From an uncultured bacterium (lineage in GTDB: Bacteria > Cyanobacteriota > Vampirovibrionia > Gastranaerophilales > Gastranaerophilaceae), in NCBI GenBank assembly GCA_949285255.1, contig CASDXV010000014.1, positions 23,214 through 67,463 of the forward strand: a DNA stretch of 44,250 nt, read 5' to 3'. The notes beneath the pieces were generated by a model. That model did not search any database and was not told where the DNA came from. It saw only the letters and a program-made list of their open reading frames with translations. Position numbers and translations under genes: made by a program. The stretch's first letter is position 1, and each line of letters opens with the position of its first letter. Below are positions 1 to 44,250 of this stretch, one piece after another.

Positions 1-1
1 A

Positions 2-85
2 AAGCGAGCAGGCATAAGGATGCAAGCCCGAACGGGAAGGCGTGAGCCTTGCCGACAGGGCGAAGCTCGACTAGGCGAAGCTTGA
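2..85. other. GC-rich structured element at the left edge, possible ncRNA or repeat
   Basis: This stretch is far richer in G and C than the rest of the window and folds well. Bases 33-35 (CGG) pair with 52-54 and 37-41 (AAGGC) pair with 46-50, closing a GTGA loop of the GNRA class at 42-45. Outside this, 26-29 (GCCC) pair with 58-61 and 5-9 (CGAGC) pair with 65-69. The nonamer GGCGAAGCT occurs twice, at 60-68 and 74-82. One frame is open from base 2 to a TGA at 83-85, so it could also be the tail of a gene that begins outside the window. I recognise no RNA family. A structural RNA end or a dispersed palindromic repeat are both possible. Confidence 0.4.
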
Positions 86-176
86 ATTGTGATGCTTTGT
101 TTAAAATTAAAATTCCTTAAACTTTCTTTTTGTGCTATTATTTGCATGTTGATACAAAATTTAAGGAGTTTTAAAA

Positions 177-953
177 ATGAGCAGAAGACCTATTATTGCA
201 GGTAACTGGAAAATGCACAATAATCGCGAAGAAAGTAAAAAACTTGTTTGCGGTATTAAAGAAGCAATTAAAGATATTGATAAAGACGCACTTCCTGAAG
301 TTGTTGTTGCGCCTGTATTTACTTCTCTTGGTGTTGTAGCTGATGAAATTGCAACCTGCGGTTGCGGAAAAATCAAACTTTCTGCACAAAACTGCTACTA
401 TGAAGCAAAAGGTGCTTTTACGGGTGAAATTTCAATCGATATGATTAAAGACTTCGATGCTAAATTTATTATCATCGGTCACTCTGAACGTCGTCAAATA
501 TTCTCTGAAACAGATGAAATGATTAACAAAAAAGCTAAAGCTATTATCGAAGCAGGTTTAACACCTATTATCTGCTGTGGTGAAACTCTTGAGCAAAGAG
601 AACTCGGTGTAACAGATTCTCACATAGCTTCTCAAATTGTTAAAGCTCTTGATGGTGTTGCACCAACTGATGTTGCAAATGTTGTTATCGCTTATGAACC
701 TATCTGGGCAATAGGTACCGGTAAAACTTGCGATAGTGCTGAAGCAAACAGAGTAATTAAAGGCATTAGAGCAACATTGGCTCAAATTGCAGGTAAAGAA
801 AACGCTGATAAGGTAAGAATTTTATACGGCGGTTCAGTTAAACCTGAAACTATTAAAGAACAAATGGCGCAATCTGATATTGACGGTGCTTTAGTTGGCG
901 GCGCAAGCTTAAAAGCTGATAGCTTCGTTGAAATTATAAAAGGTGCTATGTAG
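177..953 (+). CDS. tpiA: Triosephosphate isomerase
   Basis: A 258-residue cytosolic TIM-barrel enzyme that interconverts dihydroxyacetone phosphate and glyceraldehyde 3-phosphate in glycolysis and gluconeogenesis. The family signatures are all present: the N-terminal AGNWKMH with the catalytic lysine, GHSERR with the catalytic histidine, YEPIWAIGTGKT with the catalytic glutamate and the phosphate-gripping loop, and RILYGGSV near the C-terminus. Length is normal for the family. The start is set by an AAGGAG Shine-Dalgarno at 163-168, eight bases before the ATG. A possible -10 box TATTAT lies at 136-141 but no good -35 is seen. The gene is transcribed alone and ends at the hairpin at 972-995. 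Confidence 0.98.
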   Translation: MSRRPIIAGNWKMHNNREESKKLVCGIKEAIKDIDKDALPEVVVAPVFTSLGVVADEIATCGCGKIKLSAQNCYYEAKGAFTGEISIDMIKDFDAKFIIIGHSERRQIFSETDEMINKKAKAIIEAGLTPIICCGETLEQRELGVTDSHIASQIVKALDGVAPTDVANVVIAYEPIWAIGTGKTCDSAEANRVIKGIRATLAQIAGKENADKVRILYGGSVKPETIKEQMAQSDIDGALVGGASLKADSFVEIIKGAM

Positions 954-971
954 TTAAACCTTTATAATAAA

Positions 972-998
972 AGTAGCCTCATAATCGGGGCTGCTTTT
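972..998. terminator. Bidirectional intrinsic terminator between tpiA and metW
   Basis: A seven-pair stem (972-978 with 989-995, one G-T pair) is followed on the plus strand by a run of T from 995. On the minus strand the stem is also followed by T-rich sequence. It sits between two convergent genes and can serve both. Confidence 0.8.
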
Positions 999-1589
999 TT
1001 ATTTAGAAATTACAAACACAACTTCTTCGGAGAAGAAATTTGTAATAGTTCTAATTAATATCCCGCTTCTTGCCTTTTTTCTTGTAAGGTAGACCGATTC
1101 CTCGATTTTTATATTTCTTTTTTTACAAAATTCAAAAAAGTCATTCACGGTTAAAAGGTGAATATTGGGCGTATTGTACCATTCGTAGGGAAGAGCCTTA
1201 CTTTTTGGCATTTTTCCTTTGAAAAATAAATAAAATCTTACTTTCCAGTATGCAAAATTAGGAAAGCTCACAATCGAGCGCTTTGCTACTCTTAGCATTT
1301 CATCAATTACAAGCTCGGGGTTGTTTGTGGATTGCAGCGTCTGATTTAAGATTGCATAGTCAAAACTCTTATCAGGAAACTGTTTTAGTCCTTCATCCAA
1401 GTCGCCCTGAATAACGCTCAAACCTTTTTCAAGTGCTTCAATGACACAATTTTCATCAATTTCCACACCCACGCCTTTGACATTTTTTTTATCTACAAGC
1501 ATTTTAAAAAGTGCGCCCGAGCCGCAGCCTAGGTCGAGGATTTTAGAGTTTTCTTTTACCAGTTTTACAATTGCATTATAATTTAGCAT
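999..1589 (-). CDS. metW: MetW-like SAM-dependent methyltransferase-fold protein
   Basis: A 196-residue class I methyltransferase-fold protein. The SAM-binding motif I (LDLGCGSGALFKML) is at about residues 18-31, and motif-like stretches (GVGVEIDENCV, IQGDLDEGL, FDYAILNQTLQ) follow as in the MetW family. MetW is a partner of MetX homoserine acyltransferase in many bacteria and is thought to be needed for MetX activity. Here the gene starts one base after the metX stop codon on the same strand, the classic metX-metW arrangement, which supports the call strongly. Length fits the family. Confidence 0.93.
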   Translation of the reverse strand: MLNYNAIVKLVKENSKILDLGCGSGALFKMLVDKKNVKGVGVEIDENCVIEALEKGLSVIQGDLDEGLKQFPDKSFDYAILNQTLQSTNNPELVIDEMLRVAKRSIVSFPNFAYWKVRFYLFFKGKMPKSKALPYEWYNTPNIHLLTVNDFFEFCKKRNIKIEESVYLTRKKARSGILIRTITNFFSEEVVFVISK

Positions 1590-1590
1590 T

Positions 1591-2688
1591 TTAGCCTTTC
1601 AAAAAACTTTCGATAATTTTTGTCTGTTTTTCCCACTCAATTAAAAACGCATCGTGTCCGCAGCTGCTCTTTAACTCTACAAAAGATACTTCCTTATCTG
1701 CCTTAACAAGAGCCTCTACCATAATTTTTGCCTGTTGTGTTGAAAATAACCAATCTGAGGTAAAGGATATTATAAGAAATCTTGAATTTGTGTCTTTAAA
1801 AGCGTTTTCAAGAGAGCCGTATTTTCTTGCAGGGTCGTAGTAGTCAACCGCTTTTGTTATGTAGAGGTAACTGTTTGCATCAAACCTGTCGACAAAAATT
1901 CTTCCCTGATGTTCAAGATAGCTTTCGACCTGAAAATCTACACCAAAGTCAAATGAGGGTTTGTCTTTAAAATCTCTGCCAAATTTATTGTGCATAGCTT
2001 CTTCGCAAAGATAAGTTATGTGCCCCACCATGCGCGCTATAGAAAGCCCCTGCTCGGGGTGCTCGCCGTGGTAGTAGTTTCCGTTGTTAAAGTTTTTATC
2101 CGATATAATAGCGTTTCTGCCAACCGCATTAAAAGCAATGCCTTGTGCTGTAAGCCTTGGAGTGCAGGCAATGATAATTGTTGATTTAACCATTTGCGGG
2201 TAGACAATTGACCACTCAAGAGCCTGCATGCCGCCCATAGAGCCGCCAACGACTATAAGTTTTTTTACTCCGAGGTAATCAATCAGCTCTTTTTGAACTT
2301 TTATCATATCTCCGACGGTAATTACAGGAAAATCAAGAGCATATTCTTTACCTGTTTTTGGATTAATTGAAGAAGGGCCTGTTGTACCTTTGCAGCCGCC
2401 AAGTACGTTTGAGCATATTACAAAAAATCTTTTTGTATCAAAAGCCTTGCCATCTCCTATCATCGTATCCCACCAGCCGGGTTTTTTATCTTCTTTTATA
2501 TGATAATGAGCAGCATGCGCATCAGCCGTCAGCGCATGGAGAATTAAAATAGCGTTGTCCTTATTTTCGTTTAACTCACCGTAAGTTTCATAAGCTACTT
2601 GAATATCTTCAAGTTCTCTTTGACATTCAAGTTTTATCGGTTTATTAAGTTTAAAATACTTTGTTTCTACAAGAATTTTTTCTTCCAT
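1591..2688 (-). CDS. metX: Homoserine O-acyltransferase (MetX)
   Basis: An alpha/beta-hydrolase that acylates homoserine (by acetyl-CoA or succinyl-CoA; MetX-type) in the first committed step of methionine synthesis. Seen: the nucleophile elbow GGSMGGMQ, the conserved ALTADAHAA and GGCKGTTGPSSINP stretches of the family, and the C-terminal SSCGHDAFLIE with the catalytic histidine. An upstream in-frame ATG at 2712 would add eight residues, but the ATG at 2688 has an AGAGG Shine-Dalgarno two bases before it after GTT spacing and matches the usual N-terminus, giving 365 residues. It is followed at once by metW. A palindrome at 2715-2740 is a candidate operator. Confidence 0.95.
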   Translation of the reverse strand: MEEKILVETKYFKLNKPIKLECQRELEDIQVAYETYGELNENKDNAILILHALTADAHAAHYHIKEDKKPGWWDTMIGDGKAFDTKRFFVICSNVLGGCKGTTGPSSINPKTGKEYALDFPVITVGDMIKVQKELIDYLGVKKLIVVGGSMGGMQALEWSIVYPQMVKSTIIIACTPRLTAQGIAFNAVGRNAIISDKNFNNGNYYHGEHPEQGLSIARMVGHITYLCEEAMHNKFGRDFKDKPSFDFGVDFQVESYLEHQGRIFVDRFDANSYLYITKAVDYYDPARKYGSLENAFKDTNSRFLIISFTSDWLFSTQQAKIMVEALVKADKEVSFVELKSSCGHDAFLIEWEKQTKIIESFLKG

Positions 2689-2697
2689 AACCTCTGT

Positions 2698-2740
2698 ATT
2701 GTAGCATATCAAATTAAAGTTTACTTTTATGTAAACTTTA
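2698..2740 (-). promoter_or_regulatory. Inverted repeat and candidate promoter upstream of metX
   Basis: A perfect 10-base inverted repeat, TAAAGTTTAC at 2715-2724 and GTAAACTTTA at 2731-2740, separated by six bases, has the form of a dimeric repressor site. It lies just upstream of a minus-strand extended -10-like sequence TGCTACAAT (complement of 2698-2706), so a bound protein would cover the -35 region of metX. No known regulator box was matched. The divergent gene at 2824 could also be affected. Confidence 0.45.
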
Positions 2741-2789
2741 GTATAAATTTTGTAAAAATTCCAAAAGTTTTTCTAAATTGTGCCGATAG

Positions 2790-2817
2790 TATAATCACAA
2801 GACAACACATGTAGGAA
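2790..2817 (+). promoter_or_regulatory. -10 box and Shine-Dalgarno of the HD-GYP gene
   Basis: TATAAT at 2790-2795 is a consensus -10. No clear -35 is seen 16-18 bases upstream. A transcript starting near 2802 would carry the Shine-Dalgarno AGGAA at 2813-2817, seven bases or so before the ATG at 2824. Confidence 0.5.
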
Positions 2818-2823
2818 ATTTTT

Positions 2824-4107
2824 ATGGAAAACTTTAGAAACCATAATGGTGAAGGTGAAGATTCAGGAGTTTCAATATACTCTCGTTCAATAAATCTTCT
2901 CGATGATGACCCGTTAGAGGAAATTTTTGCGCTTAATTTAGGTGATTTTTTAACAGAACACTTAATAAACCCTGAGCTTGCGCATAAAATAGGTGATAAG
3001 GTAAGAGATAAAAACGAAAGTTTAAAAGAGCAGTTAAGAGAGCTTGTATCTATTTATTCCATAGACAACACCCTTTCTCTTTTAGGTTTTAAAAATAACG
3101 AAGATTATGTTATTTATAACTCAATAGCAAAGACAATTAAGCTTATGCTCACTTTGGATGAGTGCAATATTTATTTGTGCAACAAAGGTGAAGAGCTTAA
3201 ACTTCGCGGCAATTCAAACGATGAAATCAACAAGGAAGTTGAAGATTATATTCTGAAATGTCACACGGATGAGGACGACATCGTATTTGAGCGTGACGGC
3301 AAGCAGATAAGTGTTTTTCCTATGAAAAACAACTTTGAATGTATAGGCTCAATTGAGATTGTAAGAAGTATTGATAAGCCTCTTGAGGAGCAGTTTGCGC
3401 AGTTAATTAAAATAACCGCGGGGCTTTTTGTAACTTCTTTAGGTCTGCAAAAGCTTATTGATGAAGTTAACAGGCTTATTTCTCAAAAAGTTGTTTCAAC
3501 TTCAGAACTGCAGAATCTTCGTGCGCAGCTAACGGCGATTATTGGTGATTTAGGCGACCAGCAGCAGGCTTTTGTTGAAAAACTGGCATATGCTGTTGAT
3601 TGCAAAGGAAAGTACAAAAATAATCACTCAAGAAGAACTGCAGAGCTCTCAAGAGAAATTTGTCATTATCTTGAGTTGAATGAAAAAACAACGGATTTAA
3701 TATATTATGCGGGATTACTGCAAAATATAGGTAAAATCACCCTTAGTGACGATTTGTTCTCCAAAAAAGGCGAACTTACAAAAGAAGAGTGGGAAAAGCT
3801 TCAGGAGCATCCTAACGCAGGTGTAAGTTTACTGATGAACATAAACTTTATGTCAGAGGTTGTTCCATACATTCACTATCAGCGTGAACGCTGGAACGGA
3901 CAAGGTGCGCCTGAGGGGCTTAACGGTCAGTCTATTCCTTTCGGTTCAAGAATTATAGCAGTAGCTGACGCGTATTGTGCTCTGCTTGAAGACAGACCGC
4001 AAAGAAAAGCACTAAGTAACACCCAAGCTCTTGACATTCTAAAGAAAGAAAGCGGTATCAAGTGGGACCCGGCTGTTGTGGATGCACTTGTAAAATTAAA
4101 AGCTTAA
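2824..4107 (+). CDS. Degenerate HD-GYP domain protein with GAF-like region
   Basis: A 427-residue soluble protein. Residues about 90-215 look like a GAF-type sensor domain, followed by a helical stretch and a C-terminal HD-GYP-family domain (about 245-427). HD-GYP proteins are usually cyclic-di-GMP phosphodiesterases that bind metals through HD and further histidines. Here HSRR (268-271) and EHP (328-330) are kept, but the HDIGK motif reads QNIGK (300-304), the HHERWDG-like motif reads HYQRERWNG (351-359), and the GYP signature reads GAP (361-363). Several metal ligands are therefore missing, so a binding or regulatory role is more likely than catalysis. Divergent from metX, it is transcribed alone and ends at the hairpin at 4129. 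Confidence 0.85.
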   Translation: MENFRNHNGEGEDSGVSIYSRSINLLDDDPLEEIFALNLGDFLTEHLINPELAHKIGDKVRDKNESLKEQLRELVSIYSIDNTLSLLGFKNNEDYVIYNSIAKTIKLMLTLDECNIYLCNKGEELKLRGNSNDEINKEVEDYILKCHTDEDDIVFERDGKQISVFPMKNNFECIGSIEIVRSIDKPLEEQFAQLIKITAGLFVTSLGLQKLIDEVNRLISQKVVSTSELQNLRAQLTAIIGDLGDQQQAFVEKLAYAVDCKGKYKNNHSRRTAELSREICHYLELNEKTTDLIYYAGLLQNIGKITLSDDLFSKKGELTKEEWEKLQEHPNAGVSLLMNINFMSEVVPYIHYQRERWNGQGAPEGLNGQSIPFGSRIIAVADAYCALLEDRPQRKALSNTQALDILKKESGIKWDPAVVDALVKLKA

Positions 4108-4128
4108 GCATAAGTCAAAAAGTTAGAC

Positions 4129-4157
4129 ACTCCCTTTTAATAAAGAAAGGGAGTTTT
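4129..4157 (+). terminator. Intrinsic terminator after the HD-GYP gene
   Basis: Nine-pair perfect stem, 4129-4137 with 4146-4154 (ACTCCCTTT and its complement), eight-base loop, then T residues. It lies between convergent genes. T-richness on the minus side is weaker, so it mainly serves the plus strand. Confidence 0.8.
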
Positions 4158-4159
4158 CA

Positions 4160-5692
4160 TTATCTTTTAGAATTCTTATTTCTATGAGCAGGGTATCCGT
4201 ATAAAAAGTAAATTACTATACCTATTAAAATCCATATAGGAAATAGTGCAGAGGATGTTTTTAGAGTTTTTAGAGAATATATAATAAGCCCTCCGCAAAA
4301 AACTATTCCTAAAATCGGAAACAGTGGTACAAAAGGCACTCTAAAGGGTCTTGGACGCTCGGGGTCTGTTTTTCTTAGGATTAAAACAATAATGCATATA
4401 ACGATAAATGATGTAAATGTGCCGAAGTTACAAAGTTCTGCTGATATATTCAAGTCCATAAAGACAGAACCTATCATAACTATAAGACCGCAAATCCAAG
4501 TGAGCAGATTTGGCGTTCTTGTTTTTTTGTTTACAACCCTCATTGAACGGGGTATAAACTTATCGCGGCTCATAGCATAGAGTATTCTTACTGTTCCCAG
4601 TTGATAAACGAGCAATACCGAGGTTAAACCTGCAATAGCACCTGCTGAAATAAAACCTGCAAACCAGTCTTTGCCCACATAGTGCATAGCATGCGCTATA
4701 GGCGCTTGTATGTCTATCAGTTTATATGGAACCATACCTGTTAGAACCAGAGCAACACCAATGTATAAAATTGTACAAATGCAAAGTGTGCCTAAAATAC
4801 CTATAGGGATGTCTTTTTGCGGGTTTTTTGTTTCCTCTGCGGTTGTTGATATCGCATCAAAACCAATGTAGGCAAAAAATATTAAAAATGCCCCCATAAA
4901 CACGCCTGACATACCGTTTGGCATAAAAGGCGTCCAGTTTTCAGGCTGCACGTAGTGCGCACCGACAAATATAAAAGTTGAAATTATAAAAAGGTTTATT
5001 GCAACCATAACGCCTGCAAAGCGAGTTGATTCTTTTATCCCTTTAATTAGGATAAATGTCAAAAGAACAACGATAAAAATCGCAGGCAGATTTATTGCAA
5101 ATGGAATTTTATCAAAAAGAAAAGGGATTTTATCGTGAACATCAAGCCCGTATTTATCACACATTACACTAATTGAGCGATAATCGTTCCTAAGCCATAT
5201 GGGAAAATTGGTTACAAATGCGGGTAAAACGTGTTTAAATCCTTTTAAAAACTGTGCAAAATAACCGCTCCAAGCGCTTGCAATTGTAATATTGCCTATT
5301 GCATATTCAAGCATTAAAATCCAACCTACAACCCAGGCCATAAACTCGCCCATTGTAACATAGGTGTAAGTGTAGGCTGAGCCTGCAATGGGTATCATAG
5401 CTGCAATTTCAGAATAGCAAAGGGCTGAGAATATACTTGCAATGGCAGCTAAAACCATAGAAAGTATTATGGCAGGGCCCGCTCCTGCTCCCTCGGGGCC
5501 TCCTACAATAGCACTTCCGACAATGGTAAAAATCCCCGTACCGACAACGGCGCCAATACCTAAAATTATTAAATCAAAAGCACCAAGGGTCTTTTTAAGG
5601 TCTGATTTTTTAGCTGTTTCTATGACTTCATCCGTTGATTTTTTTTCAAGCAGATTGGCAACAAAGCCTTTTATATCTATATTACTTTTCAT
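4160..5692 (-). CDS. APC-family amino acid permease (second of a tandem pair)
   Basis: A polytopic inner-membrane transporter of the amino acid-polyamine-organocation superfamily, closest in pattern to the bacterial cationic amino acid transporter (YfnA-like) group. It shows the TM1 glycine motif GAFDLIILGIGAVVGTGIF, about twelve hydrophobic segments, the FAYIGFDAISTTAEETKNPQ signature and the C-terminal FRVPFVPLFP. A TTG at 5731 opens a longer frame, but the ATG at 5692 lies inside the end of the upstream permease gene, overlapping it by 11 bases, which suggests translational coupling and gives 510 residues. It is a clear paralog of that upstream gene. The substrate cannot be read from sequence. 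Confidence 0.92.
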   Translation of the reverse strand: MKSNIDIKGFVANLLEKKSTDEVIETAKKSDLKKTLGAFDLIILGIGAVVGTGIFTIVGSAIVGGPEGAGAGPAIILSMVLAAIASIFSALCYSEIAAMIPIAGSAYTYTYVTMGEFMAWVVGWILMLEYAIGNITIASAWSGYFAQFLKGFKHVLPAFVTNFPIWLRNDYRSISVMCDKYGLDVHDKIPFLFDKIPFAINLPAIFIVVLLTFILIKGIKESTRFAGVMVAINLFIISTFIFVGAHYVQPENWTPFMPNGMSGVFMGAFLIFFAYIGFDAISTTAEETKNPQKDIPIGILGTLCICTILYIGVALVLTGMVPYKLIDIQAPIAHAMHYVGKDWFAGFISAGAIAGLTSVLLVYQLGTVRILYAMSRDKFIPRSMRVVNKKTRTPNLLTWICGLIVMIGSVFMDLNISAELCNFGTFTSFIVICIIVLILRKTDPERPRPFRVPFVPLFPILGIVFCGGLIIYSLKTLKTSSALFPIWILIGIVIYFLYGYPAHRNKNSKR

Positions 5693-7253
5693 CTTTTTCA
5701 ATTTTTCTTTGTTTTTTGTATCCGTAGCCAAAATAAATCAAGACACCTATAACAAGCCATAAGGGGAATAAGAACCTTGATGTAGTTAAAAACTGCATTG
5801 AATAAATCATTAAACCGCCGCAGCATATTACTCCAAGCAGAGGGAAAAACGGGCAGAACGGTACTCTAAAGGGTCTTTTTCTGTTCGGGTCTGTTTTTCT
5901 TAATATAATAACTGCAATACATACGATAATAAATGACGTAAATGTACCAAAGTTACAGAGTTCTGCTGCGGTTGAAATATTTAAAAACATTGAACCAAAC
6001 ATACAAATGATTGCAACAAGAACTGTTATTATATGTGGAGTTTTAAATTTTTTGTGTACTGTTTTTAAAATTGTGGGCAGGTAATTATCACGGCTCATAG
6101 CGTAGAGTATTCTTGTTCCTGCTAACATAAGCACTAAAAGAACAGAAGTTAAACCGGTCAGAGCACCAAGAGATATTAAGCCTGCAACCCAGTCTTGACC
6201 AACCGCTCTCATAGCGTGCGCTATAGGTGCGTGAGTATCAATTTGACCTATTGGAACCATACCTGTTAAAACAAGTCCGACAAGTACATAGACAATTGTG
6301 CAGGTTGCAAGAGAGCCTATAATACCTATAGGTAAGTTCTTTTGAGGGTTTTTTGTTTCCTCTGCGGCAGTAGCTATTGCATCAAAGCCAATGTATGCAA
6401 AGAAAATTATAAAAGCACCCATAAATATGCCCTCAAATCCGTTAGGTGCAAAAGGCACCCAGTTTTGAGGTTTTACATAAAACATTCCCGTAAAGACAAA
6501 AAGGGCTATAACGGCAAGTTTTATTACAACCATAATGCCTGCCATATTTGTTGATTCTTTTATGCCTTTTACAAGAATTGCCGCCATAAAAACAGTTACT
6601 AAAACAGCAGGCAGATTTATTGATATGGGTATACCCGCAATTGTAGGTATAACAGTAGTCGGGTCTATACCTTGTTTAGTAAGTGTTGAAACTGCGCTTG
6701 AATAGTCGTTTATAAGCCATATAGGCGGGTTTGTTATAAATGAAGGCAGAAAGGGAAAACCTTTTAAAAACTGTATTAAATATCCGCTCCAAGCGCTTGC
6801 AACAGCTATGTAGCCTACAAGGTACTCAAGCATTAATACCCAACCTACAATCCAAGCTAAAAACTCGCCCAGAGTAGCGTAAGTGTAAAGATAAGCTGAG
6901 CCTGCAACAGGAATCATTGAAGCAAATTCACTGTAGCACATTGCAGAAAATACGCAAGCAAGAGATGCTAAAATCATAGACACAACAAGCGCCGGCCCTG
7001 CTCCCGCACTCTCAGGCGAACCTGCTGCTGCAATACCTACAACGGTAAAAATTCCCGAGCCTATTATAGCGCCTACACCAAGTATAATAAGGTCAAATGC
7101 GCCAAGAGTTTTTTGCAAACCGCCTTTACTTGCGCTTTCTATCATATCATCGGGGTTTTTGGTCTTAAACAGGTTTTTTACAAAGCTGCCTATTTTTCCG
7201 ACCTCAAGTTTTTCTTCGCACAAATTGTGCAAGTTGTTGTTAATCTCTCTCAT
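5682..7253 (-). CDS. APC-family amino acid permease (first of a tandem pair)
   Basis: A 523-residue polytopic transporter of the APC superfamily, cationic amino acid transporter-like. The N-terminal 45 residues are cytoplasmic. TM1 carries LGVGAIIGSGIF, and the FAYIGFDAIATAAEETKNPQ signature and C-terminal FRVPFCPFFP follow in the family order. It is closely similar along its whole length to the next gene, so the pair arose by tandem duplication. It begins 19 bases after the end of glyQ, so it is probably transcribed with the glycyl-tRNA synthetase subunit. An AGGA element sits rather far (13 bases) before the ATG. The substrate is unknown. Confidence 0.93.
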   Translation of the reverse strand: MREINNNLHNLCEEKLEVGKIGSFVKNLFKTKNPDDMIESASKGGLQKTLGAFDLIILGVGAIIGSGIFTVVGIAAAGSPESAGAGPALVVSMILASLACVFSAMCYSEFASMIPVAGSAYLYTYATLGEFLAWIVGWVLMLEYLVGYIAVASAWSGYLIQFLKGFPFLPSFITNPPIWLINDYSSAVSTLTKQGIDPTTVIPTIAGIPISINLPAVLVTVFMAAILVKGIKESTNMAGIMVVIKLAVIALFVFTGMFYVKPQNWVPFAPNGFEGIFMGAFIIFFAYIGFDAIATAAEETKNPQKNLPIGIIGSLATCTIVYVLVGLVLTGMVPIGQIDTHAPIAHAMRAVGQDWVAGLISLGALTGLTSVLLVLMLAGTRILYAMSRDNYLPTILKTVHKKFKTPHIITVLVAIICMFGSMFLNISTAAELCNFGTFTSFIIVCIAVIILRKTDPNRKRPFRVPFCPFFPLLGVICCGGLMIYSMQFLTTSRFLFPLWLVIGVLIYFGYGYKKQRKIEKDEK

Positions 7254-7272
7254 GCTAAAAAATTTTTCCTAT

Positions 7273-8148
7273 CTACTTTTTAAGTAAAGGAAAACCAAGG
7301 CTCTCCCTTTGTTGTACGTATAATTTGGCAACTGCTGCTGCCATAGTTCTCACTCGGTTAATATAGTTTACTCTCTCGTCTTTGCTAATTACTCCTCTTG
7401 CATCAAGAAGGTTAAAAGTGTGAGAGCATTTTAGTACCCAGTCGTAAGCGGGAAGCACTATACCTGCTTCAAGCGAAGAAAAGGCTTCAGCTTCACACAG
7501 GTCAAACATTTTGAATAATCTTTCAGGGGTTGAGTATTCAAAATTGTACTTAGACTGTTCAATTTCATTTTGCAAATAAATGTCGCCGTACTTAAGGTTA
7601 TTGTTCCACATAACGTCATATACGGAGTTTACGTTTTGCAAATACATTGCAATACGCTCTAAGCCATAAGTAATTTCAAGCGCTACAGGCTTAACCTCTA
7701 AGCCGCCAACTTGTTGAAAATATGTAAATTGAGTAATTTCCATACCGTCAAGCCAGACTTCCCAGCCTACACCTGCTGCACCTAAAGTCGGGCTTTCCCA
7801 GTTGTCTTCAACAAATCTTACATCGTGTTTAGATAAGTCAATACCGATTGCTTCAAGAGATTTTAAATATATATCTTGAGCGTTATCGGGTGAGGGTTTA
7901 AGTATTACCTGATATTGAAAATAATGTCCAAGACGGTTCGGGTTTTCACCATATCTGGCATCTGTCGGACGTCTGCAAGGTTCAATCATAGCAACGCTAT
8001 ATGGTTCGGGCCCAAGTGACCTTAAAAAAGTGGCGGGATTCATTGTAGATGCGCCCTTTTCAATGTCATAGGGCTGTTGAATAATGCATCCGCAGTTTGA
8101 CCAATATTTAGATAAATTTAATACAAGTTCCTGAAAAGTTATTGTCAT
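7273..8148 (-). CDS. glyQ: Glycyl-tRNA synthetase alpha subunit
   Basis: A 291-residue full-length alpha chain of the heterotetrameric bacterial glycyl-tRNA synthetase, which carries the aminoacylation site. Signature stretches are [21 protein letters not shown] without gaps in the N-terminal part, [57 protein letters not shown] and [14 protein letters not shown]. The usual partner glyS, which commonly follows directly, is not in this window. Two amino acid permeases follow instead. There is no Shine-Dalgarno, and a -10 box ends seven bases before the ATG, so the mRNA is predicted to be leaderless. That leaves no room for a T-box leader. Confidence 0.97.
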
Positions 8149-8155
8149 AATTTAA

Positions 8156-8184
8156 ATTCTATTACAAGGGTAAAATTTACGCAA
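8156..8184 (-). promoter_or_regulatory. Promoter of glyQ, predicted leaderless
   Basis: On the minus strand TTGCGT (complement of 8179-8184), a 17-base spacer and TAGAAT (complement of 8156-8161) precede the glyQ ATG by seven bases. The predicted start is at or next to the ATG. Confidence 0.55.
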
Positions 8185-8204
8185 ATAAAAAATACATAAA
8201 GATG

Positions 8205-8235
8205 TTGATGTACATAGTTTTTAAAATGTTATAAT
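8205..8235 (+). promoter_or_regulatory. Extended -10 promoter of the hexapeptide transferase gene, predicted leaderless
   Basis: TGTTATAAT at 8227-8235 is a perfect extended -10 element. TTGATG at 8205-8210 is a -35-like sequence at a long 19-base spacing. Only six bases separate the -10 from the ATG at 8242, and no Shine-Dalgarno is present. Confidence 0.65.
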
Positions 8236-8241
8236 CTCAAA

Positions 8242-8904
8242 ATGGAAAATACGTTAAATACCGTTGTCAAAGGTGAAAATAACAATATATACTTGATTAA
8301 AGAAGGTGTAATAATTCCCTACAGTACTCTTGAGGGTTTATATATTGATATAAAGGGAAATAATAATACAGTTGAAATTGAGCTGCCATCAAACTTTAAA
8401 TCAACACACATTACTATAGCTGGTGACAATAATTTTATCTCTATAGCAAAAACAGGTCACAGATACATAAGAAAAACAACATTTGGTTTGGCTAACGGCG
8501 GAAAAATAACAGTAGGTTCAGGACTTTCAGTTTACAGAGATTTAAATGTGGTTGCAAAAAACACAAAATCCGTTCATATAGGTAATGAGTGTATGATAGC
8601 AAGAGAAGTCGTTATAAGAAATGATGACGCTCATGTTATGTTTGATAAAAACACGGGTGAGTTGATAAATCCTCCTGATGATATTTATATCGGGAACAAT
8701 GTTTGGATTGCTATGCGCTCGCTTATTTTAAAGGGTGCAAAAATTTCAGATGGCTCTGTTGTTGGTGCTATGTCTTTGGTAAATAAAAAATTTGAAGAAG
8801 AAAACATTGTGCTTGCAGGTGTTCCTGCAAGAAAAATAAGGGATAATGTATCTTGGAAAAGAATGGATTATAATGACTATCTGAATCTAAATCCTGATAT
8901 TTAA
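8242..8904 (+). CDS. Hexapeptide-repeat (left-handed beta-helix) acyltransferase
   Basis: A 220-residue soluble protein. The C-terminal half (about 95-205) has the isoleucine-rich hexapeptide pattern of left-handed beta-helix O-acetyltransferases (WbbJ/maltose O-acetyltransferase type), including IGNNVWIAMRSLILKGAKIS, GSVVGAMSLV and the closing GVPARKIR. A histidine in the DDAHVM stretch, near residue 130, could be the catalytic one. The first 90 residues also look like beta-helix coils. Such enzymes acetylate sugars of surface polysaccharides or small molecules. The acceptor is unknown and no glycan cluster is adjacent. The gene is monocistronic, divergent from glyQ, and predicted to be translated from a leaderless mRNA. 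Confidence 0.85.
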   Translation: MENTLNTVVKGENNNIYLIKEGVIIPYSTLEGLYIDIKGNNNTVEIELPSNFKSTHITIAGDNNFISIAKTGHRYIRKTTFGLANGGKITVGSGLSVYRDLNVVAKNTKSVHIGNECMIAREVVIRNDDAHVMFDKNTGELINPPDDIYIGNNVWIAMRSLILKGAKISDGSVVGAMSLVNKKFEEENIVLAGVPARKIRDNVSWKRMDYNDYLNLNPDI

Positions 8905-8906
8905 TA

Positions 8907-8933
8907 AATAAGCCCTCTTTAAGAGGGCTTATT
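8907..8933. terminator. Bidirectional terminator hairpin
   Basis: A nearly perfect 27-base palindrome: 8907-8919 pair with 8921-8933 (the core is AGCCCTCT with its complement). It fills the gap between two convergent genes and is flanked by T/A-rich sequence on both sides. Confidence 0.85.
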
Positions 8934-8934
8934 A

Positions 8935-9969
8935 TTAAAAGTTTTTGTTATCGTAGTCAATTCTTCCGATTAGTTTGTTTAATTTTTTGGATACTTCTTT
9001 GAATTGTTCAATGCTCAAGCTTTGAGCACCGTCAGATGAAGCATGGTCGGGGTCGTGGTGAACTTCTATCATAAGACCGTGCGCTCCTGCTATTAGAGCG
9101 GCTTTACCCATTGGTTCTATTAAGTAGCGTTTACCTGTACCATGAGATGGGTCAACAATTATCGGCAAGTGTGAGTATTTTCTTATAATAGGAACTGCCG
9201 CAATATCAAGAGTGTTTCTTGTATAGTCATTATCTATGCCCTTAATACCTCTTTCGCATAGAATTACATTTGGATTGCCGTTATAAACAACATATTCTGC
9301 TGCAAGTAGAAATTCTCTTATGGTTGCCGCTGCACCTCTTTTAATCATAACGGGCTTATCTATTTTACCTAGTGCTTTTAGCATTTTGAAGTTTTGCATA
9401 TTTCTTGCACCAACTTGCAGAATATCAGCGTATTTTGATACAAGAGGGATATCCATGGTATCCATAATTTCTGTTACAACAAGAAGTCCTGTTTCTTTTC
9501 TTGCTTGAGCAAGGTATTCTAAGCCTTTTTCTTCTAAGCCTTGAAAGTCGTAGGGTGAAGTTCTGGGTTTAAAAGCACCGCCTCTTAAAAACTGGCAGCC
9601 CATTTCTTTTGCGGCTTTTGCAACTTTAAGAAGCCCTTCGTAGTCTTTTTCAACGCTGCAAGGTCCCACCATTAATACAGGGCGCTCAAGTCCGCCGATT
9701 TTTACTCCGTTTTTAAAAGTAATTATAGTGTCTTCTTCTTTTGTGCTTCTTGAAACAAGTTTGTAGGGTTCTTGAACTAATTTTACCTCATGAACGCCTT
9801 CAATTGAGTTGATATTTGATTGGCTGAGTTTTGTTTTATCTCCTAAAACTGCAACAACAGTCAGGTGCTCACCCCTGTTAATATTAACTCTTAAACCTTT
9901 TGACTGAATATAGTCGACAACCTTGTTGATTTGTGCCTCGGTTGCTTTTGGTTCCATAATGACAATCAT
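8935..9969 (-). CDS. aroF: 3-deoxy-7-phosphoheptulonate (DAHP) synthase, type I-beta
   Basis: A 344-residue enzyme that condenses phosphoenolpyruvate and erythrose 4-phosphate, the entry step of the shikimate pathway. The first ~75 residues form the ferredoxin-like regulatory domain seen in the Thermotoga AroF type. The barrel follows with [48 protein letters not shown] and the C-terminal [15 protein letters not shown]. In this class the N-terminal domain mediates feedback inhibition by tyrosine or phenylalanine; here that is inference. The start has a GGAG Shine-Dalgarno seven bases upstream. aroB, aroK and aroC lie 16 kb away in the window in a separate operon. Confidence 0.95.
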
Positions 9970-10000
9970 GTTTATACTCCAACTTAATGCTATTACTGAA

Positions 10001-10054
10001 AAACATTAAAGCACAAAAACCTCACTTTGGTGAATTTTTGTGCTTTAAATGTTT
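10001..10054 (-). terminator. Long intrinsic terminator after the 302-residue membrane protein gene
   Basis: A long inverted repeat: 10001-10007 pair with 10048-10054, 10008-10019 pair with 10035-10046 (one bulged A), and TCAC at 10022-10025 pairs with 10030-10033 at the tip. On the minus strand the stem is followed by TTTTT-rich sequence, as expected for a terminator of the gene ending at 10072. Confidence 0.8.
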
Positions 10055-10071
10055 ATAAAACTTAGTATTTA

Positions 10072-10980
10072 TTAATCTTTATCGTCGTCTTTATCGTCGT
10101 CATCGTCGTCATTGTCGTTGTCGACTTTTGTTTTTACTTCTTTGTCGTCGTCATCTTTTTCTGTAGGGGTTACGTTTTCTGTTTTTTCTGACGGTTTATT
10201 TTCTTGCGTTTTATTTTCTTTAGTTTCTTCCTCAGGTTTGGCTTTGCCTGTCTTTTCTTTTATCATTTTTACAATTTTTCCTGCAACAGGAACCATAAGA
10301 ACTGTTACAAGGAATCTTACCGTAAATGAGAAGATGGTTAGCGATTTCGCTTTTTCAACACGTTTTGTGTAATCTCTGAGGCCTTTTCTAAATTCTTTTG
10401 AATTAAGAATATCTCTGCCAAGTTCTTTTATACCGTCTTCACCTTTTTCTAAGACTTCGGGGGCTTTTTCTATTACCTTATCAAGAACTTGTTTACCTTT
10501 TTCCTGATAAAATGCGCCTTTTACCCTATCTAAGAATACGTCGCTTCCTTTATCGATAAGTGCCGCCATTGTTGAAGATACAGCTGTTACTGTAATGTTA
10601 TTAACCATAAGAGGCATTTTGCGCTCTTCTTCAATTTTTTCTGATTTTCTTGTGTTATTTACATAGAAAAATGTAATTGCAAAAGATGCCAAGTCTGCCA
10701 TTCTGGCTGACGGTTTTTTGAAGTGATTAAGTGCTTCTACACATTTTTTAGAAAAAGTTGTGTTTGAGGCTCTTCCTATTACATGGGCTATTCCATCCGT
10801 GATTTTATCATAAACTTTGCCCATTTCTTTGGCGTCTTTGCCGGCTTTTGGCAGAACATCTGCAAAAGATTCTTTTATTGATGAGTTGATTGTATCCAAA
10901 ACTTTCTGAGAGTATTTAGATTCCATACCCTTAAAGTTTGTTTTGTTATTTTTGTATTGATTAACAGGAGTTATTTTCAT
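10072..10980 (-). CDS. Unknown membrane protein with NFKG motif and acidic tail (paralog of the upstream gene)
   Basis: A 302-residue protein of no recognised family. It begins MKITPVNQ, with NFKG at residues 15-18, a short N-terminal signature that recurs in unknown proteins of this type of organism. It has hydrophobic stretches near residues 98-112 and 130-145, a long charged helical part, and a third hydrophobic stretch (FSFTVRFLVTVLMVPVAG) near 225. It ends in a lysine/glutamate-rich and then aspartate-rich tail (DDDDDKDDDKD). The layout of two hydrophobic segments split by an acidic loop, a helical region and one last segment matches the upstream gene, so the two look like divergent paralogs. 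It overlaps that gene by four bases (ATGA). Confidence 0.75.
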   Translation of the reverse strand: MKITPVNQYKNNKTNFKGMESKYSQKVLDTINSSIKESFADVLPKAGKDAKEMGKVYDKITDGIAHVIGRASNTTFSKKCVEALNHFKKPSARMADLASFAITFFYVNNTRKSEKIEEERKMPLMVNNITVTAVSSTMAALIDKGSDVFLDRVKGAFYQEKGKQVLDKVIEKAPEVLEKGEDGIKELGRDILNSKEFRKGLRDYTKRVEKAKSLTIFSFTVRFLVTVLMVPVAGKIVKMIKEKTGKAKPEEETKENKTQENKPSEKTENVTPTEKDDDDKEVKTKVDNDNDDDDDDKDDDKD

Positions 10981-11846
10981 TTTACTATACCTCCCGTAAA
11001 TTGCTTAAATACTTGTTCACTTTCATTTAATTGTATTTGTCCTATGGGTTGAGAATTGCCTTTTTTTGCAGCTTCCTCTTTTGCTTTATTTCTTTTGCCA
11101 AATAGTGCGTTTAATAAATAGGGCATAAATGTTATAGTGATTTTTGCTTTTGTCGGTGTAATTCCAAGGTCTGCAACTTTTTTGTAGAAAGTTGAATACG
11201 CATCAGCCAAGTATCCGCCCATAATGTCTTTGCCATCTTTTGTCTTGCCGACAACAATATCTTCCCATTTAGGGTCGATTAATTTGGCATATTCAGGATT
11301 TATTTTAAATTTTGACATATCTTTGGTTACTTTTTTAACACTTTTTGAAATCGGTGTAAGTATCAATGAAGATAATACAAAGCCTGCAACAGCCGCTACA
11401 AAGTTTTTAGTTGCTGCCATTTGCTTGTCTTCTTCTTCAGCCCCTGGCATGGCAAGTACACATATTGGTTTTAGAAGGCCTGCAAGAAATATTGTAATAA
11501 TGTTTTCAAATAAAGCTTCGTTATCTTTAACAAGTTTTAAGGTATGATTTACCTTGTCGCTTTTTATAAAGTTTACTGCCCACTGAGGAGCATCTTTAAC
11601 TCCTCTAAAATCTTTACCCCCCTCTTCTATAAGTTCCTTGAGGGCTGATTTTATAATTTTTTGGGTATCTAAACTTGCAGACCCGCTAAAGTTTACACTT
11701 TTAGCGGGTCTGTTTTTGTATAAGTTTTTATCTGTGTTTTTATGCTCAGAAATATTCTCTGCTTTTTTAAATGCTCTGCTTTTTGTGCGTTGCATATGAG
11801 GCGACGAATTAAAATTTAAATGTGATGTTAAATGCTCAATTCTCAT
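10977..11846 (-). CDS. Unknown membrane protein with NFSG motif (paralog of the downstream gene)
   Basis: A 289-residue protein of no recognised family. A polar, basic N-terminal segment of about 50 residues ends in NFSG (52-55). Two hydrophobic segments (around 112-127 and 140-160) are separated by an acidic loop (GAEEEDKQ). A helical soluble part and a final hydrophobic stretch near 245-260 followed by basic residues complete it. No signal peptide is seen. The codons for the NFSG region form a 13-pair hairpin in DNA (11678-11712). The gene starts with ATG at 11846, has no Shine-Dalgarno, and has a -10 box six bases upstream, so it is predicted leaderless. It is co-transcribed with the downstream paralog. 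Confidence 0.75.
   Translation of the reverse strand: MRIEHLTSHLNFNSSPHMQRTKSRAFKKAENISEHKNTDKNLYKNRPAKSVNFSGSASLDTQKIIKSALKELIEEGGKDFRGVKDAPQWAVNFIKSDKVNHTLKLVKDNEALFENIITIFLAGLLKPICVLAMPGAEEEDKQMAATKNFVAAVAGFVLSSLILTPISKSVKKVTKDMSKFKINPEYAKLIDPKWEDIVVGKTKDGKDIMGGYLADAYSTFYKKVADLGITPTKAKITITFMPYLLNALFGKRNKAKEEAAKKGNSQPIGQIQLNESEQVFKQFTGGIVK
11678..11717 (+). other. 13-bp perfect hairpin with T-run inside a coding region
   Basis: CAGACCCGCTAAA at 11678-11690 is the exact complement of 11700-11712, with a nine-base loop, and TTTTT follows on the plus strand at 11713-11717. In form it is an intrinsic terminator on the plus strand, but it lies antisense within the 289-residue protein gene, over the codons for the RPAKSVNFSG part. 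It may stop antisense transcription, or be a small palindromic element carried in frame. Confidence 0.6.
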
Positions 11847-11852
11847 GGTACT

Positions 11853-11858
11853 AGTATA
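11853..11858 (-). promoter_or_regulatory. -10 box of the membrane protein pair, predicted leaderless
   Basis: On the minus strand TATACT (complement of 11853-11858) ends six bases before the ATG at 11846. No Shine-Dalgarno and no strong -35 are seen. A second short inverted repeat (11893-11899 with 11903-11909) lies upstream, right after the gshB-like stop codon. Confidence 0.5.
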
Positions 11859-11909
11859 AAGCGAAAAAATTTTTTTCTTTGCTATAGTATATCATTTGTT
11901 TTACAAATG

Positions 11910-12899
11910 TTAACAATTACTGAAAACGCTTTCTCTGTGAGGGTTTATAAAATTATAAACATGTTGTTCCAGCTTATCTGCTATTATTTTTTCAAGATTA
12001 ATTCCATAAAGTGAGTTAATTTCTTTTATAAAAAAGCATGGGCTTGTGATGTTAATTTCAATAATTTTTGCTCCTATTGTGTCAAGTCCTGCCATTATTA
12101 CACCGTCGCTAAGTAGTTTTTTTGAAATTACATTTTCTATCGTTTTTTCTTCTTTTGTGATTGAACCAAGTTTTAAATTTGCATCACAGTGTTCGTTAAA
12201 TTTAAAATCGTCATTTGTTGCAACTTTTTGTACACAGTATTCAAGGATTTCTCCGCAAATGAATATCAATCTTTTATCCCCGTTTTTAATTTCGGGCAGA
12301 TATTCTTGAACCATAACGGTTGTTTTGCCGTTATCGGTTGCGGTATTTATTATTGTATTTGTGTTTTTATCCCCATAATAAAGATAAAACACCCCGCTTG
12401 AAAAACAGCGATTAAGCGGTTTTATTATTATTTCTTTGTTTTCTTTTAAAAATTCTCTTATAAACTTGACATCCGATGTAACAATGTTTTTTGGCGCAAG
12501 AGAGGGGAAGTCGTTTATATATAGTTTTTCATTTTTGTTTCTTATGGCATCAGGCGAATTTAGAACAAGAGTTTTTTTAGGATTAACCATACTTAAAATA
12601 TAAGTTGCATTAATGTAGTTAATATCAACAGGCGGGTCGGGGCGGAAAAACACTGTATCAAACTCTTCAAGAGGTGTATTTATAAGTTCATTTGACTTAT
12701 AGAGTTCATTATCTTTAAATACTGTTTTTGTACAGAAACAATGCGGTTTTGCCTCAAAAACATTTAACATATTTTTTGTTGCAACATAAACAATGTGGCT
12801 GCGTTTTAAAAATTCAACATTTAGCCAAAAATTGGTTACAAGTTTGTTGAATTCAAAATATTTAAACTCTAGTTCATCTATTATAAAAAGTATTTTCAT
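11910..12899 (-). CDS. gshB: Divergent glutathione synthetase-like ATP-grasp protein
   Basis: A 329-residue ATP-grasp enzyme matching prokaryotic glutathione synthetase over its full length: FFRPDPPVDINYINATYIL near 84-102, NSPDAIRNKNEKLY near 114, EYLPEIKNGDKRLIFICGE, AGLDTIGAKIIEINITSP and the C-terminal ligand-binding parts. GshB joins gamma-glutamylcysteine and glycine. Two conserved loops differ: the glycine-rich loop after the ATP-binding lysine (normally KPLDGMGG) reads KPLNRCFSSG at 160-169, and the usual RGNLAAGG reads DANLKLGS. Substrate or activity may therefore have changed. No gshA is nearby. A -10 box seven bases before the ATG and no Shine-Dalgarno suggest a leaderless mRNA. 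Confidence 0.8.
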   Translation of the reverse strand: MKILFIIDELEFKYFEFNKLVTNFWLNVEFLKRSHIVYVATKNMLNVFEAKPHCFCTKTVFKDNELYKSNELINTPLEEFDTVFFRPDPPVDINYINATYILSMVNPKKTLVLNSPDAIRNKNEKLYINDFPSLAPKNIVTSDVKFIREFLKENKEIIIKPLNRCFSSGVFYLYYGDKNTNTIINTATDNGKTTVMVQEYLPEIKNGDKRLIFICGEILEYCVQKVATNDDFKFNEHCDANLKLGSITKEEKTIENVISKKLLSDGVIMAGLDTIGAKIIEINITSPCFFIKEINSLYGINLEKIIADKLEQHVYNFINPHRESVFSNC

Positions 12900-12906
12900 A
12901 TTACAA

Positions 12907-12912
12907 ATTATA
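12907..12912 (-). promoter_or_regulatory. -10 box of the gshB-like gene, predicted leaderless
   Basis: TATAAT on the minus strand (complement of 12907-12912) ends seven bases before the ATG at 12899. The region is very AT-rich and shared with the divergent promoter for 12968. No clear -35. Confidence 0.55.
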
Positions 12913-12954
12913 TAATAAACAAAACGTACGATTTTAAATTAAACAATTATATAG

Positions 12955-12960
12955 TATAAT
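12955..12960 (+). promoter_or_regulatory. -10 box of the eleven-gene plus-strand run, predicted leaderless
   Basis: TATAAT at 12955-12960 ends seven bases before the ATG at 12968. There is no Shine-Dalgarno. Transcription from here would enter the microprotein gene and the genes behind it. Confidence 0.55.
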
Positions 12961-12967
12961 CCTGACT

Positions 12968-13177
12968 ATGAAAAAATGTCCTTTCAATAATGACGGTTGT
13001 TCTATAGAGTGTGCTTTGTTTATCTCAAAAGATGAGTTAAACGAGCTTGTTGTAAACAGGTTGAAAGCAATTGGCGTTTTTAATGATGATGAGGGTGGTA
13101 TATGCTCTCTTAAGTCTGTTGCTCTTGCACAATCAAGGTACATTTTTGAAAATACTTCCGTATATAACAAAAAATAA
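12968..13177 (+). CDS. Cysteine-rich microprotein
   Basis: A 69-residue protein, MKKCPF...C...CALF type: cysteines at residues 4, 11, 15 and 46. The N-terminal CPFNNDGCSIECALF pattern is reminiscent of small Cys-motif proteins scattered through gut bacteria and phages, and could bind a metal. The middle is helical and charged. I do not recognise a function. It is the first gene of the plus-strand run, 11 bases before a TPR gene that has its own Shine-Dalgarno. The start is fixed by a -10 box seven bases upstream and the lack of any other ATG before the motif. Confidence 0.7.
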   Translation: MKKCPFNNDGCSIECALFISKDELNELVVNRLKAIGVFNDDEGGICSLKSVALAQSRYIFENTSVYNKK

Positions 13178-13188
13178 GAGAGATAAAA

Positions 13189-14229
13189 ATGCACAAAGAA
13201 ATTTTAATCAAAGATTTAAAAGAAAAAATAGTAAATGCGCCTGAGTGTGACGAAAACTACAGGGCTCTTGCAAATATTTACGTAGCAGATGAAGACTATG
13301 AAAACGCACTTGATGTTTATGTAAAGCTTTTGGAGAAATTTCCGCAGGATGTGCAAGCACTTATAAATACGGGAAGTATTTATTTTTATAAAAAGGAATA
13401 CGAAAAAGCTATAGAAAATTACCTTAAGGCAAATAAAATTGACCCCTCTTCCTTTGCGGTAAATTACAATCTCGGAAATGTTTACGCTGAAATAGGCAGT
13501 TTTGCAAATGCGCTAAGGTATTATAATAACGCTCTTGAAATAAAGCCTGAGTCAGCCGATGTTTATAACGCTATTGGTTTTCTTCATCAGGATAATGAGG
13601 ATTATCAGGAAGCAAGAAGGTATTATCAAAAAGCGATTGATTTAGATTCTGAATGTGCAGAATACGAGATAAATCTGGCTAATGTTTATCAAAAAATTAA
13701 CGAGTTTGAGCTTGCTTCAAAACACTATAAAATTGCCTACGATATGGACAATTCAGACAAAAAAGCATGCCTTTGCTTAGCAAACGCATATGCTTCAATG
13801 GAGAACTTCGATGAGGCTGCAAAATATTTTGAAAGAACAACTCAAATTGACCCTAACTATTACGCTGCTTGGGTTTGCTGGGCAATAGCAGTTGCTGATT
13901 CAGGGGATTTAGACAGAGCCATTATGCTTTTTAAACACGCTATAGAGTTGGATGTGTCTAAGCCAAACGCTTATCTTCTTTTGGCTAACATTTTAATCGG
14001 TGAAAAACGCTACCCTGAAGCAATTTCGCTTTATGAAAGCGCTTTAAAACTTGCAGTTGATAAGACAAAAATATATGTCCTTATGGCAAATGCCTATATG
14101 ATGCTTGATGATATTAAAAATGCTGCTAAATACTATAGGTTTGCTATGAAAGAAGACCCTGATAACCTTGAAATTAAGCTTATATATATTGATGTTGCAA
14201 ATAACTTTATAATGAAAAAGGTGGCATAA
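13189..14229 (+). CDS. TPR-repeat protein
   Basis: A 346-residue protein made almost wholly of tandem tetratricopeptide repeats (about nine), with the usual pattern of small residues and A-x-x-x-Y/F-x-x-A-I/L spacing, for instance YEKAIENYLKANKIDPSSF and FANALRYYNNALEIKPESAD. No signal peptide or membrane segment, so it is probably a cytosolic protein-protein interaction scaffold; the partner is unknown. An AGAGAGA Shine-Dalgarno precedes the ATG. Its stop codon overlaps the next ATG by one base, so it is translationally coupled to the Tic20-like membrane protein, which may be its partner. Confidence 0.9.
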   Translation: MHKEILIKDLKEKIVNAPECDENYRALANIYVADEDYENALDVYVKLLEKFPQDVQALINTGSIYFYKKEYEKAIENYLKANKIDPSSFAVNYNLGNVYAEIGSFANALRYYNNALEIKPESADVYNAIGFLHQDNEDYQEARRYYQKAIDLDSECAEYEINLANVYQKINEFELASKHYKIAYDMDNSDKKACLCLANAYASMENFDEAAKYFERTTQIDPNYYAAWVCWAIAVADSGDLDRAIMLFKHAIELDVSKPNAYLLLANILIGEKRYPEAISLYESALKLAVDKTKIYVLMANAYMMLDDIKNAAKYYRFAMKEDPDNLEIKLIYIDVANNFIMKKVA

Positions 14230-14645
14230 TGCGCTCGGGCGGTATCGGAGTTCAATTAATTGAGCGCATTATAAGCGCATTGTCATACCTTACCTTTGGT
14301 ATGGCGGGTGTCGTGTGGATTATTGTTTGTTATGTAACCAAAAATCAAATGTCATCTTTTTGTTCATATAACATATACCAGTCAATATTTTTTGCGGTAT
14401 TTGTCTATATTCTCTCGCTTTTCTGCTCAATTGTAATGGGGCTCTTAAGCGCAGTCCCTTTTTTAGGTAAATTAATCAATGATTTTGCAATGTTTTTTGC
14501 AGGTACTCCGATTTATTTTGGTTACTCGCTCTGGGGTCTTATAATATTTTTGGTAATCTGCTACCTTGCAATATTTTCTTTCTTTGGAAGATACCCGTAT
14601 TTACCTTTTATTTCAGATGTTATAGGTTCAAATTTTAGGAGATAA
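14229..14645 (+). CDS. Tic20-like four-helix membrane protein
   Basis: A 138-residue integral membrane protein with about four hydrophobic segments. The pattern fits the Tic20 family known from chloroplast inner envelopes and cyanobacteria: RIISALSYL at the start, FCSYNIYQSIFFAV in the place of the family's FIRFNTMQAIL stretch, and a C-terminal GRYPYLPFISDVIGSNFRR in the place of GKYPEIPIISDAV. The first part is shorter than in cyanobacterial members. Tic20 forms part of a protein import channel in plastids; the bacterial role is not established. It overlaps the preceding TPR gene by one base. Its last codons contain the Shine-Dalgarno of the next gene. The family call rests on remembered motifs, so it is moderate. 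Confidence 0.55.
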   Translation: MRSGGIGVQLIERIISALSYLTFGMAGVVWIIVCYVTKNQMSSFCSYNIYQSIFFAVFVYILSLFCSIVMGLLSAVPFLGKLINDFAMFFAGTPIYFGYSLWGLIIFLVICYLAIFSFFGRYPYLPFISDVIGSNFRR

Positions 14646-14649
14646 AAAA

Positions 14650-15099
14650 ATTAAAACTCTTTTGTCTTTATTTTTTACTTTTTTTACAAGCCTTGCAGCT
14701 ATTGCGCAAGAAGGCCCTTATGCAGGCACTGAGCTACAGGAAGTTTTAAAACATGACACATATGAGCCAAATTATTTTACTATGATTTTTGGTTTAATAT
14801 TTGTTATATTTTTAATTTATTTAACAGGTTTTATTTATCAAAAACTAATAGGTGTGGGCTCAAAAATCAATAAAAAAGCCCTAAAAAATTCCTCACTAAA
14901 TAAGGTAAATATCCTATCTTCCATGCCTTTAGGCAGAGGGAAAAATATATACATAGTTTTAGTTAACGGCAAAACTTTAATGCTTGGCGCAACAGAAAAT
15001 CAAATCACTCTTTTAAGAGAATTTAGCGAGCAAGAGCTGCTTGAGTACTCAAAAACCTTACCGGATGATATGGAGTTTGATGATGAAGAAAACTGTTAA
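14650..15099 (+). CDS. fliO: FliO-like membrane protein, apparent ATT start
   Basis: A 149-residue protein from the proposed start. It has a clear signal-type N-terminus (KTLLSLFFTFFTSLAAIAQ), one membrane helix (about 45-66), then a small domain with MPLGRGKNIYIVLVNGKTLMLGATENQITLL, which matches the FliO/MopB pattern of the flagellar export apparatus. No other flagellar gene is in the window. The start is unusual: an AGGAGA Shine-Dalgarno at 14637-14642 sits seven bases before ATT at 14650, and from there the signal peptide is complete. The first standard codon is TTG at 14662, too far from the ribosome site, and the frame is closed upstream by TAG at 14623. The function call is moderate. 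Confidence 0.6.
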   Translation: MKTLLSLFFTFFTSLAAIAQEGPYAGTELQEVLKHDTYEPNYFTMIFGLIFVIFLIYLTGFIYQKLIGVGSKINKKALKNSSLNKVNILSSMPLGRGKNIYIVLVNGKTLMLGATENQITLLREFSEQELLEYSKTLPDDMEFDDEENC

Positions 15100-15964
15100 A
15101 ATCGGAAAATATAATGTTGGCGACCCAACTCATTGTTTTATAATAGCTGAAATCGGCATAAATCATAACGGTGATATTGAGCTTGCAAAAAAACTTATAA
15201 AAATGGCACATGATTTAGGCGTTGACGCTGTTAAGTTTCAAAAAAGAACAGTTGAAGTGGTCTACACTCAACACGAACTTGAAATGGAGCGTCCAAATCC
15301 TTTTGGTAATACAAATGGGGATTTAAAGCGCGGTTTAGAGTTTGGTTTTGATGAATACAAGCAGATAGATGAATATTGTAAAAAGCTTGGTATCTTGTGG
15401 TTTGCCTCTTGTTGGGATGAAGCTTCGGTTGATTTTATAGAACAATTCAACCCTCCTTGCTACAAAATCTCATCTGCCTCTTTAACTGATGATGATTTGC
15501 TTTTGCATACAAAAAGCAAGGGAAGAGTGATTTTGCTTGCTACAGGTATGAGTACTCAAGCTGAAATTGACCATGCTATAGAGCTTTTGGGGCAGGATAA
15601 TTTAGTTTTGCTGCATTGCACTTCAACTTACCCGAGTCAAGAGTCTGAACTTAACTTAAATGTTATTCCAAACTATATTGAAAAATACTCTTGCCCTATA
15701 GGCTACAGTGGGCATGAAAAAGGGGTTTTCCCCTCGGTTCTTGCTGCCTCTATGGGTGCTTGCGTAGTTGAAAGGCATATCACAACAGATAGAACCCTTT
15801 GGGGTTCAGACCACCCTGCAAGCCTTGAGCCTGAAGGACTAAGGCGACTTGTGCGCGATATTAGGCTTTTAAACACTATAAAAGGGGACGGTAAAAAGGT
15901 TGTCTATGAGTCAGAATTACCAATAATTAAAAAATTAAGAAGAAAGAAAACCGTACAATGCTAA
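15083..15964 (+). CDS. neuB: NeuB-family nonulosonate synthase
   Basis: A 293-residue phosphoenolpyruvate-dependent sugar acid synthase of the NeuB barrel family: IIAEIGINHNGDIELAKKLI, VDAVKFQKRT, KISSASLTDDDLL, LLATGMST, LLHCTSTYP, GYSGHEKG and ERHITTDRTLWGSDHPASLEP. It lacks the C-terminal antifreeze-like SAF domain. A TTG at 15041 opens a longer frame, but the ATG at 15083 (or 15080) has GGAG at 15072-15075 and begins the conserved part; it overlaps the FliO-like gene by 17 bases. The next gene is a KdsC-like phosphatase. That pairing suggests a route through a 9-phosphorylated intermediate (sialic acid-like or KDN), as inference. No CMP-sugar synthetase is in the window. Confidence 0.88.
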   Translation: MKKTVKIGKYNVGDPTHCFIIAEIGINHNGDIELAKKLIKMAHDLGVDAVKFQKRTVEVVYTQHELEMERPNPFGNTNGDLKRGLEFGFDEYKQIDEYCKKLGILWFASCWDEASVDFIEQFNPPCYKISSASLTDDDLLLHTKSKGRVILLATGMSTQAEIDHAIELLGQDNLVLLHCTSTYPSQESELNLNVIPNYIEKYSCPIGYSGHEKGVFPSVLAASMGACVVERHITTDRTLWGSDHPASLEPEGLRRLVRDIRLLNTIKGDGKKVVYESELPIIKKLRRKKTVQC

Positions 15965-16437
15965 ATTTATCTAAAGATATAAAACTTGTTGCCTCAGATT
16001 TTGACGGAGTTTTTACCGATGGGTCAGTGTATATAGATGAGGATTTAAAGCAGGTTAAAAAAATAAATTTTTCAGATATTATGGGTGTTTCAAGGCTCAT
16101 AAAAGCAGGCTATAAATTTGCAATTATTTCAGGTGAAACTTCAAATATTCTAAACTATTTCAAAAATAAATTTAATATAGCTGAAATCCATGGCGGTGTT
16201 CGTCAAAAAGGCATTGTATTAACAGAGATTATGGAAAAGTACTCCCTTTCTTACGATGAAGTTTTATACATGGGTGATGATATAAATGACATAGCAGCTT
16301 TTGACTGCGTTAAATACAAAATCGCTCCAAAAAATGCTAATCCTATAGTAAAAGTAAAAGAGGGTATTCAAATTACTCAAAACTCAGGCGGCGACGGCGC
16401 TTTTCGCGAGGTTGTTGATACACTTTTAAATTCATAG
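15958..16437 (+). CDS. KdsC-like HAD phosphatase
   Basis: A 159-residue haloacid dehalogenase-type phosphatase of the KdsC (C0, tetramer-forming, cap-less) class. The nucleophile motif is DFDGVFTDG near residues 14-22, motif II is IISGE, and motif III/IV is YMGDDINDIAAF. The C-terminal GGDGAFREVVDTLL matches KdsC. Family members remove phosphate from KDO 8-phosphate or nonulosonate 9-phosphate. Because the gene overlaps neuB by seven bases, the product of that synthase is the likely substrate rather than KDO 8-phosphate, though no kdsA/kdsB is visible to exclude the latter. Confidence 0.88.
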   Translation: MLNLSKDIKLVASDFDGVFTDGSVYIDEDLKQVKKINFSDIMGVSRLIKAGYKFAIISGETSNILNYFKNKFNIAEIHGGVRQKGIVLTEIMEKYSLSYDEVLYMGDDINDIAAFDCVKYKIAPKNANPIVKVKEGIQITQNSGGDGAFREVVDTLLNS

Positions 16438-16443
16438 TAAAAT
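16415..16443 (+). promoter_or_regulatory. Internal promoter before the 570-residue TPR gene, predicted leaderless
   Basis: TTGATA at 16415-16420, a 17-base spacer and TAAAAT at 16438-16443 make the best-spaced promoter in the window. The -10 ends seven bases before the ATG at 16451. The -35 lies inside the end of the phosphatase gene. Confidence 0.7.
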
Positions 16444-16450
16444 TATTTTA

Positions 16451-18163
16451 ATGCTTAAGTTTTTTCAAAAAATAGCAAAACAGGTAAATAAGTTTAACAC
16501 TATAGTTAATGACTATAAGGCTGCAGGGAAAGAGGTTTCTCTGCCCTCACATGCTTATGTGAACTGGGGTATGCAGCTTGCGCAGGAGGGTAACACTAAA
16601 GAGGCGCTTGAGAAGTTTGAGCTGAGTGCAAATATGGTTAACTCTACTCCCGATGCCTATGTTAACCTTGGTATAATGTGCGCTAAAAAAGCTGATTTTA
16701 CTCAAGCTATTGAATTTTTTAAAAAAGCTATAAGGATAGATGACACCTGTGCTAAAGCCTGGGCGCTTTTAGGCAGCGCTTACGGTGAAACAGATAATAT
16801 AAAAGAAGCTAAAAGGGCTTTTAAGCTTTCTTTAAAATACGACTCGAGAAGCTTTCAAACATATTTAAATCAAGGAATATTTTTTGCTAAAATCGGCGAA
16901 GTTGAAAATGCGCTAAACAGTTTTAAAAATGCCTACGCTTTTAACCCGCAAGAGCCTCAGAGTGTGTTTTTGTCAGGTATTTTATATTCTCAGATGAGAG
17001 ATTTTGAAGAGGCGATAAGAAAATTTAAACTCGTTATCTCAATCTCGCCTTTTCACTCAGAAGCTCTTTATCACCTTGCTTTTTGCTACTATCAGGTTCA
17101 AAATTTTGAACTTGCGCTAAACTTTGCCAAGAAATCAAAGAGCGCAAGCCCTACAAAAATAGAAAACTATATAATAATAGCTGAAAGCTATATGGCACAA
17201 AAAGACAAAGACGAGTGCTTTAAAACTTACGAGGAAGCAAAAAAAGCAGGACTTGTTTCCTATCAGCTTTTATATTCAAATGCCGTTGCTTATCAGGCTT
17301 TTGATATGTGGCAAGAAGCTATAGATATTCTAAAGAAAGCAATTGAGCTTGATAGCAGTAACTTTGCCGCTTATTATGCTCTATCTCTTTCGTATTTAAA
17401 ACTTGATTTAAGAGAGGAAGCATATGGGGCGCTTAAGCGCACACTGGAGCTAAATCCTAACCATACGGTTTCTATGTTTAATTTAGGGCAACTGTATTTA
17501 AAAGATTCAAGATTTGATGAGGCAATTGAATGTTACAAAAACGCTATAGCTCATGACGCCAAGCTTACGCATATGTATTTTAATATTGCAAATGCTTATC
17601 ATCTGAAGGGTGATGTGCATAAGGCGATAAAATACTGGGAAAAAACCGCTGAGTACGATGATAAAAACACGGGCGCTCTTTTAAATCTTGCAAATGCATA
17701 TTCTCAAATAGGCGATAGCGCACTTGCTCTAAGGAAAGCAAGAAGTGCTTATATGCTTGATAAGAAAAACCCCGATGTCATTATGGCGTACGCTATAATA
17801 CTTCTAAAAGAAAACAATATTTATGATGCAAGAGAAAAATTTGAAGAAGTGCTTGAGGTTAATCCTGACTTTCTTTCTGCAAAATTTGCGCTTATTGAAT
17901 GTATGATAAAAACTAATAAGCCAAAAGAGGCAATGAATGAGCTTGAAAAATACAAAGAAACTCACGGTGATAAAAAAGAATTTATGATGTTAAACCTCCT
18001 TGCTTATCTGAAAATTGAAGAAATGGAGCAAAATAATTATTTGCTTGACCAAATAATTGAGGTTTGTGATAAGATATTAAGTACTCACGGGGAAGATTCG
18101 TGGGTTCAAAAAGTAAAGGATGAATATCAAAAGAAGCACGACAACAAAGATAGTGAAGGTTAA
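16451..18163 (+). CDS. Large TPR-repeat protein
   Basis: A 570-residue protein with about thirteen to fourteen tetratricopeptide repeats, such as PDAYVNLGIMCAKKADFTQA and FDEAIECYKNAIAHDAKL. The first ~30 residues are not repeat-like; there is no signal peptide. It is probably a cytosolic scaffold. The gene has no Shine-Dalgarno and its own promoter with a -10 seven bases before the ATG, so it can be made separately from the genes in front. It is three bases from lysC, so read-through into lysC, the LdpA-like gene, tilS and hpt is likely. The partner is unknown. Confidence 0.9.
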   Translation: MLKFFQKIAKQVNKFNTIVNDYKAAGKEVSLPSHAYVNWGMQLAQEGNTKEALEKFELSANMVNSTPDAYVNLGIMCAKKADFTQAIEFFKKAIRIDDTCAKAWALLGSAYGETDNIKEAKRAFKLSLKYDSRSFQTYLNQGIFFAKIGEVENALNSFKNAYAFNPQEPQSVFLSGILYSQMRDFEEAIRKFKLVISISPFHSEALYHLAFCYYQVQNFELALNFAKKSKSASPTKIENYIIIAESYMAQKDKDECFKTYEEAKKAGLVSYQLLYSNAVAYQAFDMWQEAIDILKKAIELDSSNFAAYYALSLSYLKLDLREEAYGALKRTLELNPNHTVSMFNLGQLYLKDSRFDEAIECYKNAIAHDAKLTHMYFNIANAYHLKGDVHKAIKYWEKTAEYDDKNTGALLNLANAYSQIGDSALALRKARSAYMLDKKNPDVIMAYAIILLKENNIYDAREKFEEVLEVNPDFLSAKFALIECMIKTNKPKEAMNELEKYKETHGDKKEFMMLNLLAYLKIEEMEQNNYLLDQIIEVCDKILSTHGEDSWVQKVKDEYQKKHDNKDSEG

Positions 18164-18166
18164 AAA

Positions 18167-19426
18167 ATGGGAATTGTAGTTCAAAAGTTCGGCGGTACAT
18201 CCGTTGCCGACGCCGAAAAAATCAAAAACGTAGCCGACGCGGTTATTAGGGAGAAATTAAACGGCAACAAAGTTATAGTTGTTGTTTCTGCTATGGGACA
18301 TACGACAGATAACCTTATTAAACTTTCAAAAGAAATAACAACCACCCCTCCGGATAGAGAAATGGATATGCTTTTATCCACAGGGGAACAGGTTTCTATG
18401 TCATTACTTGCTATGGCAATTAATCAAAAAGGCCATAAGGCAATAAGCTTAAATGCCATGCAGGTTGGTATAATGACTGAACCAAACCACGGAAGAGCAA
18501 GAATTGTCGATATTAAACAAGAAAGAGTAAAAAAACACCTTGATAACGATGAAATAGTTATCATTGCAGGTTTTCAAGGTATAACAGATGACGGCGAGAT
18601 TACAACACTGGGTAGAGGCGGCTCTGATACATCAGCTGTTGCGCTTGCTGCAGCGTTTAGCGCTGACAGATGTGACATTTACTCTGATGTTGAGGGTGTT
18701 TATACAACTGACCCAAGGGTTGTACCAACAGCTCAAAAACTTAAAGTTATTTCTTATGAAGAAATGCTTGAACTTGCAAGAGTCGGTGCAAATGTTCTTC
18801 ACCCCCGCTCTGTTGAAACGGCAAAGCTTTGCGGTGTGCCGATGAGAGTTAGGAGCTCTTTTAAACTTGACGATTTAGGAACATTAATAATAGGAGTAGA
18901 TAAAATGGAATTACATAAACCCGTTACAGGTCTTGCATGTGACAGCTCGCAAGTAAGAATAGTAATCTGTGATGTGCCCGATAAACCGGGTAACGCTGGT
19001 AAACTCTTTACATTACTTGCAAATAGCGGACTTAGCGTAGATATGATTATTCAATCTTATGCAAGAAGTGTCGGTAACACTAATGATATCGCATTTACAA
19101 TTGATAAAGGTGATGTGGCAAAATTTGAAGAAGTTGCACCTGAAATTAAAAAGACAATGAACCCAAGCAACATTCACCTTGATGAAGACATTGCGAAAGT
19201 TTCTATCGTAGGCGCAGGCATGATTGACCGTCCCGGTATCGCTGCTCAAATGTTTGAAACTCTTGCTGAGCTTGGCATAAACATTAAAATGATTTCTACA
19301 TCTGAAATAAAAATCAGCTGTCTTGTGGAAAAATGCCATGCAAAAGAAGCAGTTATCGCTCTTTGCAAAGTGTTTGAACTGGATGGTGCTGCAGTAGCCG
19401 ATGTTAAAGGTGACCTGCCCGTTTAA
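18167..19426 (+). CDS. lysC: Aspartate kinase
   Basis: A 419-residue monofunctional aspartokinase, which phosphorylates aspartate at the head of the lysine, threonine and methionine pathways. The kinase domain has KFGGTSVADAEKI at 4-16, LLSTGEQVSMSLLA, TTLGRGGSDTSAVALAAA and YSDVEGVYTTDPRVV. Two C-terminal ACT domains follow from about residue 255 (VRIVICDVPDKPGNAGKLF, then VSIVGAGMIDRPGIAAQMF), so feedback inhibition by lysine and/or threonine is expected. A GAAGG Shine-Dalgarno precedes the ATG. Its stop overlaps the next ATG by one base. With metX in the window it points to methionine synthesis from aspartate. Confidence 0.97.
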   Translation: MGIVVQKFGGTSVADAEKIKNVADAVIREKLNGNKVIVVVSAMGHTTDNLIKLSKEITTTPPDREMDMLLSTGEQVSMSLLAMAINQKGHKAISLNAMQVGIMTEPNHGRARIVDIKQERVKKHLDNDEIVIIAGFQGITDDGEITTLGRGGSDTSAVALAAAFSADRCDIYSDVEGVYTTDPRVVPTAQKLKVISYEEMLELARVGANVLHPRSVETAKLCGVPMRVRSSFKLDDLGTLIIGVDKMELHKPVTGLACDSSQVRIVICDVPDKPGNAGKLFTLLANSGLSVDMIIQSYARSVGNTNDIAFTIDKGDVAKFEEVAPEIKKTMNPSNIHLDEDIAKVSIVGAGMIDRPGIAAQMFETLAELGINIKMISTSEIKISCLVEKCHAKEAVIALCKVFELDGAAVADVKGDLPV

Positions 19427-20328
19427 TGTTTAAGCTTATTTTCGGATTAGGAAATTCAGATAAAAAAAACGTCGAAGCCCTTGCAAAGCTCTATGCTCAA
19501 GCAGGGGCTTGGATGTTTGATGTGTCACCTTTTATGTTGCCTGTTTTGCATAATGCTCTTATAAGTTCAAATTTTAATTCTGATAATTTTAAATACTGTG
19601 TGTCAGTACCCGTTGAGGGGGATGTTCACGGTAAAAAGGCAAAGATTTTAAGCCAAAAGTGTAAAAAATGCCTAAAGTGTCAAAAAGTCTGTCCGCAAGG
19701 AGCTATTTGCAACCTTGTTATCGACGAGAAAAAATGTATCGGCTGCGGCATATGCAAGAAAAAATGCTCCTATGGGGCAATAAAACTTTATGATAAAACA
19801 GATTATTTTAAAGAGCTTAAAAAACTCATTAAAAATAACGAAAAAATAGACTGCATCGAGCTGCATTCAAGTGTTGCAAACAGAAAAGAAGTCCTAAAGC
19901 TTTTAAGCAAAATTTCTAAAAAATACAAAGGCGCAATAAGTCTTTGTATATCAAGAAAAAACTATTCAACAGATGAAGCTCTTAAGCTTTTTAATCAGGC
20001 AAAAGAAATTTTAAAAGACAACAGTGACTTTTTTGTTCAAGCGGATGGAAAATCCATGAACGGGGGCTCTGGTGATTTTTCATCAAGCCTTGAGAGTGTT
20101 GCTTTTGCTCTTGCTCTAAGGGATTTAGGAATTGATGAGAAGAAAATAATTTTAAGCGGTGGTATAAATGCTCATACAAAAGACCTCTGCGCCAAGTTTT
20201 CTCTCTCGCCTCTGGCACTTGCTTTTGGAACTTATGCAAGAAAATCTGTTCAAGATAAAAACCAAGATGAAGCTTTAAAAATTGCATCAGAACTTGTAAA
20301 AAATGCTTGCGAGGCTTGCAGTGAGTGA
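19426..20328 (+). CDS. ldpA: LdpA-like iron-sulfur protein
   Basis: A 300-residue protein with two ferredoxin-type 4Fe-4S motifs: C79-x2-C82-x2-C85-x3-C89-P and C104-x2-C107-x2-C110-x3-C114. The flanking parts match LdpA of cyanobacteria: KLYAQAGAWMFDVSP near the start, IDCIELHSSV after the ferredoxin part, then QADGKSMNGGSGDFSSSLES (205-224) and LSGGINAHT with FGTYAR in the place of the LdpA QTDGRPMSGD, AGGTNSHT and YGSYAR stretches. Cyanobacterial LdpA is a redox-sensing protein linked to the circadian clock. Here it overlaps lysC by one base and tilS by eight. No clock gene is present, so the ancestral role must be something else. The homology is from memory of motifs. Confidence 0.75.
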   Translation: MFKLIFGLGNSDKKNVEALAKLYAQAGAWMFDVSPFMLPVLHNALISSNFNSDNFKYCVSVPVEGDVHGKKAKILSQKCKKCLKCQKVCPQGAICNLVIDEKKCIGCGICKKKCSYGAIKLYDKTDYFKELKKLIKNNEKIDCIELHSSVANRKEVLKLLSKISKKYKGAISLCISRKNYSTDEALKLFNQAKEILKDNSDFFVQADGKSMNGGSGDFSSSLESVAFALALRDLGIDEKKIILSGGINAHTKDLCAKFSLSPLALAFGTYARKSVQDKNQDEALKIASELVKNACEACSE

Positions 20329-21622
20329 TATTGTTTTAAAAGTTCAAAATTTTATTAATCAATATAATGTCACAGGTAATGTCTTGTGCGCTCTATCAGG
20401 CGGTTGTGACAGTGTTGTAATGACGCATATTCTTGCAAAACTTTTGCCAAAAAAACCTATAGTAATACACCTTAATCACAACTGGCGAGGTGAAGAGTCT
20501 TCGCGTGATGAAAATTTTTCAAAAGAATTTGCAAAAAAATCAGGACTTGAATTTTATAGTGAAAAATTAAGCAGTGATGTTAAAAAAACTGAAGATTCAG
20601 CCAGAGTAGCAAGGTATGATTTTTTTGAAAAATGTGCTAAAAAGTTTAATTCAAATTTCATAATGCTTGCGCACAATAAAAACGACAACGCAGAAACCGT
20701 GCTCTATAGAATAATTAAAGGCACCGGCATTAAGGGTCTTTGTGCTATAAGCGAGAAGAGAGATATTTTCTACAGGCCCTTGCTTGATGTTACAAGGCAA
20801 GAAATTGAACTCTACGCTAAAGAAAATAATTTACAATACGTTAATGACAGCTCAAACGATGATGTAAAGTATTCAAGAAACCTTATAAGAAAAGAACTTT
20901 TGCCCCTTGCGCAAAAAATTAACCCTGATGTAATAAATTCTCTTTGCAATTTATCAAATCTCTCTAAACTCCAGTCTGAGATTATTTTAGATACATTAAA
21001 TAAGACTAAAAGCGATATTTACAAAAACAATAAAATTCATCTTGAAAAATTTCTCTTGTTAAGTGAGGCGCTAAAACTTGAAGTTATGAATGATTTTTTG
21101 GCAGACGAGCTAAAATATCGTGATTTTAAAAGGGTTAAATCTTATGTTGATTTTGTGTCATCTAAAAAAGGTAAAAAATCCGTTAACTCTGAACTTTTTC
21201 TTGAAGTTTCGGGGGGTTGGATATACAAAAGCAAAAAAGAGAAAAAATGCACCGATGAGATTTTAATAAAAAAAGAGGGTGTGTATAATATCGCAAATAA
21301 AACTGTTGTCATTGAAAAAGTTGATTTGCACGATGATTTTAAAAATTCCGGGGGATATAAATATCTGAGTCTTGATTTTAGCAAAGATATTATTTTAAGG
21401 ACAAGGCGCGAGGGGGATATTTTCTGTCCTTATGGTATGCAAAAAGGCAAAATGAAACTTAAAGACTATTTAATTAACGAAAAAATACCAAGACAAAAGC
21501 GTGATAATTTGCTATTATTAACCTGTGGAAATGAAGTTTTGTGCATCGTCGGTCTGCAAATAAGTAATAAAGTAAAGGCCGATAAAGATAAAAAGTGTTA
21601 CAGGGTAAAAGTTGCGGAGTAG
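20321..21622 (+). CDS. tilS: tRNA(Ile)-lysidine synthase
   Basis: A PP-loop ATPase of about 433 residues that attaches lysine to C34 of the tRNA reading AUA. The N-terminal ATP pyrophosphatase motif is ALSGGCDSVVMTH, then HLNHNWRGEESSRDENF and AHNKNDNAETVLYRIIKGTGIKGL. The C-terminal TilS domain has RTRREGDIFCPYGM and LKDYLINEKIPRQKRDNL. The start is uncertain: GTG at 20321 has GAGG six bases before it, while an ATG at 20303 has no visible ribosome site and would add six residues. It ends two bases before hpt, the usual tilS-hpt order found in many bacteria. Confidence 0.93.
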   Translation: MSDIVLKVQNFINQYNVTGNVLCALSGGCDSVVMTHILAKLLPKKPIVIHLNHNWRGEESSRDENFSKEFAKKSGLEFYSEKLSSDVKKTEDSARVARYDFFEKCAKKFNSNFIMLAHNKNDNAETVLYRIIKGTGIKGLCAISEKRDIFYRPLLDVTRQEIELYAKENNLQYVNDSSNDDVKYSRNLIRKELLPLAQKINPDVINSLCNLSNLSKLQSEIILDTLNKTKSDIYKNNKIHLEKFLLLSEALKLEVMNDFLADELKYRDFKRVKSYVDFVSSKKGKKSVNSELFLEVSGGWIYKSKKEKKCTDEILIKKEGVYNIANKTVVIEKVDLHDDFKNSGGYKYLSLDFSKDIILRTRREGDIFCPYGMQKGKMKLKDYLINEKIPRQKRDNLLLLTCGNEVLCIVGLQISNKVKADKDKKCYRVKVAE

Positions 21623-21624
21623 AT

Positions 21625-22155
21625 ATGTCTGATAATAAAGAATTAAAAGTGCTAATTGGCGAAAGTGAACTTGCAAAAAGGATAAAAGAGCTTGGGGAGG
21701 AGATTAACGCGCACTATGGTATAGAAAACGAGCTTACAATAGTTTGTGTGCTAAAAGGTGCGGTGATGTTTTTCTGTGAGCTTGCAAAACACCTTAAAAT
21801 GCCTGTAAAAATGGAGTTTGTAAGCCTCTCAAGCTATGGCGATGCGCAAAAATCTTCAGGCAAAGTTTCTGCACTAAATTTATCCCTGCCTCCGCTTGAG
21901 GGTAAAAATGTCCTTGTAGTAGAAGACATTATGGACACAGGGCTTACGCTAAACTTTTTGTTAGACTTTATTCGCTCAAAATGCAAGGCAAAAGATGTCA
22001 AGCTTGCTGTTATGTTTGATAAAAAATGTGCAAGAAAATACCCCGTAAAGCCTGATTTTAGCGCTTATGACGTGGGCGATAAGTTTATTGTAGGCTTTGG
22101 ACTTGACTACTGCGAGCTTCATCGCAACTTACCATACATTGGTTATTACGAATAA
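21625..22155 (+). CDS. hpt: Hypoxanthine phosphoribosyltransferase
   Basis: A 176-residue purine salvage enzyme converting hypoxanthine (and guanine) with PRPP to IMP or GMP. The hallmark is the PRPP-binding VLVVEDIMDTGLTL. Also present are VCVLKGAVMFFCELAKHL, VSLSSYGDAQKSSG (the flexible loop) and the C-terminal VGFGLDYCELHRNLPYIG. A GTG at 21595 would extend the frame, but the ATG at 21625 has GGAG at 21616-21619 and begins two bases after tilS. The last 10 bases overlap the convergent spmB gene, leaving no room for a terminator between them. Confidence 0.96.
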   Translation: MSDNKELKVLIGESELAKRIKELGEEINAHYGIENELTIVCVLKGAVMFFCELAKHLKMPVKMEFVSLSSYGDAQKSSGKVSALNLSLPPLEGKNVLVVEDIMDTGLTLNFLLDFIRSKCKAKDVKLAVMFDKKCARKYPVKPDFSAYDVGDKFIVGFGLDYCELHRNLPYIGYYE

Positions 22156-22682
22156 AAGAAAAATCTTGAAACAATAACCGCGCAAACTATTCCTACCATA
22201 TCTGCAAGAACACCTGTTAAAAGCGCGTGTCTTAGTTTTGTAATGCCTACTGCGCCAAAGTAAACCGCTATGACATAAAAAGTTGTTTCAGAGCTTCCTG
22301 TTATAACTGCTGCAAGTTTTGCAGCATAAGAGTCTGCGCCGTGAGTGTTTACAATGTCGCTAAAAATACCAAGCGTTGCGCTTCCCGATAGTGACCTTGT
22401 TATCATTAAAGCAAGAGTGTCAGAGGGAATTTTTAGCGCTTCAAGAGGGGTTTTAAAAATTTCATATAAAAACTCAAGCGCTCCTGAGGCCCTAAACATT
22501 GATACTGCAACCATTATAGCTACAAGGTAGGGAAGAATTTTAACCGCTACCCAGAAGCCCTCTTTTGCTCCATCGCAAAAAGTTTCATAGAGCGGGATTT
22601 TTTTATATAACCCATGCAGCAAAATTACACATATTATAACGGGCAAAATCCAGACAGAGATTGTGTTTAAAACTTCTTTCAT
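22146..22682 (-). CDS. spmB: SpmB-like nucleoside-recognition (Gate) membrane protein
   Basis: A 178-residue polytopic membrane protein with the Gate/nucleoside-recognition domain pattern: VKILPYLVAIMVAVSMFRASGALEF, LMITRSLSGSATLGIF and AAVITGSSETTFYVIAVYFGAVG. This matches SpmB, named for spore maturation in Bacillus but widespread in non-sporulating bacteria. The gene begins at the last base of spmA. Together they may form one transporter; the substrate is unknown. The end overlaps hpt by ten bases on the other strand. Confidence 0.9.
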   Translation of the reverse strand: MKEVLNTISVWILPVIICVILLHGLYKKIPLYETFCDGAKEGFWVAVKILPYLVAIMVAVSMFRASGALEFLYEIFKTPLEALKIPSDTLALMITRSLSGSATLGIFSDIVNTHGADSYAAKLAAVITGSSETTFYVIAVYFGAVGITKLRHALLTGVLADMVGIVCAVIVSRFFFYS

Positions 22683-23257
22683 TAAAACACCCTCTCCAGT
22701 ATTTTTGAAATTAAAATTGCACTTACAAAAGATATTGAGGTAACAATAAGTGTGGGTAAAATTATTTCAGCAGCGTTTGTTGCACCTGAAGCTATAAGTA
22801 TGGCTAACACTGATGCCGGCACAAGCTGAAACCCTGCGGTATTCATTGCAAGCAGAGTACACATGGCATTTGTTGCAACTTTTTTGTCGTTAGGGTTTTC
22901 TTTTTGCAAGTCTTGCATTGCTTTAATACCAAAAGGAGTAGCGGCATTAGCAAGTCCAAGAGCATTTGCGCTAAAGTTAAGTGCGATATTTGAGTATGCT
23001 TGAGAATTTTTTTTTGTGTCTTTAAAGATTATTTTCATAACTGGGTCTATTGCTTTTGAAAAAAGGTCAATAAGTCCCGATTTTTGAGCTATTTTAACGA
23101 TACCAAGCCAAAAAGCCATAATACCAATTAGCGAAAATGCTACCATAACGGCACTTTGGGATGTTTTTAACATGGCATTTACCACCTCTTCCATTCTGCC
23201 GTTTATTGCAGCAAAAATAAAAGAGATGATTATTAAAGAAAGCCAAATTATATTCAT
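22682..23257 (-). CDS. spmA: SpmA-like nucleoside-recognition (Gate) membrane protein
   Basis: A 191-residue polytopic membrane protein of the SpmA family, with AFSLIGIMAFWLGIVKIAQKSG, IALNFSANALGLANAATPFG and CTLLAMNTAGFQLVPASVLAI. It has about five hydrophobic segments and pairs with spmB directly behind it. It starts three bases after a gene for a 182-residue unknown protein, so the four genes 23941-22146 look like one operon. There is no sporulation context. A transport or envelope role is inferred from the Gate fold. Confidence 0.9.
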   Translation of the reverse strand: MNIIWLSLIIISFIFAAINGRMEEVVNAMLKTSQSAVMVAFSLIGIMAFWLGIVKIAQKSGLIDLFSKAIDPVMKIIFKDTKKNSQAYSNIALNFSANALGLANAATPFGIKAMQDLQKENPNDKKVATNAMCTLLAMNTAGFQLVPASVLAILIASGATNAAEIILPTLIVTSISFVSAILISKILERVF

Positions 23258-23260
23258 TTG

Positions 23261-23809
23261 CTACCCGCGCAGTTGATTTACAAAATAAGCTTCACCCTCT
23301 TCATTAAGAGTGTACTTGGTTGTACCCTCATCATTCCAGGTGTTTATAAAGCCTTTATTTTTGGCTTCTTCAATTATGTAAAAGTCAACCAAACTTCCTG
23401 TTGCAGGGTAGAATTTTGAGTTAAGCATTTTTAGTGTAAAAAATTCATTATTTAGAACCTTTTTCATGTAATAAGCACTAATAATAAATTCCGAGAATGT
23501 GTCATAACCTTTATTAGACGCTATAAATTCATTTAAAGCGGGAATTTGACCACCGATAGTATTTGGTGCTTCATGGTATTCCTGCTGCATATGCGGTTGA
23601 TTTAGGCTGAATTCTTCCATCCGAGGTTCACTGTAGGATGTTTGCTGTTGATAATAATTTTGCTGCACAGGTTCGTATTGGGTACTTATTTTTCTGCCCA
23701 AAAAACTCTCAAGATACCTGTCCATCTCTCTTGCAAGTATAGTACCATTTTTGGCAACAACTTCAACCTGTGCGTTGTTGCATTTTACTCTAAGGCGATA
23801 TATGCTCAT
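23261..23809 (-). CDS. Unknown two-domain protein with N-terminal beta-beta-alpha module
   Basis: A 182-residue soluble protein with no recognised family. The first ~35 residues (YRLRVKCNNAQVEVVAKNG, then a helix) resemble the whole of the 41-residue protein encoded just upstream. A glutamine-, proline- and tyrosine-rich linker covers about 40-85. The C-terminal ~95 residues are helical with a final two-strand hairpin (KGFINTWNDEGTTKYTLNEEG), in the style of a winged-helix domain. It lies between the microprotein gene (six bases away) and spmA (three bases). DNA or protein binding is possible but not shown. Confidence 0.75.
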   Translation of the reverse strand: MSIYRLRVKCNNAQVEVVAKNGTILAREMDRYLESFLGRKISTQYEPVQQNYYQQQTSYSEPRMEEFSLNQPHMQQEYHEAPNTIGGQIPALNEFIASNKGYDTFSEFIISAYYMKKVLNNEFFTLKMLNSKFYPATGSLVDFYIIEEAKNKGFINTWNDEGTTKYTLNEEGEAYFVNQLRG

Positions 23810-23815
23810 TTGTTT

Positions 23816-23941
23816 CTACCCTTGTTTTTTAAGTATTTCTTCGCGCCATTTGGCAAGTTGTTGTTCAACAAATTCCGCATCATCAGATGAAAGTTCAATC
23901 TCAACTTCACCTTTTTTCATTTTAAAAACATATTCTGCCAT
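23816..23941 (-). CDS. 41-residue microprotein related to the next gene's N-terminus
   Basis: A small gene that length cut-offs would miss. It runs from ATG at 23941 to TAG at 23816-23818. The product begins MAEYVFKMKKGEVEIELSSD and then forms one charged helix (AEFVEQQLAKWREEIL). A GAGGA Shine-Dalgarno lies eight bases before the ATG, and the next gene's ATG follows the stop by six bases, both good signs of a real gene. Its Y-x-F/L-x-M/V-K...V-E-I/V pattern recurs at the start of the 182-residue protein downstream. Function unknown; a small dimerisation or binding module is a reasonable guess. Confidence 0.7.
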   Translation of the reverse strand: MAEYVFKMKKGEVEIELSSDDAEFVEQQLAKWREEILKKQG

Positions 23942-24162
23942 TTTAAATATCCTCTTTTTTACATATATTATGCAATAAGCATAAGAATTTCACAAAATAT
24001 TTTAACAAAAATTTATATCCCATGCTTGAAATTTAATAGAATTTTATTAAATTATTATTGTTGCTCCATATATTTCGGTCGTTTGTATGAACACTATAAA
24101 ATACTCTTCTTCTATACTATTAATGGGAGTATCAGGTTTCAAGATAAAATCGGGGATATACT
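23942..24162. other. Divergent AT-rich intergenic region
   Basis: This 221-base gap separates the microprotein/spmAB operon from the TPR gene at 24163. TATACT at 24113-24118 is a possible plus-strand -10 for the TPR gene, and GGGGA at 24152-24156 is its Shine-Dalgarno. No RNA gene, terminator or repeat stands out. An ATG at 24087 opens a 30-codon frame but has no ribosome site. Confidence 0.4.
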
Positions 24163-25800
24163 TTGTACAATTCAATTAATCCTATAAATATAACATACAG
24201 AAACCCAAGGCAAGGCTATGCCTCTCAAACTTCTGATGCTCAAAATCAAGAGCAACAGGCTCCAGTTTCTTATGAACAAGGAAGCTCAGGTAATAGCAGA
24301 CAGTTTCCAAACGGGGCAAAAGTTGCTATTGATTATACAAAAAATACAATTAATATCTCTCAAATTGTAACCGATTTTAAAAGCACAATCCTTGCTATTA
24401 ACGCTCCCGATGATATTTCTCAAGAGGTTAGCTCTTACTTATCTCTTGTTGAAAAAGAATCCCAAAAGGCAAACCCTTCAAGAGATATCATTGTTTCTAA
24501 CTTAAAAAACGCTTCAAAAATTTCTGATGAATATATTGCAAAAAGCTTAAATAAACCCTCAAGAGTGGTTGAAGGGTGGATTGACGCTTTATTTATGCAA
24601 AATATTGAACTAAAAGCTGACCCTACACATATTAACCCTGATTTTCAACTTGATATTCCCGATAAGAAAAAACAAAAACCAAAAGAGGCTACAACACCTG
24701 TTGAGCAAGAAAATATCCAAGACAAGTTTGAACAGATTCAACCTTTTGCAAGAGAAATAAAGGAGCAAGAAACCGAGCCTGTTCAAGTTGAAGTTAAACA
24801 GGATGTACAAAAAGAACCTGAACAACAGTATACGCTTCCTGATTTTGTAATTAGAAGAGAACCTCAAATATCAGCTCAACCTGCGATAGAAGAAGTTGAA
24901 GAGGATGATTTCACACCTGTTAGTATTATTGAGCAGACCTCTGCGCCTGTTGAAACTGAGCCTGTTAGTGCTTTTCTTGAGCAGCAAGAACAGATTGAAA
25001 CTGCTACAGTAGAAGATACAAAACCCAAAAAACCCCAGTATGTAACTACAGAACATGATAGGGTTATATCAAAATCTCTAAAAGAGGCAAAAACTCTTTT
25101 GACGCTTGAAGATGACCCCGCTGCAGCACTTGAGACACTAAACGACGCACTTGGCGAAGTTACTCCCGAAACAAATAAAAACCTACGCGCCGCACTTCAC
25201 TTTGAGCGCGGTAAGATTTTTGATGATTATGACTATGTAAATTACGCGCTTCGTGATTTTTATGAGGCTACAAAGTGTGATGATAATAACTTAAAACTTC
25301 AAGCACATGTAAAAATGGCAAGAATTTATGATGATTATGTTGAATTTGAGCCTGCAATAGAGCACTATCAAGACGCAGTTGCCTATGGCGGTGAGGCGGA
25401 TAATTTGCGCGCGCAGACAAAAATACTATCTGAAATGGCGTCAGTTTACGCAGGCAGATTTGATGTTGAAAATACTCAAATGCTCACGGAGTTATCTGTT
25501 GAGGCCGCAAAAGAGGCAAATAACTCACTTCTTTTGTCTCAAACATACTCAAGCGCTGCAAAGAACTACGAATACATAGGCGAAGACGCTATGGCACTTG
25601 AAAATTACAAAAATGCAGTAAAAGCAATAAATTCTTTTAGCCCTGATTTAGAAACTTATGAAATACTTGCTCAAAATTATGAAGATGCGGCCGATGTTAT
25701 GGACAGACTCGGTAATGCCGCTAAGTCAGAGTCTCTTTTATCAAAAGCTCGTCTGTATCGTCAAAGGATTTTGCTTGAGCAAATGTCAGAGGCAGTATAA
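24163..25800 (+). CDS. Large TPR protein with disordered N-terminal half
   Basis: A 545-residue protein. Residues 1-45 are polar; about 48-170 form a helical domain of unknown type (VAIDYTKNTINISQIVTDF onwards). Residues 170-290 are a long Glu/Gln/Pro-rich, probably disordered linker, and 295-540 carry about six TPR-like repeats (for instance FEPAIEHYQDAVAYGG). The start is TTG at 24163, supported by GGGGA six bases before it; no ATG lies near. No signal peptide. It probably acts as a scaffold. Its last 80 bases overlap the end of aroB on the other strand, an unusually long convergent overlap, with both C-termini looking intact. Confidence 0.85.
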   Translation: MYNSINPINITYRNPRQGYASQTSDAQNQEQQAPVSYEQGSSGNSRQFPNGAKVAIDYTKNTINISQIVTDFKSTILAINAPDDISQEVSSYLSLVEKESQKANPSRDIIVSNLKNASKISDEYIAKSLNKPSRVVEGWIDALFMQNIELKADPTHINPDFQLDIPDKKKQKPKEATTPVEQENIQDKFEQIQPFAREIKEQETEPVQVEVKQDVQKEPEQQYTLPDFVIRREPQISAQPAIEEVEEDDFTPVSIIEQTSAPVETEPVSAFLEQQEQIETATVEDTKPKKPQYVTTEHDRVISKSLKEAKTLLTLEDDPAAALETLNDALGEVTPETNKNLRAALHFERGKIFDDYDYVNYALRDFYEATKCDDNNLKLQAHVKMARIYDDYVEFEPAIEHYQDAVAYGGEADNLRAQTKILSEMASVYAGRFDVENTQMLTELSVEAAKEANNSLLLSQTYSSAAKNYEYIGEDAMALENYKNAVKAINSFSPDLETYEILAQNYEDAADVMDRLGNAAKSESLLSKARLYRQRILLEQMSEAV

Positions 25801-26785
25801 GGTTAATCTTTGAGTTGCGGACTTTTTTGTCCGACTTCATAATCTCAAGAGCTTTGTTGGGGTTCAATTTTACGCTTTTTGGCGCAAGATTGTATTTGTC
25901 GATAATTGAAACACCGTAGTTGTAGTAAGTTTCATCAATGAAGTTTCTCAACAGTGACGCTTTAAGAGCCATTTTAATACCCTGCGCTACTGCTTGACCG
26001 TGGGGTGTTTTGTAGTTTGTGAGTTTTTCAATAGCATGAGCGTACGTGTGACCAAGATTTAAAAGTGCCCTTAGACTTTTTTCTTTTTCATCCTGTTCTA
26101 CAACTGCCGCTTTAATGCTTACGCAAGCGTAGATTATATCTTCAATTTTATCTTTCAGGGTATTTGGGTTTAGTTTTTCAAAAGTGTCAAAAAGATTGAA
26201 AAACTTTTTTGCTCCGCAGCTGTTTTCAATAAAAGCGTATTTTATAACTTCGCCCATACCGCTTTGAAAATCATTGTAAGAGAGGGTGTTTAGTGTCAAC
26301 GGGTCAATTAAAACTCTTTTTGGCTGCAAAAATGCACCAATAAGGTTTTTGCCGTGTTTGTCGTTAAAACCTGTTTTGCCGCCTACCGAGGAATCTACTT
26401 GAGATAAAAGAGTAGTCGGAATTTGAATGAAATCCACTCCCCTTAGAACGCTTGAAGCGCAAAAGCCTGCCATATCACCTATAACGCCCCCGCCAAAGGC
26501 TATAATGCAGTCTTTTCTCTCAATTTTATTATCAAGTAATTTGTTTAAAATATATTCTATTGTTTTTAGGTTTTTATATTTTTCACCGTCTTTAATGATT
26601 ATTGTATTTTTTTTATCAAATTTTTTTAAAAAATCACCGTATATTTTTGCAACTTTATTGTTTGTGACAAGAAAATATCTCCTATCTTCAAGATAGCTTT
26701 CAATATTTTTTAAAATGTTGTTTTCAATTACTATAGGATATGATGTATCAATTTCTTTTTTTAAATTAACGCATAATTTTTTCAT
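25721..26785 (-). CDS. aroB: 3-dehydroquinate synthase
   Basis: A 354-residue NAD- and metal-dependent enzyme, the second step of the shikimate pathway. The signature run is GGGVIGDMAGFCASSVLRG, followed by FIQIPTTLLSQVDSSVGGKTG and KNLIGAFLQPKRVLID. The metal ligands follow in LNLGHTYAHAIE and a TPHGQAVAQG stretch. The longest frame starts at TTG (26809), but the ATG at 26785, with GGGAG five bases upstream, is preferred. It overlaps aroK by 20 bases. It is the last gene of the gmk-coaBC-nif3-aroC-aroK-aroB run, and its 3' end overlaps the convergent TPR gene by 80 bases. Confidence 0.96.
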   Translation of the reverse strand: MKKLCVNLKKEIDTSYPIVIENNILKNIESYLEDRRYFLVTNNKVAKIYGDFLKKFDKKNTIIIKDGEKYKNLKTIEYILNKLLDNKIERKDCIIAFGGGVIGDMAGFCASSVLRGVDFIQIPTTLLSQVDSSVGGKTGFNDKHGKNLIGAFLQPKRVLIDPLTLNTLSYNDFQSGMGEVIKYAFIENSCGAKKFFNLFDTFEKLNPNTLKDKIEDIIYACVSIKAAVVEQDEKEKSLRALLNLGHTYAHAIEKLTNYKTPHGQAVAQGIKMALKASLLRNFIDETYYNYGVSIIDKYNLAPKSVKLNPNKALEIMKSDKKVRNSKINLILPLTFAQAKSFDDTDELLIKETLT

Positions 26786-27278
26786 AAATCTCCCGTGCGA
26801 TTTGCTCAATATTTTTGTTGTCCGTAACTATTTTTTCGCCTGATTTTTCATACTTTTCAAGCCTTGAAGATAAAATATCCTCAATTGTTTTTTTTGGGTC
26901 TTTTGTATTTAAAAGCGGTCTTTGTGTTTGTTCTTTTACTCTATCATATATTGTCTGAATATCTGCGCTGAGGTAAAAGACCTCTCCCAGCGACTTTAAA
27001 ATTTCAAGATTTTCTTCCTTTAGTACTGCCCCACCACCTGTTGAGAGAACAAAAGCCCCGTTGTTTTTAAAATTTTTTAGCTCTGAAGTTTCGATTTCTC
27101 TAAAGTAATTTTCGCCTTTGTCTTTAAAAATTTGTGTTATTTTGCCGTATTTTTTTTCAATTATTTCATCAAGGTCAAAAAAATCACACTCGAGAATTTT
27201 TGCAAGCTCAAGCCCGACGCTTGTTTTGCCCGAACCCATCATACCTGTTAAAATTATGTTTTTAGATTTTTGTTGCAT
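26766..27278 (-). CDS. aroK: Shikimate kinase
   Basis: A 170-residue P-loop kinase that phosphorylates shikimate. The Walker A motif is GMMGSGKTSVG, followed by the shikimate-binding FFDLDEIIE, FREIETSEL and STGGGAV, and the lid with RPLL. The ATG at 27278 is preferred over a TTG at 27287; either overlaps the end of aroC (by 17 bases for the ATG), and the ribosome site is weak, so translation is probably coupled to aroC. It overlaps aroB by 20 bases. Confidence 0.96.
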   Translation of the reverse strand: MQQKSKNIILTGMMGSGKTSVGLELAKILECDFFDLDEIIEKKYGKITQIFKDKGENYFREIETSELKNFKNNGAFVLSTGGGAVLKEENLEILKSLGEVFYLSADIQTIYDRVKEQTQRPLLNTKDPKKTIEDILSSRLEKYEKSGEKIVTDNKNIEQIAREIYEKIMR

Positions 27279-28365
27279 TGTTTTCAAAATTCTTTTTTAT
27301 TTCATTAAAATTATCGCAGCCGAATTTTTCAAAAAATGCGTCTAAAATAACAATGGCGCACATATTTTTTACAACCGTGGCGCAAGCGTCCACCGCACAG
27401 GTGTCGGCGCGCTCAAAGTGGGCTGATACCGCCTCATTTGTATTGATATTTATGGAATTTAGCGCTTTTTTCATTGTGGGAATGGGTTTCATTGAGGCTT
27501 TTATGACTATATCTTCCCCGTTTGTCATACCGCCTTCAATGCCGCCTGAGTTATTGGTTTTTCTGTATATTTTTTCTCCGTCAGAAAAAATTTCATCGTG
27601 CACCTGCGAACCTTTTTTATTAGCACAATCTGAGCCAAGACCTATTTCAACGGATTTTATTGCAGGAGTGCTCATAACGGCTTGCGCCAGTCTGCCGTCA
27701 AGTCTTCTGTCCCACTGAACGTGGCTTCCAAGCCCTACGGGGAGATTTTTTATTGTTATTTCGACATTTCCGCCAAGGCTCTCGCCCTCCATTTGCGCTT
27801 CTTTTACTTTTTGCTCATAGTTATTTGGGTCATATTCTCCGCCAAGTGATATAACGCGCGCTTGAAAGGTTATGCCAAAGTTTTTTAAAATATTTTGGCA
27901 TATTGCACCGACTGCGACCCTTGTTGTTGTTTCTCTTGCGCTTGAGCGCTCAAGTATGTTTCTTATGTCTTTTTGGTCGTATTTAATTGCTCCTGCAAAA
28001 TCAGCATGCCCGGGGCGTACGTGCTCGATTTTTTTAGACTCAAGGAGTTCTTTTTCTTCTTGGGTTAGCGAATTTATATCAAGTTCTTCTACACTCATTG
28101 GTATGAGCCAGTTTTGCCAGTCGCGATTTTTTATTTCAAGACAAATTGGAGCGCCCGTGGTTTTAGAAAACCTTACACCCGAGTTAAAATGAATGGTGTC
28201 ATTTTCTATTTTCATTCTGCCGCCGCGTCCTAAGCCGCCTTGACGGGCTTTAAGTTCCGAGTTTATAAAGTCAAAATCCAGCTCAAAATTAGCGCCAATG
28301 CCCTCTATTATGGCATTTAGGCATTGTCCGTGCGATTCTCCCGATGTTAAAAATCTAAGCGGCAT
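27262..28365 (-). CDS. aroC: Chorismate synthase
   Basis: A 367-residue FMN-dependent enzyme for the last shikimate-pathway step. Signatures are TSGESHGQCL at the start, ARQGGLGRGGRM, RPGHADFAGAIKYDQ, RSSARETTTRVAVGAI and the C-terminal EGGMTNGEDI. Length is normal. A GGAGAG Shine-Dalgarno precedes the ATG. Nine bases separate it from nif3 in front, and aroK overlaps its end. It completes a set of three consecutive aro genes. Confidence 0.97.
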   Translation of the reverse strand: MPLRFLTSGESHGQCLNAIIEGIGANFELDFDFINSELKARQGGLGRGGRMKIENDTIHFNSGVRFSKTTGAPICLEIKNRDWQNWLIPMSVEELDINSLTQEEKELLESKKIEHVRPGHADFAGAIKYDQKDIRNILERSSARETTTRVAVGAICQNILKNFGITFQARVISLGGEYDPNNYEQKVKEAQMEGESLGGNVEITIKNLPVGLGSHVQWDRRLDGRLAQAVMSTPAIKSVEIGLGSDCANKKGSQVHDEIFSDGEKIYRKTNNSGGIEGGMTNGEDIVIKASMKPIPTMKKALNSININTNEAVSAHFERADTCAVDACATVVKNMCAIVILDAFFEKFGCDNFNEIKKNFENNATKI

Positions 28366-28374
28366 TTTCTCTCC

Positions 28375-29112
28375 TTAAATATAAACCCATGGCACTTGTT
28401 CGCGTGCAATTATTGTCTCTACTCCCGTTTTTGCAATCAGCCCTTGAATTAGAGGCAGTACGGGAAGTTCTGATTCAAAGTGTCCTATATCAGCTACGGC
28501 AAAGCCCTCAACTTCAAGTGCTGCGTGGAATTTTACATCGCCTGTGATATAAAGGTCAATGTCATAGTCACTCAGCGCCTCAATAAAGCCGCCGCCTGCT
28601 CCTGCACTTACTGCCACGTTTCTGACTGTTTGAACGCCGTTTGGGTTAATAAGCTTAATCCTGTCTGAATTTAGTGATTGTTTAACGCCTAAAACGAACT
28701 CATCAAGAGCTATTTCATCTTTTAGGTGTGAAATTTTAATGTAATCATTAACTGTTACAAGATTTTTAAGACCCAAAACGCCGCAAAGTGCGTCAGTTGT
28801 AGAGCCGTATGTTTTATCAAGGTTTGTGTGCGCGCTGTAAACACAGATATTGTGCTTGATAGCTTGAATTAGCACGTTGTTGTCTATTTTGTTTAATTTA
28901 TGAAAAATCGGCGGATGGTGAGTTATTATAAGGTCACAATCATTTGTTATTGCTTGCTCAAGGACTTCTTTTGTAAAAGAAAGTGCAACAAGTACGCGAT
29001 TTGTGTAATCATGATGAAGATTAATCTGCCAGCCCGTATTGTCCCAGCTTTCTGCAAGCTCGGGGGAGGCGTACTTTTCGATTTTTGAAATGATTTCATC
29101 CGTTTTAATCAT
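28375..29112 (-). CDS. Nif3-like dinuclear metal center protein (YbgI family)
   Basis: A 245-residue protein of the Nif3/YbgI family, which has a conserved two-metal site but no agreed function (some members are labelled GTP cyclohydrolase 1 type 2). Metal-binding stretches are CDLIITHHPPIFHK, YSAHTNLDK and ADIGHFESE near the C-terminus. The member is the short form without the inserted middle domain. The longest frame starts further up at 29133, but the ATG at 29112 has GGAGA seven bases upstream and overlaps coaBC by eight bases. Confidence 0.92.
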   Translation of the reverse strand: MIKTDEIISKIEKYASPELAESWDNTGWQINLHHDYTNRVLVALSFTKEVLEQAITNDCDLIITHHPPIFHKLNKIDNNVLIQAIKHNICVYSAHTNLDKTYGSTTDALCGVLGLKNLVTVNDYIKISHLKDEIALDEFVLGVKQSLNSDRIKLINPNGVQTVRNVAVSAGAGGGFIEALSDYDIDLYITGDVKFHAALEVEGFAVADIGHFESELPVLPLIQGLIAKTGVETIIAREQVPWVYI

Positions 29113-30268
29113 ATAATTTCTCCAAAATTGCAAGCGCTACATTTTTTTTGGTTGTTTTTTCTATTTTTTCAATGTTATCTTTTTTATCTATTATCCAGAC
29201 TTCGTTTTCATCGCTGCCAAGGGCTGTTTTTGCCTCATTTGCAACTATAAAATCGCACCCTTTATTTTTTATTTTTTCTTTCGCGTTTTCAACAACATTT
29301 TCGCTTGAAAGACAAAAACCTATCACCTTTTGGTTTTCTTTTCTTTCTTCGCACATTGTCTTTAATATATCAGGATTTTGAACAAGTTCAAGTGTTAGAG
29401 TTTGCCCTGTTTCTTTTTTTGAGATTTTTGAATTTGAGTAATTTTTTACTTTAAAATCACTTACCGCGGCTGCCATAATAAGATAATCCGCAGTCTCTTT
29501 TATGAAATATTCCCTTGTTTTATTAAGCATATCATCACTGCTTTGTGCAATGACGGTTTTGTATGGTTTTTCAACTGCAAAAGTTGATACAAGAACAACA
29601 TCCGCCCCTAAATTATAAGCACAATCGCTAAGTGCAAGACCCATTTTGCCCGATGATGAGTTTGTAATATACCTTACAGGGTCAATGGGTTCTTTTGTGC
29701 CGCCTGCAGTGATTACTACTTTTTTGCCTTTTAGGGGTTTATTTTCATTAATAGAGTTAAATATTTTATCAAGCGAGCACAATCTGCCTTTATCCTCTGT
29801 GCCGCAGGCAAGAAAACCGCTCTCGGGTTCAAGGATTTTGCAGCCGCAACCGGATAGTTTTTTTAAATTTTCTTGTACAAAAGGATTTTCCCACATGCCT
29901 GTATTCATTGCAGGGGCTAAAACTATCGGTTTTTTGTGCCCTAAATACGCGCAAAACACTGAAGTTAAAAGGTTGTCACATATGCCGTTTGCTATTTTGC
30001 TTAAAGTGTTTGCACTTAAGGGGGCTAGTATAAATACATCCGCCCAATTACAAAGGCTGATGTGTTCAACCGAATTGCGCGGGTCAAATTGTGAAACATA
30101 CAGTTTGTTATTGCTGAGTGTTTCAATGCTTAAGGGTGTAACAAAGTTAAGAGCATTCGGAGTTGCAACGACTTTTACATTATAGTCTGCTCTTTTAAAC
30201 ATCCTTATAAGTTCTAAGATTTTATATGCTGCAATAGATGAAGTTATACCGATGAGAATGTTTTTCAT
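29105..30268 (-). CDS. coaBC: Bifunctional phosphopantothenoylcysteine decarboxylase / phosphopantothenate-cysteine ligase
   Basis: A 387-residue two-domain enzyme for two steps of coenzyme A synthesis. The N-terminal CoaC flavoprotein half has GITSSIAAYKILELIR, the catalytic-histidine stretch (VEHISLCNWAD) and APAMNTGMWENP. The CoaB half from about residue 175 has VVITAGGTKEPIDPVRYITNSSSGKMG and the C-terminal FIVANEAKTALGSDENEVWII with the conserved lysine region. The start overlaps the gmk stop by four bases (ATGA); the end overlaps nif3. Confidence 0.96.
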   Translation of the reverse strand: MKNILIGITSSIAAYKILELIRMFKRADYNVKVVATPNALNFVTPLSIETLSNNKLYVSQFDPRNSVEHISLCNWADVFILAPLSANTLSKIANGICDNLLTSVFCAYLGHKKPIVLAPAMNTGMWENPFVQENLKKLSGCGCKILEPESGFLACGTEDKGRLCSLDKIFNSINENKPLKGKKVVITAGGTKEPIDPVRYITNSSSGKMGLALSDCAYNLGADVVLVSTFAVEKPYKTVIAQSSDDMLNKTREYFIKETADYLIMAAAVSDFKVKNYSNSKISKKETGQTLTLELVQNPDILKTMCEERKENQKVIGFCLSSENVVENAKEKIKNKGCDFIVANEAKTALGSDENEVWIIDKKDNIEKIEKTTKKNVALAILEKLYD

Positions 30269-30837
30269 AGGGCACTTTCTTTCTCATAGATTTGCTGCAG
30301 CTGATTAAAAGCTTCATCCACTTTGTCGTTTACAATTAAGTATTTATAATTTTTAGACTCTTCAAGCTCTCTTTTAACCGCTTCAAGGCGCTTTTGAATG
30401 GCATCTTCTGTTTCTGTTTTTCTGCCTCTAAGGCGTTTTTCAAGTTCGTCTAAATTTGGCGGAGTTATAAAAATCGACACACACTCGGGGTATTTTTCCA
30501 TAACTTTTTTAGCACCCTGTGCTTCTATTTCTAAAACTACGCTTTTACCTTCGTTTAGGCACTTTAGAACAAAACTTTTTTTTGTACCGTAGTAATTATC
30601 AGAATACTTTGCCCACTCGAGAAAATCGCCGTTTTCTATTTCTCTTTCAAATTCTTCTTTTGTTATAAAAAAATAATTTACCCCGTCTTTTTCCTGAGGT
30701 CTTGGGGTGCGAGTGGTAGCAGATATTGAGTAGATAATATTACCTTTGTTGTGTTCAAAAAATTTATTCAAAACAGTCCCCTTGCCGACGCCTGAGGGAC
30801 CTGTTATCACATACAACCTTGCTTTATTTTCTTTCAT
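30265..30837 (-). CDS. gmk: Guanylate kinase
   Basis: A 190-residue kinase converting GMP to GDP. It shows the P-loop GPSGVGKGTV, the GMP-binding SISATTRTPRPQEKDGVNYFF and the lid region RGRKTETEDAIQKRL. A TTG at 30855 opens a longer frame, but the ATG at 30837 fits the family. There is no Shine-Dalgarno. TATAAT on this strand ends six bases before the ATG, so this first gene of a six-gene operon is predicted leaderless. gmk followed by coaBC is a common order in bacteria (often with rpoZ between, absent here). Confidence 0.96.
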   Translation of the reverse strand: MKENKARLYVITGPSGVGKGTVLNKFFEHNKGNIIYSISATTRTPRPQEKDGVNYFFITKEEFEREIENGDFLEWAKYSDNYYGTKKSFVLKCLNEGKSVVLEIEAQGAKKVMEKYPECVSIFITPPNLDELEKRLRGRKTETEDAIQKRLEAVKRELEESKNYKYLIVNDKVDEAFNQLQQIYEKESAL

Positions 30838-30843
30838 AGACGC

Positions 30844-30849
30844 ATTATA
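30844..30849 (-). promoter_or_regulatory. -10 box of the gmk-coaBC-nif3-aroCKB operon, predicted leaderless
   Basis: TATAAT (complement of 30844-30849) ends six bases before the gmk ATG. The terminator of the upstream gene lies about 20 bases further, so the promoter is squeezed between the two. Confidence 0.6.
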
Positions 30850-30865
30850 CAACAATATTGCGCAT

Positions 30866-30892
30866 AAAAAAAGCGGTTTTAAACCGCTTTTT
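30866..30892 (-). terminator. Intrinsic terminator of the LysM/EF-hand genes
   Basis: GCGGTTT at 30873-30879 pairs with 30881-30887, extended by flanking A/T pairs. On the minus strand the stem is followed by seven T residues. The hairpin includes the stop codon of the gene ending at 30891. Confidence 0.85.
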
Positions 30893-31640
30893 AGAATTTA
30901 TCTTTTGTCATTTTGTTCGGGTCTGTGAGTTGCGCATTTGATATCATACCATCGATTGTTTTATCCATTTTATCAAATGCTTCAAACATATCTTCTACTT
31001 CATCAGAATCCAGGACAGAGTTGCCGTTAGCATCCATTTTATCAAATGCTTCTCTGAAACGGTCTTCATTTTCAGAAAGTATTTGTTGTTCACTTGAAGT
31101 TATTCCTTGAGTATACCAGTTTAAGAAAGCATCATAAGTAATACCGTTTCCATTACTTAGAGATTTAAACATACCGTTTGCAATGCTCTTTAGATTGTCT
31201 TGATAATTATCATCTTTGTTGAAATCAAAACTTTTTCCGCCGATAGATGACAATGCTTCATCAAGTGCTTCTTGGTCACCGTTCTTTTCATAATTTTCCA
31301 TGGCTTCTGCGTAGGCTTTTCTCCATTTTTCAAATTCTTCAAATATTTTGCTGTTATTTTCTTTGAAGTCGTTTCCTTGTGCCCCTTGCTCACTGTCAGC
31401 AGGAGTTACGCTGGCTGTTGCCACTTGATTATTATTTACATTGCCTTGTGTAGTGCCTGATGATTGGAATGTATCACCCGGAAGTTTTAGATTTTTACCA
31501 GTAAAAATCAAATTAGGGTTTTCGATATTATTTAATTGAGCAATTTCATTAATTGTTTTTTGGATATCATTACCTGTTGCACCGCATTGTTCGGTTGCAA
31601 TTTTCCAGAGTGTGTCGCCGCTTTGAATGGTGTAGCTCAT
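30891..31640 (-). CDS. LysM domain protein with C-terminal EF-hand
   Basis: A 249-residue protein. It begins directly with a LysM domain (SYTIQSGDTLWKIATEQ, to LKLPG at about residue 54), a module that usually binds peptidoglycan or chitin, yet there is no signal peptide before it. A serine/glutamine-rich linker and a helical part follow. A canonical EF-hand loop, DANGNSVLDSDE, lies near residue 198, and the protein ends in MTKDKF. The C-terminal ~55 residues align with the end of the 223-residue protein upstream. GAGG precedes the ATG. Role unknown; calcium-dependent wall binding is possible if it is exported by another route. Confidence 0.85.
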   Translation of the reverse strand: MSYTIQSGDTLWKIATEQCGATGNDIQKTINEIAQLNNIENPNLIFTGKNLKLPGDTFQSSGTTQGNVNNNQVATASVTPADSEQGAQGNDFKENNSKIFEEFEKWRKAYAEAMENYEKNGDQEALDEALSSIGGKSFDFNKDDNYQDNLKSIANGMFKSLSNGNGITYDAFLNWYTQGITSSEQQILSENEDRFREAFDKMDANGNSVLDSDEVEDMFEAFDKMDKTIDGMISNAQLTDPNKMTKDKF

Positions 31641-31670
31641 ATTTGCCTCGCAATTTTGTTTTATATACCT

Positions 31671-31699
31671 ATTATATAAAACGTAATTTTTTGAGCCAA
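31671..31699 (-). promoter_or_regulatory. Promoter of the LysM/EF-hand gene
   Basis: On the minus strand TTGGCT (complement of 31694-31699), a 17-base spacer and TATAAT (complement of 31671-31676). A transcript would start near 31664 and keep the GAGG Shine-Dalgarno, so this gene has a short leader, unlike the leaderless ones. Confidence 0.65.
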
Positions 31700-31775
31700 T
31701 CTTCAGTAAAATTGCTTTTTTGTTACAAAACTTAACCGTATTTGCAATATAACTTAATATTTAAAAATCTGTTTT

Positions 31776-32447
31776 TTATTCTTCTTCTTTGTTAAGATAC
31801 GCTTGAAATTCTTGGATATTTCTTTTAAATTTATCTGAGGTTAAATCTGTACCGATTGAGTTCATATCTATTTGTCCGTCAACCGCTCCATCTGCGTTAT
31901 CTAATGCTGCATAAAAGCCTTGCAGTTCATTTTTTTCCAATACGCCGTCGCCATCAACATCTATTGCCTCAAATGATTTTTGAGCATAAGCGCTTGCTGC
32001 ACTGTATTCTTCTTCTTCCATATTTTCTAAATCAGGTGAGCCAAGTTGAGCATTTGTGTATTCTTCAAGACTTATACCGTCTTCGCCGTCTGTTTCCCAG
32101 GCTTCCATATCACCTTGGGCAAGTTTGCCTGTTTGTTCAACATACGCTGGGACAAAAGTTTCGGCATCGCTCGGGTCATAATCTCCTTCCATGAAGTTAA
32201 ATTTTTGTCCTGCTTCTTTTTCGCCTTTAAGATAGTCAAGTTGTGCTTCAAGTTGTTGTATTTCTAAATCATTAAGTTTAGAAGATATGTCGCTTTTTTC
32301 TGTTCTGCTCAGGCTGCCTTGGAGTTTTTCTGATATTTCATTGAGTTGTTTTTCAATATTATCCATAGCACTTGAATATGTATTCATATTTTCGCCGTGT
32401 TTATTTAACCAAGCTTGCATTTGCCCGTAAACGCCGTTTGTTGACAT
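31776..32447 (-). CDS. EF-hand protein
   Basis: A 223-residue, highly acidic protein with no signal peptide or membrane segment. Residues about 15-80 are predicted coiled-coil (MDNIEKQLNEISEKLQG onwards). A weak EF-hand-like loop (ETDGEDGISLEE) lies near 117, and a canonical one, DVDGDGVLEKNE, near 163, followed by a degenerate ADGAVDGQID. The C-terminal part through LTSDKF matches the LysM/EF-hand neighbour, so the two are paralogs in this region. AGAGGA precedes the ATG by eight bases. The function is unknown; calcium binding is likely. Confidence 0.8.
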   Translation of the reverse strand: MSTNGVYGQMQAWLNKHGENMNTYSSAMDNIEKQLNEISEKLQGSLSRTEKSDISSKLNDLEIQQLEAQLDYLKGEKEAGQKFNFMEGDYDPSDAETFVPAYVEQTGKLAQGDMEAWETDGEDGISLEEYTNAQLGSPDLENMEEEEYSAASAYAQKSFEAIDVDGDGVLEKNELQGFYAALDNADGAVDGQIDMNSIGTDLTSDKFKRNIQEFQAYLNKEEE

Positions 32448-32532
32448 GATAAAATCCTCTCTCTTTAGATTCTTATAACTTTATAAAAATTTTTTAAGAG
32501 ATAATATTGATATTTTGTAAACAAATATTAAA

Positions 32533-32554
32533 AAACGGGTCATATGACCCGTTT
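32533..32554 (-). terminator. Intrinsic terminator after rpoD
   Basis: A perfect 22-base palindrome: 32533-32542 (AAACGGGTCA) with 32545-32554. On the minus strand it is followed by a run of T. It closes the dgt-dnaG-rpoD operon just after the rpoD stop at 32561. Confidence 0.88.
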
Positions 32555-32560
32555 GAATTT

Positions 32561-33634
32561 TTAAACTTCAATGTATTCTTTAAGTCTTTTTGAACGGTTG
32601 GGGTGTCTTAGTTTTCTAAGTGCTTTTGCTTCAATTTGTCTTATACGTTCACGAGTTACGCCAAAGAGCTGTCCTACTTCTTCTAATGTTCTTTGTCTGC
32701 CATCATCCATACCGAAACGCAGTCTTAGAACATCTCTTTCACGAGCGGAAAGACTGCCTAAAACTTCAGCTAAATCTTCCCTTAAAAGTTCGTGCGCTAC
32801 AGTTTTAACAGGTGCATCAGCGTCTTTATCTTCAATAAAATCACCAAGGCGAGAATCTTCTTCTTTACCTATAGGAGTTTCAAGAGAAAGAGGTTCTTGA
32901 GCTACCTTAATAATTTCTCTTAATTTATTGATAGATATACCCATCTCAACCGATAATTCTTCTTCGGTGGGTTTTCTTGCTAATTCTTGAGCGAGTTTTC
33001 TTGTAACTTTTTTAAGTTTATTAATTGTTTCAACCATATGCACAGGGATTCTTATTGTTCTTGCCTGGTCGGCAATAGCACGGGTTATAGCTTGTCTAAT
33101 CCACCAAGTTGCATAGGTAGAAAATTTATAACCTCTTTCGTGGTCAAATTTTTCCGCAGCACGAATAAGACCCAAGTTACCTTCTTGAATAAGGTCTAAA
33201 AAGAGCATGCCGCGACCAACGTATTTTTTTGCAATAGAAACCACAAGGCGCAAGTTTGCCTGTACAAGTTTTCTTTTTGCTACAGCACCTTGATTTCCGC
33301 CTGCAACAATTTTTCTCGCCAAGTCTATTTCTTCATCAGCTGTAAGAAGTTTTATTCTTCCGATTTCTCTTAAATACATTCTGACGGGGTCATCAACAGA
33401 TATGCCTCTTGGAGGAGTGATATCGCCGTCTTGCGAGTCCTCATCGTCTTCTTTATCATAGAATCCGCCTGTCAAGTTGGCATCAATTGTGCTCACACCA
33501 TGACTGCTTATAATGTTGCTGATATTATCCGTTTCAAGTCCTGCAGTGTCAAAATAGTTATCATCTGCAATCATGTCGGTATTTTTATCAACTACGCTTA
33601 TAACTGAATCATCGGAACTTTTTTTTCTGCTCAT
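32561..33634 (-). CDS. rpoD: Primary RNA polymerase sigma factor (RpoD/SigA)
   Basis: A 357-residue sigma-70 group 1 factor. After a short acidic N-terminus come region 1.2 ([16 protein letters not shown]), region 2 with [24 protein letters not shown] and [19 protein letters not shown] (the -10 recognition helix), region 3 and region 4 with [15 protein letters not shown] and [21 protein letters not shown] (the -35 helix). A full region 1.1 is missing or very diverged, as in other short SigA proteins. The ATG overlaps the dnaG stop by one base. The dnaG-rpoD order is widely conserved. Confidence 0.97.
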
Positions 33635-35517
33635 TAAGGTGTCTCCATTCTGTTTGCTTCAAATTGTTTGAAAAGTATTTTAAGCTTTTCGTCTTCACTC
33701 AGGCTCTTGTCTTTTATTTTTTGCCTTAATTCGTGTTTTTTAAGCTTATTATCTATGTTGTTAAGCCTTTCAAAAGTTTCATTAACGGCTTGTATATAAT
33801 TTTCATAGTTAAGATTCTCATATTCTGTTGATGAAAAAATTTCATCCGATAGTTTTTGTTGAATGTCAGTACTGTTGTAAAACTCGCAAAAAAGTTTTTT
33901 TGCTAGTTCATCAATATTATTTACTTCACGAAGTGCGTTGTCAATAGATGTAATAATCTTAAGATTAGCTTCGTTTTTGGGTTTATAGGTGCTTATTGCA
34001 TGTGAATAAAAATTTCTTTTTTCAGGTGTGTTTGCAACAAAAGCAAGTTTTATAAGATTATTTTCCATTAATGTATATCGTGTGTTTAGGTCTTTTGCTG
34101 CACGGTTTGAAGTTTTTTGTACATTTTGTGATATATCAACTTCTCCCTGAGGCAGCATGGCTTTTCTTTTTGCTTTTTGTACTTGATTTTTTAATATCTC
34201 TTCATCAATGTTAATTTTATATGAAGTGTTTCTAATGTAATCGGATAAAATAACAGGATTTTGAATTTCAGATAAAATATCAGCTATCTGTTGTACTACT
34301 TCACTTTTTTCCTGCGGGGTTATATCATCTTTTATATCTTTTAGTGTCTTATCCAGTCTGTAATCAAGAAACAACGGGGCGTTTTGTATGTGCTTTTTGT
34401 ACTCTTGTGCTCCAAATTCTCTTATAAATTCATCAGGGTCTTTGCCGCCAACCTGAGATACAACGTGAATTTCGCAAACCGAGTCACTATTTTCACTGTA
34501 ACTTGAATCGTACTGTTTAATATCGCCAAGACTTGAGAATATGTTTTTTATAACTTCAGCTCCCGCTTTTGTTGCTTTTTGACCTGCACTATCAGAATCA
34601 AAGGCAAGATAGATTTTTCTTGAGGGACTGTATCTTGCAATAAGTTTTATATGCTGCGGGGTAAGAGCGGTACCGCAGGAAGCTACTGCGTTTTGAACTC
34701 CTGCACAGTGGGCGGATATTACATCAAAATACCCCTCCATAATTACAACTGAGTCTTCCTGTTTTATGTAGTCTTTTGCACGATTTAGACCAAAGAGCAC
34801 AGAGCTTTTATTGTATATAGATGAATCAGGCGAGTTAAGGTATTTTGGATTTTGTCCGTCCATAATCGCGCGTGCGCCAAAAGCTATTGTATTTGAGTTT
34901 ACATCCATAATGGGGATAATAATTCTGTTTTTAAACCTGTCTAAGAAATCTCCGTTTTTTTCATACAAAAGACCTGCTTTATACATTTCATCGTTTGTAT
35001 ATTTTTTCTCTCTTAAATATTCTTTAAGTTCAAAATTGGAATTTGGTGCAAGTCCTAAGAAAAATTTACCTATCGCAACTTCTCCGACCCCTCTTTTTTC
35101 AAGGTATTCAAGAGCACGGTCGTTTTTTAAAAGATTGTTATGATAAAACTTCATAGCTTCATCCATCGCACCGAGAAGTCTTTCTTTTTCTTCTTTGTAT
35201 TTAGATGAGTCTTTAGAAGATTTGGGCAGCTCAATTCCTAAGGCTGCAGCTTGCTCTTCTATTACTTCTTTAAAGTTTTGATTGTTTATTTTCATAAGGA
35301 AAGCAAGAACATCTCCGCCCTCTCCGCAGCCAAAGCATTTAAAAATTTGACGTGACGGAGTAACGACAAAAGAAGGTGTCTTTTCGTTGTGAAACGGGCA
35401 CAAGCCGCTGTAGTTGTGACCTGCTTTTTTTAATACGACATATTTTGAAATCACATCTACAATATCAAGGCTGTTTTTTATTTGTTCTACTGCCTGGCTG
35501 TAAGTTATTTCCGACAT
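33634..35517 (-). CDS. dnaG: DNA primase
   Basis: A 627-residue replicative primase. The N-terminal CHC2 zinc-binding domain has C40, H43, C61 and C64 ([11 protein letters not shown] and KCFGCGEGG). The catalytic core follows with FGLAPNSNF-type and [21 protein letters not shown] stretches and the TOPRIM motifs [10 protein letters not shown] and [14 protein letters not shown]. The C-terminal ~180 residues are the helical helicase-binding part. An AAGGA Shine-Dalgarno precedes the ATG, which overlaps the end of dgt by 13 bases. It is coupled to rpoD behind it. Confidence 0.97.
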
Positions 35518-36455
35518 ATTTCCTTATGGGTTACAATGGCAAACTGGTCGCTCATGCCTGCAACATAGTCAATTGCACCTTGTTCACCGTAAAGATTTTT
35601 GTAATACTCAAACAATTCTGAAACTATCTTTTTGATTTTGTTTTCTTCCTGCTTTGTTTTATCACTAAAATAAACATTTTTAAACATCCAGCTCCTTAAA
35701 TTGTTTAAAAAGTTTACACAAAGCTCGGACATTTTTATCTCACTCTGCCCGACACTGTTTAAGTAAATGTCTTTAATAACCGTATTTATACGCTCAAATT
35801 TTGTGTTACCAAGATAATTTTGAAACTCCTCCGGGATGTCATTGTATGTAATGACCTCTTCTCTTATGGCATCTTCTATATCGTGGTTTAAATATGCAAT
35901 TCTATCTGCTATTTTTACAATTTGCCCTTCAAGGGTAAAAGGTTTTCCGATTCCCGTGTGGTTTAAAATCCCATCAAGCGTTTCTTTTGTAAGGTTTAGA
36001 CCCTCAATCACTTCAACTACTCTAACACCGTGAACATTGTGCTTAAAGCCGTTTTTTGTAGCTTCCATTAAAGCTTCTTCACCGCTGTGACCAAAAGGCG
36101 CATGCCCTAAGTCATGCCCCAGAGCAATGGCTTCTGTTAAATCTTCATTCAGGTTAAGGGCGTTTGCAAGAGTTCTTGAAATTTGTGACACTTCAAGCGT
36201 GTGAGTAAGACGTGTTCTTAGGTGGTCATTTTTAGGCGTGTAAAATACTTGAGTTTTTCTTTTTAGCCGCCTGAACGCTTTTGAGTTAATAATTCTGTCT
36301 TTATCTGTTTGAAATTCCGTTCTAAAAGGGTCTATGTCGTTTTCTTCTTTGTTTCTGCCTTTTGAATTTATCGATTTCTGTGCAAAGCTACTTAGGGTCT
36401 CTTCCCTTTTATAGAGCAGTTCTTTAATGTTTTTTAAGTCGGAAGTGTGATGCAT
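35505..36455 (-). CDS. dgt: Deoxyguanosinetriphosphate triphosphohydrolase-like protein (dGTPase)
   Basis: A 316-residue HD-domain nucleotide hydrolase of the bacterial dGTPase-like type. Seen are DRIINSKAFRRLKRKTQVF, HLRTRLTHTLEVSQISRTLA with the first metal histidine, ALGHDLGHAPFGHSGEEAL (the HD motif) and VKIADRIAYLNHDIEDA. It hydrolyses dNTPs to nucleoside and triphosphate. Length fits the short form. It is the first gene of dgt-dnaG-rpoD, an order also seen in Firmicutes relatives. No Shine-Dalgarno; a -10 box six bases before the ATG predicts a leaderless mRNA. Confidence 0.94.
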   Translation of the reverse strand: MHHTSDLKNIKELLYKREETLSSFAQKSINSKGRNKEENDIDPFRTEFQTDKDRIINSKAFRRLKRKTQVFYTPKNDHLRTRLTHTLEVSQISRTLANALNLNEDLTEAIALGHDLGHAPFGHSGEEALMEATKNGFKHNVHGVRVVEVIEGLNLTKETLDGILNHTGIGKPFTLEGQIVKIADRIAYLNHDIEDAIREEVITYNDIPEEFQNYLGNTKFERINTVIKDIYLNSVGQSEIKMSELCVNFLNNLRSWMFKNVYFSDKTKQEENKIKKIVSELFEYYKNLYGEQGAIDYVAGMSDQFAIVTHKEICRK

Positions 36456-36461
36456 AGTGAA

Positions 36462-36470
36462 ATTTTAACA
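36462..36470 (-). promoter_or_regulatory. Extended -10 of the dgt-dnaG-rpoD operon, predicted leaderless
   Basis: On the minus strand TGTTAAAAT (complement of 36462-36470) is an extended -10; its end is six bases from the dgt ATG. No strong -35 is seen. Confidence 0.55.
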
Positions 36471-36533
36471 CAAACTTAATATCGCACATATTGAAATTTT
36501 ATTTTTCTCATTTATACTTGTAGTAAGGTTATG

Positions 36534-37496
36534 ATGTTGGGTCAATTGATGAGCGAGAAGAAGTTATCCTGTAAGGTCATCTTTCAGATAGAAGATGAGA
36601 TTAAAAAATCTCAGGGTGATTTTGAACCCGTATTTTTGACTCTTAAAGAAGAATTCAACAAGGACGAATTGTCTGAAATTTATTCAAAACTTTTGGGGGA
36701 AATCAAGTCCCCTAATTTTTTACGCCTGCTTATAAGAGAGATAGATAAGCTAAGACATCCTGATAATCTTAACGATTTAATAGATTTTATATTGGATTGT
36801 GATGCAAAAGATTTTTCCGATTCTGCCGAATACATAAACCTTAAAGTACTATGTATAAAAGCTATTTCAAATTACAAAGACATAAAAGCCGTTACACCGC
36901 TTCTTTATTGTTTAAATAACAAAAACGAAAACTATAAGTTCCGCCTTGCAGCCGCTGAAGCGCTGGGTAAAATTGGAGATAAAAATGCGGTTGAATCTTT
37001 AATAGACGTGGTGTCTGATGAAAATGAAAAGTCGGTGTACGTTAGAGAGTCTGCAGCGCTTGCACTCGGTATGATAGGGGATGCTCGTGCGCTTGACGCT
37101 TTTGTGGGGATTTTAGAGGCTAAAAAGAGTTTTCTTGATAAGTTTACTTTTTTAAAAGAACGCATTATAGAAGCGCTTAATAAAATTGATTTTTCAGGCA
37201 ATAAAAGAGCGATAGCTGTGCTAAAAGAAGCACTGAGCGATGAATCGCCTCAGGTTAGAATTAATGCTATTGAGTCGTTAATGAACTCATCTGTCGATGA
37301 AGCCAGCGATTTGATATGGAAAATGCTTTATGATGGGGATGATGAAGTAAGGAAAAACGCCGTTATTGCTCTATACAATATGGAAGGCAAAGACGCTCTT
37401 ATAAGAATTATTTCAGACGATACGCTCGATGTTTCCTGCAAAGAAGAAGCGCAAGAAGTCCTGCTTGAAGTTCAAGAGGATGAAGAGGATGAGTAA
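36534..37496 (+). CDS. HEAT-repeat (PBS lyase-like) protein
   Basis: A 320-residue protein of alpha-helical HEAT-like repeats, of the type first defined in phycobilisome lyases: FRLAAAEALGKIGDKNAVESLIDV, VRESAALALGMIGDARALDAFV, VRINAIESLMNS and VRKNAVIALYNM are successive units. HEAT proteins of this kind are general binding scaffolds; no bilin chemistry is implied here. ATG codons stand at 36531 and 36534; AAGG at 36525-36528 is better spaced for the second. TATACT at 36513-36518 may be the -10. The end overlaps queC by eight bases. Confidence 0.88.
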   Translation: MLGQLMSEKKLSCKVIFQIEDEIKKSQGDFEPVFLTLKEEFNKDELSEIYSKLLGEIKSPNFLRLLIREIDKLRHPDNLNDLIDFILDCDAKDFSDSAEYINLKVLCIKAISNYKDIKAVTPLLYCLNNKNENYKFRLAAAEALGKIGDKNAVESLIDVVSDENEKSVYVRESAALALGMIGDARALDAFVGILEAKKSFLDKFTFLKERIIEALNKIDFSGNKRAIAVLKEALSDESPQVRINAIESLMNSSVDEASDLIWKMLYDGDDEVRKNAVIALYNMEGKDALIRIISDDTLDVSCKEEAQEVLLEVQEDEEDE

Positions 37497-38163
37497 AAAG
37501 GCCGTTGTTCTACTGTCAGGCGGTTTAGACAGTCTGGTAAGCGTTGCCGCTGCGAATGATTTTTGCAAAGTAGAGCTTGCGCTTACTTTTAATTACTCTC
37601 AACTTGCAGCAGATGAAGAGATTGAGGCATCAGGTAAAATCGCAGAATTTTATAATATTGAGCATAAAGTCATTAACCTGCCATTTTTGGCTGAAATAAC
37701 AAACTGCGCACTTGGTGACTCGAGCAAAAATTTAGAATTTGATAAATTAGATGAAAATAGCGCAAAAGCAGTTTGGGTGCCAAACAGAAACGGTTTATTC
37801 TTAAATATTGCTGCAAGTTATGCTGACTCTTTGGGTTTTGATTATATAATAATCGGTGCAAATAAAGAAGAGGCTGGGACTTTTCCTGATAATTCGCAAG
37901 AATTTCTAAACCGCGCCGAGGAGGCTTTTAAGTATTCAACTTTAAAAAAACCAAAAATCCTTGCCCCCCTAAAAGAGCTTGAAAAATATGAAATAATAAA
38001 CCTTGCAACAGAAAAAAACGCCCCGCTTCACTTGTTAAAGAGTTGTTACAATTCAAAAGATAGAACAGGAGTTAAACATTGCGGAAAATGCGAGTCCTGT
38101 AGGCGTTTGCGCGAAGCGATTTTAAAAAGTGTTAACAAAGACTTGCTAAATCTCTTTTTTTAA
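37489..38163 (+). CDS. queC: 7-cyano-7-deazaguanine synthase (QueC)
   Basis: A 224-residue PP-loop ATPase that makes preQ0, a precursor of queuosine and other 7-deazaguanines. The ATP motif LLSGGLDSLVSV is at the N-terminus, VWVPNRNGLFLNIAASYA and the zinc-binding SCYN...HCGKCESCRRR cysteines are at the C-terminus. The frame is open further upstream, but the ATG at 37489 has AAGAGGA eight bases before it and begins the family's usual MSKKAVVLLSGG. It overlaps the HEAT gene by eight bases. queD, queE and queF are not in the window. Confidence 0.95.
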   Translation: MSKKAVVLLSGGLDSLVSVAAANDFCKVELALTFNYSQLAADEEIEASGKIAEFYNIEHKVINLPFLAEITNCALGDSSKNLEFDKLDENSAKAVWVPNRNGLFLNIAASYADSLGFDYIIIGANKEEAGTFPDNSQEFLNRAEEAFKYSTLKKPKILAPLKELEKYEIINLATEKNAPLHLLKSCYNSKDRTGVKHCGKCESCRRLREAILKSVNKDLLNLFF

Positions 38164-38183
38164 ACCAGAATTAAACTGTGGAT

Positions 38184-38741
38184 ATGAAGAAGAAATTTAT
38201 CGATAAAGAAATAAAATACACAGGTAGAGAGCTTTCTCCTCATTGGATTTATAAAAATTTTAATCTGTGCGGGGACGCTATAGTAGCGTTTGTTGGTGAA
38301 GTTGACGTTAAGCTTGATGAGATGGTGGATATTGAAGATGTTATAAATATTGAACCTATCTATTCAAAAAAAATGCTTAATTTTATCATCGAATGTTTCG
38401 GTGTGCCCTTATCTGAAATGGTTTGGCGCCAGAGGCTTTTTGTTTTGATAATAAAAGAAACTCTTGAAAAACGAGGAATTGTTACTAAAAGATTTGGTGA
38501 CGATTTGTTTTTTGAAGATAAAAAACTCTCTGTTTCAATAGCAACAGCCTCTATAACTTCTTCTTTAATTCACACGGCACTAAATATAATATCGGACGGT
38601 GCGCCGATTGAGGTTTCTTGTCTTAGTGATATGGGAATTTATGACATTGATGTTTTTGCAAATGAAATAATGGCATCTTTTGTTAATGAGGTAAAAAGCA
38701 TCGATAACGCCAGATGCAAGGTGAGAGGGGTGATTGAATAA
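38184..38741 (+). CDS. DUF366 family protein
   Basis: A 185-residue protein matching the uncharacterised DUF366 family: YTGRELSPHWIYKNFNLCGD near the start, IVAFVGEVDV, MLNFIIECFG, a WRQRLFVLIIKETLEK stretch, GDDLFFEDKKLSVSIATASI, and the closing NARCKVRGVIE. These conserved blocks are from memory of the family. The enzyme activity is unknown. GTG at 38178 is an alternative start; the ATG at 38184 has TAAACT six bases upstream and no Shine-Dalgarno, like the leaderless genes, but it could also be read through from queC, 20 bases away. Its last base pair overlaps the next ATG. Confidence 0.8.
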   Translation: MKKKFIDKEIKYTGRELSPHWIYKNFNLCGDAIVAFVGEVDVKLDEMVDIEDVINIEPIYSKKMLNFIIECFGVPLSEMVWRQRLFVLIIKETLEKRGIVTKRFGDDLFFEDKKLSVSIATASITSSLIHTALNIISDGAPIEVSCLSDMGIYDIDVFANEIMASFVNEVKSIDNARCKVRGVIE

Positions 38742-39445
38742 TGAGTATGAATTCTCCTGATTACCTTACTTATAAAAAAAGTAAAGTTAATCCTCAAATT
38801 GAAAAGCAAAAACGCCTTTCAAGGTTGAAAATTGCACTGTGGATTTTTATTATAACTTTTTCAATTATTTTTGCTGTTGTGGTACAAGTTGTAAGAAAAT
38901 ACTCGGCTAAAATTGATATTGAATACGGAAGAAACGCTGATGCTCAAGCTACAAGCGAGTCTATACTATCTGAAGGTTTTGGAGCCGATGCAAAAAAACT
39001 TATCGATAAGCGCTTAAAACTTATTCAACTTGAAGAAAATGCACCAAGTGAGGCAAAAATAGTTTCAAGTGAAAAAGAAAACAATGAAGTTATTGACCTT
39101 GAACAGTTTGCAAAGATTAAAGAATCAGGCTCAGTTGGGGATGATGAAGTTAAGATAAAAATTGAAACAAATCAACCTAATAAACCGCAAGAGCAAAAAC
39201 AAGTTCAAGAAAGTAATGTTTCTGTTTATTCAAAAGTTCTAATCGGTAAATATGCAACCTTTGAAGATGCAAGAGCGGCACAAGATTCAGTCAGAGAATA
39301 TAACCAAGGGACAACTCCTTTTATAAGAAAAGTTGGAGATATTTATGCTCTTCAAGTCGGTTCTTATCAGGATTTAACAACCGCGAAGCAGATAGCGTCA
39401 AAGTTCAGGGCTCAGAATTTTGATGTTTGGATTTATCAGCAGTAA
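38741..39445 (+). CDS. Membrane-anchored SPOR-domain protein
   Basis: A 234-residue protein with a basic cytoplasmic N-terminus, one membrane helix at about 30-50 (IALWIFIITFSIIFAVVVQV), a charged, glutamine-rich periplasmic linker, and a C-terminal SPOR domain (about 158-234: SVYSKVLIGKYATFEDARAA to FDVWIYQQ). SPOR domains bind glycan strands lacking stem peptides and bring proteins to the division site, so a cell-division or wall role is likely (FtsN-like layout). The ATG overlaps the DUF366 stop by one base. It is the last gene of this operon. Confidence 0.9.
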   Translation: MSMNSPDYLTYKKSKVNPQIEKQKRLSRLKIALWIFIITFSIIFAVVVQVVRKYSAKIDIEYGRNADAQATSESILSEGFGADAKKLIDKRLKLIQLEENAPSEAKIVSSEKENNEVIDLEQFAKIKESGSVGDDEVKIKIETNQPNKPQEQKQVQESNVSVYSKVLIGKYATFEDARAAQDSVREYNQGTTPFIRKVGDIYALQVGSYQDLTTAKQIASKFRAQNFDVWIYQQ

Positions 39446-39532
39446 AAAACTTGCTTAACATTTCTATACTTGATTTTCTGAATTTTTATTTTATCATTAG
39501 TGTAAGATAATATCACTTGAAAGGATGTAGAA

Positions 39533-39724
39533 ATGTCAATTGTTTGCGAAATATGCGGAAAAAAATCTATCAAAGCAGCAAAAATTTCTTTCTCTCATAA
39601 ACAACATGTACACAGACAGCTTCCAAATCTTCACTCTGTTAAAGCTGTAATCAACGGTGTTGTTAAGAGAGTTCATGTTTGCTCATCTTGTATCAGAGCA
39701 GGAAAAGTTAAAAAAGCTATATAA
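39533..39724 (+). CDS. rpmB: 50S ribosomal protein L28
   Basis: A 63-residue ribosomal protein with the L28 pattern (CEICGKKSIKAAKISFSHKQ without its usual GNxVSHA form, then LPNLHSVKA and VHVCSSCIRAGKVKKA). It keeps two CxxC pairs (residues 5-8 and 50-53), so it is the zinc-binding C+ form. AGGA eight bases upstream sets the start. It is monocistronic with a strong terminator after it. Confidence 0.93.
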   Translation: MSIVCEICGKKSIKAAKISFSHKQHVHRQLPNLHSVKAVINGVVKRVHVCSSCIRAGKVKKAI

Positions 39725-39741
39725 GTTTTTTAAGATTATAT

Positions 39742-39772
39742 AAAAAGACCCTTCTTTAGATAGGGTCTTTTT
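39742..39772 (+). terminator. Intrinsic terminator of rpmB
   Basis: An 11-pair perfect stem, 39742-39752 (AAAAAGACCCT) with 39762-39772, nine-base loop, T-run within and after the second arm. Confidence 0.92.
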
Positions 39773-39829
39773 ATTTTGGCAATTTTTTAATTAAAAATGT
39801 TTTTATTAAGACATAACAAGGAGAGAGTT

Positions 39830-40333
39830 ATGTCTGATAATGCTATTAGTTTTAATTCACCATATTATGAGAAAGGCTTTTGGTTTGAACCAAATAGAGT
39901 TGAGCCTGAGGATGCCGATATTTGGGGTAACAGAAAATTTCTCAAAAAATATTGGGGCGAGGGCGACTCTTCCTCTATAAATCTTTCAGGCAGCTCTTTA
40001 TACAGCTTTGACAACTATTACACCGGTAACTACGGGGAATATGCGCAAGACTTTGCAAACAATGCTACAAGTTATGATGATGTAATGAGCGGCTTTAAAG
40101 ACAAACTAAATAACACTGATAATTCTGATAACTCTGCCGACAAATTTGCGCTTGATGCTTATTTTAGCGCTAACTACGGCGGATACGAACAAAAAGCTGC
40201 ACAAGACGGTTTTAGTTATGATAATGTGTTTAATTCTTTTAGGGAAAAATTAAATAATTCAGGCGAGCAAAGCTCTTCCTCGTCAAGCGCAACGCCCAAT
40301 TACTACGGGTATTTTGATGCGTATTTTAATTAG
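39830..40333 (+). CDS. Unknown repeat-containing Tyr/Asn/Ser-rich protein
   Basis: A 167-residue protein with no recognised family and no signal peptide. It carries two repeats of about 37 residues: one starts near 63 (DNYYTGNYGEYAQDFANN, then SYDDVMSGFKDKLNN) and one near 106 (DAYFSANYGGYEQKAAQD, then SYDNVFNSFREKLNN). A fragment of a third (YYGYFDAYFN) ends the protein. A serine-rich stretch precedes that end. The start is set by GGAGAGA just before the ATG at 39830; a longer frame from 39797 lacks a site. The end overlaps rex by eight bases. It may be a structural or secreted protein; function unknown. Confidence 0.75.
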   Translation: MSDNAISFNSPYYEKGFWFEPNRVEPEDADIWGNRKFLKKYWGEGDSSSINLSGSSLYSFDNYYTGNYGEYAQDFANNATSYDDVMSGFKDKLNNTDNSDNSADKFALDAYFSANYGGYEQKAAQDGFSYDNVFNSFREKLNNSGEQSSSSSSATPNYYGYFDAYFN

Positions 40334-40946
40334 AAATTTTATATGAAAAATGTAAAAAATTACCCATCAAATTTTCGTTCCAAACTTCAATGTCATCAGG
40401 AACTCTAAGCACTGACGGGGAAAAATTCCATATATATTTAATGTTTGAATCAACAAGAAAATCAACGGTTGACTGAGCCGCAATTCTGGGCACTGTTAAA
40501 AGTACCATTTGAACGCCCATTTTTTTAGCTAACTCAGGGAGCCTTGAGATGTGAAAAACCTCTTTTTTGTTAATGGTAACGCCTACCTTTAGAGGGTCAT
40601 TGTCAAATAGGGCAAGGACATTTAGCCCATAGTTTAGGAAATTATCATATTTTGCAAGCGCAAGACCTAAGTTACCTGCCCCTACTATAAAGGCGTTTTT
40701 GGGGTGTGCAAAACCAAGTGTCTTTTCTATAGATTTTTTTAAGTCGCTAACAATGTAGCCGACACGAGATTTACCGCTGTTTTCTAAAAGCGAGATATCT
40801 TTTCTTACCTGTGAGTCGTCAATTTTTAGCAAGTTAGCGATTTGAACAGAGGTGATTGTTTCAATTCCCGAAGTTATAAAATCACTTAAAATGCAGTGAT
40901 ACAGTGTAAGACGATTTATTGTTTTGTCTGAAATTTTTTCTTTCAT
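40326..40946 (-). CDS. rex: Redox-sensing transcriptional repressor Rex
   Basis: A 206-residue repressor: an N-terminal winged helix (residues about 1-75, with ITSVQIANLLKIDDSQVRKDIS) followed by an NAD(H)-binding Rossmann fold starting FIVGAGNLGLALAKY, with LFDNDPLKVG and the C-terminal domain-swap helix. Rex senses the NADH/NAD+ ratio and typically represses fermentation genes such as adhE. It lies directly after adhE on the same strand, separated by a strong terminator, and a Rex-like site sits at the adhE promoter. AAGG lies three bases before the ATG. Confidence 0.95.
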   Translation of the reverse strand: MKEKISDKTINRLTLYHCILSDFITSGIETITSVQIANLLKIDDSQVRKDISLLENSGKSRVGYIVSDLKKSIEKTLGFAHPKNAFIVGAGNLGLALAKYDNFLNYGLNVLALFDNDPLKVGVTINKKEVFHISRLPELAKKMGVQMVLLTVPRIAAQSTVDFLVDSNIKYIWNFSPSVLRVPDDIEVWNENLMGNFLHFSYKISN

Positions 40947-40957
40947 TGCCTTAAAAA

Positions 40958-40986
40958 ATGCCGGATAGCAAGAAACTATCCGGCAT
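40958..40986 (-). terminator. Intrinsic terminator between adhE and rex
   Basis: An 11-pair perfect stem, 40958-40968 (ATGCCGGATAG) with 40976-40986, seven-base loop, followed by TTTTTT on the minus strand. rex begins only 11 bases later, so its expression depends on read-through or on a start within or near this hairpin. Confidence 0.9.
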
Positions 40987-40997
40987 GGGTTGTTTAT

Positions 40998-43694
40998 CTA
41001 AACTTCGCCGTTGTAGGCTTTGATGTACATTTCTCTGATTTCTTTCATTAGAGGATATGCAGGGTTTGCACCTGTGCATTGGTCGTCAAATGCAAGCTCT
41101 ACAAGGTTGTCTAATTTAGCGTAGAATTCTTCTTCGCTAACGCCCATATCTCTTATAGAAAGCGGTATTTCAAGTTCTTTCTTAAGATTTGTGATAGCGC
41201 TTATTAACAATTCTACTTTTTCATCATCAGAGTTTCCGCCCAATCCTAAGTTGTCAGCAACTTGAGCATATTTTGCTTTTGCGTTAGGGAACTTGTATTG
41301 AGGGAATGCTGCTTGTTTTCTCGGGCAATCGTTTGAATTGAAACGAATTACTTGGTTTAAAAGCATAGCGTTTGCAATACCGTGAGGAATGTTAAATGCT
41401 GCACCAAGTTTGTGAGCCATTGAGTGGCAAACACCCAAGAATGCGTTAGCAAAAGCCATACCTGCAAGAGCTGAAGCATAGTGGATTTTTTCTCTTGCAA
41501 TCGGGTCGTCTTTACCGAATTTGTAAGAACGCGGTAAGTATCTGAAGATTAACTTAGCAGCTTCAAGGGCAGGTGAGTTAGTAAAGTTAGTTGCCATTGA
41601 GCTTGCATAAGCTTCAAGTGCGTGGCTTAGTGCGTCAATACCTGATGCTGCGCAAAGTCCTTTAGGCATAGAATCAACGAAGTTGGGGTCGATAATTGCC
41701 ATTTCGGGAGTTAGAGCGTAATCAGCAAGAGGATATTTGATGTGAGTTTTGTCATCAGTGATAACCGCAAACGGTGTTACTTCTGAACCTGTACCTGATG
41801 TTGTAGGTATAGCAACCATTGTAGCTTTTTTGCCAAGAGCTGGAAGGTCGCAGATTCTCTTTCTGATATCCATAAATCTCATAGCGACATCATCAAATAC
41901 TGTTTCAGGTTGTTCATACATTAACCAGATAACTTTAGCGGCATCAATCGGTGAACCGCCGCCAAGAGCGATGATTACATCGGGTTTGTATACGTTAACC
42001 ATCTGCATTGCTTCATTAATTGTAGATAGTGTCGGGTCAGGTTTAACGTCAAAGAATATTTGGAAATCAACGCCGATTTCTTCTAACACTTTTGTTACGT
42101 TGTAAACAGTACCAGAATCGAATAAGTATCTGTCTGTTACGATAAATGCTCTTTGTCTGCCTTTTAATTCACGAAGTGCTAAATCAGTTGCACCGCGTTT
42201 AAAGTATACTTTCGGCGGAACTTTGAACCATAACATGTTTTCTCTCCTTTCGGCTACTGTTTTGTAGTTTAGTAAGTGTTTAATACCGACGTTTTCGCTG
42301 ACTGCGTTGCCGCCCCAAGAACCGCAACCGATTGTTAATGTCGGGTCTAATTTGAAGTTGTAAATATCGCCGATAGCACCTTGTGATGCAGGTGAGTTGA
42401 TTAAGATTCTACCTGTGTGAAGTGTTTTTGCGAATTTTTCAATTCTTTCTCTTTTTCTTTCATCTGTGTAGAGAACTGATGTGTGACCTGCGCCGCCTGC
42501 ATCAACAAGAGTAAATGCAATGTTTACGGCATCATCAAAATCGCAAGCTCTGTACATAGCAAGTACGGGAGAAAGTTTTTCGTGTGCGAATGGTTCATCC
42601 ATTGAGTAGTCGCTAACTTCGCCGATAAGAACTTTAGCGTCTTCAGGTACTTCAAAACCTGCCATTTGAGCAATTTTGTATGCAGGTTGACCAACGATAG
42701 CCGCATTTAATCTGCCTTCAGGGAACATGGTGTTTCTTAGGGCTTGTTTTTGTTCTTCGTTGCAGAAGTAAGCGCCTCTGTATATAAGTTCGTTTTTAAT
42801 TTCTTCGTAAACACTGTCAACAGCAATGATGGCTTGTTCTGAAGCGCAAACTACACCGTTGTCGAAAGTTTTTGATAAAAGAATTGAAGATACAGCCATT
42901 TTAATATTTGCTGTTTCATCAATAATTGCAGGAGTGTTGCCGGGGCCAACACCAAGAGCCGGTTTACCTGATGAGTAAGCTGCTTTAACCATGCCGGGAC
43001 CGCCTGTAGCCAAAATCATATCGATTTTGGGGTGGTGCATAAGTTGATTTGATAGCTCAACCGTAGGTTCATCAACCCAGCCGATAATATCTCTTGGAGC
43101 GCCTGCTGCAACTGCTGCATCAAGAACGATTTGAGCAGCTTTGATTGTTGCTTTTTTAGCTCTCGGGTGGGGTGAAAATACTATAGCGTTTCTTGTTTTT
43201 AGTGCTATTAATGATTTAAAAATTGCTGTAGCAGTCGGGTTTGTTGTAGGTACGATACCTGCCAAAACACCTATCGGTTCAGCAACTTTTTTAATACCGT
43301 TAACTTTGTCTTCTTCAATAATTCCGCAAGTTTTGCAGTTTTTGTATTTGTTGTAGATGTATTCTGAAGCAAAGTGGTTTTTAATAACTTTATCTTCAAC
43401 AATACCCATGCCTGACTCTTCATGAGCCATTTTTGCAAGAGGAATTCTTGCTTTGTTTGCAGCTAGGGCTGCTGCTCTAAAGATTTTGTCCACTTGTTCT
43501 TGAGTGTATGTTGCATAAACTCTTTGTGCAACTTTTGCTCTCTCAATTACTTGGTCTAAGTCTTCAGCGCTTGTAACTAATTGTCTGGGTTCTTCGTTTT
43601 GAACCTTTTCAATTTCCATGTTTTCTTGTGTCATGTTGTTCTCCTTATTACATAGCTCTTTTTGAGATTGTTTCTTTTTAAATTTGAAAAACAT
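40998..43694 (-). CDS. adhE: Bifunctional acetaldehyde-CoA/alcohol dehydrogenase (AdhE)
   Basis: An 898-residue (from ATG 43694) two-domain enzyme that reduces acetyl-CoA to acetaldehyde and ethanol, regenerating NAD+ in fermentation. The N-terminal aldehyde dehydrogenase half has GIVPTTNPTATAIFKSL and the catalytic C283 (FDNGVVCASEQ). The C-terminal iron alcohol dehydrogenase half has ALGGGSPIDAAKVIWLMYE, PTTSGTGSEVTPFAVI and the metal-binding HSMAHKLGAAFNIPHG. Such proteins form spirosomes. Two starts have ribosome sites: ATG 43694 (GGAGAG, four bases before) and ATG 43634 (AAGGAG, six bases before; 878 residues). A Rex-type site overlaps the promoter. Confidence 0.96.
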   Translation of the reverse strand: MFFKFKKKQSQKELCNKENNMTQENMEIEKVQNEEPRQLVTSAEDLDQVIERAKVAQRVYATYTQEQVDKIFRAAALAANKARIPLAKMAHEESGMGIVEDKVIKNHFASEYIYNKYKNCKTCGIIEEDKVNGIKKVAEPIGVLAGIVPTTNPTATAIFKSLIALKTRNAIVFSPHPRAKKATIKAAQIVLDAAVAAGAPRDIIGWVDEPTVELSNQLMHHPKIDMILATGGPGMVKAAYSSGKPALGVGPGNTPAIIDETANIKMAVSSILLSKTFDNGVVCASEQAIIAVDSVYEEIKNELIYRGAYFCNEEQKQALRNTMFPEGRLNAAIVGQPAYKIAQMAGFEVPEDAKVLIGEVSDYSMDEPFAHEKLSPVLAMYRACDFDDAVNIAFTLVDAGGAGHTSVLYTDERKRERIEKFAKTLHTGRILINSPASQGAIGDIYNFKLDPTLTIGCGSWGGNAVSENVGIKHLLNYKTVAERRENMLWFKVPPKVYFKRGATDLALRELKGRQRAFIVTDRYLFDSGTVYNVTKVLEEIGVDFQIFFDVKPDPTLSTINEAMQMVNVYKPDVIIALGGGSPIDAAKVIWLMYEQPETVFDDVAMRFMDIRKRICDLPALGKKATMVAIPTTSGTGSEVTPFAVITDDKTHIKYPLADYALTPEMAIIDPNFVDSMPKGLCAASGIDALSHALEAYASSMATNFTNSPALEAAKLIFRYLPRSYKFGKDDPIAREKIHYASALAGMAFANAFLGVCHSMAHKLGAAFNIPHGIANAMLLNQVIRFNSNDCPRKQAAFPQYKFPNAKAKYAQVADNLGLGGNSDDEKVELLISAITNLKKELEIPLSIRDMGVSEEEFYAKLDNLVELAFDDQCTGANPAYPLMKEIREMYIKAYNGEV

Positions 43695-43738
43695 TGTGCT
43701 CTCCGCTCTTTTTGAATCTACTTTTTGTAAATTCGTAT

Positions 43739-43756
43739 TCGTGATTTATTTCACAA
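43739..43756 (-). promoter_or_regulatory. Rex-box-like operator of adhE
   Basis: On the minus strand TTGTGAAATAAATCACGA, an 18-base imperfect palindrome with 5 of 6 matching arm positions around a six-base centre, close to the known Rex consensus TTGTGA-N6-TCACAA. It covers the predicted adhE transcription start near 43754, a position fitting repression. Confidence 0.7.
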
Positions 43757-43760
43757 TAGA

Positions 43761-43789
43761 ATTTTAAAACAAAATTTTATAAATTGCAA
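43761..43789 (-). promoter_or_regulatory. Promoter of adhE
   Basis: On the minus strand TTGCAA (43784-43789), a 17-base spacer and TAAAAT (complement of 43761-43766). It predicts a start near 43754 and a 5' leader of about 60 bases, inside the Rex-like palindrome. Confidence 0.7.
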
Positions 43790-43853
43790 GTGTAATTTCT
43801 ACACATTATAAAAACTTTATATAAACTTAATATGAAGTTAACAACTCTTTACT

Positions 43854-43880
43854 TTGATATTTTAAGTTTTCTGATAAAAT
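43854..43880 (+). promoter_or_regulatory. Candidate promoter of the right-edge membrane protein gene
   Basis: TGATAAAAT at 43872-43880 is an extended -10; TTGATA at 43854-43859 is a close -35 match at a short 15-base spacing. It is divergent from adhE. Confidence 0.45.
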
Positions 43881-43894
43881 AGCTTTGGTGAAGT

Positions 43895-44250
43895 ATGATG
43901 AATGCAATCTCACTAAATGAAATATATATGATACTGGGCTTTTCGCTCTCGCTGTATTCTTGCGTTTCAAATGACGTTATACAGACTCTGGGTACATTTC
44001 TGAGCACAACGAGAGAAAAACCGGCATGGCTTATTTGGCTTTTTGCAAGTTTAGTTTTGGTCATAACTTTTATTTGGGGCTGGCATGTAAACGACGGAGA
44101 TATGGCTTTTGGCAGGTTGGATAGAATTCCTTTTGCAAATCAGTTCTACTGGTGGCATGTTCTGCCTCCGATTATATTAATATTTTTAACAAAAAAGGGC
44201 ATCCCTGTTGCAACTGCGTTTTTGATTTTAAGCATTTTTTCATCCGGCAC
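43895..44250 (+). CDS. Partial polytopic membrane protein, phosphate-permease-like (runs off the window)
   Basis: The first 118 codons of a longer gene cut by the right edge, with no stop. Starts are ATG 43895 or 43898; GGTG precedes them. The product has hydrophobic segments separated by conserved-looking loops: SNDVIQTLGTFLSTTREKP near residue 25, a tryptophan-rich helix (WLFASLVLVITFIWGWHVND), then FYWWHVLPPIILIFLTKKGIPV. This pattern resembles a group of large bacterial membrane proteins distantly like inorganic phosphate permeases (ND-x-IQ-x-x-GTF and GIPVxTxFL stretches). The family is from memory, and the substrate is unknown. Confidence 0.6.
   Translation, partial: MMNAISLNEIYMILGFSLSLYSCVSNDVIQTLGTFLSTTREKPAWLIWLFASLVLVITFIWGWHVNDGDMAFGRLDRIPFANQFYWWHVLPPIILIFLTKKGIPVATAFLILSIFSSG

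Follow-up and report, generated by a model that had tools for sequence, protein, structure and literature searches.

Start codons of part of the first genes in a Gastranaerophilales genome appear to be exact transcription starts

Genomes in which promoter-proximal genes are leaderless and genes inside operons carry Shine-Dalgarno (SD) sites are of a known kind; the survey that described them (Zheng et al. 2011, PMC3160421) covered 953 genomes and recognised leaderless genes in 207. Cyanobacteria are absent from the groups listed in that survey, which describes many cyanobacterial genomes as neither SD-led nor leaderless, and the available text of the paper does not mention the Gastranaerophilales lineage. 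Mapped transcripts of photosynthetic cyanobacteria nevertheless include leaderless examples: 19 gTSSs in S. elongatus UTEX 2973 are leaderless (PMC6091082), Synechocystis PCC 7338 has transcripts with leaders shorter than 9 nt and no RBS (PMC8155712), and in Prochlorococcus MED4 6-8% of primary TSSs fall within 10 nt (PMC5607370). Our literature search found no report of leaderless genes for the Gastranaerophilales lineage. These are gut bacteria known almost solely from sequence, so that their gene starts and promoters are guessed. Here we describe a promoter arrangement in one such genome in which, as judged from the sequence, the start codon itself seems to be the transcription start of some of the first genes.

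Eight start sites in the window

The window, the whole stretch of 44,250 nt that was analysed, contains eight genes for which the initial annotation had claimed a -10 hexamer ending 6 or 7 bases before the ATG, and on re-reading all eight hexamers (8/8) were found where they had been placed, at a distance of 6 or 7 bases. The spacer is 7 bases long in glyQ (8146..8161, minus strand; TAGAAT at 8156-8161, ATG at 8148-8146), in the gshB-like gene (12897..12912, minus; TATAAT at 12907-12912, ATG at 12899), in a Cys-rich small ORF (12955..12970, plus; TATAAT at 12955-12960, ATG at 12968) and in a TPR gene (16438..16453, plus; TAAAAT at 16438-16443, ATG at 16451). It is 6 bases long in the hexapeptide acyltransferase gene (8230..8244, plus; TATAAT at 8230-8235, ATG at 8242), in a gene of the membrane pair (11844..11858, minus; TATACT at 11853-11858, ATG at 11846), in gmk (30835..30849, minus; TATAAT at 30844-30849, ATG at 30837) and in dgt (36453..36467, minus; TAAAAT at 36462-36467, ATG at 36455). 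The two extended -10 elements that had been proposed are strict TGn elements, at the acyltransferase gene (TGTTATAAT) and at dgt (TGTGTTAAAAT); in gmk a TG immediately abuts the hexamer. The claim of two -35 hexamers at exactly 17 bases holds less well: at that distance the TPR gene has TTGATA (5/6) and glyQ no more than TTGCGT (3/6). None of the eight sites (0/8) has an SD match of at least 4 nt, as had been stated, and with a threshold of at least 3 nt seven of them still have none, dgt having AAG.

That each gene is the first of its transcript holds less firmly for the TPR gene and gmk, where it is inferred because same-strand genes lie 13 and 53 nt upstream. The gmk promoter, as read from the sequence, is placed after an inverted repeat and a T-run behind the upstream gene. 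The TPR gene, whose -10 starts immediately behind the preceding gene's stop codon, is the least certain of the eight, and its first-gene status is not clear. Two of the eight starts escaped a simple start predictor, which set that of the membrane gene 51 nt downstream and left the Cys-rich ORF unpredicted, so that these two rest on the conserved ATG. The promoter block of the membrane gene was also tried as the mark of a regulon and rejected, as it had one exact match and, with up to two mismatches, 44 matches versus 42 for the reversed pattern.

Spacing and Shine-Dalgarno sites across the genome

In a sample covering 28% of the genome (444 kb, 381 predicted genes), a -10 element (TAxxxT, at least 5/6 match) lies 6-7 bases ahead of the start in 31 of 132 divergent first genes and in 5 of 120 downstream genes. 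The corresponding counts are 7/46 after a same-strand gap of 40-99 nt and 4/65 after a gap of at least 100 nt, and in-frame internal ATGs, used as a control, have the element 30 times in 2260 (Fisher test, first versus internal 1.7e-24, first versus downstream 8e-6). Nineteen first genes have the spacing of 6 and 12 that of 7, over a background of about 2.7 per spacing at 8-30 and zero at 4-5. The first T of the hexamer thus falls at -12/-13, which is the position that defines the TA-led class. The genome-wide peak in first and not in downstream genes that the initial annotation had led us to expect is therefore present, well above both the internal-ATG and the downstream controls, and chance can be discarded as a general explanation. 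The word "systematic" is too strong, since just some 23% of the divergent first genes have the arrangement, as do, after background, about 11% of all predicted genes; the majority of first genes are thus not leaderless by the -10 criterion.

Downstream genes mostly have SD sites, as had been claimed: matches of at least 4 nt occur in 68% of downstream and 35% of first genes, versus shuffled expectations of 30% and 19%. The anti-SD sequence CCTCC is present in three 16S genes from the same order. Among 48 sites with the -10 at 6-7 bases, four carry an SD-like match of this length besides the -10, versus 46/101 other first genes and 81/115 other downstream genes, a rarity that is partly geometric because the -10 box occupies the place of the SD.

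Conservation and alternative readings

Across ten genomes of the same genus, the 6-7 spacing is retained in 67 of 72 orthologues of the eight genes and is seen in none of the 214 that belong to 23 other genes. It is kept in all ten orthologues of glyQ, of the Cys-rich ORF and of gmk, in 9/10 of the TPR gene, in the 3/3 acyltransferase orthologues found among the ten stretches, and in 9/9 membrane-gene orthologues whose alignment reached the N-terminus (one further orthologue was dropped); dgt has it at 6 bases in 14/14 same-genus orthologues. The gshB-like gene keeps it in 6/10, and the other four have the -10 at 10 bases, giving a leader of 3-4 nt, so that zero leader is not strict. A sample of a second genome of the genus has a weaker peak (12/94 first, 3/124 downstream genes).

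These are very probably ordinary housekeeping-sigma promoters whose transcription start coincides with the A of the initiator ATG, followed by SD-independent initiation. RNA polymerase would start 6-7 bases after the -10, yielding an mRNA that begins with AUG and has a leader of 0-1 nt; the ribosome would then start on the 5'-terminal AUG without SD pairing, as is established for leaderless mRNAs elsewhere, and genes further down the operon would retain their SD sites. Leaderless transcription is suggested here by promoter geometry together with conservation, and the observations that support it are the spacing peak, its promoter-proximal concentration, the enrichment of the extended -10 and of T at -1, the rarity of SD sites, and the conservation of the box, of base -1 and of spacer length despite drift of the spacer sequence.

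It is improbable overall, though it may hold for single genes, that the promoters are secondary ones and that the main transcripts begin further upstream with SD-less leaders, as the same-strand neighbours of gmk and the TPR gene would allow; seven of the eight genes lack an SD of at least 3 nt and dgt has AAG, so that longer leaders would lack SD sites too. Base-by-base comparison with eight less similar genomes (52 rows) speaks against it, as the hexamer and the TG positions are the best conserved upstream parts of the retained rows. Hexamer identity is 98% and spacer length is constant or swaps between 6 and 7, both figures being conditioned by the dropping of rows without a -10 at 6-7. In the same rows, identity is 97% at the two TG positions, 90% at base -1 and 84% in the -35 zone, which is also above background, and the spacer bases vary like distant sequence (66% versus 65%).

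There is rather less to be said for the idea that the AT-rich hexamer is an S1-type translation enhancer lying in the leader of an mRNA that begins further upstream. AT- or U-rich non-SD signals near -10, perhaps S1 sites, have been described in other phyla (PMC5397173), and the host genome has two S1-like genes. Promoter features, however, accompany the hexamer: the extended TG is found at 16/48 sites versus 145/1709 -10-like hexamers within coding sequence, and a -35-like hexamer (at least 5/6) at 8/48 versus 34/1709. In the three family data sets combined, TG stands at 35/88 sites, versus 0/58 for -10-like hexamers with a spacer of 0-3 bases. An initiator that coincides with the ATG should favour T at -1, and T stands there in 70-79% of sites, compared with 37-49% among the remaining first genes and 30-35% among the remaining downstream genes. 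An RNA element would need neither an upstream TG nor a distance confined to 6-7 bases, with 4-5 left empty, and it should serve downstream genes equally, where the signal is scarce. The share of A following the start codon is much alike in all groups (48% at the sites, 43% in other first and 47% in downstream genes).

A slightly smaller chance still attaches to real promoters with normal leaders and misassigned ATGs, the true starts lying further inside the genes. Start codons are predictions, as the displaced membrane-gene start illustrates, but the ATG stands at the aligned position in 72/72 orthologues used, all aligned from residues 1-5 (those whose alignment started later were dropped), and the Pfam matches of glyQ and guanylate kinase begin at residues 5 and 6. 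Chance, by which matching genes were picked where TATAAT-like words are common at 36% GC, is scarcely credible, given that exact TATAAT precedes ATG genome-wide 67 times at 9-10 bases but 120 times at 6-7, that the first-gene peak lies at exactly 6-7, and that orthologues within the genus divide so sharply. Transcription from the start codon by ordinary promoters thus remains the reading we favour.

Distribution in the phylum and relation to known systems

A less pronounced peak (13/120 first genes) is seen in 27 other contigs of the order, where 4 of 17 sites lie ahead of GTG and not ATG. Single genes switch arrangement between genera: glyQ has a -10 at 6-7 before ATG in 0/27 loci from other genomes of the order and before an alternative GTG or TTG in 2/27, and dgt across genera has it at 6-7 before ATG in 1/12, with one more at 8 and one before TTG. 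As a gauge of conservation, glyQ across the order spoke against the claim, and was overtaken by the genus-level and genome-wide tests.

We scanned 292 genomes of the phylum for TATAAT, 6-7 bases and ATG, with the pattern displaced by 3 bases as control; a reversed-pattern control was discarded, since in many photosynthetic genomes reversed matches outnumber forward ones. The exact pattern is in excess in 130/130 genomes of the family and in 16/21 psbA-lacking genomes outside the class, and 135 psbA-bearing genomes, taken as a set, have no overall excess. The one gene-level histogram of a photosynthetic genome (G187, 26 first genes) has no 6-7 peak. Four further samples, too small to judge by (G214, G077, G044, G010; 14-22 first genes each), have at most one gene each at 6-7. 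Together with the peak in the host genome, the excess throughout the family supports the proposal that this lineage probably uses leaderless mRNA. It is conceivable, if doubtful, that promoters at the ATG are the old state of Cyanobacteriota, kept by most non-photosynthetic branches and largely lost in the oxygenic-phototroph branch, in which case the SD-poor leadered mRNAs of phototrophs would be derived. The contrast within one phylum, between psbA-lacking lineages that mostly have the signature and psbA-bearing ones that as a set do not, allows the timing and manner of the loss of leaderless starts to be tested directly.

A lasting rule that places the promoter at the ATG would correct start annotation and reveal promoter-proximal genes. 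It would also suggest that part of the proteome is made by a route spared by some drugs against leadered initiation, as described for the translation of leaderless mRNA (PMC9581028). The sites described here share with TA-led genes a TANNNT about 12 bp before the start codon without SD, a usual need for SD in distal operon genes and, as in several low-GC genomes, a TG before the -10 (PMC3160421). They also fit the bacterial leaderless class of GeneMarkS-2 (Lomsadze 2018, via PMC9581028), a scheme in which Cyanobacteria, unlike the genome studied here, exemplify a weak upstream pattern of unknown mechanism. Photosynthetic cyanobacteria have some mapped leaderless transcripts, yet as a set lack the excess. 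Leaderless starts are known in other bacteria, and here, with no genome-wide signature in the photosynthetic cousins, they look like a lasting habit of the lineage.

Spacing between the -10 hexamer and the start codon

The initial annotation had read eight genes of the window as leaderless first genes of transcripts, each with a -10 hexamer placed directly before its start codon and no Shine-Dalgarno (SD) sequence. On re-reading, each of the eight sites has a TAxxxT hexamer with 5 or 6 of its 6 bases as in TATAAT and with 6 or 7 bases between it and the ATG; SD words of at least 4 nt are absent from the usual position in all eight. The standing of the TPR gene as a first gene is doubtful, since 13 nt separate its start from the preceding gene on the same strand. 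Of two -35 elements claimed at 17 bases one is convincing and the other is not. Pfam matches were obtained for glyQ, the hexapeptide transferase, a glutathione-synthetase-like ATP-grasp protein (the gshB-like gene), the TPR protein, guanylate kinase (gmk) and an HD-domain protein (the gene annotated as dgt); the same search gave no match for the two membrane-pair proteins or the Cys-rich ORF.

The proposed genome-wide excess at this spacing was also found. The sample of the genome holding the window (G000; 1.6 Mb in 43 contigs) comprised the window and a further 400 kb of stretches, in total 444 kb with a GC content of 36% and 381 predicted genes, whose starts were set by coding score only. 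Hexamers at 6-7 bases precede 31 of 132 divergent first genes as against 5 of 120 downstream genes, with 4/65 for genes behind a same-strand gap of at least 100 nt, 7/46 for gaps of 40-99 nt and 30 cases among 2260 in-frame internal ATGs. Before the divergent first genes, spacings of 4, 5, 6, 7 and 8 bases are represented by 0, 0, 19, 12 and 2 hexamers. As would be expected if transcription had to start no later than at the ATG, the classes at 4-5 are empty and the numbers jump at 6. The corresponding counts for divergent first genes, gaps of at least 100 nt, gaps of 40-99 nt and downstream genes were 12/94, 2/52, 7/48 and 3/124 in stretches sampled from a second genome within the genus, and 13/120, 2/52, 1/41 and 1/99 in 27 other contigs of the order.

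Promoter-like features and translation signals

The sites in G000 carry an extended TG in 16 of 48 cases and a -35-like hexamer (at least 5/6) in 8 of 48, compared with 145 and 34, respectively, of 1709 -10-like hexamers within coding sequence. The base at -1 of the ATG is T in 70%, 79% and 76% of the sites (own genome, second genome and other contigs of the order), in 30%, 32% and 35% of other downstream genes, and in an intermediate 49%, 37% and 43% of other first genes. SD words of at least 4 nt occur in 4 of 48 site genes as against 46/101 other first genes and 81/115 other downstream genes, a rarity that is partly geometric because the hexamer occupies the usual place of the SD. The normal anti-SD stands at the end of three 16S genes from the same order; a search of the G000 contigs for 16S found none. 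These contigs hold one IF3 gene and two S1-like proteins (G000:C2:12605-13645 and G000:C5:27727-28722), each of which matches roughly two thirds of the rpsA model and scores below its cut-off; two S1-like proteins are also present in several relatives.

Conservation within the genus and beyond

The region was fetched from ten genomes of the same genus and 31 genes (window positions 7273 to 36455) were compared, 29 of them as predicted, whereas the Cys-rich ORF and the start of the membrane gene were entered by hand; orthologues were used only if the alignment began within 5 residues of the N-terminus. A spacing of 6-7 is kept in 67 of 72 orthologues of the eight genes: glyQ 10/10, acyltransferase 3/3, membrane gene 9/9, gshB-like gene 6/10 (the other 4 have a spacing of 10), Cys-rich ORF 10/10, TPR 9/10, gmk 10/10 and dgt 10/10. 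The arrangement occurs in 0 of 214 orthologues of the other 23 genes, several of whose predicted starts are unreliable. Among 84 reciprocal best pairs from sampled stretches of G000 and another genome, G160, the site is present in both members in 5, in G000 only in 3, in G160 only in 2 and in neither in 74 (Fisher 3.6e-5).

Upstream identity was computed over 52 rows from 8 of the 10 genomes, after removal of two near-identical ones and of all rows lacking a -10 at 6-7; some of the stretches compared are shared (gshB-like/Cys-rich) or coding (TPR). Identity is 97% at the two TG positions, 90% at base -1, 84% in the -35 zone, 72% in the remaining -35/-10 spacer, 66% in the remaining -10/ATG spacer and 65% farther upstream. 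The 98% identity of the hexamer and the confinement of spacer changes to 7 to 6 (4 rows) and 6 to 7 (6 rows) are partly due to the preselection of rows for a -10 at 6-7.

About 40 bases before the ATG of the membrane pair (11847-11890, minus strand; AGCAAAGA..TTTTTT..CTTTATACTAGTACC) are strongly conserved in the genus, including the usually variable spacer, with TTTATACTA[AG]TA[CT]CATG in 9/10 genomes; the membrane protein itself is just 53-64% identical in 8/10 despite this conservation, and an exact search of the genome found the core nowhere else. The divergent promoter between the gshB-like gene and the Cys-rich ORF (12900-12960) contains AAACGTACGATTTTAAA, exact in 7/10 genomes, which could be an operator common to both. 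The Cys-rich ORF (12968-13177, 69 aa) probably encodes a genuine small protein, since it is kept in 10/10 genomes, at 71-93% identity, with promoter and start conserved.

Judged from these sequences, the arrangement is stable by lineage, not by gene. For glyQ, whose protein in the window is 78-88% identical to those encoded at 27 loci in further genomes of the order, it is found at the ATG in none of the 27, compared with all ten same-genus orthologues; 15 of the 27 loci have a palindromic GTGTA-N5-TACAAT within 80 nt upstream. For dgt it is present in 14/14 loci of the genus, and among 12 loci outside it one hexamer lies at 6-7 bases before ATG, one at 8 and one before TTG. Small shifts of the promoter relative to the ATG would be enough for gain or loss.

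Reach across the phylum and known systems

In 292 genomes of the phylum Cyanobacteriota, exact TATAAT followed by 6-7 bases and ATG was counted against 9-10 bases, a control that preserves reading-frame phase. The 6-7 class is in excess in 130/130 genomes of the window's family (26018 vs 16815) and in all six genomes from two further families within the order and class (782 vs 552). A psbA/psbD-type protein (Pfam PF00124) was matched in 135 genomes, and genomes outside these 135 were counted as lacking it. In 21 further psbA-lacking genomes, 16 are above, 3 below and 2 tied (1373 vs 1021), the excess being clear in families f6, f10, f13 and f14 and slight or absent in f4 (36 vs 31), f17 (586 vs 526) and f20 (2 vs 3); three of the 21, in otherwise psbA-bearing or single-genome families, may just miss the gene in the assembly. 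The AT-rich, psbA-lacking genome G047 has a glyQ matched in two pieces (L195, L196) with one in-frame TGA; either a frameshift from assembly or decay of the gene might explain this. The 135 psbA-bearing genomes have no overall excess (8231 vs 8410; 64 above, 63 below, 8 tied), and single families depart in both directions (ratios of 1.13 in f22, 1.87 on 89 counts in f28 and 0.82 in f11), so small departures should not be interpreted. One possible reading of these counts, distinct from the results themselves, would be that the arrangement is ancestral in the phylum.

Zheng et al. 2011 (PMC3160421) described leaderless genes of the same geometry in a range of bacteria, and leaderless use has been predicted in 21.6% of bacterial species (PMC9581028). 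A full-text search, with most subscription journals and all preprints outside its scope, found no paper joining leaderless with Melainabacteria, Gastranaerophilales or Vampirovibrio. The mechanism is thus already known, in a lineage for which no earlier report was found. Cyanobacteria are absent from the list of groups with leaderless genes in Zheng et al. A clean phylum contrast is weakened by Nakagawa et al. and by the presence of some leaderless mRNAs among the mapped transcripts of photosynthetic strains. The phylum-level contrast may be new.
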